Below are positions 1 through 40,619 of a stretch of 40,619 nt of DNA, piece after piece. The notes under the pieces are model-generated. The model saw nothing but the letters and a program-made list of their open reading frames with translations, searched no databases and was not told the origin of the DNA. The position numbers were made by a program, and so were the translations under genes. Position 1 is the first letter of the stretch, and each line of letters begins with the position of its first letter. The DNA comes from Bacteroidota bacterium (GTDB taxonomy: Bacteria > Bacteroidota > Bacteroidia > Chitinophagales > Saprospiraceae), in NCBI GenBank assembly GCA_963169325.1, contig CAUJEY010000060.1:1-40619 (forward strand), given 5' to 3'.

Positions 1-698
1 GCGCCTTTCAGGAGTTGATCCACCTCTACACCGGCCGCGGCAATAGGCAACAAACCCACGGCGGTGAGTACGGAATAACGCCCGCCTACGTCGTCGGGTA
101 CCACGAAGGTTTCGTAGCCTTCGCGGTCCGCCAACGTTTTCAGGGCGCCGCGCGCATGATCCGTCGTGGCATAAATACGTTCCCGGGCGCCCGCTTTGCC
201 GTATTTTTCTTCCAGTTTTTTCTTGAAAATACGAAATGCGACGGCCGGCTCCGTAGTGGTGCCTGATTTGGAAATTACATTGACCGAAAAAGAACGGTCG
301 CCGACCACCTCAAGCAAATGAGTCAGGTAGGTGCCGCTGATATTGGTGCCGGCGAAGTAGATTTCCGGCGTTTTACGCTGCTTTTTGGGCAAATTGTTGT
401 AAAAACTATGCTCACAAAACTCCAGCGCGGCTTTGGCGCCCAGGTAGGAGCCCCCGATACCGATCACGATCAGCACATCGCTTTGACGCTGGATTTTTTT
501 TGCCGCAGCTTTGATCCGTTTAAACTCGGCGCGATCGTATTTCACCGGCAGGTCGAGCCAGCCGAGGAAATCATTGCCCGGGCCGGTGCGGCTGTCCAGC
601 ATTTTGGCGGCAGCCAGGACTTGTGGTTCGAGTGCCGAGAGTTCTTCCGGGTGAAGAAAAGGCGCGGCAGGAGAGAGATCAAGGGTAATTAGAGACAT
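1..698 (-). CDS. pgi: Glucose-6-phosphate isomerase, N-terminal 232 residues (cut by window edge)
   Basis: Interconverts glucose-6-phosphate and fructose-6-phosphate in glycolysis and gluconeogenesis, in the cytoplasm. The frame is open from the ATG at 696-698 to the window edge, so the C-terminal part lies outside. Recognisable family signatures are [16 protein letters not shown] around residue 80, the sugar-phosphate loop [14 protein letters not shown] around residue 145, and [21 protein letters not shown] near residue 215. This matches the compact bacterial PGI type of about 450 residues. The gene lies 69 bases downstream of a second isomerase of the PGI/PMI family on the same strand, so the two may be co-transcribed. 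No separate promoter is obvious in the gap. Confidence 0.95.
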
Positions 699-767
699 CT
701 TTGGTGACTTGTTCGTAAGAAATTCTTTCTACTTTTAAGGTATTGAGTATCCAAAAGCAGACAAAAC

Positions 768-1754
768 TCAAACCTTTGCCAGCTCCGCTTTCAAATAGTC
801 GATCACCTTTATTTCGACCGGATCAACTTCGCGGGCCAGCGCGAGGTAGTACGACATCCAATCGCCGAGATGTACGAGATAAAGGGTCTTTTCGGCTAAC
901 GATTTACCCTTGGAATACACTTCTACTGAGGTGTTGCTCAGGTGCTCCACGATTTCTTTGTTGATGGTCATACGCACGGCAGTACGGGGAAAGTCGTCGC
1001 GGTTGCGCAGCCAAATAACGGCTACGTCGGGACGGTTGTTCCGCCAGCCGACAAGTTCGTTGTGGTTCATTTCCGGGATGACGTTGTGCCAGCAGAGCAT
1101 TTTGGCATTTTCGTTAATTTGCTGCCGCCAGCGCATGGCCACAGATTCCATGTGATCGGCAATGTAGAGCACCGGCGTTTTTTCAACCAGGAAACCGGCG
1201 AGTTTTTCGGCGCGTTTGCGGATATCGCCCTGGTCTTTAACCAATAATTTTTGTGCGGCGCCGATCTGCCGGAATATCCGGCTGCTGATGAGTTTGGCGC
1301 CGCGTAATACACCGAGTTGTGTCACGATTGAATAACCCAGGCAGGCACGCGGACTGCTCCAACCGCCGGGAACCTGCACATAGTCTATGCCGTGCTGTTT
1401 GGCTAAGTCGAGCAGTTTTCCGCCAGAAGTCACACAAACTATTTTGGCGCCTGCGCCGAGCAGTTGTTCGAAGGTGGCGAGCGTTTCTTCCGTGTTGCCG
1501 CTGTAAGAGGAGCAGATGGCGAGCGTGTGTTTATTAACCCAGGCCGGTGCGCCGTATCCTTTATTGACCACAATGGGCAACTTGATTTCGGCGCGGACCA
1601 GGTCCTGCACAAAATTGCCCCCAATGCCGCTCCCGCCTAAACCGGAAATCAGCACCGAACGAAACGGCGAAGTATGTTTATTTAAAGAAACTTTTTCGGC
1701 AATACGAAGCGCCTCCTCCAGTTGTTCGGGGAAACGCGCGATCATTTTATCCAT
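768..1754 (-). CDS. Bifunctional phosphoglucose/phosphomannose isomerase (SIS domains)
   Basis: A 328-residue protein of the PGI/PMI family, cytoplasmic enzymes with two SIS domains that isomerise glucose-6-phosphate and usually also mannose-6-phosphate to fructose-6-phosphate. Visible motifs: SGLGGSGIGGNF near residue 40, the phosphate-binding SSYSGNTEETLA near residue 85, and PEMNHNELVGW near residue 230, which holds the conserved Glu/His pair of the family. Length is normal for the family. The second Met (residue 4) is an alternative start. A -7 element lies 36 bases upstream. The classical pgi follows directly downstream, so two enzymes with overlapping activity sit side by side. Whether this one acts on mannose cannot be decided from sequence. 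Confidence 0.9.
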   Translation of the reverse strand: MDKMIARFPEQLEEALRIAEKVSLNKHTSPFRSVLISGLGGSGIGGNFVQDLVRAEIKLPIVVNKGYGAPAWVNKHTLAICSSYSGNTEETLATFEQLLGAGAKIVCVTSGGKLLDLAKQHGIDYVQVPGGWSSPRACLGYSIVTQLGVLRGAKLISSRIFRQIGAAQKLLVKDQGDIRKRAEKLAGFLVEKTPVLYIADHMESVAMRWRQQINENAKMLCWHNVIPEMNHNELVGWRNNRPDVAVIWLRNRDDFPRTAVRMTINKEIVEHLSNTSVEVYSKGKSLAEKTLYLVHLGDWMSYYLALAREVDPVEIKVIDYLKAELAKV

Positions 1755-1789
1755 GGAATGTTTTTATTGAGTCAGATTATATGCTGCGG

Positions 1790-1797
1790 CAAAACTA
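1790..1797 (-). promoter_or_regulatory. Candidate -7 element (TAGTTTTG) for the PGI/PMI gene
   Basis: On the minus strand this reads TAGTTTTG, an exact match to the Bacteroidota -7 consensus TAnnTTTG. It would give a leader of about 30 bases before the ATG at 1754. A matching -33 TTTG at the right spacing is not clear. Confidence 0.5.
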
Positions 1798-1809
1798 AGC
1801 CTAAAATTT

Positions 1810-2868
1810 TTACTTCCCACTCCTCAAGTTCAGCACGATGCCATTGTCCGCGTAAGCTTCAAACATTTTTTGCCGCGCTTCCATCGCGATACGGTCGCGG
1901 TCGTCCAAACATTTGAAATCCGATTTCAGGATTTTTCCTACTTCGGCCAGAATCTTGTCCTGAGGCTGCCAGTAAGTGCTGTTTTTGTCGGAAATATCTT
2001 CCAGTATCCGGTCTTTCAGCGCCAGCAACTCGGGCCGGAAAAGGTCGCCGGCCTGAAGCGCCTCATCGATGGACCGGAGTGTTTTTACATGATTTCCACC
2101 GCCCAGATTGCTGCGGCCGGCTTCGGCACTCACTGGAAAAACCCACACGGGCAGTACCGATTCGATACTGTCGGACGGGTACACTTCCGTACACACCCGC
2201 GCGAACGCGTCGTCTTGCAGGCCTTCGGTGTGTGCAGCCATTTTTGCCAAAACGCGATAATCCGTAAAGAGATAATACGTGGCGCCACCGGCAATTTGCT
2301 GGACGATAAATAAGGGCGACAATTCGCCCAGCCAAAACAAATCCGGCAACGGTTGTTCCGGATCGCGGGTAACCCTACGACTGATGATCAAATTCAGGGT
2401 ATCGCGCAAGGCCAGTCCCTGACGGAAAAAAACGGCCGCAGTGCTGTCATTTTGGGGCGGCGGCGCTTGTGCCCAGGATGCCCAGCGTTGTGCCAGGGTG
2501 GGGCCGAACCATGCTGTGAAACGTTTGTTCAACGCCCACTGCTGAACGCCTTTTATATCCTGACCGGCGGGACGCAGCGCCCCGGCAAATACCCAGCCTT
2601 GCCGGCCCCCTTTCGTTTGCACTTGCAGCCAGGGTTCGTTTCTGAGGGTGTCGTTCAGGATTATACCCGAAATAAAAGAACTGACTTGCCCCAGATCAGT
2701 AAGCGGATCACCGGGTTCCAACTGGATCAATTCCGCACTTTTTTCGCCGGGCGCCTCGCGCAAGGCCGTGGCATAAACAACCAATAATCCCGGTTTGGCC
2801 GGGTTCGTCTGCGTATCCCGGCAAGCAGCAATACTCAGCAAAAGGGCTAAAAGAATCCATCGTATCAT
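1810..2868 (-). CDS. SH3-domain lipoprotein
   Basis: A 352-residue predicted lipoprotein. The start is placed at 2868 because it yields a lipoprotein signal peptide (MIRWILLALLLSIAAC, lipobox SIAAC, Cys at residue 16); an in-frame Met 35 codons upstream would bury this signal and overlap the divergent promoter. Residues about 24-100 look like a bacterial SH3 domain: a VVYATALREAPGE strand, an LEPGDPL turn, and WLQVQTKGGRQGWVFAGAL, which resembles the closing strands of SH3b. The rest is of unknown fold. SH3b domains usually bind peptides or cell-wall material. Such Bacteroidota lipoproteins are normally anchored in the outer membrane, but the exact role is not predictable. Confidence 0.8.
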   Translation of the reverse strand: MIRWILLALLLSIAACRDTQTNPAKPGLLVVYATALREAPGEKSAELIQLEPGDPLTDLGQVSSFISGIILNDTLRNEPWLQVQTKGGRQGWVFAGALRPAGQDIKGVQQWALNKRFTAWFGPTLAQRWASWAQAPPPQNDSTAAVFFRQGLALRDTLNLIISRRVTRDPEQPLPDLFWLGELSPLFIVQQIAGGATYYLFTDYRVLAKMAAHTEGLQDDAFARVCTEVYPSDSIESVLPVWVFPVSAEAGRSNLGGGNHVKTLRSIDEALQAGDLFRPELLALKDRILEDISDKNSTYWQPQDKILAEVGKILKSDFKCLDDRDRIAMEARQKMFEAYADNGIVLNLRSGK

Positions 2869-2934
2869 AGCGATATTTTGATCTGGTGTTTTTTGGCTAA
2901 CGCAAAAGAACAAGCCACCGTACCTTTCGAGGGC

Positions 2935-2942
2935 CAAAATTA
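2935..2942 (-). promoter_or_regulatory. Candidate -7 element (TAATTTTG) for the SH3 lipoprotein
   Basis: Minus strand reads TAATTTTG, an exact TAnnTTTG match 66 bases upstream of the lipoprotein ATG. On the plus strand the near match TACCTTTC at 2921-2928 could serve the divergent lamin-tail gene starting at 2948, so the two promoters would overlap. Confidence 0.45.
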
Positions 2943-2947
2943 AACGC

Positions 2948-5578
2948 ATGACTACTTTTAAAACATACGCCACAGGTTTTTGCCTTTTCTTTTTATGCCT
3001 GAATCAAGGGTTGTTTGCTCAAATTACAGACGATTTTTCCGACGGAAATTTTACTGAAAATCCAACCTGGCAGGGGGAAACCGGCGAATTCATCATTAAT
3101 GCCGCCGGCGAATTGCAACTTAACGCCCCCGATGCAGGCACATCTTTGCTGGCCGTTGGCGGAATCATTCCCGATAGCGCCGTTTGGCTGCTCAAGCTGC
3201 GCCTCGAATTTGCGCCTTCGGCGACAAACCTGCTGCGGGTGTATTTATTGGCCGATCAGGCGGACTTGCTTGTATCCAATGGTTATTATTTAGAAATTGG
3301 GGAAAATGGCAGCATTGACGCCCTTCGCCTGTACCGGCAGGACGGCGCCGCGCGAACCCTGCTCGCCACCGGAATATCGGGATTTGTGGCCAACGAACCG
3401 GTCGATATCCGGTTGCGGGTCAAACGTTCAAGCGCGGCCAACTGGACAATCGAGGCCGCCGCGGGCAACGGCGCCTTTCAACCGCAAGGGGAGGCCATCG
3501 ATGCGACCTATCCTGCCGGGCCGAATCTTTTTTTCGGCGTGTATTGCCTGTATACCGCCACCAGAAAAGATAAATTTTTCTTCGACAACTTATCCATTTT
3601 ACCCGATGTGCCCGACCAGGCGCCGCCGGCGCTGCTCTCCGCCCAGGCCGATAACGCAAACACGGTACGGGTATCTTTCGACGAGGCGCTCGACTCCGTG
3701 TCGGCACTCGATCCGGCACATTATACGATTGCCGGGGTAGGGCAGCCGGTCTCCGTGAGTTTCACCGGGACAGGCCGGCAGGAAGTGTCGCTGCTTTTAT
3801 CCAACGGACTTAATACGGGAACTTATACCCTGGAGACCAATCAGATAGCCGATACACTCGGCAATGTGAGCGGGGTTCAGACGGCTATTTTTCAGTTTGT
3901 AAAAGTGGAGGCCGCCTCTGAATCCGACATTCTGATTAACGAAATTATGGCTGACCCCACGCCGTCAGCGGGCTTGCCGGAAACGGAATGGCTGGAACTC
4001 TTCAACCGAAGCGATAAAATCATTGATCTCAGCACGTTATACTTGTCCGACGGCGGCGCCCCGCAGCTTTTGCCCGCGTATCTGCTTTTTCCCGATTCAT
4101 TTGTGGCGCTGAGTACGGCTGCCGGGGCTGCATTGCTTGGCGGAACCGTCCCCAATCTGCTTGCCGTATCGGGATTCCCCTCCCTGAACAACGACAGCGA
4201 TGCGCTCTCCCTCACCGATGCCGTCGGGCTAACGGTGGATCAGGTGACGTATTCAGTGGGGTGGCATACCACAACCGGCAAAAGCGACGGCGGCTGGACA
4301 CTGGAACGGATCAATCCAGCCGTGCCTTGTTTGGGGCGCGAAAACTGGCAATCCTGCCCGGTAGCGCCAGGCGGCACCCCGGGACGTAAAAATGCGTCGT
4401 TTTCGAATACGCCCGATTTGGAATCCCCGCAGTTGTTAGCCGTTTTTCCGGAAAGTGCCACATCGCTGCGCGCTGTTTTTTCCGAAGGGCTGGATAAAAA
4501 CACCGCGGCAAACACCGCGTCGTATCAGATTATTCCGTCGCGTACCATTTTATCGGCCCAGATTGCCTCCGCCGACCGGCGGGAGGTACTGCTGACACTG
4601 GCCGAATCGCTGCAAAGCGGGGTGGTATATGCCGTTACGGCCACCGTTCTACTCACGGATTGCAGTGGCAATGCTGCGTCGCCAGAGGATTCGATATATG
4701 TGGGTTTACCGGAAACTCCGGCGCCGTCGGATATTGTGATCAATGAAATACTGTTTAACCCGGCGACCGGCGGCTCGGATTTTGTAGAATTGTACAACCG
4801 GAGCAACAAGATTTTCAATTGGCCGGATTTTTCCCTGGCCAATTTTTCCGGAGGCGCCAATATCGTGGCCATTTCCTTGAGCCGGCTGTTTTTGCCAGGC
4901 GAATATGCCGTATTTACCGCTAACCCGGCTGATATTGAAAGCCGTTTCGCCAATGTTCGGCCCAATCATCTTTTTGATATTTCCCTGCCTTCCTTGCCCG
5001 ATGATGCGGGCAATATCACGTTGTTGTGGTCGGATGGCGGAAATATGCTGACCATAGATTCTTTCGATTATGAAGCCGGTTTTCACAATGCCCTGCTGAG
5101 CAGTTCGGAACGGGAAGGGGTAGCGCTGGAGCGCATCCGCCCGGAAGGCGCTACTAACGACCCGTCCAACTGGACCTCTGCCGCACGTACGCTTTCAGGC
5201 GCGGCCGGTACGCCCACCTTGCCCAACTCACAACGTGGCGCCTCGGGCAATCCTTCGGGCGATGACCTGGTTCGGCTCGATCCGGCGCGCCTGTCACCGG
5301 ATGGCGACGGGTTCGAGGATTTTCTGGACATTTTTTACACGTTGCCTGCGTCGGGATATGCTGCTACGATGACCATTTATGATTCGGAGGGGATTCCGGT
5401 ACGCCGGTTGTTGCGGCAGGAATTGGTTGGTACGGAGGGCGCTTTGCGCTGGGATGGAGAAATGGACGACGGCGCCCGTTCAAGACCCGGGATTTATATT
5501 TTATTCCTGGAAATATTTGCTCCACAAGGCCAGATACACCGGGTAAAAAAACCTTTTGCCGTGGTGCAACGCTTGTAA
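2948..5578 (+). CDS. Secreted lamin-tail-domain protein with Ig-like repeats
   Basis: An 876-residue exported protein with a signal peptide ending in LFAQ at about residue 25. Order of parts: a jellyroll-like region (about 30-215, DFSDGNF..W), a first SbsA-like Ig domain (about 223-315), a first lamin-tail domain (about 328-465, starting INEIMADPTPSAGLPETEW), a second Ig domain (about 488-580), a second lamin-tail domain (about 595-735, starting INEILFNPATGGSDF), and a C-terminal FlgD-like domain (about 770-876, LSPDGDGFEDFL to PGIYILFLEIF). The ending PGIYILFLEIF..KKPFAVVQ resembles FlgD-like C-terminal modules found on Bacteroidota surface and secreted proteins. Probably a large surface or extracellular adhesion or structural protein. 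It is monocistronic and followed by a hairpin. Confidence 0.85.
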   Translation: MTTFKTYATGFCLFFLCLNQGLFAQITDDFSDGNFTENPTWQGETGEFIINAAGELQLNAPDAGTSLLAVGGIIPDSAVWLLKLRLEFAPSATNLLRVYLLADQADLLVSNGYYLEIGENGSIDALRLYRQDGAARTLLATGISGFVANEPVDIRLRVKRSSAANWTIEAAAGNGAFQPQGEAIDATYPAGPNLFFGVYCLYTATRKDKFFFDNLSILPDVPDQAPPALLSAQADNANTVRVSFDEALDSVSALDPAHYTIAGVGQPVSVSFTGTGRQEVSLLLSNGLNTGTYTLETNQIADTLGNVSGVQTAIFQFVKVEAASESDILINEIMADPTPSAGLPETEWLELFNRSDKIIDLSTLYLSDGGAPQLLPAYLLFPDSFVALSTAAGAALLGGTVPNLLAVSGFPSLNNDSDALSLTDAVGLTVDQVTYSVGWHTTTGKSDGGWTLERINPAVPCLGRENWQSCPVAPGGTPGRKNASFSNTPDLESPQLLAVFPESATSLRAVFSEGLDKNTAANTASYQIIPSRTILSAQIASADRREVLLTLAESLQSGVVYAVTATVLLTDCSGNAASPEDSIYVGLPETPAPSDIVINEILFNPATGGSDFVELYNRSNKIFNWPDFSLANFSGGANIVAISLSRLFLPGEYAVFTANPADIESRFANVRPNHLFDISLPSLPDDAGNITLLWSDGGNMLTIDSFDYEAGFHNALLSSSEREGVALERIRPEGATNDPSNWTSAARTLSGAAGTPTLPNSQRGASGNPSGDDLVRLDPARLSPDGDGFEDFLDIFYTLPASGYAATMTIYDSEGIPVRRLLRQELVGTEGALRWDGEMDDGARSRPGIYILFLEIFAPQGQIHRVKKPFAVVQRL

Positions 5579-5599
5579 TAATTGTGGTGTCTAAACGAA

Positions 5600-5632
5600 A
5601 AATGCCCCTGCAAAAAAAGCGCAGGAGCATTT
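5600..5632. terminator. Bidirectional hairpin terminator
   Basis: Twelve-base arms (5600-5611 and 5621-5632) with one C/A mismatch and a nine-base A-rich loop. The arms begin with AAA and end with TTT, so the hairpin could stop transcription from both directions between the lamin-tail gene and the CBS-domain gene. Confidence 0.75.
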
Positions 5633-5670
5633 ATCATTAACAAAAAACAAAAACCGAAACAATAAAACGA

Positions 5671-6126
5671 TCAGGTAGGGTCATCCACTTTTTCTGCCTG
5701 TTCGGCAAAAACGGATTCCAATACTTTCATCAGATCGTAAGTGGTAATGATGCCCACCAAATGCTGACGCGCATCAACTACCGGAAGCGAATGAAACTGA
5801 TTCGCTTTAAAAATCAGCAGCGCGTTCTCGACAGTATCATCCTGCGACAGGCACAATACGTGCTTTGTCATAACGTCTTCCACTACCGTCGCGTGCAGTA
5901 CTTTTTCATTCAATCTTGTTTCCTGGGAATTGTCAAAGATGCTTCGGATCAGCTGTAAATAATCGGTGTAAGAAACCAAACCGACCAGTTTACCCTGGTC
6001 CAGGACCGGAATGTGATGGAAGCCGCGTTTTTCAAAAATTCTCCGGACATCTTCCATCGTATCCGATGGCTTAACGGTTTCCGGTTTTCGGGTCATGATC
6101 CGAGAAATGGGTGTTGTCGATTGCAT
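5671..6126 (-). CDS. CBS-domain pair protein
   Basis: A 151-residue cytoplasmic protein made of two CBS motifs only (about residues 8-65 and 80-140). Each holds the typical pattern: IMTRKPETVKPSDTMEDV with HHIPVLDQGKLVGLVSYTD, and VMTKHVLCLSQDDTVENA with HSLPVVDARQHLVGIITTYD. CBS pairs bind adenine nucleotides and act as energy or redox sensors. Downstream of a universal stress protein on the same strand (83-base gap), as often seen in stress and low-oxygen loci. The partner it regulates is unknown. Confidence 0.9.
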   Translation of the reverse strand: MQSTTPISRIMTRKPETVKPSDTMEDVRRIFEKRGFHHIPVLDQGKLVGLVSYTDYLQLIRSIFDNSQETRLNEKVLHATVVEDVMTKHVLCLSQDDTVENALLIFKANQFHSLPVVDARQHLVGIITTYDLMKVLESVFAEQAEKVDDPT

Positions 6127-6209
6127 AACAGGGCGGTTTTACGGGTATTAAAAATGTTATTGTTTACGATGATCTCCGTCACACTTCAAAGCGATTTTTA
6201 TCTAAATCC

Positions 6210-7034
6210 TCAACTATCATGCAGCGTCAGCATCGGCACGTGCAACCGGTGGGCAAACCGCCGGGTGATACTGTCGAAAAACAAGCGATGCAATAAACTA
6301 TGTTCATGCGCAATGGCCACCAAAGCACTGGCATCCGTAGACTCGACGAAATTGGAAACGGCTTGTGCGACGTCCCGATCGTGCAGGTAGTGAAAATCGT
6401 GCGGGATGCCCTCCAGCTTGTGACTCAGCGTCTGCTCCCGTGATTTATCGACTTGTTCGCCGGCTTTATCGATGATATGGATAATCCGCAGTTTGGCTTT
6501 TTTCAAAGACAAAATTTCTTTCAGTATCGATAACGAACGCTCGTCTACCTTAAACCGGAACTCGGTGGCAAAAACGGCATCCGTACCTTTTTTTTGATCT
6601 GCCTTTATCGGAACAGACAATACCGGCCGGCGGGTTTTCGACAATACGCCGGCAGCGATACTACCCAGAAATACCCCGCGAAGCCCCGTTGCACCCGTGG
6701 TACCCATGATGATTAAATCGGCATCCATTTGGTCGGCTACTTCGCAAACAGACGCGACAGGAAATCCAATGGTGCTTTCGGTTTTGACTGCGACATTTTG
6801 AAACTGACCTTTACGGACAATCCGGCGAACCCAGTCTTTGAGCCCCTTTGTTCTTTCGGCGATGTATTCATCCGACCAAAAGGCGTTATAAACGTTGTTG
6901 TCGACGCCTTCATTCGGGAAAACTACGTTGAGCACGGTAATCCCCGCGCCGGTTGCCTGGGCAATCTCCAACGCATATTTAAAGGCATTCGAAGCGCATT
7001 TGGAAAAATCGGTGGGAACGAGGATGGATTTCAT
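6210..7034 (-). CDS. Universal stress protein, tandem Usp domains
   Basis: A 274-residue protein with two UspA-like domains (about 1-145 and 150-274). The first starts MKSILVPTDFSKCASNAF and has the nucleotide-binding glycine motif G-2X-G-9X-G-S near residue 115 (GTTGATGLRGVFLGS), so it should bind ATP. The second domain lacks this motif and is probably structural or regulatory. Such tandem Usp proteins are common in Bacteroidota. It follows a small orphan gene by 26 bases and probably shares its transcript. Confidence 0.9.
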   Translation of the reverse strand: MKSILVPTDFSKCASNAFKYALEIAQATGAGITVLNVVFPNEGVDNNVYNAFWSDEYIAERTKGLKDWVRRIVRKGQFQNVAVKTESTIGFPVASVCEVADQMDADLIIMGTTGATGLRGVFLGSIAAGVLSKTRRPVLSVPIKADQKKGTDAVFATEFRFKVDERSLSILKEILSLKKAKLRIIHIIDKAGEQVDKSREQTLSHKLEGIPHDFHYLHDRDVAQAVSNFVESTDASALVAIAHEHSLLHRLFFDSITRRFAHRLHVPMLTLHDS

Positions 7035-7060
7035 GTCGTTTAATTTTCTGATGGAAAAAT

Positions 7061-7471
7061 TTATTCCTGTTCGCGGTAGTCGATTGGATCAACGAACTCG
7101 AAATGGACATTTTCGCTTGCTTTGCCTTTTGCATTCTGTTGTTCCAGAGACATACTATCGGTTACGCTGGTTTCCAGCCATGTATTACCGGATTTGCGAA
7201 AAACCTGAACATGAAGCCCGAACTCTTCCTCGAAAAGCCGCTCTACCTGCCAAACCGGCATTTCCGGCTCCAGATAAAGTACCCCGTCTTTGGGTTGTTT
7301 TTCCAAAGAAGCCAATTTAATCCCGCGATCTTCAATCAGGAATTTGGCATGACTCCCTTTAAATGCCTTGTGCGGTTTGGTAAAAAAGACTAATTTCAAG
7401 AAGGGATATGCCTTCGCAAAAGCTTCCTGCACTTCGGAAATTGTCTGTTCACGAAATATCCGGATTTTCAT
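7061..7471 (-). CDS. Conserved-looking protein of unknown function
   Basis: A 136-residue protein I do not recognise. It has no signal peptide or membrane segment and is rich in charged residues. It starts MKIRIFREQTISEVQEAF, with central LYLEPEMPVWQVERLFEEEFGLHVQVFRKSGNTWLETS, which suggests an alpha/beta fold with a small beta sheet. It lies between the P-type ATPase and the universal stress protein, 26 bases upstream of the latter, so probably co-transcribed and perhaps connected to the same stress or respiratory response. A perfect 13-base palindrome sits 16 bases upstream of its start codon. Confidence 0.7.
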   Translation of the reverse strand: MKIRIFREQTISEVQEAFAKAYPFLKLVFFTKPHKAFKGSHAKFLIEDRGIKLASLEKQPKDGVLYLEPEMPVWQVERLFEEEFGLHVQVFRKSGNTWLETSVTDSMSLEQQNAKGKASENVHFEFVDPIDYREQE

Positions 7472-7487
7472 CTTTTTTAATTTAGCG

Positions 7488-7500
7488 TTTGATAATCAAA
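7488..7500. promoter_or_regulatory. 13-base palindrome, candidate operator
   Basis: TTTGATAATCAAA is a perfect palindrome around a central A, 16 bases upstream of the 7061-7471 gene. Half-sites TTGAT/ATCAA resemble FNR half-sites, but the spacer is one base rather than the usual four, so identity is uncertain. Confidence 0.3.
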
Positions 7501-7581
7501 TATTTACGCTACAAATTTGGTGCGACGATACAGGCGGCGAAATGATGAAGGTCAGTTCCGGGGTTGATTTGCGAACGTTTG

Positions 7582-10011
7582 CTACAACAACCCAAGCCTC
7601 CACGCTTTCCAATGGCTCATGCCAAAACCGAAGAGCACGATGGTAATGGAACTCAGCGGCATCAGAATAGCGGCTACGACGGGCGATAAAGTGCCGGTAA
7701 CGGCATAACTCAAACCCACAACATTGTAGCATGCGGCCAGCAAATAGGCCCTGTTTACGGTGGTGATGCCCCAGCCGGCAAGGGATAGAAATTTTGGCAG
7801 CCGGTGAAACTCATCCGCATGTAAAATAGCATCGCAGGCCGGGGTAAAATTGTTGGTGTTTTCTGCGACCACGATACCTACGTCGCTTTGCCGCAATGCG
7901 CCTGCATCGTTGAGCCCGTCGCCTAACATAAGCACCTGGCGGCCCTCTTGTTGTGTTTTTTTGACAAAATCGAGTTTGTCTTGTGGGCTTTGGTTGAAAA
8001 ATAACGTGCCGGGCGCTTTAAAATAGGCAGTTAAAGCGTCCTGCTCCCGGTTGTTATCACCAGAAAGCAAGGTGGCGCCGGCATTTTGACTGTTGAAATA
8101 CGACAACACTTCCGGCAGGCCTTCCCGGAAACGGCTTTTAATATCGAAATAGCCGCACACTTCACCGTCTTTTTCTGCAAAAACGCCTTTTTGGCCGGGT
8201 TGATTAGCCGATATAAACGCCGCAGAGCCCAGGCGGACGGTACTTCCGGCAACCCGCCCGGAAATACCTTGCCCCGGCTGTTCAACAAAATTTTCAACGG
8301 TTTCCACCGGCACCTCCGGCATGGATTCCACAATTTGCCGGCTCAGCGGGTGACTGCTTTGGTACGCCAGCGATTTCAGGGCAACCTGATCGGCGCCGGA
8401 CAGCCGTTTTCCGAAGAATTGAACGACATTTTTAGATAAATTGGTAATCGTACCGGTTTTATCGAACACTACGGCCCGCACCGCCGAAAATGCCTCCAAC
8501 ACGTTGGTGTTTTTGACATAGAACCGGTTTCGACCCAGAATACGCAGGACGTTTCCCATGGTGAACGGAATAGACAGGGCCACGGCGCAAGGGCAGGCAA
8601 TAATGAGTACGGCGGTAAAGGCATTCACGGCTTTGCCCAAATCGGAAGGCGCCCAATACAGAAAAGAGAGCCCGGCAACGCCCAAAATAACCGCCGTAAA
8701 ATAACGTCCGGCCCGGTCGGCCAGCAGGCTGACGTGGCCTTTTGCCTTGGATTTGAACGCCTCATCATTCCACAGCTGCGTCAGGTAACTGGTGTTTACC
8801 CGGCGAGTCAGGCTGATCTCGATAGTTTCACCATTTTGTTTGCCGCCGGCGTATATGCGGGCGCCGCTCGAAACGGCCACCGGATCGGCCTCGCCGGTAA
8901 CAAAACTATAGTCTACCCTGGCCGTTCCCCGAAGCAGGATACCGTCGGCCGGGATAAGTTCGCCGTTGCGCACAATGATAATGTCGCCCGGCTCCAGCCG
9001 GTTGACGGGGGTGGCCGTATCGCTGCCGTCGCTGTTTTTGCGCGAAGCGGCAACCGGAAAATAGGATTTGTAATCGCGCTCGAACGAAAGTTGGTGGTAA
9101 GTTTTTTGCTGAAACCAGCGCCCGGTGAGCAGGAAAAACACCAATCCGGCAAAAGAGTCCATATAACCGGCGCCGGTGCCGCCGATGATTTCCCAGGCGG
9201 AGCGCCCAAACAGCATGGCCATACCGAGCGCGAGGGGAACGTCGATATTCAGGTGCCGGTTGCGCAAGCCGGTCCAGGCGGAGGTGAAATAATCGCGTGC
9301 GCTATACAGCAAAACCGGAAGTGCCAGTACCAGATTCAGATAACCGAAAACGCCAAAAAACCAGGACTCCAGTTCTTTTTCCAGGCCCAAATATTCCGGA
9401 AAACTGAGCAGCATGATATTGCCAAAAGCGAATCCGGCAATGCCTATTTTATAATACAACGAGCGGTCTACCGCCTTGGACTTGGATTCATCGTTCAGGT
9501 CGCCGAGATTAATTTCCGGCGGATAACCGATACTGGCGAGCAGGGCCGCCAGGCTGCGCAGGTTGGTTTTAGCCTCTTCGAAGTGTATGGTGACTTCTTT
9601 TTTCAGGAAATTGACTTTGGAGTGGACGACGCCCGTGTCCAGTTTATAGAGGTGTTCCAGGAGCCAAATGCAGGATGCGCAGTGCATGGCCGGCAAATAA
9701 AACGTTACCCGGGTGGTGTGGCCGTCGGAAAACTGGATCAGGCGTTGGCGCACTTCCTGGTCATCCAGCCAGGCGTAAGAGCGGGCATCGCGGCGTACTT
9801 TCTGGGAGAGTCCGGCGCGGTCGTCCAACGTGTAAAACTGGCACAGGTCGTGGGTGTTCAGGATTTGATACACCATCTGGCAGCCTTCGCAGCAGAAGTA
9901 TTTGTCCTCCATGTGCAACCGGTCGTCGGGGCATACTTCCTGACAATGGTAGCAGGTCAGGATAGCGCCTGGCACAGGTTTGGCATGGGGTAGGGTAGTC
10001 GCTTTACGCAT
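7582..10011 (-). CDS. Heavy-metal P-type ATPase, FixI/CcoI type
   Basis: An 809-residue inner-membrane P1B-ATPase. Parts in order: an N-terminal Cys-rich segment (CYHCQEVC and CCEGC, residues about 20-45), a heavy-metal domain with C111-A-S-C114, membrane segments, the actuator motif TGE (SFVTGEADPV), the metal-site CPC (C473-P-C475), the phosphorylation site DKTGT (D517), the nucleotide-domain HP motif (SSHPLSRQIV) and the hinge GDGLNDAGAL. The Cys-rich segment ahead of HMA plus CPC is the pattern of FixI/CcoI pumps that export Cu(I) for cbb3 oxidase assembly. No cco genes lie in the window. It is upstream of the orphan/USP/CBS genes on the same strand. A FNR-like palindrome lies 60 bases upstream. 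Confidence 0.93.
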   Translation of the reverse strand: MRKATTLPHAKPVPGAILTCYHCQEVCPDDRLHMEDKYFCCEGCQMVYQILNTHDLCQFYTLDDRAGLSQKVRRDARSYAWLDDQEVRQRLIQFSDGHTTRVTFYLPAMHCASCIWLLEHLYKLDTGVVHSKVNFLKKEVTIHFEEAKTNLRSLAALLASIGYPPEINLGDLNDESKSKAVDRSLYYKIGIAGFAFGNIMLLSFPEYLGLEKELESWFFGVFGYLNLVLALPVLLYSARDYFTSAWTGLRNRHLNIDVPLALGMAMLFGRSAWEIIGGTGAGYMDSFAGLVFFLLTGRWFQQKTYHQLSFERDYKSYFPVAASRKNSDGSDTATPVNRLEPGDIIIVRNGELIPADGILLRGTARVDYSFVTGEADPVAVSSGARIYAGGKQNGETIEISLTRRVNTSYLTQLWNDEAFKSKAKGHVSLLADRAGRYFTAVILGVAGLSFLYWAPSDLGKAVNAFTAVLIIACPCAVALSIPFTMGNVLRILGRNRFYVKNTNVLEAFSAVRAVVFDKTGTITNLSKNVVQFFGKRLSGADQVALKSLAYQSSHPLSRQIVESMPEVPVETVENFVEQPGQGISGRVAGSTVRLGSAAFISANQPGQKGVFAEKDGEVCGYFDIKSRFREGLPEVLSYFNSQNAGATLLSGDNNREQDALTAYFKAPGTLFFNQSPQDKLDFVKKTQQEGRQVLMLGDGLNDAGALRQSDVGIVVAENTNNFTPACDAILHADEFHRLPKFLSLAGWGITTVNRAYLLAACYNVVGLSYAVTGTLSPVVAAILMPLSSITIVLFGFGMSHWKAWRLGLL

Positions 10012-10070
10012 GGAGCGGCAGTTTTTGTTTTTTGCCCGTCAAAAGTCGGGCGGAACACAAAACTGCCCGG

Positions 10071-10084
10071 ATGACCGCGGTCAT
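10071..10084. promoter_or_regulatory. 14-base perfect palindrome, candidate CRP/FNR-family operator
   Basis: ATGACCGCGGTCAT is a perfect palindrome with five-base half-sites ATGAC/GTCAT around four bases, the geometry of CRP/FNR-superfamily sites. It lies in the divergent gap between the FixI-type ATPase (start 10011) and thioredoxin (start 10212), next to a near-match -7 element for the ATPase (minus-strand CAGTTTTG, 10058-10065). The regulator is not identified. Confidence 0.45.
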
Positions 10085-10183
10085 AAAGGTAAGTGACATT
10101 CATCAGTATGCCGAAATGGCCTGTTCTCTGAAAAGTACAACAAATCCATTTTTCCGTCCTAACAACGGCGCGCAGGGAAGCCG

Positions 10184-10191
10184 CACTTTTG
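10184..10191 (+). promoter_or_regulatory. Near-match -7 element (CACTTTTG) for thioredoxin
   Basis: One mismatch to TAnnTTTG, followed by C as in the TACCTTTGC elements elsewhere in the window, 20 bases before the thioredoxin start codon. No convincing -33 element. Confidence 0.35.
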
Positions 10192-10211
10192 CAGCATAAA
10201 AACAAAAATTT

Positions 10212-10526
10212 ATGACTTTCTCTGAAATGATTCGTTCCGACAAGCCTGTACTTGTTGATTTTTCTGCCGAATGGTGCGGCCCTTGCCGCATGTTGGCGCC
10301 CATTCTCGAAGATGTAAAAAAACGCATTGGCGACCGCGCCACTATATTCAAATTGGACGTGGATCGCAACCAGGTGATCGCTTCCAATTATAACGTCATG
10401 TCGGTGCCTACCCTGATTCTTTTTCAGAACGGTAAACCGGTATGGCGGCGCTCGGGCGTTCTTTCTGCCGCCGATCTGACGCGTACCATTGAATCTTTTG
10501 TGAAGCCGGCGGATGTAGTGAAATAG
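10212..10526 (+). CDS. trxA: Thioredoxin
   Basis: A 104-residue cytoplasmic thioredoxin that reduces protein disulfides. The active site WCGPC is at residues 21-25 (C22 and C25), preceded by VLVDFSAE; the cis-Pro loop is MSVPTLILF near residue 65. Normal length, no signal peptide. Monocistronic, with a strong hairpin at 10560-10579. It is divergent from the FixI-type ATPase across a 200-base gap that carries a palindromic operator candidate. Confidence 0.95.
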   Translation: MTFSEMIRSDKPVLVDFSAEWCGPCRMLAPILEDVKKRIGDRATIFKLDVDRNQVIASNYNVMSVPTLILFQNGKPVWRRSGVLSAADLTRTIESFVKPADVVK

Positions 10527-10559
10527 ATTACACCGGATTCACACAAAGTTTTCGCCTAA

Positions 10560-10579
10560 CGGGCGCTTTCGGGCGCCCG
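10560..10579 (+). terminator. Rho-independent terminator of thioredoxin
   Basis: Seven GC-only pairs (CGGGCGC with GCGCCCG) around a six-base loop, followed by T-rich sequence. It lies 34 bases after the thioredoxin stop. Confidence 0.85.
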
Positions 10580-10584
10580 TTTCG

Positions 10585-10592
10585 TATTTTTG
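10585..10592 (+). promoter_or_regulatory. Candidate -7 element (TATTTTTG) for the DUF983 gene
   Basis: Exact TAnnTTTG match directly after the thioredoxin terminator. It would give a leader of about 85 bases that contains the heptad array at 10638-10672. It also overlaps the terminator's T-rich tail, so it may be fortuitous. Confidence 0.35.
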
Positions 10593-10637
10593 CATTTTTA
10601 GTCGCCATTTGTCAAGCGAGAAAAGAAACACGGTTTG

Positions 10638-10672
10638 GAAACTCATCACTCATCACTCATAGTTCATCACTC
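10638..10672 (+). repeat. Array of five heptanucleotide units before the DUF983 gene
   Basis: Five consecutive seven-base units: GAAACTC, ATCACTC twice, ATAGTTC, ATCACTC. The pattern is NNNACTC with one variant. The array ends nine bases before the ATG at 10682. No inverted partner is present here, unlike the arrays at 25614 and 29031. Confidence 0.8.
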
Positions 10673-10681
10673 CTATTATAT

Positions 10682-11101
10682 ATGGCATTATTTACAAAAG
10701 GCTCTAAACTGTACAGTGTTTTCGCGTTGAAGTGTCCGCGGTGCCATGAAGGCGAGATGTTTGAAACCGGGAGTTGGTCGTTTGTCAAACCATTCGACAT
10801 GCTCCATACCTGCCCCAAATGCCAACTCAACTACTTTCCCGAGCCGGGTTATTACTACGGCGCTATGTTCATTTCCTATATTTGGACGGCGTGGTTTTGT
10901 TTGTTTTTTGTGGGCCTTTTTCACTGGATTCTCGACTGGAGCCAATTGGCCTCATTCAGTTTTTTGATTGCATTTCTGGCCATTAATTTTGTTTACATTT
11001 TTCGGGTTTCCCGGCTGATGTGGATCAATCTGAATGTGAAATACGATCCAAAGGCCATTGAAAAAGCGCAACAAAAGGGAGCCGCACAACAGAATCGCTA
11101 A
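10682..11101 (+). CDS. DUF983 membrane protein
   Basis: A 139-residue protein of the DUF983 family, function unknown. It has an N-terminal zinc-ribbon-like pair of Cys motifs (CPRCHEGEMF near residue 18 and CPKCQLNYFPEPGYYYGAMF near residue 40), then two membrane helices (about 62-85 and 90-112). In this family the Cys pairs probably bind a metal at the cytoplasmic face. The start at 10682 follows the heptad array. The next gene (SQR) starts 83 bases downstream. Confidence 0.88.
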   Translation: MALFTKGSKLYSVFALKCPRCHEGEMFETGSWSFVKPFDMLHTCPKCQLNYFPEPGYYYGAMFISYIWTAWFCLFFVGLFHWILDWSQLASFSFLIAFLAINFVYIFRVSRLMWINLNVKYDPKAIEKAQQKGAAQQNR

Positions 11102-11184
11102 TTAGTGCAACAACGGCGTTGAGTCGTACTAAAATATTCCGGAGCATACCGGCGATCTTTGAGGCACAACAAAACAACTTTGTA

Positions 11185-12393
11185 ATGAAACAACACCATC
11201 AAATTCTGATCGTCGGCGGCGGAAATGCGGGTATTTCACTGGCTGCCCAGCTTTTGCGCAAAAATTCAAAAATGGACATCGCCATCGTTGACGCCGCAGA
11301 AAAGCACTATTATCAACCCGCCTGGACGCTTGTTGCCGGCGGGGTGTTCGATATCAACGACACCGAACGCACCGAAGCCGAAGTAATGCCTGAAAATGTT
11401 ACCTGGATTAAGGAGGCGGCAGCCTCGTTTGAGCCGGAACAAAACACCCTCGTTACAGCGGCTGGCAACCGGTACACCTATGATTATCTCGTGGTATGCC
11501 CGGGTATCCAGTTGGACTGGAAAAAGATAAAAGGCCTGGATGGCAACGTGGGGAAAAACGGTATCACCTCCAATTACCTCTTCCAGAGCGCGCCGTACAC
11601 TTATGAGTTATTAAAAAACCTGAAAAAGGGTAAAGCCCTTTTTACCAACCCGAACACACCGATTAAATGTGGCGGCGCGCCGCAAAAAATCCTTTACCTG
11701 GCATCCGACTATTGGCGCAAACAAGGTGTATTGAGCGATATTGGCGTGCATTTTTACTCGGGCGGCGGCGTTATTTTCGGGATTCCCAAATATGCCGCTA
11801 CGCTGAACAAAGTCATTGACCGCTATGGTATCAAAACGCATTTTTTGCACAACCTGGTAGAGGTTAAACCCGACAGCAAAGAAGCGATTTTTGATGTTTA
11901 CAAGGATGGTAAAGTAGTGGAACAAGTCACCTCCAACTACGATATGCTTCACGTGACGCCCCCTATGAGCGCCCCCGACTTTGTCAAAAATAGTCCGCTG
12001 GCTGTTCCGGACAATCCTTTTGGCTGGGTGGATGTGGATAAGTTTACGTTGCAGCACAATCGCTACGCAAACATCTATTCCATCGGCGACGCTTCCAGCA
12101 CGCCGAATGCCAAAACAGGCGCTGCGGTGCGCAAACAGGTACCTGTGTTGGTAGAACAACTGCTAAGTCAGATTAGTACCGGCAAACCGGCGCTCGCCAA
12201 GTATACCGGTTACGGCTCCTGCCCGCTGATTACCGGTTACGGCAAGTTGGTGCTTGCTGAATTTGACTATGATAACAACCCGATGGAAACCTTTCCTTTC
12301 GACCAATCCAAAGAACGCTGGTCGATGTACCAACTGAAAAGACACGTTTTGCCGTGGTTGTATTGGAATAAAATACTACACGGTACCGCGTAA
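11185..12393 (+). CDS. sqr: Sulfide:quinone oxidoreductase, type II (eukaryote-like)
   Basis: A 402-residue FAD enzyme that oxidises sulfide to persulfide or sulfane sulfur and passes electrons to the quinone pool at the inner membrane. The start at 11185 puts the FAD motif LIVGGGNAGISLA at residues about 7-19; the upstream in-frame start at 11119 only adds a non-conserved tail. The two redox cysteines are present: C162 in NTPIKCGGAPQKILYL and C346 in YGSCPLITGYGKLVLAEFDY. From memory, these blocks, and MLHVTPPMS and ETFPFDQSKERWSMY, align closely with human SQOR, which marks the type II group. An AraC-type regulator follows, separated by a hairpin. Confidence 0.9.
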   Translation: MKQHHQILIVGGGNAGISLAAQLLRKNSKMDIAIVDAAEKHYYQPAWTLVAGGVFDINDTERTEAEVMPENVTWIKEAAASFEPEQNTLVTAAGNRYTYDYLVVCPGIQLDWKKIKGLDGNVGKNGITSNYLFQSAPYTYELLKNLKKGKALFTNPNTPIKCGGAPQKILYLASDYWRKQGVLSDIGVHFYSGGGVIFGIPKYAATLNKVIDRYGIKTHFLHNLVEVKPDSKEAIFDVYKDGKVVEQVTSNYDMLHVTPPMSAPDFVKNSPLAVPDNPFGWVDVDKFTLQHNRYANIYSIGDASSTPNAKTGAAVRKQVPVLVEQLLSQISTGKPALAKYTGYGSCPLITGYGKLVLAEFDYDNNPMETFPFDQSKERWSMYQLKRHVLPWLYWNKILHGTA

Positions 12394-12418
12394 CCGGCAT
12401 AACTTGCAGATTCTGACA

Positions 12419-12477
12419 GGGTAGGGTGTTCAAATGTCCAGAGGCATAGTGCTTCCGGACCTTTGAATACCCTACCC
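12419..12477 (+). terminator. Long hairpin terminator after SQR
   Basis: Sixteen-base arms (12419-12434 and 12462-12477), GGGTAGGGTGTTCAAA against TTTGAATACCCTACCC with one G/A difference that becomes a G-U pair in one RNA strand. Inside, GTCC (12436-12439) pairs with GGAC (12457-12460). A T-rich run follows. Confidence 0.8.
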
Positions 12478-12494
12478 ACTTTTTGTGTTTTACT

Positions 12495-13409
12495 ATGGCA
12501 AAGAAAATTCCAACATACAGTATTTGTAATCTGCTCGGCGCTGATCAATGTGTCACCGAATTTCTGGTTACCAGGATCAGTGATTTTGTAAAGGCCAACC
12601 CGGATATTCAATTCCCGCACCGGCACGCTTTTTATCAGATCGTGTTGTTTGTTGAGGGGGGAGGGACGCACTCCATTGATTTCCAACAGTTTCAGGTGAA
12701 ACCCCATCAAATGTATGCGATGGGGCCGGGCCAAATCCACGGCTGGGAATTCGAGCCGGGCACCGAAGGGTACATCATTAATTTCAACGAGAGTTTTTTT
12801 ACGGCGATTTGCCATAATCCGAATTTTGTACAGGAATTTCCTTTGTTCAATTCGGTAAGTTCGAGCCCTGCCATTTTGCTGGAAACGGAGTGTTGCGATG
12901 AAGCGCATGCACTGATGGAGAAAATGTTGCGCGAATTTCAGGCCGACAATGCCTTTAAGCAGGAGATACTGCGGGGCATGTTGTTGCAGCTGATGGTCCT
13001 GTTGTCGCGGCAACTGCCCCTGGAAACCGTAACCGGCATATCGAGGCACCAGCGAGTTGTTTTGCGCAACTTCGAACGGCTCATCGAAACACATTACCGG
13101 GATAAACGCCTGCCACGCGACTATGCCGAAATGTTGTACATCACCCCCAATCACCTGAACGCATTGGTCAATTCAGTCATTGGAAAACCCGCCGGCGAAC
13201 TCATCCGCGACCGGGTGGTGCTCGAAGCCAAACGTCTGCTGGTCAACTCGGATATGACCATTTCCCAGATCGCCGATCTGTTGAATTTTGAAGATAACGC
13301 CTATTTCACCCGGTTCTTTAAAAAATATACCGCCATGTCGCCCGAGGTATTCCGACAGGAGTATGTGAAAAATTCCGCGGTAGCGGAGGTGGGTATAATT
13401 ACCAGTTGA
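12495..13409 (+). CDS. AraC-family transcriptional regulator
   Basis: A 304-residue regulator. The N-terminal half is a cupin-like sensing domain (FPHRHAFYQIVLFVEGGGTHSIDF, then GPGQIHGWEF); the C-terminal third carries two helix-turn-helix motifs (YAEMLYITPNHLNALVNSV, then ISQIADLLNFEDNAYFTRFF), the AraC/XylS signature. The ATG at 12495 is preferred to a TTG four codons upstream. The ligand is unknown. Its neighbours are SQR upstream and an acyltransferase downstream, each separated by a hairpin, so regulation of SQR is possible but only inferred from position. Confidence 0.92.
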   Translation: MAKKIPTYSICNLLGADQCVTEFLVTRISDFVKANPDIQFPHRHAFYQIVLFVEGGGTHSIDFQQFQVKPHQMYAMGPGQIHGWEFEPGTEGYIINFNESFFTAICHNPNFVQEFPLFNSVSSSPAILLETECCDEAHALMEKMLREFQADNAFKQEILRGMLLQLMVLLSRQLPLETVTGISRHQRVVLRNFERLIETHYRDKRLPRDYAEMLYITPNHLNALVNSVIGKPAGELIRDRVVLEAKRLLVNSDMTISQIADLLNFEDNAYFTRFFKKYTAMSPEVFRQEYVKNSAVAEVGIITS

Positions 13410-13416
13410 AAGGGCT

Positions 13417-13449
13417 ATTCACCGGTTGACTTGAAGTCGCCCGGTGAAT
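13417..13449 (+). terminator. Hairpin terminator after the AraC regulator
   Basis: Outer arms ATTCACCGG (13417-13425) and CCGGTGAAT (13441-13449); inside, GACTT and AAGTC (13428-13438) pair around one base. It starts eight bases after the stop codon and is followed by a T run. Confidence 0.8.
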
Positions 13450-13465
13450 TTGACGATTTTTGCGG

Positions 13466-13473
13466 TAAATTTG
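13466..13473 (+). promoter_or_regulatory. Candidate -7 element (TAAATTTG) for the acyltransferase
   Basis: Exact TAnnTTTG match directly downstream of the AraC terminator and 18 bases upstream of the ATG at 13492, giving a short leader of about 15 bases. Confidence 0.5.
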
Positions 13474-13491
13474 CGCCGCTAAAACAAGTAC

Positions 13492-14220
13492 ATGCGGATA
13501 TTCCGGAATCTTTGGGCCATTTATGCAATGGTTTTATTTCTCGCCCTCATGGCGATTACTATGCCCATATTTCTCCTGAATATGGCCTTTTTGCCGGAAG
13601 AGAAGTCCCTCAGGCGAAATATTACGTTCCTGCACCATGTTTTTACACCCACCTTTTTATCGTTGGTGGGTATCCGGGTGAAAATTGTGGGTCGGGAAAA
13701 ACTAGACGCTACCCGGTCGTATGTCATTATCGGCAACCACAATTCAGCCCTCGACTTTATCGTGAATGCTGCCGCTTTTCCGGGCGTATTCCGTTTTTTA
13801 GCCAAACAGGAATTACACAAAGTGCCGGTTTTTGGATGGGTGGTAAAAAAAATGTGCCTGTCGGTCGATCGCCGGAGCGCCATGAGCCGCGCCCGCAGTG
13901 TGGTGGAACTGAAACAACAACTGGCAGCCGGCTGGAGTATTTTTATTTACCCGGAAGGTGGACGCAACCGGACAGGCGAACCCCTGGCGCCCTTTTACGA
14001 TGGCGCTTTCCGGATCGCCATTCAAACCAAAGCGCCCATTGCCATTCAGACCATCGTAAACATCAAAGATATCGCATCTACTGCCCGTTCAATCGATTTG
14101 AAACCGGGCACCGTTCGGATTATTTGGGAAGAACCGATCGAAACCTCGGGCATTCGTACGGAAGATATACCGGAATTAAAAGACAGGGTCCGAAATATTA
14201 TGCTGGCCCATTTGCAATAA
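13492..14220 (+). CDS. Lysophospholipid acyltransferase (PlsC family)
   Basis: A 242-residue membrane-associated acyltransferase, probably 1-acyl-glycerol-3-phosphate acyltransferase of phosphatidic acid synthesis. Motif I is NHNSALDF with H83 and D88 (HX4D), the catalytic pair; motif III is PEGGRNRTGEPLAPFYDGAF near residue 162. One N-terminal membrane helix is at about 8-30. Normal length for the family. Cystathionine beta-synthase follows after 22 bases, so the two are probably one transcript. Related families acylate ornithine or other lipids, so the exact substrate is open. Confidence 0.88.
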   Translation: MRIFRNLWAIYAMVLFLALMAITMPIFLLNMAFLPEEKSLRRNITFLHHVFTPTFLSLVGIRVKIVGREKLDATRSYVIIGNHNSALDFIVNAAAFPGVFRFLAKQELHKVPVFGWVVKKMCLSVDRRSAMSRARSVVELKQQLAAGWSIFIYPEGGRNRTGEPLAPFYDGAFRIAIQTKAPIAIQTIVNIKDIASTARSIDLKPGTVRIIWEEPIETSGIRTEDIPELKDRVRNIMLAHLQ

Positions 14221-14242
14221 AAACAACTCAAATAAACGATTC

Positions 14243-15601
14243 ATGCAGTATAAACAAAACATCCTCGAAACCATCGGCAATACGCCTTTAGTAAAACTCA
14301 ATCAGGTGGCTGACGATATTCCGGCCCTGGTGCTGGCCAAAGTGGAGACTTTCAACCCAGGCCATTCCACCAAAGACCGTATGGCAGTAAAAATGATCAA
14401 CGATGCGGAGGCGCGCGGCGATCTGAAGCCCGGTGGCACCATTATCGAGTGTACCTCCGGGAATACCGGCATGGGCCTGGCGCTGGTAGCCTGTGTGCGT
14501 GGCTACCGTAGTATTTTTACCACCACGGACAAGCAAAGCAAGGAAAAAGTGGATATTCTGAAGGCTTTGGGCGCCGAAGTGATCGTATGCCCAACCAATG
14601 TGGAGCCGGAAGACCCTCGTTCTTATTACTCCGTCGCCCGTCGCCTGAGCGAAGAAATACCCAACTCATTTTGGTGCAACCAATATGATAATTTGTCGAA
14701 CCGTCAGGCGCATTATGAGTCGACCGGGCCGGAAATATGGGAACAAACGGATGGTAAAATAACCCATCTCGTGGTGGGAGTGGGCACCGGCGGCACCATC
14801 TCCGGCGTGGCGCGTTTCTTGAAAGAAAAAAATCCGAAAATCCAGATTTGGGGCGCCGATACCTACGGCTCCGTTTTTAAAAAATACCACGAAACCGGCG
14901 TTTTCGATCCGAAAGAAATTTATCCGTATATCACCGAGGGCATTGGAGAAGATATTCTTCCTGCCAATGTCGACTTCTCCCTGATCGATCACTTCGAAAA
15001 AGTAGGGGACAAAGAGGCTGCATTGTGGGCGCGCCGGCTTGCCCGGAAAGAGGGTTTACTCCTGGGCTATTCTGCGGGCAGCGCTATGGGCGCGCTTTGG
15101 CAATTGCGTGGAAAACTCAAAAAAGACGACGTGGTGGTCGTCATTTTCCACGATCATGGGAGCCGCTATGTCGGCAAAATCTATAACGACGACTGGATGC
15201 GACAACGCGGATTTCTGGAAGAAGAACTGAAAGTCAGCGACATCATTTCCCGGAAAAAAGACCGTCGGTTTATCGCCGTTCAAATGACCGATACGGTGCG
15301 AAGCGCATTCAATCTGATGAAATCGCACGATATCAGCCAGCTACCCGTGATGGATGGCGAAAACATCGCCGGCTCCATTACCGAACGGCAGGTGTTGCAT
15401 ATCCTGCTGGAAAACCCCATGCATAATGCTGAAAAACTGCTGAGCGAAGTGATGGGCGCTTCATTCCCCATCGTACAGGAAGATATGCCGATTAGCCAGT
15501 TGAACCGTTATATCGACAAAAATAGCCAGGCAGTTATTGCGAAAGACCGCTCCGGTGGCATGCATATCGTGACGCAATACGATTTAATACAAGCCATTTA
15601 A
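14243..15601 (+). CDS. Cystathionine beta-synthase with C-terminal CBS domains
   Basis: A 452-residue PLP enzyme of the cysteine-synthase/CBS fold that condenses serine (or another hydroxyl-amino-acid derivative) with homocysteine, and can release hydrogen sulfide. The PLP lysine is K44 in NPGHSTKDRMA; the substrate loop TSGNTGMG is at about 71-78; the PLP-phosphate loop GVGTGGTISG is near residue 175. Residues about 335-452 form a CBS-domain pair. This two-part architecture is that of eukaryotic-type CBS and many Bacteroidota homologues. It is close to SQR, which oxidises sulfide, so a sulfur link is plausible. A very long palindrome follows the stop codon. Confidence 0.93.
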   Translation: MQYKQNILETIGNTPLVKLNQVADDIPALVLAKVETFNPGHSTKDRMAVKMINDAEARGDLKPGGTIIECTSGNTGMGLALVACVRGYRSIFTTTDKQSKEKVDILKALGAEVIVCPTNVEPEDPRSYYSVARRLSEEIPNSFWCNQYDNLSNRQAHYESTGPEIWEQTDGKITHLVVGVGTGGTISGVARFLKEKNPKIQIWGADTYGSVFKKYHETGVFDPKEIYPYITEGIGEDILPANVDFSLIDHFEKVGDKEAALWARRLARKEGLLLGYSAGSAMGALWQLRGKLKKDDVVVVIFHDHGSRYVGKIYNDDWMRQRGFLEEELKVSDIISRKKDRRFIAVQMTDTVRSAFNLMKSHDISQLPVMDGENIAGSITERQVLHILLENPMHNAEKLLSEVMGASFPIVQEDMPISQLNRYIDKNSQAVIAKDRSGGMHIVTQYDLIQAI

Positions 15602-15608
15602 TTATAAG

Positions 15609-15689
15609 GTAAGTGCCTATTTAAAAGGGGGTGTCAAAAGAATTTTTTAAAAAAATTCTTTTGACACCCCCTTTTAAATAGGCACTTAC
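15609..15689. terminator. 81-base near-complete palindrome between convergent genes
   Basis: Two perfectly complementary 40-base arms (15609-15648 and 15650-15689) around a single A at 15649. It fills most of the 104-base gap between the CBS gene (stop 15601) and the amidohydrolase (stop 15706). Position suggests a two-way terminator or transcript-end stabiliser; the arms are several times longer than needed for that. Confidence 0.9.
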
Positions 15690-15705
15690 AAGAAAAAACC
15701 GTGAA

Positions 15706-16950
15706 TTACTTTAAGAGTGTCCCGTTTTTAACTTTGAAGGCGATGGCGCGCAGTTTCAGGATGTTATTCAGCGGGTTGTCGCTGAGCACAATAAAACTGG
15801 CTTCATATCCTTCTTCAATCCGGCCGATTTTGCGTTTGGGGAAGATGGCCTGCGGGGTATTGACACACAGAATTTGAAGGGTCCGCGCATAGTCCAGATT
15901 GCCGGCTTGGTACCAATAATTCAATTCGCCGCGGATGGTGCGTTGTGTATCGTCGGAGCCGATGACCACATTCACCCCGTTATCCAGCAGTTGTTTCATT
16001 ACTTTAATCTGATACTCCTGAGCGCCGGGGCGTGGATTCTGAGTCTGCAAGTGCGAGAATAAGGGAATAACCGGCGTTTTCTTTTTAGCCAGTTTTTTTA
16101 AATCCTGCTCAGATAGCTCATATTTTTTGCCATCTCCGGTTCCGTCCCAATTATGGCCGGGCAGGTTGGCAAAGCCGTCGACACCGAGTTTGATCCCCAG
16201 GGTTACATCGGCAGCGGTTTCTACATGGGCAAATACGTGCAGGCCGGATTTGTGGGCTTTTTTGACCACCGCTTTGGCCACGTCCGGGGTCAGGCCTTTG
16301 GTTTCTTTACCGCCACTTTTATCGGCGTCGAGCAGATAAATAGAAATAACACCGGGCTTTTGGGCTTTTACCTTGTCCCAAATCTTGTCAAGTGCTGCCT
16401 TGCTGTCGACAAACCAATAGCCGTCGCCTTCCATTTTCCGGCCCTCTTTGATTTTGCCATATTGCTCCGCCATCAGTTTCGGGTTGCGTACCCCCTGCGC
16501 CGGGCCTTCATATTGCAAAAAGGGGTAGCCCAGGGTGCAGGTAAAGGCGCCGTTTGCAAAAAGCGCATCCGGGCTTTCCGGTTTGTTCGCGAGGGGCTCA
16601 ACAGCCTTGCGCCCTTCCTGGGTGTTGCCGAGAATTTGAAGATAAAAAACACCCTCGTCTGCGTAGGATTTCAATTGATTTTTGGCGGAAGGGTTGTCGG
16701 CCACACTGGCACAAAATGCATCGCCGAGCGGCGGCACGGCCCATCGGCCGGCCAGATCGATGACCTCATCTACTTTAGCCGGCTTCTTTTTGGTGAGTTT
16801 ACCGCCAACGCTGTACCAGGTAGCCTCGGCAAACCCGCTGCCATTGTACCAGTTGCCATTTTTAAATTCATAAACAGGTGAGCCTCCCTGGGCCAGGGCC
16901 ATTGACAATGAGAGGATTAAACACAAAAAAGAAAGTATCGCTTTTATCAT
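15706..16950 (-). CDS. Amidohydrolase-family protein, exported, metal site incomplete
   Basis: A 414-residue protein with a signal peptide (MIKAILSFLCLILSLSMALAQ); the start at 16950 is chosen for it. The C-terminal part is amidohydrolase-like: HVFAHVETAADVTLGIKLGVDGF, then VVIGSDDTQRTIRGEL with a candidate metal Asp, and the closing IGRIEEGYEASFIVLSDNPL typical of the family. However, the N-terminal strand that normally holds the HxH metal ligands reads WAVPPLGDAFCASV, with no histidine. Catalytic ability is therefore doubtful, or metal binding differs. Function in the periplasm is unknown. A -7 element lies upstream at 16989. Confidence 0.8.
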   Translation of the reverse strand: MIKAILSFLCLILSLSMALAQGGSPVYEFKNGNWYNGSGFAEATWYSVGGKLTKKKPAKVDEVIDLAGRWAVPPLGDAFCASVADNPSAKNQLKSYADEGVFYLQILGNTQEGRKAVEPLANKPESPDALFANGAFTCTLGYPFLQYEGPAQGVRNPKLMAEQYGKIKEGRKMEGDGYWFVDSKAALDKIWDKVKAQKPGVISIYLLDADKSGGKETKGLTPDVAKAVVKKAHKSGLHVFAHVETAADVTLGIKLGVDGFANLPGHNWDGTGDGKKYELSEQDLKKLAKKKTPVIPLFSHLQTQNPRPGAQEYQIKVMKQLLDNGVNVVIGSDDTQRTIRGELNYWYQAGNLDYARTLQILCVNTPQAIFPKRKIGRIEEGYEASFIVLSDNPLNNILKLRAIAFKVKNGTLLK

Positions 16951-16988
16951 GGGTATTTGATGTGGATGGAAAAATGACTTAATGGCGG

Positions 16989-16996
16989 CAAAAATA
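16989..16996 (-). promoter_or_regulatory. Candidate -7 element (TATTTTTG) for the amidohydrolase
   Basis: Exact TAnnTTTG match on the minus strand, 38 bases upstream of the ATG at 16950. Confidence 0.45.
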
Positions 16997-17047
16997 CTTC
17001 CAATGGCCGCATTCCAGGGCAAATTAACAAACCGTTGTACTTGCGGA

Positions 17048-19051
17048 TCATTTCCCTTGTTGGAGCCGTTGCATCTGGAGCATATCAGCCTGCATTTTGT
17101 CGAACTGCCCCAGCGATTGGTAAATCACGGCGCGGGTCTGGTAGGCTTTGGCGTAGTTCGGATTGATGGAAAGGGCATTATTCACGTCTTCCAGCGCCTT
17201 GGCCGGCTGCCCGCTTTTGAGGTGGGCATAGCCACGGTTGTTGTGTATCATTTCCATGTTTGGGTTGATTTGTAATGCCCGGGTGTAATCTGCTACGGCT
17301 GCCTCAAATTGCTGAGCGCCAACCAGAATCAGGGCGCGATTGACCAGGGCCTCCAAATAATCCGGCTTCAATTCCACCGCCTTGTTGTAGTCGGTTAAAG
17401 CCTGATCCGGTGCGCCTGATTTTTCGTGCACAACTGCCCTAAAGTAATACGTTTCGGGCGATTTCGGCTCCAGTTCGATGCTTCGATTCAGGTCGGGCAA
17501 GGCCTCTTGCGGGCGGTTGAGCATGACCAGGCATTTGCCGCGGTTAAGGAATAATTTCGGTGTTTCTATGCCCGAACGGATGGCATTGCTGAAGTCGTCC
17601 AGCGCTTCCGGAATCTTTTTCAGTTGAAAATAAGCCTGTCCCCGGCCGTTGTAAGCCTCCACGGTGGAAGGGTCATATTTCAGCGCTTCCGTATAGTGAT
17701 AAACGGAGTTCTGAAAATCGAGACTCAGCAGTTCGCTGTAAGCCAGGTTGCACTGACAAAGGGCAGCTTGCGGCGTTTTTTTGACGCAATTTTCAAACAG
17801 CGCAATACCGTCTTTCCAGACTTTAGTTTGTTGAAATGTCAAAAAACCGAGCATAACGGCGAGCCCAGCCAGCGCTCCATTTCGTATCGCCGGCTTCTGA
17901 CGCTCCAGAAACACGGCAAGTAGCAAAAACAGCCCCAGGCAGGACAAATACACATACCGGTCGGAGCGCAATTCAAAACTGCCGACCGTCCGAAAGGGTA
18001 GCATAACACTCAAGGGCAGGAGATACAGGGCAACGCCGAGCAGAACATCGTAATTCGTTCTGGCTTTTTTCCACACCAGGACTGCTAGTGCAATAAGCAC
18101 TAACGGGGCGATATAATACGTCCAGGGCCATACGTCACCTATTTTGACAAACGGGTAGGACACGGAAAACCCGAGCGGCGCCAACAATTTTACCGGATAA
18201 AACAGCAATGTTTGGCTAACCATCCAGAAGCGGTCGACGAAAGAAAAGGCACTGGAAGCGGTTTCAATATCGTGCCCCTCCTGTTCGCGGGTAACAAAGG
18301 TGTATACCCCGAAAGCAATACTAAATATGAGATACGGAATTTTACTTAGCCAAAATTTTCCTATCAGTTTTTTTGATTGATAAAAATCTATCGCTAATAA
18401 TACCAATGGCAGCGTCACGGCAGCCGATTTGGCCAGGCACGCCAAAACAAAAGCGCCGAGCGACATTCCCAGCCAGAGTAGGGTAGGGGTCTTTTTCCAG
18501 TTCAGATAAGCGATCAGGCTCGACAGGTAAAACGTTGAAAACAGCACGGTGCTGAGTGCCGCAGCCCAGGATACCGCCTCTACCTGAACCGGGTGCAGCG
18601 CAAACAATGCCGCAGCAAAAAAAGCGGGCCAATGCCGGTTCAACAGTTGCCGGAGAAACAGGTAGGCCAGCGCCGTATTTGTGGCATGCAACAAGAGCCC
18701 CAGCAAATGATACCCCCAGGCTTCCTGCTCCGAAATCAGACTGCCGATCCAGTAGCCGATCCAGGTAACAGGCGCGTACATGCCCAGATTTTGTCCGCTG
18801 AAAAATTTTGACAGAGTAGGATTTTGCAAAGCCTGGTTGTACAGGATAGCTTTGTCATCGTCGAAAAACACAAAACCATTATTCACGGAAGCGGCATACA
18901 CCAATACCACCGCTGCTACCAGAATGATAATGGCAACCACTGGTCGCTCAATTAATGCAGATACAATTGGCGCCGAATCCATGGCAGGTTTCGGTATCGA
19001 TTCAGTGGGCAGGGGTATAGTATGTCTTTTCGCCTGTTTATGCTTTGCCAT
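17048..19051 (-). CDS. Polytopic membrane protein with C-terminal TPR repeats
   Basis: A 667-residue inner-membrane protein. Residues about 30-415 hold some ten hydrophobic segments with short loops (for example FFAAALFALHPVQVEAVSWA), a layout and motif seen in TMTC-like/GT-C-fold proteins. Residues about 420-660 form roughly seven TPR repeats (ALKYDPSTVEAYNGRGQAYF, SIELEPKSPETYYFRAVVHE, ALSINPNYAKAYQTRAVIYQ). TMTC proteins are O-mannosyltransferases in animals, but bacterial relatives have no settled function; glycosyl transfer to exported proteins is only a guess. No promoter match found upstream. The mtgA gene upstream ends in a long palindrome, so it is transcribed separately. Confidence 0.8.
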   Translation of the reverse strand: MAKHKQAKRHTIPLPTESIPKPAMDSAPIVSALIERPVVAIIILVAAVVLVYAASVNNGFVFFDDDKAILYNQALQNPTLSKFFSGQNLGMYAPVTWIGYWIGSLISEQEAWGYHLLGLLLHATNTALAYLFLRQLLNRHWPAFFAAALFALHPVQVEAVSWAAALSTVLFSTFYLSSLIAYLNWKKTPTLLWLGMSLGAFVLACLAKSAAVTLPLVLLAIDFYQSKKLIGKFWLSKIPYLIFSIAFGVYTFVTREQEGHDIETASSAFSFVDRFWMVSQTLLFYPVKLLAPLGFSVSYPFVKIGDVWPWTYYIAPLVLIALAVLVWKKARTNYDVLLGVALYLLPLSVMLPFRTVGSFELRSDRYVYLSCLGLFLLLAVFLERQKPAIRNGALAGLAVMLGFLTFQQTKVWKDGIALFENCVKKTPQAALCQCNLAYSELLSLDFQNSVYHYTEALKYDPSTVEAYNGRGQAYFQLKKIPEALDDFSNAIRSGIETPKLFLNRGKCLVMLNRPQEALPDLNRSIELEPKSPETYYFRAVVHEKSGAPDQALTDYNKAVELKPDYLEALVNRALILVGAQQFEAAVADYTRALQINPNMEMIHNNRGYAHLKSGQPAKALEDVNNALSINPNYAKAYQTRAVIYQSLGQFDKMQADMLQMQRLQQGK

Positions 19052-19120
19052 ACAGATTCTGGTAAAAGGATTTTAAATGCTATGAAGTAGTCGAAGTGTG
19101 CCTTCCCGTAAAAATTTGTA

Positions 19121-19193
19121 AATGGTTTTGTTTAGCCTGCCCGGCGTGTTTTTTCAAAGAAAAAACACGCCGGGCAGGCTAAACAAAACCATT
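19121..19193. terminator. 73-base perfect hairpin downstream of mtgA
   Basis: Perfect 35-base arms (19121-19155 and 19159-19193) with a three-base AAA loop. It starts ten bases after the mtgA stop codon (mtgA is on the minus strand) and lies 69 bases before the next start. Probably the mtgA transcript end. Confidence 0.9.
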
Positions 19194-19203
19194 CCCCTCG
19201 AAA

Positions 19204-19992
19204 CTACTTTTCCTTTCTTGGCGTGTTGGGTTCCTCAAAATCTATTTTACCACCCCACATACGCATCTGGCTGATGATCCATTGCTGGCGCTGCCGCACT
19301 TCGCCGGAGGGCTTAATGGGGGAGCGTTTCAGCGGATTTGGCAAAATAGCGGCCAACAAAGCCGCTTCCGAGGTATTGAGATTTTTAGCGCTTTTGTTAA
19401 AAAAACGCTGCGACGCCGCTTCCGCGCCATAAATACCATCGCCGAATTCGATGATATTCAGGTAAACCGTCATGATGCGCTCTTTACTCCAGAGCACCTC
19501 GATCAAAAAGGTAAAATAGACCTCCAGGCCTTTCCGTATCCACGAACGGGCGGGCCAGAGAAAGGTGTTTTTGGCCGTTTGCTGACTGATAGTGCTGGCG
19601 CCTCGCTTACGTTTGTGCGATTTATTGAATTTGTAAGCTTTTTCAATAGCATCAAAATCAAAGCCGACATGTTCCAGAAATTCCTGGTCCTCGGCGCAGA
19701 CGACTGCCAGTTGCAACTTGGGCGAGAGTTCGTCGAAAGACACCCAGTCTTTTTCCCAGCGCACCGGCCGATTTGGGTCTTGCGCCTGCTGGACACAGCG
19801 GATGAACATAAGCGGCGTACATGGCACCGGCAGGAACCGGTACAAAATCGTGGATCCGATCGTAATACCGAAAAACAACAGAACCAATCGCAGTACGAGG
19901 CGGCGGAAATACCGCCCCCAGAGGAGTTTACCGTCTTCAGAGCGTGGGATGGACCAATACCATCGCCGCAGCATGCGCTTTATAAATTGCAC
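19204..19992 (-). CDS. mtgA: Monofunctional biosynthetic peptidoglycan transglycosylase
   Basis: A 262-residue GT51 enzyme that polymerises lipid II into glycan strands at the periplasmic face of the inner membrane. One N-terminal membrane helix (about 32-50) is followed by the GT51 motifs: AEDQEFLEHVGFD with the catalytic Glu near residue 102, KRGASTISQQTAKNTFL, and KERIMTVYLNIIEFGDGIYGAEAASQRFF. There is no transpeptidase domain, so it is the MtgA type. Length is normal. A TACCTTTG promoter element is 20 bases upstream of the start. Confidence 0.93.
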   Translation of the reverse strand: MQFIKRMLRRWYWSIPRSEDGKLLWGRYFRRLVLRLVLLFFGITIGSTILYRFLPVPCTPLMFIRCVQQAQDPNRPVRWEKDWVSFDELSPKLQLAVVCAEDQEFLEHVGFDFDAIEKAYKFNKSHKRKRGASTISQQTAKNTFLWPARSWIRKGLEVYFTFLIEVLWSKERIMTVYLNIIEFGDGIYGAEAASQRFFNKSAKNLNTSEAALLAAILPNPLKRSPIKPSGEVRQRQQWIISQMRMWGGKIDFEEPNTPRKEK

Positions 19993-20012
19993 AGTCAGGG
20001 GAAGTTTAGCCG

Positions 20013-20020
20013 CAAAGGTA
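20013..20020 (-). promoter_or_regulatory. -7 element TACCTTTG for mtgA
   Basis: Minus strand reads TACCTTTGC, the form that recurs before aspartokinase, trmH, miaE and thiolase. It lies 20 bases upstream of the mtgA ATG at 19992, giving a leader of about 17 bases. Confidence 0.6.
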
Positions 20021-20037
20021 AAAAACGAATATTAGAC

Positions 20038-20086
20038 TTGTTGCGGTGGGCGGCTTTGGCGATAAAAAAGCCATCCACCGCAACAA
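20038..20086 (-). terminator. Hairpin downstream of the barrel receptor
   Basis: Twelve-base outer arms (20038-20049 and 20075-20086), a symmetric two-base internal loop, then six more pairs (GGCTTT with AAAGCC). It lies 31 bases after the stop of the receptor gene and just before the mtgA promoter. Confidence 0.75.
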
Positions 20087-20088
20087 AT

Positions 20089-20140
20089 CTGTTAAAATCC
20101 GCCTTCCATTCCTTCTGTTAAAACCCGCCTTCCATTCCTT
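20089..20140. repeat. 26-base tandem duplication of the receptor gene's 3' end
   Basis: Two adjacent 26-base copies (20089-20114 and 20115-20140) with one T/C difference. The second copy encodes the last seven codons and stop of the receptor gene; the first is an extra copy just after it. Confidence 0.85.
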
Positions 20141-22754
20141 CCGTACTGAACTTGGTATTTTTCCGCTTAAACAACGAAACGTCGAATTTTCCGAATCGCC
20201 AGGAAAAATTCAGCCGCACAAACTGCGGGTCGCGCCGGCGCCAGCTGTCCTGGATAAAGAAATCCGACTCGCTGTGACTTCCGCTCAGGCGACTGCGGAA
20301 AATATCCTGCATACTCAGAGTAATACTGGCAGTCCGTTTCCATAAATCTTTGCGAATAGAAACGTCTACAAACCAGTTCGGGATGGCATAACCCTGGGCC
20401 GTTGAATTGGCACCGCCGCCCCAACCACCATGCCGTTGGCCGCCATTGTTCAAGGCGAAAGCCGTGCGGCTTTGGTATTGACCGGATACCTGAAGCATAA
20501 ATTCGGCGGGCAGTTTCAGGTTCACATTTTCTTTAAAAAGCCAGGTAAATTGTTCGTTCGACAAGTCGCTTTCGATGTTTTTGGCATTTACCTGTGAATT
20601 GTAGAAGTTGAAATTGGTCGTCAACTCCAACTTGTCCCAGAACTTGTCTTTAAAAATCAATTCCACACCATAAGCCGTACTCGAATTGGAGTTGGCGTAG
20701 GTGGATACGATCACATCCCGGTCCAATGCCGCGTTATATTCGGCAAATTGATAACCGGTGATCAAATCTGTCGCATTTTTGTAATACACCGTTACCAGCA
20801 AATTGTGCGCCTTGTTCAGGATATTTTGATAGGACATTTCGAACGAATTCGTGAATTCCGGCAACAAACCCGGGTTGCCCCGCGACAGCAGCAGGGAGTC
20901 TGAAAAGTCGGGGAAGGGGTTCAGTTGGAAAAAATTAGGCCGGTTGATCCGTCGGCTGTAATTTACCTGCACCTGGTCTTCTTCGTTCAATTTATACGTC
21001 AGGAACAGGCTGGGAAACAGGCTCAATGGGTACTGATTGGTAAAAGAGGAATCAATATCAGGCAGGGTGCCGTTGTAACGCGAACTTTCGGCGCGTAATC
21101 CCGCCTGATAGCCCCATTTAGGGAAGGACTGGCTGAAGGTGCCGTACGCCGCGTACACCTGGTCGTTGAAATTGTAGCGATCAGCAAAGTTGGGCGCACG
21201 TACATATTCGCCGGAGGTATAATTGTACTGAAAACTGCTGTTGTCGCTGGTGTAATCGCGAATTGCCGCTCGCGCTCCGGCCTCCAGTTTGATGCTGCTG
21301 GTGAGGGGATTTACATAGTCCGTTTGGAAGGTTATAAATTCATTACCGCCATCGCCGTCTTGTTTTTGGCGCGTTTCCGAGGTAGACGGGAGGTAATTTG
21401 TTATAAATATGCCCTCATTCTCAAAACGACTGCTGTTGTAATTGACATCCGCTGTCCATTCTTTACCTTCCTTCGGGAACAGGTGTTTGTACAACAATTG
21501 GCTGCCCACGTTTTGCCACTGGCGTGTATTGTCTGAGTTGCGCGTTGCAAGGCTGGAAGCTGATACGGAAGCGCCCGTGAGCGTATCCGTCTGGATTTCC
21601 AGGTCGTCGAAGGAGCGAAATCGACCGCCGCGGTAATTGCCGGTCAGTGTCAGGGTGTTGCGGTTGTCGATAAACCAATCGATGCCACCACGAAAGGAAG
21701 CAAAAAGGCGGTTGTTTTGGGATTCGCTTTTTTGAAAAACGTTAGTCAAGGGGGCGCCGAAGAGGTTATATCGATCCGTTTCCCCGTTGCCAAGCGTCTT
21801 TCCGGTATTAAGGCCGCCGCCGATAAAGGCGTTCACCTTGCCTTGCCGGGCATTCAGGTCGACGTTCAGGTTGGGTCGTCCGCGCATGTCGATGCCGGCC
21901 CGAATATTGCCGTTATAACCGACGCGGCGATCTTTACGCAGTACGATATTGACAATGCCGGCGTTGCCGCCCGAGGCATCGTATTTCGCCGAGGGATTGG
22001 TAATCACCTCGATATTGTCGATAGCGTCTGCGGGTATTTGATCCAGGGTCAGGGTCGTCGGGCGGCCGTCCACAAAAATCTGGGGCGCAGCATTGCGGAT
22101 CGACACGTTCCCGTCGATATCTACCGTGAGTGCGGGCACATTTTTGAGCGCATCCTCGGCACTGCCGCCGGCGGCTACGCCGTCTTTATCAACTTTGTAA
22201 ATTTTCTTGTCCAGCGCCAGGCTGACGGCGGATGCTTCCCCGGTGACCGTAACTTCTTTCAGCATCTGACTGGAGACTGCCAGCATGATATTACCCAGGT
22301 CTTTGTCTACATTATTCAGATTCGGGCCACCCGCGCCATTTGCCGGCTTGCCCCGTTCTAAACCAAAGGAGACTTTTTGTTCGATGGAAGCGTAACCCAT
22401 ATAACTGATTTTGAGGGTAAATTGCCCCATCACAGGCAGGTTTTCCAGACTAAAATCGCCATTTTGTTCCGTCAATTGGCCGGCAATCACTTGGGGCTGC
22501 ATGGAACGGCTGGTACTGTCGAAACGCATGGCGGTCAATTGAACCGACGCATAACCGAGGCCTTTTTTGGTGGACTCATCTAACACTTTACCGTAAAAAC
22601 GGCCGATGTTGTATTGCGCCATATTTGCGGGACGATTGCCTTGTTGCGGCATCTGCGGAACCTGTGCGGTCATCAGAACCGGGAACAGAAAAGAAAGCAA
22701 CGGAAGTAGTAAAAAACGGCCCGGGAGAATACCGGACAGAGTAGAAAACATCAT
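20118..22754 (-). CDS. TonB-dependent-receptor-like outer-membrane beta-barrel protein
   Basis: An 878-residue outer-membrane protein. The start at 22754 (or the Met one codon later) gives a signal peptide ending LMTAQ. Order: a disordered Gln/Pro/Asn stretch, a carboxypeptidase-like regulatory domain (about 45-135, GKVLDESTKKGLGYASVQL), a plug domain (about 170-270, KEVTVTGEASAVSLALDKKIYKV, then NVPALTVDIDGNVSI and IDNIEVITNPSAKYDASGGNAGIVNI), then a long barrel. It ends with a short charged and Gly tail. This is the outer_membrane_beta-barrel group, whose cargo is often unknown. No SusD partner is adjacent, so glycan uptake is not supported. Confidence 0.88.
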   Translation of the reverse strand: MMFSTLSGILPGRFLLLPLLSFLFPVLMTAQVPQMPQQGNRPANMAQYNIGRFYGKVLDESTKKGLGYASVQLTAMRFDSTSRSMQPQVIAGQLTEQNGDFSLENLPVMGQFTLKISYMGYASIEQKVSFGLERGKPANGAGGPNLNNVDKDLGNIMLAVSSQMLKEVTVTGEASAVSLALDKKIYKVDKDGVAAGGSAEDALKNVPALTVDIDGNVSIRNAAPQIFVDGRPTTLTLDQIPADAIDNIEVITNPSAKYDASGGNAGIVNIVLRKDRRVGYNGNIRAGIDMRGRPNLNVDLNARQGKVNAFIGGGLNTGKTLGNGETDRYNLFGAPLTNVFQKSESQNNRLFASFRGGIDWFIDNRNTLTLTGNYRGGRFRSFDDLEIQTDTLTGASVSASSLATRNSDNTRQWQNVGSQLLYKHLFPKEGKEWTADVNYNSSRFENEGIFITNYLPSTSETRQKQDGDGGNEFITFQTDYVNPLTSSIKLEAGARAAIRDYTSDNSSFQYNYTSGEYVRAPNFADRYNFNDQVYAAYGTFSQSFPKWGYQAGLRAESSRYNGTLPDIDSSFTNQYPLSLFPSLFLTYKLNEEDQVQVNYSRRINRPNFFQLNPFPDFSDSLLLSRGNPGLLPEFTNSFEMSYQNILNKAHNLLVTVYYKNATDLITGYQFAEYNAALDRDVIVSTYANSNSSTAYGVELIFKDKFWDKLELTTNFNFYNSQVNAKNIESDLSNEQFTWLFKENVNLKLPAEFMLQVSGQYQSRTAFALNNGGQRHGGWGGGANSTAQGYAIPNWFVDVSIRKDLWKRTASITLSMQDIFRSRLSGSHSESDFFIQDSWRRRDPQFVRLNFSWRFGKFDVSLFKRKNTKFSTEGMEGGF

Positions 22755-22901
22755 GAGAAAGTAAGATTTGGCAGGAATAAATAGTACAGGCGCCTGGAAG
22801 ACACCCACGTTAAAAAGCGTGTAAAGAACAACTGCTTTCAACAATGGTTTTATGGGTATTCGACAGGAACCCGGCAGTCGAACGAATTCGGCAGAAATTT
22901 C

Positions 22902-24209
22902 TCAACCTTTAGCCCGCTCCAGTTCCACCTCCCTTCGCTCCACGGTCGGTACATTTCGTATCACCATCTGAAGGGTATTGCGGATACGCTCTTCGAACAA
23001 TACCATTTTCCCCTTTTTCAGGTTGGCAATCGTTTCTTCGTTGTAGTGGCGGATGGTAATCAGTTCCAGCCCGTCTTCCTGTTTTACCCGGAATTGATCG
23101 GCAATATCTTTGACAAATTTTTCCAGACGATCCGGGACATTCGGCACACAAATCGTAAAACTGATGGCCGTATTCTGCATCATATTCACAAAAAGGCGCA
23201 ATGCGGCCAGTTCGGCAAACAAACGGGCCATGTGTTGTTCGGCCACGAAAGAATAATCTGTGGTGCTAATATGCAGTAATGACTGGTTCTTTTCCACCAC
23301 AATAATCGGCGGATAAGTTTCCTCCGTATCACTGCTGATTTCCGTGCCCGGCGCCTCGGGATCGAGAAAGGACTTGACGTACAGCGGGATATTTTTGTTT
23401 TGTAAGGGTTTGATGGTTTTTGGATGAATTACCTGGGCGCCGTAATAGGTCATCTCGATGGCTTCTTTATATGACAAGCGGTCGAGTTTGATCACATTTT
23501 CAAACAAACGCGGGTCGGCGTTCAGCACGCCGGGCACGTCTTTCCAGATCGACATACTTTCTGCATCCAGACAGAAAGAGAAAATGGCGGCTGAATAGTC
23601 CGAACCTTCGCGGCCAAGTGTAGTGGTGAAATTCTCCGAAGTGGAGCCGATAAACCCCTGGGTGAGCACGAAACCGCCCTTTTGCAGCAAAGGCAGCATG
23701 TTTTTCTGCGCATTGGTTTTGGTTTTATCCCAAATCACCCAGCCTTCCCGGTAAGTATTGTCGGTTGCCACCACATCGCGGGCATCGAGCCAATGGGTCG
23801 GCAAGCCAACTTTACTCAGATACGCCGCAGCGATTTTAGAAGATACTAACTCGCCGACGCACACAATTTGGTCGTACTGATAATCGTAATTCTCCGAAGG
23901 TTTTTCCTCGAGCATCCACTCGCCTTCCACAAAAGTATCGTTGACAAGGCTGAACACTTCATCTCCCGCCTCGAACAACTCGCGCATGATCGAATAGTGA
24001 TGTTCTTTCAGGGCATTATACAGTTCCTGGGCTTTACCCGTTTGTTTCACATGTGCTTCGATAACGGCCTCCAGGGCGTTGGTTGTTTTGCCCATGGCGG
24101 ATACCACTATGACCAATGACTCTCCTTTATACCGTTGTAATATGGAGGCAACATTTTTTATGCCTGCGGCGTCTTTCAGGCTGGCGCCGCCAAATTTGAA
24201 AACTTTCAC
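22902..24209 (-). CDS. lysC: Aspartate kinase
   Basis: A 435-residue monofunctional aspartokinase, first step of lysine, threonine and methionine synthesis. Signatures: KFGGASLKDAAGIKNV at residues 5-20, VVSAMGKTTNALE near residue 35, FIGSTSENFTTTLGREGSDYSAA near residue 185, and KDVPGVLNADPRLF near residue 215. Residues about 300-425 fit the C-terminal ACT regulatory region, so feedback control is likely. The leader of about 90 bases carries a small hairpin (24244-24251 with 24262-24269), but no coding leader peptide was seen. Confidence 0.93.
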   Translation of the reverse strand: MKVFKFGGASLKDAAGIKNVASILQRYKGESLVIVVSAMGKTTNALEAVIEAHVKQTGKAQELYNALKEHHYSIMRELFEAGDEVFSLVNDTFVEGEWMLEEKPSENYDYQYDQIVCVGELVSSKIAAAYLSKVGLPTHWLDARDVVATDNTYREGWVIWDKTKTNAQKNMLPLLQKGGFVLTQGFIGSTSENFTTTLGREGSDYSAAIFSFCLDAESMSIWKDVPGVLNADPRLFENVIKLDRLSYKEAIEMTYYGAQVIHPKTIKPLQNKNIPLYVKSFLDPEAPGTEISSDTEETYPPIIVVEKNQSLLHISTTDYSFVAEQHMARLFAELAALRLFVNMMQNTAISFTICVPNVPDRLEKFVKDIADQFRVKQEDGLELITIRHYNEETIANLKKGKMVLFEERIRNTLQMVIRNVPTVERREVELERAKG

Positions 24210-24303
24210 TTTGTAAATATTTAATTAATTGATGAACAAGCATTTTCGGAATGAAACAGGTTTCCGAAAGCCCAAAAAGAACAAAATGTGCGCTAAAAGC
24301 CCG

Positions 24304-24311
24304 CAAAGGTA
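24304..24311 (-). promoter_or_regulatory. -7 element TACCTTTG for aspartokinase
   Basis: Minus strand reads TACCTTTGC, 94 bases upstream of the aspartokinase start, directly after the long palindrome that ends the trmH-family gene. It predicts a leader of about 90 bases. Confidence 0.55.
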
Positions 24312-24346
24312 AAACGCCGTCGGGAATCGCAGGGCATTTGTGGCAA

Positions 24347-24420
24347 ACTTAGAGCGTGTTTAAATTTCAGTCACCGGGCTGCAAGCAGCCCGGTGACTGA
24401 AATTTAAACACGCTCTAAGT
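24347..24420. terminator. 74-base perfect hairpin overlapping the trmH-family stop codon
   Basis: Perfect 36-base arms (24347-24382 and 24385-24420) with a two-base AA loop. The right arm contains the last sense codon and the TAG stop (24415-24417) of the methyltransferase gene on the minus strand. Probably the transcript end of that gene. Confidence 0.9.
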
Positions 24421-24945
24421 CATCATCTTCCGGGCCGCTTCCCACACAACGATACCGGCCGCAACCGCTATATTGAGCGAATGTTTGGTGCCGAATTGCG
24501 GAATTTCGATGACGCCGTCGCACAGATGAAGCACGTCGTCGTCTACACCGTCTACTTCATTGCCCAATACGAAGGCGTATTTTTCGCCCGTTTCCGGGGT
24601 AAAATCCTGCAACCAAATTTTTTTTGTCGTCTGCTCGATAGCGTACACCCGGTACCCGGCCGCTTTTAGTTGCGACACGGCTTCGGTCGTTTGGCCGGTG
24701 TATTCCCAACACACCGAGTACGTGCTTCCAAGGGCTGTTTTCAGGATTTCCCGGTGAGGCGGTTGGGCTGTAATACCACACAATACTACTTTCTCCAGCG
24801 CAAAAGCGTCCGCCGTGCGAAATACGGAGCCCACATTCAATCCTGAACGCACATTATCGAGCACTAAAAGGAGTGGCAACTTCGCTTTTTCTTTGAAGTC
24901 TTCCGGACTAGGCCGATTCAGGGCCGCCATGCTGAGTTTTTCCAT
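24415..24945 (-). CDS. TrmH/SpoU-family RNA 2'-O-methyltransferase
   Basis: A 176-residue SPOUT methyltransferase that methylates ribose 2'-OH of an RNA using S-adenosylmethionine. Motif 1 is LDNVRSGLNVGSVFRTADAF near residue 30; motif 2 is FVLGNEVDGVDDDVL near residue 125; motif 3 is EIPQFGTKHSLNIAVAAGIV near residue 147. These form the SAM-binding knot. There is no extra N-terminal substrate-binding domain, so the target (tRNA or rRNA) is not predictable. Its stop codon lies inside a 36-base palindrome arm. Its promoter faces away from that of miaE across a shared region. Confidence 0.9.
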   Translation of the reverse strand: MEKLSMAALNRPSPEDFKEKAKLPLLLVLDNVRSGLNVGSVFRTADAFALEKVVLCGITAQPPHREILKTALGSTYSVCWEYTGQTTEAVSQLKAAGYRVYAIEQTTKKIWLQDFTPETGEKYAFVLGNEVDGVDDDVLHLCDGVIEIPQFGTKHSLNIAVAAGIVVWEAARKMMT

Positions 24946-24964
24946 AAATTATTGAAATAAACCG

Positions 24965-24972
24965 CAAAGGTA
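24965..24972 (-). promoter_or_regulatory. -7 element TACCTTTG for the trmH-family gene
   Basis: Minus strand TACCTTTGC, 19 bases upstream of the ATG at 24945. Only 18 bases separate it from the matching plus-strand element at 24991-24998, so the two elements form an inverted repeat and their upstream promoter regions overlap. Confidence 0.6.
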
Positions 24973-24990
24973 AATTTTTCGCGATCAGCG

Positions 24991-24998
24991 TACCTTTG
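24991..24998 (+). promoter_or_regulatory. -7 element TACCTTTG for miaE, predicting a leaderless mRNA
   Basis: TACCTTTG ends only four bases before the ATG at 25003. With the usual distance from this element to the start site, transcription would begin at or next to the A of the start codon. Confidence 0.6.
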
Positions 24999-25002
24999 CT
25001 GC

Positions 25003-25608
25003 ATGGACGCAACTTTACAAAACACAAAACTCGGCCTTAAACTTCCCACCGACCCCCGTTGGGTGGATTTGGCCGAAATTGACCTGGAGGAAATCCTGAC
25101 CGATCATGCCTACTGCGAGCAAAAAGCCGCAACTGCATGTATCTCATTGATCCAGGCATACCCGGAGCGCTTGGAGTTGGTGGAAGAACTGGCGCCGGTG
25201 GTGACCGAAGAGTGGGGACATTTCCGGATGGTACTGAGCGAACTAAAAAAACGCGGACTCCGGCTCGGCCGTCAACGCAAGGACGAATATGTAAACGAGT
25301 TGCTGAAATTTCAGCAAAAAGGCGGTTCACGGGAAGAGGCGCTGCTTGAAAGGTTGCTTACCTGTGCCCTTATCGAAGCCCGCAGCTGCGAACGTTTTCG
25401 TTTACTATCGTTGTACTGCGCCGAGGATTCGCTGCGCGACTGGTATCATAAGTTTATGGTAGCAGAAGCCAGTCATTACCGGTTGTTTCTCGACCTGGCG
25501 GAAAACTATTTTGGAAAAGAAAAGACCCGTCATCGATGGCAAGAATACCTGCGCCACGAAGCGGAAATTATGCAACAATTGAAGCCTCGCGGCGACAGAA
25601 TGCACTGA
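25003..25608 (+). CDS. miaE: tRNA-(ms2io6A)-hydroxylase-like diiron protein MiaE
   Basis: A 201-residue ferritin-like protein that hydroxylates the isopentenyl group of ms2i6A37 in tRNA. The helical bundle holds the diiron ligands: an Asp/Glu-rich first helix (LEEILTDHAYCEQKAA), EEWGHF near residue 70, a second Glu in IEARSCERF near residue 126, and EASHY near residue 156 (ExxH pairs). No partner gene is adjacent. The ATG is unambiguous because the promoter element TACCTTTG ends four bases before it. The heptad array at 25614 begins right after the stop codon. Confidence 0.9.
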   Translation: MDATLQNTKLGLKLPTDPRWVDLAEIDLEEILTDHAYCEQKAATACISLIQAYPERLELVEELAPVVTEEWGHFRMVLSELKKRGLRLGRQRKDEYVNELLKFQQKGGSREEALLERLLTCALIEARSCERFRLLSLYCAEDSLRDWYHKFMVAEASHYRLFLDLAENYFGKEKTRHRWQEYLRHEAEIMQQLKPRGDRMH

Positions 25609-25613
25609 TTGCA

Positions 25614-25684
25614 GTTTTGAGTTTTGGGTTTTGAGTTATCTTACCCGGCATAACTCAAAACTCAACACTCAACACTCAAAACTT
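25614..25684. repeat. Inverted heptanucleotide array between miaE and the reductase-like gene
   Basis: Left arm: units GTTTTGA, GTTTTGG, GTTTTGA and a partial unit (25614-25639). A ten-base spacer ending CCCGGC (25640-25649) follows. The right arm has exactly five units: ATAACTC, AAAACTC, AACACTC twice, AAAACTT (25650-25684). The reverse complement of the left arm is the same kind of unit. The right arm ends three bases before the ATG at 25688. Confidence 0.85.
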
Positions 25685-25687
25685 CCC

Positions 25688-26443
25688 ATGTCCTGGTATC
25701 AATATCAATGCTTGACTTATGCCTGGATGGCAGTCGGTTTTTTTACTTTTATTTACCTGTTAAAAGTAAAAGCACCTTTTGGCCGGCACACCCGGCCCGG
25801 TTGGGGGCCGTTGGTGGATAACCGTTTAGGTTGGGCCATTATGGAAGGCACTGTGTTGGTGGCAATTTTTGCCGTAATGGCAGTTGGGCCAAATACGCTA
25901 AACATGCCGGCCAGGATAATGATCGGCTTGTTTGTGGCGCATTACGCCCACCGCAGCCTGCTTTTTCCCTGGTTTTTGCGTACTTCAGGAAAAAAGATGC
26001 CCATGGCGATTGTGTTATCGGCCATGGGCTTCAATGTGATGAACGGATTTCTATTCGGGTATTTTTTCAGCCAGTTCGCCGATTACCCGGAGAATTGGCT
26101 CATGGACGGACGGTTTTTATCCGGGTTAGCCCTGTTTATCTCAGGAGCCGCGCTGAATATCCATTCCGATTACGCCCTGATTCGTTTGCGAAAACCCGGT
26201 GAAACGGGTTACCGGATTCCGGAAGGCGGATTTTTTAACTGGATAAGTTGCCCGAATCATTTCGGCGAAATACTGGAATGGATCGGCTTTGCCGTATTTA
26301 CCTGGAGTTTGCCTGGCACGGCTTTTGCGTTTTGGACCTTCGCTAACCTGGCGCCACGCGCACTGGCACATCATCGCTGGTATAGGGAGATGTTTCCAGA
26401 ATATCCACGACACCGCAAGGCCCTGATCCCGGGTATATGGTAA
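25688..26443 (+). CDS. Steroid 5-alpha-reductase-like membrane protein
   Basis: A 251-residue integral membrane protein with about six helices, similar to 3-oxo-5-alpha-steroid 4-dehydrogenase/DUF1295 proteins. The family C-terminal signature is visible: NIHSDYALIRLRKPGETGYRIPEGGFF near residue 160, ISCPNHFGEILEWIGF, and HHRWYREMFPEYPRHRKALIPGIW at the end. It probably reduces or methylates a lipid-like substrate in the membrane using NADPH; the substrate is unknown. The start is set at 25688 because the upstream in-frame extension from 25631 is a translation of the heptad array (HSKLNTQHSKL). The next gene on the opposite strand ends one base away. Confidence 0.85.
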   Translation: MSWYQYQCLTYAWMAVGFFTFIYLLKVKAPFGRHTRPGWGPLVDNRLGWAIMEGTVLVAIFAVMAVGPNTLNMPARIMIGLFVAHYAHRSLLFPWFLRTSGKKMPMAIVLSAMGFNVMNGFLFGYFFSQFADYPENWLMDGRFLSGLALFISGAALNIHSDYALIRLRKPGETGYRIPEGGFFNWISCPNHFGEILEWIGFAVFTWSLPGTAFAFWTFANLAPRALAHHRWYREMFPEYPRHRKALIPGIW

Positions 26444-26444
26444 T

Positions 26445-26768
26445 TTAATTTTGCCGAACCGGCAGGCCTTCATCTTCCCAGGCGGTTAGCCCGCCATCTA
26501 CGATAGCAACGTCGGGGTAACCATTTTCCAACAAAAATTTGGCAGCGGTGTTGCTGGCATTGCCAACGCGCGATACGAGCATCAACGGCCGATTGTGCGG
26601 CAATTCGCCAAAGCGGTCCGTGAATTCGCTCATCGGAAGTGTTACGAGGTGATTGATATCTACGGTTTTAGCGGCTACGGCTTCAGGTTCGCGTACATCC
26701 ACCATGACCCCTCCGAGCATATACGCAGCGTAAGCCTCGCGTGGTGAAAAGCGTTTAAGTTCCATCAT
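26445..26768 (-). CDS. Rhodanese-like domain protein without the active-site Cys
   Basis: A 107-residue single rhodanese domain: SPREAYAAYMLGGVMVDVREPEAVA, then PHNRPLMLVSRVGNASNTAAKFLLENGY and VDGGLTAWEDEGLPV. In active enzymes the loop reads C-x-x-G-x-R-S. Here S66 takes the Cys place (VSRVGNAS), so sulfur transfer by the normal persulfide route is not expected. It may be a binding or regulatory domain. It converges with the membrane reductase gene with a one-base gap, and no hairpin lies between them. Confidence 0.88.
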   Translation of the reverse strand: MMELKRFSPREAYAAYMLGGVMVDVREPEAVAAKTVDINHLVTLPMSEFTDRFGELPHNRPLMLVSRVGNASNTAAKFLLENGYPDVAIVDGGLTAWEDEGLPVRQN

Positions 26769-26838
26769 GATTATGTTATTTTACAGTGAATTAATTTTAG
26801 TAATCGGTCATAAAGTTATACATTATTTGGCTATAATT

Positions 26839-26846
26839 CAAAATTA
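26839..26846 (-). promoter_or_regulatory. Candidate -7 element (TAATTTTG) for the rhodanese-like gene
   Basis: Exact TAnnTTTG match on the minus strand, 70 bases upstream of the ATG, within the AT-rich 251-base divergent gap 26769-27019. The rest of that gap shows no gene. Confidence 0.4.
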
Positions 26847-26977
26847 AAGCCTTTCATATTTAAGTCATTTTGTAAATCAAAATAAAATAAATTTAGCAAC
26901 GCAATCTGGAAAAATAATGACAGACCGGAATGGCGCTTTGCCGAATTTGGTTCTGAATTCTGAAAAGCAAAATGACG

Positions 26978-26985
26978 TACCTTTG
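26978..26985 (+). promoter_or_regulatory. -7 element TACCTTTG for thiolase
   Basis: TACCTTTGC 34 bases upstream of the thiolase ATG. A TTTG at 26946-26949 is the nearest -33 candidate but is 28 bases away, longer than usual. Confidence 0.55.
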
Positions 26986-27019
26986 CGCCGCATTTTTAAC
27001 CTGTACCAATTAAATATCC

Positions 27020-28198
27020 ATGAAAGAAGTATTTATCGTCTCCGCTGTACGCACGCCATTGGGCAGTTTCGGGGGCACATTAGCCGGGGTGAGCGCCACA
27101 CAACTCGGCGCAGCAGCTATTAAAGGCGCGCTGGCCGATGCCGGTGTACAGCCCGACTGGGTAACGGAAGTATTGATGGGCAACGTGGTGAGCGCCAATC
27201 TCGGTCAGGCGCCGGCACGGCAGGCAGCGGTCTTTGCGGGCCTTCCAGCTAACGTACCCTGTACCACGATTAATAAAGTATGCGCCTCCGGGATGAAAGC
27301 CATTACGCTCGGCGCGCAAAGTATTATGCTGGGTATCAACGATATTGTAGTGGCAGGCGGCATGGAGAACATGTCGCAAATCCCGTATTACATCCCCAAT
27401 GCCCGCTGGGGCTACAAATACGGCAACGCTGAAATCGTAGACGGCCTGGCCAAAGACGGCCTTACCGACGTGTACAATCAAAAAGCAATGGGCGTGTGCG
27501 CCGATGCGACGGCTGCGAAGTACAATATCAGCCGGGAAACGCAGGATGCTTTTAGCATTGAATCCTACAAACGCGCCGCGGCAGCCACGGAAGGTGGATT
27601 GTTTAAAGCCGAAATTGTACCGGTCGAAATCCCGCAGCGCAAGGGCGATCCGGTGCTGATAGCCGAAGACGAAGAGTTTAAAAAAGTAAATTTCGACAAA
27701 ATACCCGGCCTGCGCCCGGCTTTCAGCCCGGATGGTACCGTGACGGCCGCCAATGCCAGCACCATCAACGACGGCGCTTCTGCCCTCATTTTAGCCAGTG
27801 CAGAAGCGGTAAAAAAATATGGACTGAAGCCCATAGCCAAAATCCGCGGTTTTGCCGATGCCGAGCAAGAGCCAGAGTGGTTCACGACCACCCCCACTGT
27901 GGCAGCGCCTAAAGCCATGAAAATGGCCGGTGTGCAACAGTCGGATATTGATTTCTATGAAGTCAATGAGGCGTTTGCCGTGGTAACCCTGGCATTTGAG
28001 CAGGTGTTGAATGTGGCCCACGACCGTACCAATGTATTCGGTGGAGCTGTCGCGCTCGGGCACCCGCTGGGCGCTTCCGGTGCGCGTATCGTCACCACAC
28101 TGAACAATGTGCTCCACCAGAAAAACGGCTCGCTGGGCCTGGCCGCCATTTGCAACGGCGGCGGCGGCGCAACGGCTATTGTCATAGAACGGGTTTAG
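27020..28198 (+). CDS. Acetyl-CoA C-acetyltransferase (thiolase)
   Basis: A 392-residue thiolase joining two acetyl-CoA to acetoacetyl-CoA, or the reverse. The nucleophile is C88 (INKVCASGMKA); the other active-site motifs are GGMENMSQIPYY (about 115), NEAFAVVTLAFEQV (about 315), GHPLGASGARIV (about 345) and the C-terminal CNGGGGATA with the acid-base Cys. Length is standard. An MBL-fold hydrolase follows after five bases, so they form an operon. The biosynthetic or degradative role cannot be told apart from sequence. Confidence 0.95.
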   Translation: MKEVFIVSAVRTPLGSFGGTLAGVSATQLGAAAIKGALADAGVQPDWVTEVLMGNVVSANLGQAPARQAAVFAGLPANVPCTTINKVCASGMKAITLGAQSIMLGINDIVVAGGMENMSQIPYYIPNARWGYKYGNAEIVDGLAKDGLTDVYNQKAMGVCADATAAKYNISRETQDAFSIESYKRAAAATEGGLFKAEIVPVEIPQRKGDPVLIAEDEEFKKVNFDKIPGLRPAFSPDGTVTAANASTINDGASALILASAEAVKKYGLKPIAKIRGFADAEQEPEWFTTTPTVAAPKAMKMAGVQQSDIDFYEVNEAFAVVTLAFEQVLNVAHDRTNVFGGAVALGHPLGASGARIVTTLNNVLHQKNGSLGLAAICNGGGGATAIVIERV

Positions 28199-28203
28199 GA
28201 AAT

Positions 28204-29046
28204 ATGCTTCACGTCAAAGTCATTCACGCGGGTAATTTTAAACTGGACGGCGGCGCCATGTTCGGCGTTGTGCCTAAGCGGATGTGGGAAAAATTGAATC
28301 CACCGGACGCGCAAAATATGTGTACCTGGGCCATGCGGGCTTTGCTGGTGGAGACCGGCAACCGGAAAATCCTGATCGATACCGGGATGGGAAACAAACA
28401 GGACGATAAATTCCGCTCCCATTTCGAACCGCACGGCCCGGAGAACTTATTCGATTCCCTGGCTGCAGCCGGGGTTCGCCGGGAAGACATTACCGATGTA
28501 TTCCTGACGCATCTCCATTTCGATCACTGCGGTGGCGCTTTGTGGCGCAACGAAACGACGGGGGAGGTGGAACTCTCCTTCCCCAATGCTGTTTACTGGT
28601 CGAACGAACGCCATTACAAGTGGGCCAACAACCCGAATGAACGAGAAAAGGCCTCTTTTTTGCCGGACAATATTTTGCCGCTTCAGGAAAAAGAGCGGTT
28701 GCGCTTCATCGATGTCCGCCAAAACATCGATTTTTTGCCCGGATTCCGGGTGCGATTTTATTACGGCCATACAGAGGCTTTGATGGCGCCGCTTATTCAG
28801 TCACAACACGGCCCCATTTTTTACTGCGCCGATACCATCCCGTCGCAGTGGCATATCGGACTCCCTTACATCATGGCCTATGACGTGCGGCCACTGCTCT
28901 CCATGAAAGAAAAAGCGCAAATCCTGCGCGATGCAGTACGGCACAAGCACATTCTGATGTTTGAACACGATCCGCACACAGCCGCCGGAACAGTTATCCG
29001 GGATGCCAAGGGTAGGTTTGTTTTAGAACGGAGTTATGAGTTATGA
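28204..29046 (+). CDS. MBL-fold metallo-hydrolase
   Basis: A 280-residue cytoplasmic metallo-beta-lactamase-fold protein. Metal ligands: H103, H105, D107 and H108 in THLHFDHCGG, a His in FYYGHTEA near residue 195 and a late His (FEHDPHT near 260). It starts with the typical strand then ILIDTGMG. The start at 28204 follows the thiolase stop by five bases; a longer in-frame start at 28150 overlaps thiolase and encodes a poly-Arg tail, so it is rejected. The substrate is unknown; lactonases and glyoxalase-like enzymes share this pattern. The last codons (SYEL, stop) are encoded inside a heptad array. Confidence 0.9.
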   Translation: MLHVKVIHAGNFKLDGGAMFGVVPKRMWEKLNPPDAQNMCTWAMRALLVETGNRKILIDTGMGNKQDDKFRSHFEPHGPENLFDSLAAAGVRREDITDVFLTHLHFDHCGGALWRNETTGEVELSFPNAVYWSNERHYKWANNPNEREKASFLPDNILPLQEKERLRFIDVRQNIDFLPGFRVRFYYGHTEALMAPLIQSQHGPIFYCADTIPSQWHIGLPYIMAYDVRPLLSMKEKAQILRDAVRHKHILMFEHDPHTAAGTVIRDAKGRFVLERSYEL

Positions 29047-29117
29047 GCGATGAGTTATGAGTTATGAGCGATCAAACTCGGCATAACTCATCGCTCATAA
29101 CTCATAACTCATCGCTC
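29031..29117. repeat. Inverted heptanucleotide array over two convergent gene ends
   Basis: Left: six units in the order GAGTTAT twice, GAGCGAT, then the same again (29031-29072). Spacer: ten bases ending CTCGGC (29073-29082). Right: exactly five units, ATAACTC and ATCGCTC mixed (29083-29117). A perfect 28-base inverted repeat (29045-29072 with 29090-29117) lies inside. It covers the stop codons of both the MBL hydrolase and the convergent lipoprotein gene. Confidence 0.9.
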
Positions 29118-29486
29118 CTTTCTCGCCAAAAACAGCACCTGCTCTTTATTATCCTGGCTCATTTGTATTTTGAGTGTGTCAGCAGACAGATGTAACACTT
29201 TGACTACGTGTTCTTTAGCAGGGGTTCTTGTGGTATCGGTCAGAAATAAATACTTGACGGAAACCCGGTACCTACCGGTTTCGTAATAGGATCCCTGGCT
29301 GTGAAATTCATACCCGCCATCCGGGGTAAGTCGCAAGGAAACAGCGTCAAGGTCAAGGTTGTTTGCTGTCACTGTTTTACCATTTTCAAAAAAAGAGACG
29401 GCCTGCCAGTAGCCGGCTACGTCTTTTTCTTGTAAACTACAGGCGGTGAGACTTGCAAGGGCGGTGAAAATCAGGAGTCGTCGCAT
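29109..29486 (-). CDS. Small lipoprotein of unknown function
   Basis: A 125-residue predicted lipoprotein. The start at 29486 gives MRRLLIFTALASLTAC with lipobox LTAC (Cys 16); a Met 18 codons upstream would bury it. The mature part looks like a lipocalin-like small beta barrel of the kind common in Bacteroidota (VAGYWQAVSFFENG, LRLTPDGGYEFHSQGSYYETGRYRVS, LYLADT-like strands); no family is certain. The last codon and stop fall in the heptad array shared with the MBL gene. Confidence 0.75.
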   Translation of the reverse strand: MRRLLIFTALASLTACSLQEKDVAGYWQAVSFFENGKTVTANNLDLDAVSLRLTPDGGYEFHSQGSYYETGRYRVSVKYLFLTDTTRTPAKEHVVKVLHLSADTLKIQMSQDNKEQVLFLARKER

Positions 29487-29691
29487 TATACGGTTTGATT
29501 TTGGCGCAGCAAAAATCGGTAAAGCCCTAATGAAATTCAAATATATGCCTGAATAGACGCGCGCTTTGTTTCCATTTTAAATCTTTGCCCATATTTCCGC
29601 ACGGCGACCGGTACACTAATCCGGCGAAAGGCCGCGTTGTAATTATTCGCATAAGACAGACCTTTTTAATAAACTTAGAACACTTCAAACC

Positions 29692-30558
29692 ATGATGTCA
29701 CACCGACTTCTCCTGACCGTTTTTTTAACCAGTATATTTTTGACGTCCTGCGTTTCTCCTAAGGTTCACCGCGCCGAGGTATCCATGCGGGAACAGTGCG
29801 AAGCCCGCGAAAAGGTGCTGGTTCAGGAACAATTGGAGCGCCGCAAAGAATCGGCCAACCTGACCAAGCAGATCGGCGACCTGAACCGGTTAATAGGTAA
29901 CCAGGAAGCAGAGTTGAAAGACTTGCAGACGGAACTGTCGTCGCGAACGCAGCAATTAGGCGAGTCGTCCAGTAAGTTATTAACCGAAAAATTAGACCTG
30001 CAAAAGGAACTGACGAGCAAAAACGCCCTGATTGGCAAACAGGAGGCCACCCTGCAAGCCGTAGCCTCCGCCCAAAAAAGCCGGCAGAAAATCCTGGAGG
30101 AATTAAAAAACACCCTTTTAAAAGGATTTCCCGGCAGTACGGGCGCGAAGGTGGAAGTCAGCGATCCGGCAGTATTATTGACCTTACCAGACAACGGCCT
30201 TTTTGAAACAAACGGCATATCCATCAGCCCGGCAGGTAAAACCTTGCTGACGCCCCTGGCCAATCTATTAGCCAACCGTCCGGAACTACGTACGGAAATC
30301 CTGGCCTACACAGACAATACGTTACCCAAGGGCACAAAAAACCTGAACGATACCTGGGATTGGAGCCTCACCCGCACAACCAACCTGGTGCGTTTGCTGA
30401 TCCGTGAATTCAATATCAATGCGAACCAACTGACCCCGGTGGCAAAGGGGGAGTTTTATCCGGTCACTTCAAACGAAACGGCAGAGGGCCGGCAACGCAA
30501 CCGGCGTACCGTAGTGGCCATATATCCCAATTTACCAAAAGTGCCGCCTGCGGAATGA
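29692..30558 (+). CDS. OmpA-family lipoprotein with a coiled coil
   Basis: A 288-residue lipoprotein: signal peptide with lipobox LTSC (MMSHRLLLTVFLTSIFLTSC), then a long coiled coil (about 25-145, rich in E, K, Q and L), then an OmpA-like peptidoglycan-binding domain (about 160-280, with NGLFETNGISISPAGKTLL, the ILAYTDNTLPKG region, and the closing GEFYPVTSNETAEGRQRNRRTVVAIYP). It probably tethers the outer membrane to the cell wall. The stop codon is the first three bases of the decamer array. Confidence 0.88.
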   Translation: MMSHRLLLTVFLTSIFLTSCVSPKVHRAEVSMREQCEAREKVLVQEQLERRKESANLTKQIGDLNRLIGNQEAELKDLQTELSSRTQQLGESSSKLLTEKLDLQKELTSKNALIGKQEATLQAVASAQKSRQKILEELKNTLLKGFPGSTGAKVEVSDPAVLLTLPDNGLFETNGISISPAGKTLLTPLANLLANRPELRTEILAYTDNTLPKGTKNLNDTWDWSLTRTTNLVRLLIREFNINANQLTPVAKGEFYPVTSNETAEGRQRNRRTVVAIYPNLPKVPPAE

Positions 30559-30605
30559 TCGTCATTGGTCGTCATTGATCGTCATTGATCGTCATTGACC
30601 ACATT
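30556..30605. repeat. Array of five decanucleotide units between convergent genes
   Basis: Five ten-base units: TGATCGTCAT, TGGTCGTCAT, TGATCGTCAT twice, and a diverged TGACCACATT. The array begins with the TGA stop of the OmpA gene and ends five bases before the TolC-like stop on the other strand. Confidence 0.85.
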
Positions 30606-30610
30606 CCACA

Positions 30611-32026
30611 TTAATTCGCTAACTGCCCTGCCGCCCATTGCAGCCCCGCTTCTATTTTTTGATACTCGCTGAGCAATTTCAGGTATTTCACCCGGGCATC
30701 AAGCCACCGCTGCTCCCGGGTATTAATGAGAAATACGGAACTTTCTCCAAAGCGGAATTTTTCGGTCTCGGCATCTAAAAGGGTGCGATAATTTTCGGTT
30801 ACGCTGCGAAACAGATCGATTTGCGCCAACAGGTTATCGCGTTCGTTCCAGTACTGGCGGACTTTATTTTCTATTTCCGTGTTTTTCTGTTTGAAAAGCA
30901 GATCAGTCTGTTCAATTTTTATTTGCGTCACCTGCCAATCGCCGCGCGCCTTGCGGTTTGGGAGCGGGTAACTGAATTCGACGCCCCATTTGATATCGTT
31001 GGCCAACACGCCGAATCCTTCGTCTCCCGCAGTGGGAAAAAACTGCCAACCGTTGCCCAAAAGACTGTAATTCAGGTCGAGAACAGGCTTTCGTTTTTCC
31101 CTTTTCCATTGGCGCTCCACATCCAGCAGCGTTTGTTTTACCCGGTACAGCCGTGTTTCCGGGTGTTGCGTCCGGGCCAGTTGAAGCAGGGCTGCCGTAT
31201 CGGGTGGGGTGGGGGACAAAGCGCCCGCAGTCAGCAGGGAAGGCGGTGCGGGCAGTTGGGCCGGCTGTGCAGGCGTGCCCTGATCTGTCCAAAGAAAATT
31301 GCACAATAACAATGCGGCATTTTGCCAGTCAATGCGGGCAAAATTAGTGTCGAGCCGGCGGTTCTGTACCTGGATATACGTTTCCAGGGTATCAATGGCC
31401 GGTTTATCGCCTTGCAGCAGGCTTTCCCGAAGGGCTTCGTGCCGGATTTGCGCCTGGCGTAGCGCTTCGTCGTAGACCTCCAGCATATTTGCGGCAACCA
31501 CCCAGTTCCAATAAGCTTTGGCGGCTTCTAAAAGCAAGTCGTTCAGGATCAGACTGCGCTCTGCATCGCCCTGCTCCAGGCCGATTCTACTTTGCCGAAG
31601 CGTAAAACGGCGCTCATCGAGCATCAAACCCTGGCCGAGCGACCAGGAAATCCCGGCCGCCACCTGACCGGCGTCGGGCAAGGTGGATTCCGGATTCAGG
31701 AATGTTCCCGATGCCTGGTTATAATTGCCCTTCAGTTCCAGGCCCAAACCCAGCGGCACCTTTACCCCGGCCTCGGCATATTGATAATAAGATTTGTCTT
31801 TAAAGTTTTTTCCATGGAGATCAGCATACGCCTTCGGGTCAAAACCGCCTTTGGCGCGTAACAGCCCGGCACGGGCCTGATCCCGGAATAAATCGGCCTG
31901 CCGGGCTACCGGGTGATCGTTCAACACCCGGGCACGAAAATCCGCCCATTCCAATGGCCCCGTTTGTTGGGCATGGGAGGTACAGATAAACAGGCAAATC
32001 AGCGGGCAAATCAGTAGTTTATACAT
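30611..32026 (-). CDS. TolC-like outer-membrane efflux protein
   Basis: A 471-residue outer-membrane channel. The start at 32026 gives the signal peptide MYKLLICPLICLFICTSHAQQ; a Met 25 codons upstream overlaps the adaptor gene. The rest has the alternating long helices and beta strands of TolC (QADLFRDQARAGLLRAKGGFDPKAYADL at the start, YKQKNTEIENKVRQYWNERDNLLAQIDL helices late). It forms the outer part of an export channel with the HlyD-like and ABC proteins encoded just upstream (four-base gap), so this is the last gene of a three-gene operon. Confidence 0.88.
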   Translation of the reverse strand: MYKLLICPLICLFICTSHAQQTGPLEWADFRARVLNDHPVARQADLFRDQARAGLLRAKGGFDPKAYADLHGKNFKDKSYYQYAEAGVKVPLGLGLELKGNYNQASGTFLNPESTLPDAGQVAAGISWSLGQGLMLDERRFTLRQSRIGLEQGDAERSLILNDLLLEAAKAYWNWVVAANMLEVYDEALRQAQIRHEALRESLLQGDKPAIDTLETYIQVQNRRLDTNFARIDWQNAALLLCNFLWTDQGTPAQPAQLPAPPSLLTAGALSPTPPDTAALLQLARTQHPETRLYRVKQTLLDVERQWKREKRKPVLDLNYSLLGNGWQFFPTAGDEGFGVLANDIKWGVEFSYPLPNRKARGDWQVTQIKIEQTDLLFKQKNTEIENKVRQYWNERDNLLAQIDLFRSVTENYRTLLDAETEKFRFGESSVFLINTREQRWLDARVKYLKLLSEYQKIEAGLQWAAGQLAN

Positions 32027-32030
32027 CTGG

Positions 32031-33419
32031 TTACTTAGCCTTTTTGACCGGCGCTTTGGGCGTAATCCCATCGTCTTTTTTGCCGGAATCTTCGTTTTCA
32101 TCCTGATAAAGATCGGGCGGGAAGCCGTTCAGCACCCGCCATAATTCGTACCACAGGGGCACATTATCGAGCAGGGCAATCCCTTTGGCGCCACCGCCCA
32201 CTTGCAATGCGGCCGGCCAGGGTTGTGCCGCAGGGTCTTTGGCCACGAGGATGCGGAATTTACCGTTGGCGCTGATATTCCGGTCGATAGCGACGACTTT
32301 TCCAGGGAAAGTACCCAATGATACGCCCGGCCAGCCGCTAAAAAAGAACGCCGGCCAACCATCAAAAATAAACCGAACCTCGCGGCCGACACTGATCAGG
32401 GGCAGGTCCATCGGCCGGAGAAACATTTCCACCGCCAGTTCATAATTGGCCGGCAGGATACTGACCAAGGGATCACCCTCCTTTATAATTTCACCGATAC
32501 CCGGTTTAATGGCTTTTATGATATAGCCATCCTGCGGCGCCAGCACGTAATAGAAACTTTGCCGCCGGGTATAGTTTTCCTGGTCGATCTGGAGTTTGCT
32601 CACCGATGCTTGTGCGTCGTATTTTTCCGACAGGGTACTAAATTTGTCCCCGCGGGCTTTGGCAATTTTGTTGGCGTACTCGTTCCGGGTCAACAGCAGC
32701 TCTGTGCGGTAAATTTCCAGGTCGTTTTGGCTGGAGGCCAGTTTGTTTTCCATACCAACCAGTTTGGCCTCGCTCTCCTGAAGTTTGCCCTTTTTTTCTT
32801 CCAGTTCCGTCAACGATTTCAGCCCCTTGTCATATAAATTTTTCACCCCTTCAAATTGCCTGCGGGCGATTTGGATGTCAACTTTAGCCTGTTCCAGCGC
32901 CGCGATATCCGACCCGATTTTCAGTTCGGCTTGCCGTATTTTATTGGCGAGTTGCGATTCCTTGTTGGGCAATTCCCGCTCGAGTGCTGCTATTTGAGCA
33001 TCTAGAGCGCCGGCCTTACCGGAGTATGACTCAATGGCGCCTTCTTTGGCCGTCACCTGGCTGCCCACCCGCTCTACAATTGCCGGGTCGAAATATTCGG
33101 ATTTTACTTCGGACAGGAACACAATGGTATCGCCTTTGCGAACCGCCTGACCTTCCGTGACGTACCAGTGCTCAATACGGCCGGAAATGGTGGCATGTAT
33201 GGTTTGCGGCCGTTGCTCGGGTCGCAAAGTGGTCACTTTGCCGTCGCCGCGGATATTTTGCGTCCAGGGAAGCAGCAGGAATATGATGAATACAACCAGC
33301 ATCACCAAAAACAGGTTTCGGGCGGAGATATGCCAGGAGGCCAGCTTGGTCCGGGCAGGTGATTTTAAGTCCTTTAACTCCGCTTCGCAATGAACAATAT
33401 TGTCGGTTATGTTTAGCAT
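32031..33419 (-). CDS. HlyD-family periplasmic adaptor
   Basis: A 462-residue membrane-fusion protein. One N-terminal membrane helix (about 32-50), a lipoyl-like half motif (ATISGRIEHWYVTEGQAVRKGDTI near residue 75), a long coiled-coil hairpin (about 115-275), the second lipoyl half (SFYYVLAPQDGYIIKAIKPGIGEII) and a barrel domain with a Lys-rich C-terminal tail. Bridges the ABC protein in the inner membrane and the TolC channel. It begins two bases after the ABC stop and ends four bases before the TolC start, a clear operon. Confidence 0.92.
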   Translation of the reverse strand: MLNITDNIVHCEAELKDLKSPARTKLASWHISARNLFLVMLVVFIIFLLLPWTQNIRGDGKVTTLRPEQRPQTIHATISGRIEHWYVTEGQAVRKGDTIVFLSEVKSEYFDPAIVERVGSQVTAKEGAIESYSGKAGALDAQIAALERELPNKESQLANKIRQAELKIGSDIAALEQAKVDIQIARRQFEGVKNLYDKGLKSLTELEEKKGKLQESEAKLVGMENKLASSQNDLEIYRTELLLTRNEYANKIAKARGDKFSTLSEKYDAQASVSKLQIDQENYTRRQSFYYVLAPQDGYIIKAIKPGIGEIIKEGDPLVSILPANYELAVEMFLRPMDLPLISVGREVRFIFDGWPAFFFSGWPGVSLGTFPGKVVAIDRNISANGKFRILVAKDPAAQPWPAALQVGGGAKGIALLDNVPLWYELWRVLNGFPPDLYQDENEDSGKKDDGITPKAPVKKAK

Positions 33420-33421
33420 AG

Positions 33422-35155
33422 TTATTCGTTTTCGCGGAAAATACGTTCGTAATGTTCCGTTTTTTGTACGGCTTTGAATGTTCCGTCAAAGATGAACTGT
33501 CCATCCTTCAACACCACCACGCGATCGCACAGCGAGGCCAGCAGCGGGTCTTCGGTGATTGCCACAAAGGTCCAGGCATGGCTTTGGTCGGTCAGCATCT
33601 GACTGATCCGCAGGCGGTCGCGGAAGTTGAGGTTACCGAGGGGTTCCTCCATGACCAACAGGTTGGGGTCTGCAACCACGGCGCGGGCGACCAGCAATTT
33701 GGCAATGATGCTGCGCGGCATGTTTTTACCACCGGGTTGCAGTTTGGTATCGATCCCTTTCTGACAATCTTGAATAAATTCACTCAAACCGATGGATTCA
33801 CATACTTCCAGCACCCGTTGAAGGGAAATATTGCTACGCCCCAGGGTAATATTTTCCCGGATAGTACCCATAAACACGTCTTCCTGGGAGGAGTAATCGC
33901 CGATATGTTCGCGCAAACTGCGCAAATCGAGATTTCGTTTAGACAATCCGTTAAACAACAGTGAGCCGGTAAAGTCGCGCCGGGCCACCGACAGAATTTG
34001 CATCAAAGTGCTTTTTCCGGAACCATTGTAACCGGCAATAGCCAGGCGCTCGCCGGCCCGGATCGTTAGTGTCAGGTCTTTCAGTACCGGCGATTCCGCA
34101 TCGTCGTATTGGTATGAAAGATTCCGAAATTCGACTTCCAACGGTTTTTTGTCGCTGAATTCTTCCACCCGGATTCCGCCTTCGCGTTCAATAGGGAGGT
34201 CGGTAACCTGGCCGATTTTTTCCGTTGCTGTAAGTACGTCATAGCCGGTTTCGTGAAGCATGATCAGTTTTTCGACCGAATCAATGATGAACAACACCAG
34301 AATTTCTGCGGCCACAAACTGACCGATGTTGAGTTGATTTTCCATAACCAGCAAACTCCCCAGAATCAGAAATCCGCCCAATACCAGGGCCCTGAAGAGG
34401 ACACTGCCGATCATTTGCGACAACAGGATACGCCAGTGTTTGGCCCGGGCATCCAGGTAATTAATGGTTAGTTCATCGGTTTGTTCCAGCGGAAACCGGT
34501 TTTCGCCAGCCAATTTAAACGTGGACGCGACCCGCCCCACCTCTTCGAGCCAGTAGGCGATTTTATACTTGTATTTGGATTCTTTCAAACTGGTTTCCAG
34601 GCCGAGGGGCGCCGTCCACCGGAAAAACAGCCCCAACACACCCAGTAACAACAGGGAAGACAGCACAAATGTGGAATGATAAAAAGAGAGCAGCAGCAAA
34701 CTGAGTAGAATTTGTAATACCGCCGTGCTGCCGTCGATGAGTAATTTAGGCAAACCTTTTTGAATCGTTTGCGTATCGAAAAACCGGTTGATCAGCTCGG
34801 GCAAATGTTCCCGGCGCATCAATTCCAGGTTGAAACGGGGAATACGAACCGCAAATTCGATGGCGGCATCGGTAAAAATCCGGCGTTGAAGGTATTCCAT
34901 TACGGATAATTGCATGAGGCGAAGAAAACCGGTGAGCAGCGCCCCAACTACGATAAATGCGACTAAAACGGCCCAGGAAGCAGATATGCCGCCGCCGGCG
35001 ATCAACCCGATGATCGCCTGTACGCCCAACGGAAGAGACAGATTGATTAGACCTGCCACCACCGCATACAACAAAATGTACCGAATTTCGTGTCGGTATT
35101 TGCCTAACAAGCGGAGGAGGCGCCGGGCGGGAGTCAGTAAAACGGGATTTTCCAC
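33422..35155 (-). CDS. ABC transporter, fused membrane and ATPase domains (degenerate NBD)
   Basis: A 577-residue half-transporter, six membrane helices (about 25-320) then a nucleotide-binding domain. The start is GTG at 35155; no ATG is available. The Walker A motif is intact (GYNGSGKST, K381) and the Q-loop is visible (YSSQED). Other motifs are off consensus: the signature reads LQPGGKNMPRS rather than LSGGQ, Walker B ends MEEP rather than DEP, and the switch His is replaced (VAITEDP). ATP hydrolysis may be slow or need a partner. With HlyD and TolC downstream it resembles type I secretion or antimicrobial export; no precursor peptide was found nearby. Confidence 0.9.
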   Translation of the reverse strand: MENPVLLTPARRLLRLLGKYRHEIRYILLYAVVAGLINLSLPLGVQAIIGLIAGGGISASWAVLVAFIVVGALLTGFLRLMQLSVMEYLQRRIFTDAAIEFAVRIPRFNLELMRREHLPELINRFFDTQTIQKGLPKLLIDGSTAVLQILLSLLLLSFYHSTFVLSSLLLLGVLGLFFRWTAPLGLETSLKESKYKYKIAYWLEEVGRVASTFKLAGENRFPLEQTDELTINYLDARAKHWRILLSQMIGSVLFRALVLGGFLILGSLLVMENQLNIGQFVAAEILVLFIIDSVEKLIMLHETGYDVLTATEKIGQVTDLPIEREGGIRVEEFSDKKPLEVEFRNLSYQYDDAESPVLKDLTLTIRAGERLAIAGYNGSGKSTLMQILSVARRDFTGSLLFNGLSKRNLDLRSLREHIGDYSSQEDVFMGTIRENITLGRSNISLQRVLEVCESIGLSEFIQDCQKGIDTKLQPGGKNMPRSIIAKLLVARAVVADPNLLVMEEPLGNLNFRDRLRISQMLTDQSHAWTFVAITEDPLLASLCDRVVVLKDGQFIFDGTFKAVQKTEHYERIFRENE

Positions 35156-35174
35156 GGGTAGTAGATATTTACAC

Positions 35175-35182
35175 CAAAGTTA
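35175..35182 (-). promoter_or_regulatory. -7 element (TAACTTTG) for the export operon
   Basis: Exact TAnnTTTG match on the minus strand, 19 bases upstream of the GTG start of the ABC gene. Leader about 16 bases. Confidence 0.5.
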
Positions 35183-35294
35183 TAATGACAAATCAGATTA
35201 AACGAACGTTCCTAAAACGACAAGATCAGTGCTTTGTTTAAAATCAATATGCGCAATACTGCAGTCTTTGTTACCCGGGCACCCGCAATCTCCG

Positions 35295-35302
35295 TAATTT
35301 TG
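35295..35302 (+). promoter_or_regulatory. -7 element (TAATTTTG) for the acyl-CoA reductase
   Basis: Exact TAnnTTTG match with a TTTG at 35267-35270, 24 bases upstream. It lies 17 bases before the TTG start codon at 35320 and supports that start. Confidence 0.5.
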
Positions 35303-35319
35303 CCCAAAATTGAGACGAC

Positions 35320-36351
35320 TTGATATACACCGAACGACTTGACCTGCTGGACGAACTGGGCCGTTACCTCTCGGCAGCGCCGGATGACGAACTCCTGCAA
35401 ATTTTCCGCAAAAGCAATGTTGAAAACCCGTGGTTTACTGTAGAAAATATACGGTATGCATTAGATTCTATTGCCGGCGCTTTTCTGGACCGGGACCGTT
35501 TGGAACACTGGGCGGCACAATATCCCATGAACAGCGCTTCCCATCCGGAAAAAACCATCGGTCTGGTGATGGCGGGAAACATCCCCTTAGTCGGTTTCCA
35601 CGACTGGCTTTGCGTGTTTGTGGCCGGGCACCGGGCCAAGGTGAAACTGTCCGACAAAGACAAATATTTGCTGCCGTTCCTGGTGAAAAAAATGGGCGAT
35701 TGGGCTTTTGAATCCTGGGAATACACCGAATTTTTGGACGAAACGGATCGATTGAAGGGCTTCGACGCCATCATTGCCACCGGGAGCAACAATACCGCCC
35801 GCTATTTCGAGCAGTATTTTGGAAAATACCCGCATATCATCCGCCGCAACCGCAACGGGGTAGCCGTGCTCCGTGGCACGGAAAACATAACTGATTTGTA
35901 CGGGCTGGGACGGGATATTTTCACCTATTTTGGGTTAGGGTGCCGCAACGTGAGCAAACTTTACGTGCCACGCGATTATGATTTTACACCCTTGCTGGAG
36001 GCCCTGCACGAATACCGGGAACTGGCGCACCACGACAAATATAAAAACAACTTCGATTACAACCTTACCCTGCTGCTGCTGAATCAAATACCCTACCACA
36101 ACAACGGCTGCCTGCTGCTTCGGGAAGAACCCGCTTTGCAAGCCCGGATAGCCTCGGTACACTATGAGTATTACAACAACGTCCAACACCTCCAAACCTT
36201 GCTGGAAACCCGGCGGGAAGAAATACAATGTATCGTGGGAAGCATCACGGTGCCGGGATTTACTATTCTACCCTTCGGAAAATCCCAGGAACCCGGCTTG
36301 TCCGATTACCCGGATGGTGTAGATGTCATGGACTTTTTAACCCGTTTATAG
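35320..36351 (+). CDS. LuxC-type acyl-CoA reductase
   Basis: A 343-residue member of the LuxC/acyl-CoA reductase family, which reduces fatty acyl-CoA or acyl-protein to the aldehyde. The catalytic Cys is C208 in YFGLGCRNVSKLYVP; upstream are TIGLVMAGNIPLVGFHD and IIATGSNNTARYFEQYF, which form the NADPH site. No luxA, luxB or luxD genes are nearby, so luminescence is not implied; Bacteroidota proteins of this group stand alone. The start is TTG because an in-frame stop lies three codons upstream. TrmD follows, after a heptad array. Confidence 0.9.
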   Translation: MIYTERLDLLDELGRYLSAAPDDELLQIFRKSNVENPWFTVENIRYALDSIAGAFLDRDRLEHWAAQYPMNSASHPEKTIGLVMAGNIPLVGFHDWLCVFVAGHRAKVKLSDKDKYLLPFLVKKMGDWAFESWEYTEFLDETDRLKGFDAIIATGSNNTARYFEQYFGKYPHIIRRNRNGVAVLRGTENITDLYGLGRDIFTYFGLGCRNVSKLYVPRDYDFTPLLEALHEYRELAHHDKYKNNFDYNLTLLLLNQIPYHNNGCLLLREEPALQARIASVHYEYYNNVQHLQTLLETRREEIQCIVGSITVPGFTILPFGKSQEPGLSDYPDGVDVMDFLTRL

Positions 36352-36353
36352 CC

Positions 36354-36388
36354 GGAACTTCAAACTTTGAACTCCAAACTTCAAACTA
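36354..36388 (+). repeat. Array of five heptanucleotide units before trmD
   Basis: Five units of the form NNAACTN (GGAACTT, CAAACTT, TGAACTC, CAAACTT, CAAACTA). It begins right after the acyl-CoA reductase stop and ends six bases before the trmD ATG. GCCGG lies at its start, similar to the CCGGC/TCGGC that precedes the right arms at 25650 and 29083. Confidence 0.8.
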
Positions 36389-36394
36389 AAAATC

Positions 36395-37084
36395 ATGCGT
36401 TTCGATATTATCACTGTATTGCCAGAGTTACTGGAAGGCCCGTTCAACCACTCTATTTTGAAACGGGCACAGCAGAAAAACCTGTTGGAAGTTTACTTGC
36501 ATCCGTTACGCGATTATGCCGACGGCAAACACCTCCAGGTAGACGATTACGCCTTCGGCGGAGGGGCCGGCATGGTGATGCAGGCAGAGCCAATCGCGCG
36601 ATGTATCGAGCACTTACAAAGCCAGCGGACTTACGACGAAATCATTTACACTTCGCCCGACGGCCTGCGGCTCGACCAGGCGTTGTGCAATCGCCTTTCG
36701 CTCCAAGGAAATATCCTGGTGCTGTGCGGGCATTACAAGGGCGTGGATGAACGTATCCGCGAAAAATACATCACCATGGAAATCAGCATCGGCGACTACG
36801 TACTCTCGGGTGGCGAACTAGCAGCTGCAGTGCTGGTTGATGCCGTGGGACGCCTGATTCCCGGCGTGCTGAACGATGAAACCTCCGCTCTGTTCGACAG
36901 TTTCCAGGACGACCTGCTGGCGCCTCCCGTGTACACCCGGCCTGCAGATTGGCGTGGTATGCGCGTGCCCGAGGTGCTGCTATCCGGAAACGATAAATTG
37001 ATCAACGAGTGGCGTCACGACCAAAGCCTGGAGCGCACCAAAGCACGGCGGCCGGACTTATACGAGAAATACATTGGGGAGTAA
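36395..37084 (+). CDS. trmD: tRNA (guanine-37-N1)-methyltransferase
   Basis: A 229-residue SPOUT enzyme that methylates N1 of G37 in tRNA using S-adenosylmethionine. Signatures: [18 protein letters not shown] near residue 50, [14 protein letters not shown] near residue 110, and [29 protein letters not shown] at about 131-159, the trefoil-knot SAM site. The C-terminal region ([35 protein letters not shown]-like) binds tRNA. Full-length. The ATG at 36395 follows the heptad array. Confidence 0.95.
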
Positions 37085-37135
37085 TTTAGAACCTTTTGTT
37101 CATCGGTACGTTTTTTCCTGCAAATCAGGCAGTAC

Positions 37136-37306
37136 ATGACAAAAGACGATCAACCAGACCAACAGGAACCTTTAGTGGAAGGGTTAGACTACTACCTGGA
37201 AAAAGGTTATCTGGTGTTTACCGCGCATTTCCTCACTAAACGGGGCAAATGCTGCGGAAGTGGTTGCCGGCATTGCCCGTACCGGGTGAAGAAGCAAAAA
37301 AACTAA
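37136..37306 (+). CDS. DUF5522-like small Cys-rich protein
   Basis: A 56-residue protein, too short for many gene callers. It is acidic at the N-terminus and ends with the compact motif FLTKRGKCCGSGCRHCPY (C39, C40, C44, C47), which matches the DUF5522 family from memory. The four cysteines suggest a metal site or iron-sulfur cluster. It follows trmD by 51 bases and converges with the response-regulator gene, with five bases between the stops. Confidence 0.8.
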   Translation: MTKDDQPDQQEPLVEGLDYYLEKGYLVFTAHFLTKRGKCCGSGCRHCPYRVKKQKN

Positions 37307-37311
37307 CTTGC

Positions 37312-38007
37312 CTACTCCCGCACATTCAAAATAAACCCCACCCGAAACACATTATCGATACTCACCTGCGGGTCTTCTTTCAACATTTTCCGCAAGCGCG
37401 AAATAAATACGTCGAAACTGCGCCCCAGGAAGTAGTCGTATTTTCCATAAATCCGCTCCACCGCTTCCTCCCGGCGCAAAATCCGGTTCTGATATTGACA
37501 AAGCAGGTGCAAAACCTCGTTTTCTTTTTCGGTGAGCCGTACGGCTTGTTCGCCAAAACGAAGTTCCTGTCGCGAAAAATCAAAATAATAGCGTCCAATG
37601 TGCTGAGGCATCGGTTCCGGGGCGGCATCTGATTTTGACGTACGGCGCAGGATCACCTTGATTTTGCACAAAAGCTCGGTTTCATCGAATGGTTTGGTGA
37701 TATAATCTTCAGCGCCGACGGCGTAACCTTTCAGTTTGTCTTCGCGCAGCAGGCGGGCGGTAAGAAACAGGAATGGTAAATTTGGGAACTGTCCGCGCAG
37801 GTTTTTGGCCAGGCTGAACCCATCCATACCAGGCATCATGACATCCAGAATACACAAGTCGAATGTTTGCCGCTGGGCTTGCTGCAGGCCGCTGAGCGCG
37901 TCGCGTTTCCAGCTAACGCGCAAGCCCTCGGTTTCTAAAAAATCCATTAGCAGCAAACCCAAATTGAGGTCGTCTTCGACGAGGAGGATATGTTTATCGT
38001 TGTTCAT
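37312..38007 (-). CDS. OmpR-family response regulator
   Basis: A 231-residue regulator. Receiver domain: ILLVEDD with acidic D12 and D13, phospho-acceptor D55 in CILDVMMPGMDGF, and K near 106 in YITKPFDE. The C-terminal winged helix (about 135-231) ends FDVFISRLRKMLKEDPQVSIDNVFRVGFIL, the OmpR/PhoB type. I place the start at 38007; the alternative at 38061 would overlap the kinase stop by four bases (ATGA) but adds a repetitive extension (SNQQASNRQ) encoded by a 15-base repeat. It is downstream of the histidine kinase in one operon. Family members bind paired direct repeats spaced 11 bases, as at 39349. Confidence 0.9.
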   Translation of the reverse strand: MNNDKHILLVEDDLNLGLLLMDFLETEGLRVSWKRDALSGLQQAQRQTFDLCILDVMMPGMDGFSLAKNLRGQFPNLPFLFLTARLLREDKLKGYAVGAEDYITKPFDETELLCKIKVILRRTSKSDAAPEPMPQHIGRYYFDFSRQELRFGEQAVRLTEKENEVLHLLCQYQNRILRREEAVERIYGKYDYFLGRSFDVFISRLRKMLKEDPQVSIDNVFRVGFILNVRE

Positions 38008-38057
38008 GCTTGAAAAAGATTGCCGGTTAGAAGCCTGCTGGTTGGAAATAGGGCGCA

Positions 38058-39290
38058 TCATGCCGGGAAAAACAAATCAAACCGTGATCCTTTGCCGTTT
38101 TCGCTACTCACTGTGACATGTCCGCGGTGCATTTCCACGATTTTTTTCACATAAGCCAGGCCCAATCCGAACCCTTTTTCGCCGGAGATGACAGCGTCTT
38201 CGCAGCGGTGAAATTTTTGAAAAATTTTCCGGCGGTTTTTGGGCGTAAGCCCCATGCCATTGTCGGCAAAACTGACGCGCCAACCGGTTTCCGACGGGTG
38301 AAACCCGATGGCTACTTCGGGTTGATTTTTCGTGTATTTGAGCGCGTTATCCAACAGGTTGCGAAAAGCATTGCCCAAATGAAAGGCATCTCCTTCAATG
38401 GTAAAGGCCGGCGTACCGGTGTCGATAGACACTTGGGCCGCGCGCTCCTGTAATTGTAATTCCATGCCTGCAACGACGTCCTGTGCCAGCCGTTTCAGGT
38501 CGACCGGTTGTTTCTGCAACTGGTAGTCTCCTTTTTCCAGGCCTGCCAGGTACAGCACGTTTTCTACCTGGTGGGTGAGTTGATCGCATTCCCGCCGGAT
38601 AATGCCGAGGTATTGATTGTCGCCCAAATCCGGGTTTTTGCGGGCCATGAGGTTGCCTGCCAGCCGGATATTGGTGAGTGGCGTGCGAAATTCGTGGGTC
38701 ATGTGATTGAAAAAGTCGCGGTTGCGGTCGCTCAGGCGTTTTTGCCAGAGCAGATAGTAGGTGGCCAATCCAAAAATGATGCAGATGAACAACAGGATAG
38801 CCACCGAAGAGGTAATCATAAAGCCCATACGTTGCAGGTAATACCCTGATTTATCGGGAAACACCAGTTGCAGCAGGTGATTATCATCGGACACAACAGG
38901 TTGCAGGGAACACGAAAACGGCACAGCGTCGGACTCGGCCGAAGTATCTTTTCGGGCGACCTGCACCTGATAAGGCATATCAATCTGATAAAAATGCAGG
39001 GCCTCGGCGAGGGCTGCTTTCACCTCGGGTTTTTTGAGCAGTGTTTCAAAATCCTGCTGACTGCCGGCAATATTGACTGGATTTGAACAACAAGCCGGTT
39101 GCCTGTCGGTCCCGGCCTGATTTTCCGCGATCTTTTCCACTGTAGAGCAGAGCGCCATGTTGACCCGGTTGTTAAACTGTTCTTCGAGCAGTTTACGCGA
39201 TTGCTGCATCCAACTAACCTGGAACCCAATCAATGCCAGTATGGCCAGGGCGGCGGCGGCAATCAACCATGCGATATGATTTATTTTCAT
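38058..39290 (-). CDS. Sensor histidine kinase
   Basis: A 410-residue inner-membrane kinase. The start at 39290 puts the first membrane helix at about 5-27. A periplasmic sensor of about 125 residues follows, with C48, an adjacent pair C67-C68 (RQPACCSNPV) and C127. The second helix is at about 157-180. The phospho-acceptor is H199 in MTHEFRTPLTN; the ATPase part shows N (NAFRNLLDNALKYTK), G1 (FADNGMGL) and G2 (GFGLGLAYVKKIVEMH) boxes. It pairs with the response regulator downstream. The Cys pair in the sensor may bind a metal or report redox state, which would fit the Cys-rich protein encoded divergently. Confidence 0.92.
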   Translation of the reverse strand: MKINHIAWLIAAAALAILALIGFQVSWMQQSRKLLEEQFNNRVNMALCSTVEKIAENQAGTDRQPACCSNPVNIAGSQQDFETLLKKPEVKAALAEALHFYQIDMPYQVQVARKDTSAESDAVPFSCSLQPVVSDDNHLLQLVFPDKSGYYLQRMGFMITSSVAILLFICIIFGLATYYLLWQKRLSDRNRDFFNHMTHEFRTPLTNIRLAGNLMARKNPDLGDNQYLGIIRRECDQLTHQVENVLYLAGLEKGDYQLQKQPVDLKRLAQDVVAGMELQLQERAAQVSIDTGTPAFTIEGDAFHLGNAFRNLLDNALKYTKNQPEVAIGFHPSETGWRVSFADNGMGLTPKNRRKIFQKFHRCEDAVISGEKGFGLGLAYVKKIVEMHRGHVTVSSENGKGSRFDLFFPA

Positions 39291-39348
39291 TGAATTTGCT
39301 TTTGCGGGTACAAAAAACCGGCTTTTTTCAGGCATGAAAAACCCTTTA

Positions 39349-39392
39349 ACAAGTGGCTAACAAGTGGCTAACGGCTGGGCAACAAGGTCGGG
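39349..39392. repeat. Four 11-base units in the kinase/Cys-protein gap, likely operator
   Basis: Two perfect copies of ACAAGTGGCTA (39349-39359 and 39360-39370), followed in phase by two partial copies (ACGGCTGGGCA and ACAAGGTCGGG). Eleven-base direct repeats are the classic site form of OmpR/PhoB regulators. They lie upstream of the -7-like element at 39406 and of the kinase start. Confidence 0.6.
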
Positions 39393-39405
39393 CGCCGCGT
39401 TGCCG

Positions 39406-39413
39406 CACCTTTG
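39406..39413 (+). promoter_or_regulatory. Near-match -7 element (CACCTTTG) for the Cys-pentad protein
   Basis: CACCTTTGC differs from TACCTTTGC at one base. It lies 14 bases after the four 11-base units and gives a leader of about 75 bases before the ATG at 39494. The weak match would suit an activator-dependent promoter. Confidence 0.4.
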
Positions 39414-39493
39414 CAACGTTGTTCGGCGCTACCCGCTGCATGGCCTGCCAACCCGGCGGTTCCGGGTGAACCTAAAATTTTAATAACCACATT

Positions 39494-39868
39494 ATGAAAC
39501 AAGTAATGCTGTTTTCCGCTGTTCTCTTTATCGGTTTGTGCTGCTCATCCGATCTCTGCGCGCAGAGCTGCCAACCCAATCCCGCCTGTAAGGTGATTTG
39601 TTCCTCGTCAAAAGCCAGCATTCAAAATGATGCGGCTAATCCGAACCCCACGGCAGGCGCCGTAAAGGCAGTGACCGTCAGCCAACCGGCGGCTGTAGCC
39701 GGCCAGGCTACCCAAAAAGCAGGATGCAATCCGGCCAACTGTGACCTGAGTAAATGTGATCCAACCAACTGTGATCTGTCAAAATGTAACCCGGCTGACT
39801 GCGATGTGTCCAAATGTATCCCCGCGAATGGTGCGGGCGGAGCAAAGTCAAAAAGTACGCGGATTTAG
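39494..39868 (+). CDS. Secreted protein with a cysteine every fifth residue
   Basis: A 124-residue protein I do not recognise. A signal peptide ends near residue 24 (cleavage likely after LCAQ). A Thr/Ala/Val linker follows, then residues 78-108 have cysteines at exactly every fifth position (78, 83, 88, 93, 98, 103, 108), alternating CNPAN-like and CDLSK-like pentads. The DNA shows three 30-base copies (39725-39754, 39755-39784, 39785-39814) plus a partial one. Six more Cys lie at 16-36. It may bind metal ions or form disulfide networks, in the periplasm or outside. It is divergent from the two-component operon. Confidence 0.8.
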   Translation: MKQVMLFSAVLFIGLCCSSDLCAQSCQPNPACKVICSSSKASIQNDAANPNPTAGAVKAVTVSQPAAVAGQATQKAGCNPANCDLSKCDPTNCDLSKCNPADCDVSKCIPANGAGGAKSKSTRI

Positions 39869-39901
39869 AGCAGGTAGGGGTAACGACTAAAAAGTAATAT
39901 G

Positions 39902-39967
39902 AAACCACAAAGTTCACAAAGGGCACAAAGTCTGAAACTAATGTGCTCTTTGTGAACTTTGTGGTTT
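39902..39967. terminator. Palindromic nonamer repeat, two-way terminator
   Basis: Arms of 26 bases (39902-39927 and 39942-39967) with one G/A difference (a G-U pair in RNA) and a 14-base loop. The left arm is made of nine-base units of the form NCACAAAGN. The right arm touches the stop codon of the GNAT gene. Confidence 0.85.
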
Positions 39968-40488
39968 TAAATCCTTTTCTCCAGAACCTCAAATTCCAAA
40001 AACCGCATCGGCGTACCAAACTTAGCCGGCGCATCATAAGGCTCTATTTTGCCGGTTTTGTGATACCCTTGTCGCTCATACCAGCCAATCAATTCATGCC
40101 GTGCGGAGAGAACGCGCATAAAGATCGAATGACAACCAACCGATTTCGCATGTCCTTCGGCGGCGTTTAACAATTGTTTTCCAATACCTTCAGCCTGCCG
40201 TTCCGGCAAAACGCTCAACATGCCCAGGTAAAGCCGGTCGTCGCGTTTGTCTAAATAAACACAGCCGGCCAATGTGCCGGCATCATCGCGATATAACAGA
40301 ATGGCGGAACTTTCCTGTTTCAGTAATCCTGTCAGATTTTCCGAATCGGTGCGCAGGTCGCCGGCCAGTAAATCCGCTTCGGTGGTCCAGCCTTTGCGGG
40401 AAGCCTCCCCCCGGTAGGCGCTATTGACCAGGGGTAATAGTTCGGGAATGTCGTTGAGTGTAGCGGGAGAAATGGAGAACATGAGCAT
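39967..40488 (-). CDS. GNAT-family acetyltransferase
   Basis: A 173-residue acetyl-CoA-dependent N-acetyltransferase. The acetyl-CoA site is the MLSVLPERQAEGIGKQLLNAAE segment near residue 93, with the RQAEGIG form of the R/Q-x-x-G-x-G/A loop. The C-terminal region HELIGWYERQGYHKTGKIEPYD is typical. The substrate is unknown. The start is 40488 or the Met two codons later (40482). A -7 element lies 11 bases upstream. Confidence 0.88.
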   Translation of the reverse strand: MLMFSISPATLNDIPELLPLVNSAYRGEASRKGWTTEADLLAGDLRTDSENLTGLLKQESSAILLYRDDAGTLAGCVYLDKRDDRLYLGMLSVLPERQAEGIGKQLLNAAEGHAKSVGCHSIFMRVLSARHELIGWYERQGYHKTGKIEPYDAPAKFGTPMRFLEFEVLEKRI

Positions 40489-40499
40489 GTATTTTCAGG

Positions 40500-40507
40500 C
40501 AAATCTA
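40500..40507 (-). promoter_or_regulatory. -7 element (TAGATTTG) for the GNAT gene
   Basis: Exact TAnnTTTG match on the minus strand, 11 to 17 bases upstream of the two possible start codons and 15 bases after the stop of the upstream permease gene. Confidence 0.5.
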
Positions 40508-40522
40508 CTGCGCTAACAGGAA

Positions 40523-40619
40523 TCATTCACTTCGCAAACTATTCACCGGATTCATCGCAGCAGCCTTTACGCTTTGCCAACTCACCGTCAGCAAGGTCAG
40601 GCCAATAGCTAATAAACCG
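40523..40619 (-). CDS. C-terminal end of a MacB/FtsX-type ABC permease (partial)
   Basis: The minus-strand frame is open from the window edge to the TGA at 40523-40525, covering the last 32 residues or so. It has a hydrophobic stretch (GLLAIGLTLLTVSW) followed by SVKAAAMNPVNSLRSE. An ending of membrane helix plus KAA-x-NPV-x-SLR is characteristic of Bacteroidota FtsX/MacB-like permeases, from memory of the family. Most of the gene lies outside the window. Confidence 0.7.
   Translation of the reverse strand, partial: GLLAIGLTLLTVSWQSVKAAAMNPVNSLRSE

Follow-up and report, generated by a model that had tools for sequence, protein, structure and literature searches.

Seven-base repeat arrays and their inverted partners between genes of a Saprospiraceae bacterium and some relatives

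Runs of seven-base units stand at the boundaries of unrelated genes in the window, i.e., the whole 40,619-nucleotide stretch of Saprospiraceae DNA analyzed here, and they raise the question of what kind of element they belong to and how it is maintained. The features concerned are the following:

10640..10672, + strand: single heptamer array of ACTCATC type, its end 9 bases short of the ATG (10682) that opens the DUF983 gene
25613..25639, + strand: 5′ (G-rich) arm of GAGTTTT/GAGTTAT units, a few bases past the miaE stop codon
25640..25649, + strand: head/spacer CTTACCCGGC
25650..25684, + strand: 3′ (C-rich) arm, with 3 bases between its end and the ATG at 25688
29031..29072, + strand: 5′ arm of six units, GAGTTAT GAGTTAT GAGCGAT, twice
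29073..29082, + strand: head/spacer CAAACTCGGC
29083..29116, + strand: 3′ arm
36354..36387, + strand: single array, units AACTTCA/AACTCCA, within the gap of 43 bases that precedes trmD (ATG 36395)

A sequence-only reading had reported the four period-7 runs (10640-10672, 25650-25684, 29083-29116, and 36354-36387), the inverted arms accompanying the second and third (25613-25639 and 29031-29072), spacers identical at 7 of 10 positions, and an ATG shortly past the runs at 10640, 25650, and 36354; all of this was borne out, the ATG lying 9, 3, and 7 bases past the end, respectively. The gene 28150-29046 takes its final codons and its TGA (29044-29046) from the arm at 29031..29072, and the convergent gene 29540-29109 takes its TGA (29111-29109) from the minus strand of the arm at 29083..29116. 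That reading had placed this locus across two convergent stops; both are inside the 29031-29116 element, one per arm.

Composition-matched random sequence, proposed as a check, yields no comparable arrays, and those of the window are beyond chance: 30 first-order Markov resamplings gave none each at a lag-7 threshold of 17/21, where the window has five runs; at 15/21 the window again has five against a resampled mean of 0.2 (maximum 2), and at 18/21 one window run only against none. Outside such a chosen region, 581,481 bases not selected for arrays contain 23 period-7 arrays, with 0 in 20 resamplings; strong period 1-3 arrays were excluded from the array counts, including those of the resampling, inverted-partner, and SbcCD comparisons. 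Hairpins of seven-base repeats between genes are numerous in this bacterium and in some relatives.

The proposal of exactly five units per run fails, since six units make up the left arm at 29031 and runs of more than 17 units occur elsewhere in the genome. Length divided by seven gives about 4 to 31 units for 269 arrays in the stretches fetched (36 arrays at 4, 86 at 5, 67 at 6, and 80 longer); five and six are commonest, yet they are close to the detection floor of 4 and a long tail follows; a kept count of five is not supported. The unit formula, NNNACTC or NNAACTN, fits the four window sites but not the rest of the genome, where other arrays are made of ACCGTCC, ATTCATC, ACATTTT, and more; the ACTC unit is one among 56 majority units of the 269 arrays. 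In some of the pattern searches, including that behind the runs of more than 17 units, the backward-read control is unclean, because AACTCAA arrays match it too; with a control clean for AACTCAA, a search of 296 genomes found the pattern in 16, this genome included, and the control in 6. The family is broader than first described, its hairpin form staying the same as the units vary from locus to locus and from one species to another.

A typical element consists of a short head shared within the species (here CNNRYYCGGC) flanked by inverted heptamer arms, the 5′ one G-rich and the 3′ one C-rich. An inverted partner within 300 bases accompanies 177/269 arrays, against 17/269 when the array of another locus is used; the other 92 have none at the score used. 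The 5′ arm is the G-rich one in 94/103 elements, with three ties. The spacer CNNRYYCGGC is shared by 7 of the 22 two-arm elements of this genome, as compared with 13/1100 shuffles; heads are likewise shared in the genomes G008 and G016 (19/63 vs 0/1260), where TTGGC-N15-GCCAA occurs genome-wide 75 times against 9 for the backward control (G008) and 69 against 5 (G016). The order of unit variants is not generally mirrored between the arms: among 54 left arms, 24 were above and 14 below the permuted mean (Wilcoxon p 0.15, the only statistic used, as per-arm p-values are invalid for arms with few possible orders). Individual elements do carry irregular units mirrored in both arms. Provision of stops in three frames by the G-rich arm was also considered; it was found in 62/103 left and 40/103 right arms, which makes no rule.

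The explanation that we tentatively favor, at slightly less than an even chance, is that dispersed non-coding DNA hairpins lie between genes of one genus, most likely within Saprospiraceae, with species-specific heads, palindromes kept by fold-back, and growth by slippage of seven bases; with much the same reserve, the arrays of the window may be read as stems or lone arms of such small hairpins. Units would be gained by this slippage, and a strand folding back in replication would have one arm templated by the other (template switching); such fold-back copying would rebuild the palindrome while units change. Conversion or copying may carry heads and units among dispersed copies. Gene ends, convergent ones foremost, would be the spots that tolerate such insertions, and there the arms may assume stop codons and leaders.

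At the sites compared, presence is lineage-specific: both comparable window sites are empty in near relatives. The gap before trmD, whose start was located in 20 of 30 loci, is 3-11 bases and array-free in five relatives, vs 43 bases here; the gap after miaE carries arrays in 7/29 other loci, mostly with other units. G008 and G016 have about 96 kb of common order. Between these two genomes, own arms pair better than swapped ones at 7 of 8 shared sites, with A152177 the one favoring swapped arms (11 gaps were picked by hand, and three, in which one or both sides scored <16, are uncounted). A filled site of one species that is empty in another would also be expected of mobile miniature elements, in which head and inner stem form a MITE- or REP-like hairpin that an enzyme mobilizes in trans, with the heptamers as a feature of its ends that lengthens after insertion. 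The dispersed, species-specific head families fit this as well, as do the core types GTACACC and TTGACC, which occupy swapped sites in G008 and G016, and the G008 cores, which have outer parts in common and different heptamers; however, most of the stem differs between copies, and the sole candidate family tested, Y1_Tnp, tracks neither arrays nor heads. PF01797 (Y1_Tnp), which we take to cover the REP-type transposases, is present in 34/42 genomes, but G017 has no match and yet 37 head matches, and array-poor G041 has seven Y1_Tnp matches; across the 42 genomes, Y1 transposases do not co-occur with the elements in the way that REP/RAYT systems would require. Mobility of this kind is a somewhat unlikely alternative.

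Placement supports the earlier claim of one element family at gene boundaries, together with the arms of common unit, the shared spacer, and the lack of arrays in resampled sequence: mean ORF overlap is 0.28 for 121 arrays and 0.87 for random intervals. This less biased set, which also underlies the polarity counts, excludes the window and the stretches L031-L070, fetched for their AACTC matches, and still includes stretches around trmD and stretches syntenic to an element-bearing one; the ORF calls behind the placement counts are crude. Arrays are found in 27/170 convergent gaps vs 19/432 tandem gaps (p 9e-6), and where the gap is a tandem one, 11/17 C-rich arrays are closer to the start and 8/10 G-rich ones closer to the stop. 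Such a distribution would suit a function in RNA, with hairpins serving as 3′-ends or terminators of transcripts that converge, and with arms free of G ahead of an ATG serving as unstructured leaders or translation-regulator sites, and both two-armed elements of the window fold strongly (25613-25684, -30.8 kcal/mol, z -7.3; 29031-29116, -52.6 kcal/mol, z -11.2). However, single-arm arrays are unfolded (z 1.6 at 10640..10672), close relatives with the same genes have empty sites, and convergent gaps would also tolerate insertions best. Moreover, G-U pairs are not in excess, with 23 G-U vs 33 A-C mismatches in the elements of tandem gaps (seven edge elements and three within ORFs left out), as expected where the palindrome is maintained at the DNA level; an RNA function is improbable.

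Plain independent slippage, by which the arrays would be separate simple repeats and the partner arms a product of composition and a few favored units, is very improbable: in many bacteria no other long simple repeats are as common as heptamers (Mrazek 2007, cited via MacGregor 2015), and variant order is unmirrored overall, but the excess of own partners over those of other loci largely disfavors it, as do the shared heads and the better pairing of own than of swapped arms. Loss of SbcCD was considered as a cause and not adopted. Some TIGR00619 match is present in 38/42 genomes, five above the cut-off, four of them strong. Small samples yielded 1 array in 68,449 bases for the four strong genomes and 55 in 656,762 for the others, a comparison in which relatedness is uncontrolled and which is a lead only.

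The elements change gene ends and can interrupt assemblies, two contigs of this genome terminating within arrays, and they bear on the question of why bacteria carry so many seven-base repeats; the shared order of G008 and G016 and the miaE gap across the genus are sites at which slippage, fold-back copying, and transposition could be separated. It is doubtful, with perhaps one chance in four, that they represent a whole class of hairpins persisting by fold-back, which would combine a small species-specific head with nearly any heptamer, have its arms rewritten together, extend throughout Bacteroidota, with identical units in Cyanobacteria and other phyla, and overwrite gene ends.

Among known systems, the STRR tandem heptamers of the cyanobacterium Calothrix differ in that their secondary account describes no inverted-arm architecture. 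That account gives three tandem heptamers in one genome (cited in Rehm 2015). The arrays studied here share with such bacterial repeats a period of seven beyond chance and a mostly intergenic location. The GGGAATC repeats of Xanthomonas are also intergenic heptamer arrays, in part inverted pairs (70-75 per genome); they are rarer between divergent genes, and two species share most sites with varying lengths (Rehm 2015). There, however, one G-quadruplex-forming unit is used, whereas here units are many, usually C-free or G-free, and differ by species at a site. TAACTGA arrays, known from Beggiatoaceae, Cyanobacteria, and five Bacteroidetes and proposed as translation-regulator binding sites or leaders, similarly lie between genes shortly 5′ of start codons in overlapping phyla, with shorter, array-free gaps in relatives; unlike the paired arrays of many units found here, they are nearly all direct repeats of a single unit, with one inverted case reported (MacGregor 2015). 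TAACTGA is the majority unit in 9/269 arrays and in none of the window.

In the largely open-access literature, no description of two-armed intergenic heptamer hairpins in Bacteroidota was recognized. The P6b stem of the cyanobacterial tRNA-Leu(UAA) intron is likewise a hairpin of degenerate heptamer arms, with whole-unit variation and repeated switches of unit class (TDNGATT in Class I, NNTGAGT in Class II). As in P6b, the 177 partnered arrays pair arms of one degenerate heptamer, and the Class II unit fits 32/121 arrays vs a mean of 2.8 for letter-shuffled units. P6b is a stem within one intron RNA, whereas the present elements, which have many classes of unit and heads particular to the species, are dispersed between protein genes, and a tRNA-Leu group I intron does not house them: an Rfam search of the window and five loci gave one match, just above the cut-off, and none in the window. 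Seven-base repeats are already known in bacteria; the form described here, paired and changing, seems to be a variant that has received little study.

Period-7 arrays are found at four sites of the window, and at two of these they build an intergenic hairpin, in which two inverted arms of tandem heptamer units flank a short head:

25613-25684: two-armed element; G-rich 5′ arm, ten-base head ending CGGC, C-rich 3′ arm
29031-29116: two-armed element; G-rich 5′ arm, ten-base head ending CGGC, C-rich 3′ arm

As RNA, the first element has a predicted fold of -30.8 kcal/mol (z -7.3) and the second of -52.6 kcal/mol (z -11.2), while the single arrays give z values of 1.6 (10640) and -1.75 (36354). 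The sequence-only reading had taken the arrays as exceeding chance, and this was borne out by a lag-7 scan (17/21), which found 5 runs in the window, whereas 30 resamplings from a first-order Markov model all gave none. The Pfam matches of the neighboring genes are ordinary (thioredoxin, DUF983, MiaE, Steroid_dh, metallo-beta-lactamase fold and TrmD), and two neighbors have no Pfam match. A period-10 tandem repeat of TGATCGTCAT (30556-30598; 4.3 copies, 93% matches) also lies in the window and is not of heptamer type.

The genome holding the window, a draft of 8.07 Mb in 349 contigs, has 252 overlapping matches to AACTCNNAACTCNNAACTC, which is present in 19 of the 42 genomes of the genus set, with 0 to 266 matches per genome. 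Two of the draft's contigs, C89 and C127, terminate within a long AACTCAT array (L039 8305-8426 and L041 9643-9781, respectively), so that arrays probably break the assembly. A period-7 scan open to any unit retrieved 269 arrays from the fetched stretches, with 56 majority units, many of them unrelated; the majority unit lacks any G or any C on one strand in 186 arrays, against 26% of all heptamers. In 44 stretches chosen without regard to arrays (581,481 bases), 23 period-7 arrays were detected; the raw counts were 0, 0, 2, 8, 2 and 5 at periods 4, 5, 6, 8, 9 and 10, and 0, 5, 1, 15 and 5 at periods 11 to 15, 14 being the double period of 7, and 20 resamplings of these bases yielded no array at periods 6 to 10. 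The proposal of a fixed count of five units did not hold: by length/7, with a detection floor of 4, the 269 arrays range from 4 to 31 units, with a mode at 5 (86 arrays) followed by 6 (67), and no upkeep of the count is seen. A strong SbcD match (TIGR00619) occurs only in G004, G013, G030 and G040 among the 42 genomes, and these are array-poor in small samples. G011, which lacks AACTC arrays, has an array whose flank is conserved: CACCCGCACCACTTGGACATTGG, with ATTGGAY heptamers after it, occurs in three copies over a span of 800 bases (L081 268-1065). A match to the Acido-Lenti-1 RNA (RF01687; 37.8 bits, cut-off 37) at L053 2766-2809 lies very close to a GAGAGGT array.

The arms are paired. 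An inverted partner (score of at least 16) lies within 300 bases of 177 of the 269 arrays, versus 17 when the array is taken from another locus, and of 81 of 121 arrays in a less biased set, excluding the window and the stretches fetched for AACTC matches. G exceeds C in the 5′ arm of 94 of 103 two-arm elements (3 ties) and of 41 of 46 in the less biased set (2 ties), a polarity that is identical from both strands because the element is an inverted repeat. In tandem gaps, the arms are Watson-Crick at 1007 of 1103 aligned positions, and the mismatches comprise 23 G-U, 33 A-C and 40 others (p 0.23, a small sample); selection at the RNA level would be expected to favor G-U, while copying at the DNA level would not.

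The heads vary among species. CNNRYYCGGC separates the arms in 7 of 22 two-arm elements of the window's genome (13 of 1100 shuffles), among them one with ATTCATC-type arms (L039); G008 and G016 carry a paired GGC-N14..17-GCC head in 19 of 63 elements (0 of 1260 shuffles). Genome-wide, TTGGC-N15-GCCAA versus its backward control occurs at 75 versus 9 places in G008, 69 versus 5 in G016, 37 versus 7 in G017, 34 versus 10 in G025, 12 versus 5 in G018 and 27 versus 19 in G004; it is close to the control in the window's genome (20 versus 19), G006 (16 versus 13) and G030 (17 versus 14).

Placement at gene boundaries, the other proposal of that reading, was supported in the less biased set, where the mean ORF overlap is 0.28 for arrays versus 0.87 for random intervals. 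There, an array is present in 27 of the 170 convergent gaps, in 19 of the 432 tandem ones and in 5 of the 142 divergent ones (convergent versus tandem, p 9e-6); in tandem gaps, 11 of 17 C-rich arrays are start-proximal and 8 of 10 G-rich ones are stop-proximal.

At the compared sites, presence is lineage-specific. Upstream of trmD the gap of the window's genome measures 43 bases including the array; among 19 other loci with a script-found trmD start, the same upstream gene was matched by eye in G017, G037, G002, G032 and G039, whose gaps of 9, 11, 3, 7 and 7 bases are array-free. At the 29031 site, the 5′ arm codes for the final residues and stop of the upstream gene; neither fetched stretch having both neighbors (G017 and G002) has an array, and their upstream proteins run 9 and 5 residues, respectively, beyond the last shared serine. 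An array follows miaE within 150 bases in 7 of 29 other loci, five visibly two-armed, with units GAGTGAT, GATGAAT, GTTATTN, GTCCTGA (two species), GTGARWC and CAAGTTG-like; G028 is a doubtful eighth, and the remaining loci are array-free there. Since the gene downstream of miaE in the window's genome differs from that in most others, the 25613 site is no strict empty-site test.

G008 and G016 share two blocks, together about 96 kb, at 79-95% identity. At several orthologous gaps the hairpin core and units differ while self-complementarity is kept in each; in others the arrays are closely similar. In G016, an irregular GAGTTATAAAGTTATGAG in one arm has its mirror image in the other; a GTTATCC-GTTATCG-GTTATTA-GTTATTA run is likewise mirrored between the arms. 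Eight of the hand-picked gaps have a hairpin in each species, and at 7 of them the arms pair better with their own partner than with that of the other species (the exception being A152177); the arms co-change at most compared sites. Within arms, the order of variant units is generally not mirrored (of 54 arms, 24 exceed the permutation mean and 14 fall short of it; Wilcoxon p 0.15). G008 also contains two long palindromes that are nearly perfect and have arms with periods other than seven (L272 1717-1946 and L278 8335-8539; AGGATT every nine bases, and GTTTTTGTGTTTTGGG); at these sites G016 carries either no hairpin or one that is unrelated.

The strongest rival explanation of the hairpins is that their core moves by transposition. 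In the mechanism proposed here, units would multiply via slippage by seven, fold-back copying would act between the arms, and heads and units may be exchanged among element copies, with gene ends presumably tolerating the elements.

A search for GAGTTATGAGTTAT-N4..34-ATAACTCATAACTC gave 88 matching stretches among 84,980 species genomes. Among the 80 matches listed, 72 bear titles of Bacteroidota; the other eight are three Cyanobacteria, two Acidobacteriota and one each of Oscillospiraceae, Calditrichaeota and Patescibacteria. Lone MAG contigs may result from misbinning; the title given for Argonema antarcticum does not include "MAG". AACTCATAACTCATAACTCA is found in 16 of 296 genomes drawn from the phylum (the window's genome counted), scattered across families.

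Similar repeats are described in the available portions of published accounts: TAACTGA arrays 5′ of start codons in the same phyla (MacGregor 2015, PMC4679880), GGGAATC heptamers in two Xanthomonas genomes with 70 and 75 inverted pairs (Rehm 2015, PMC4692102), and P6b stems whose heptamers are TDNGATT or NNTGAGT and in which Class II has repeatedly given way to Class I (Kaasalainen 2015, PMC4476775; the Nephroma paper, PMC3488679). Many units per genome, arm polarity, species-specific heads and units differing between species at one site were not found in those portions. Of the two P6b units, TDNGATT fits 1 of the 269 arrays and NNTGAGT 32 of the 121 in the less biased set (letter-shuffled versions of the latter, mean 2.8, maximum 10). 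Given their likeness to the published heptamer repeats, the hairpins described here are of a known kind.
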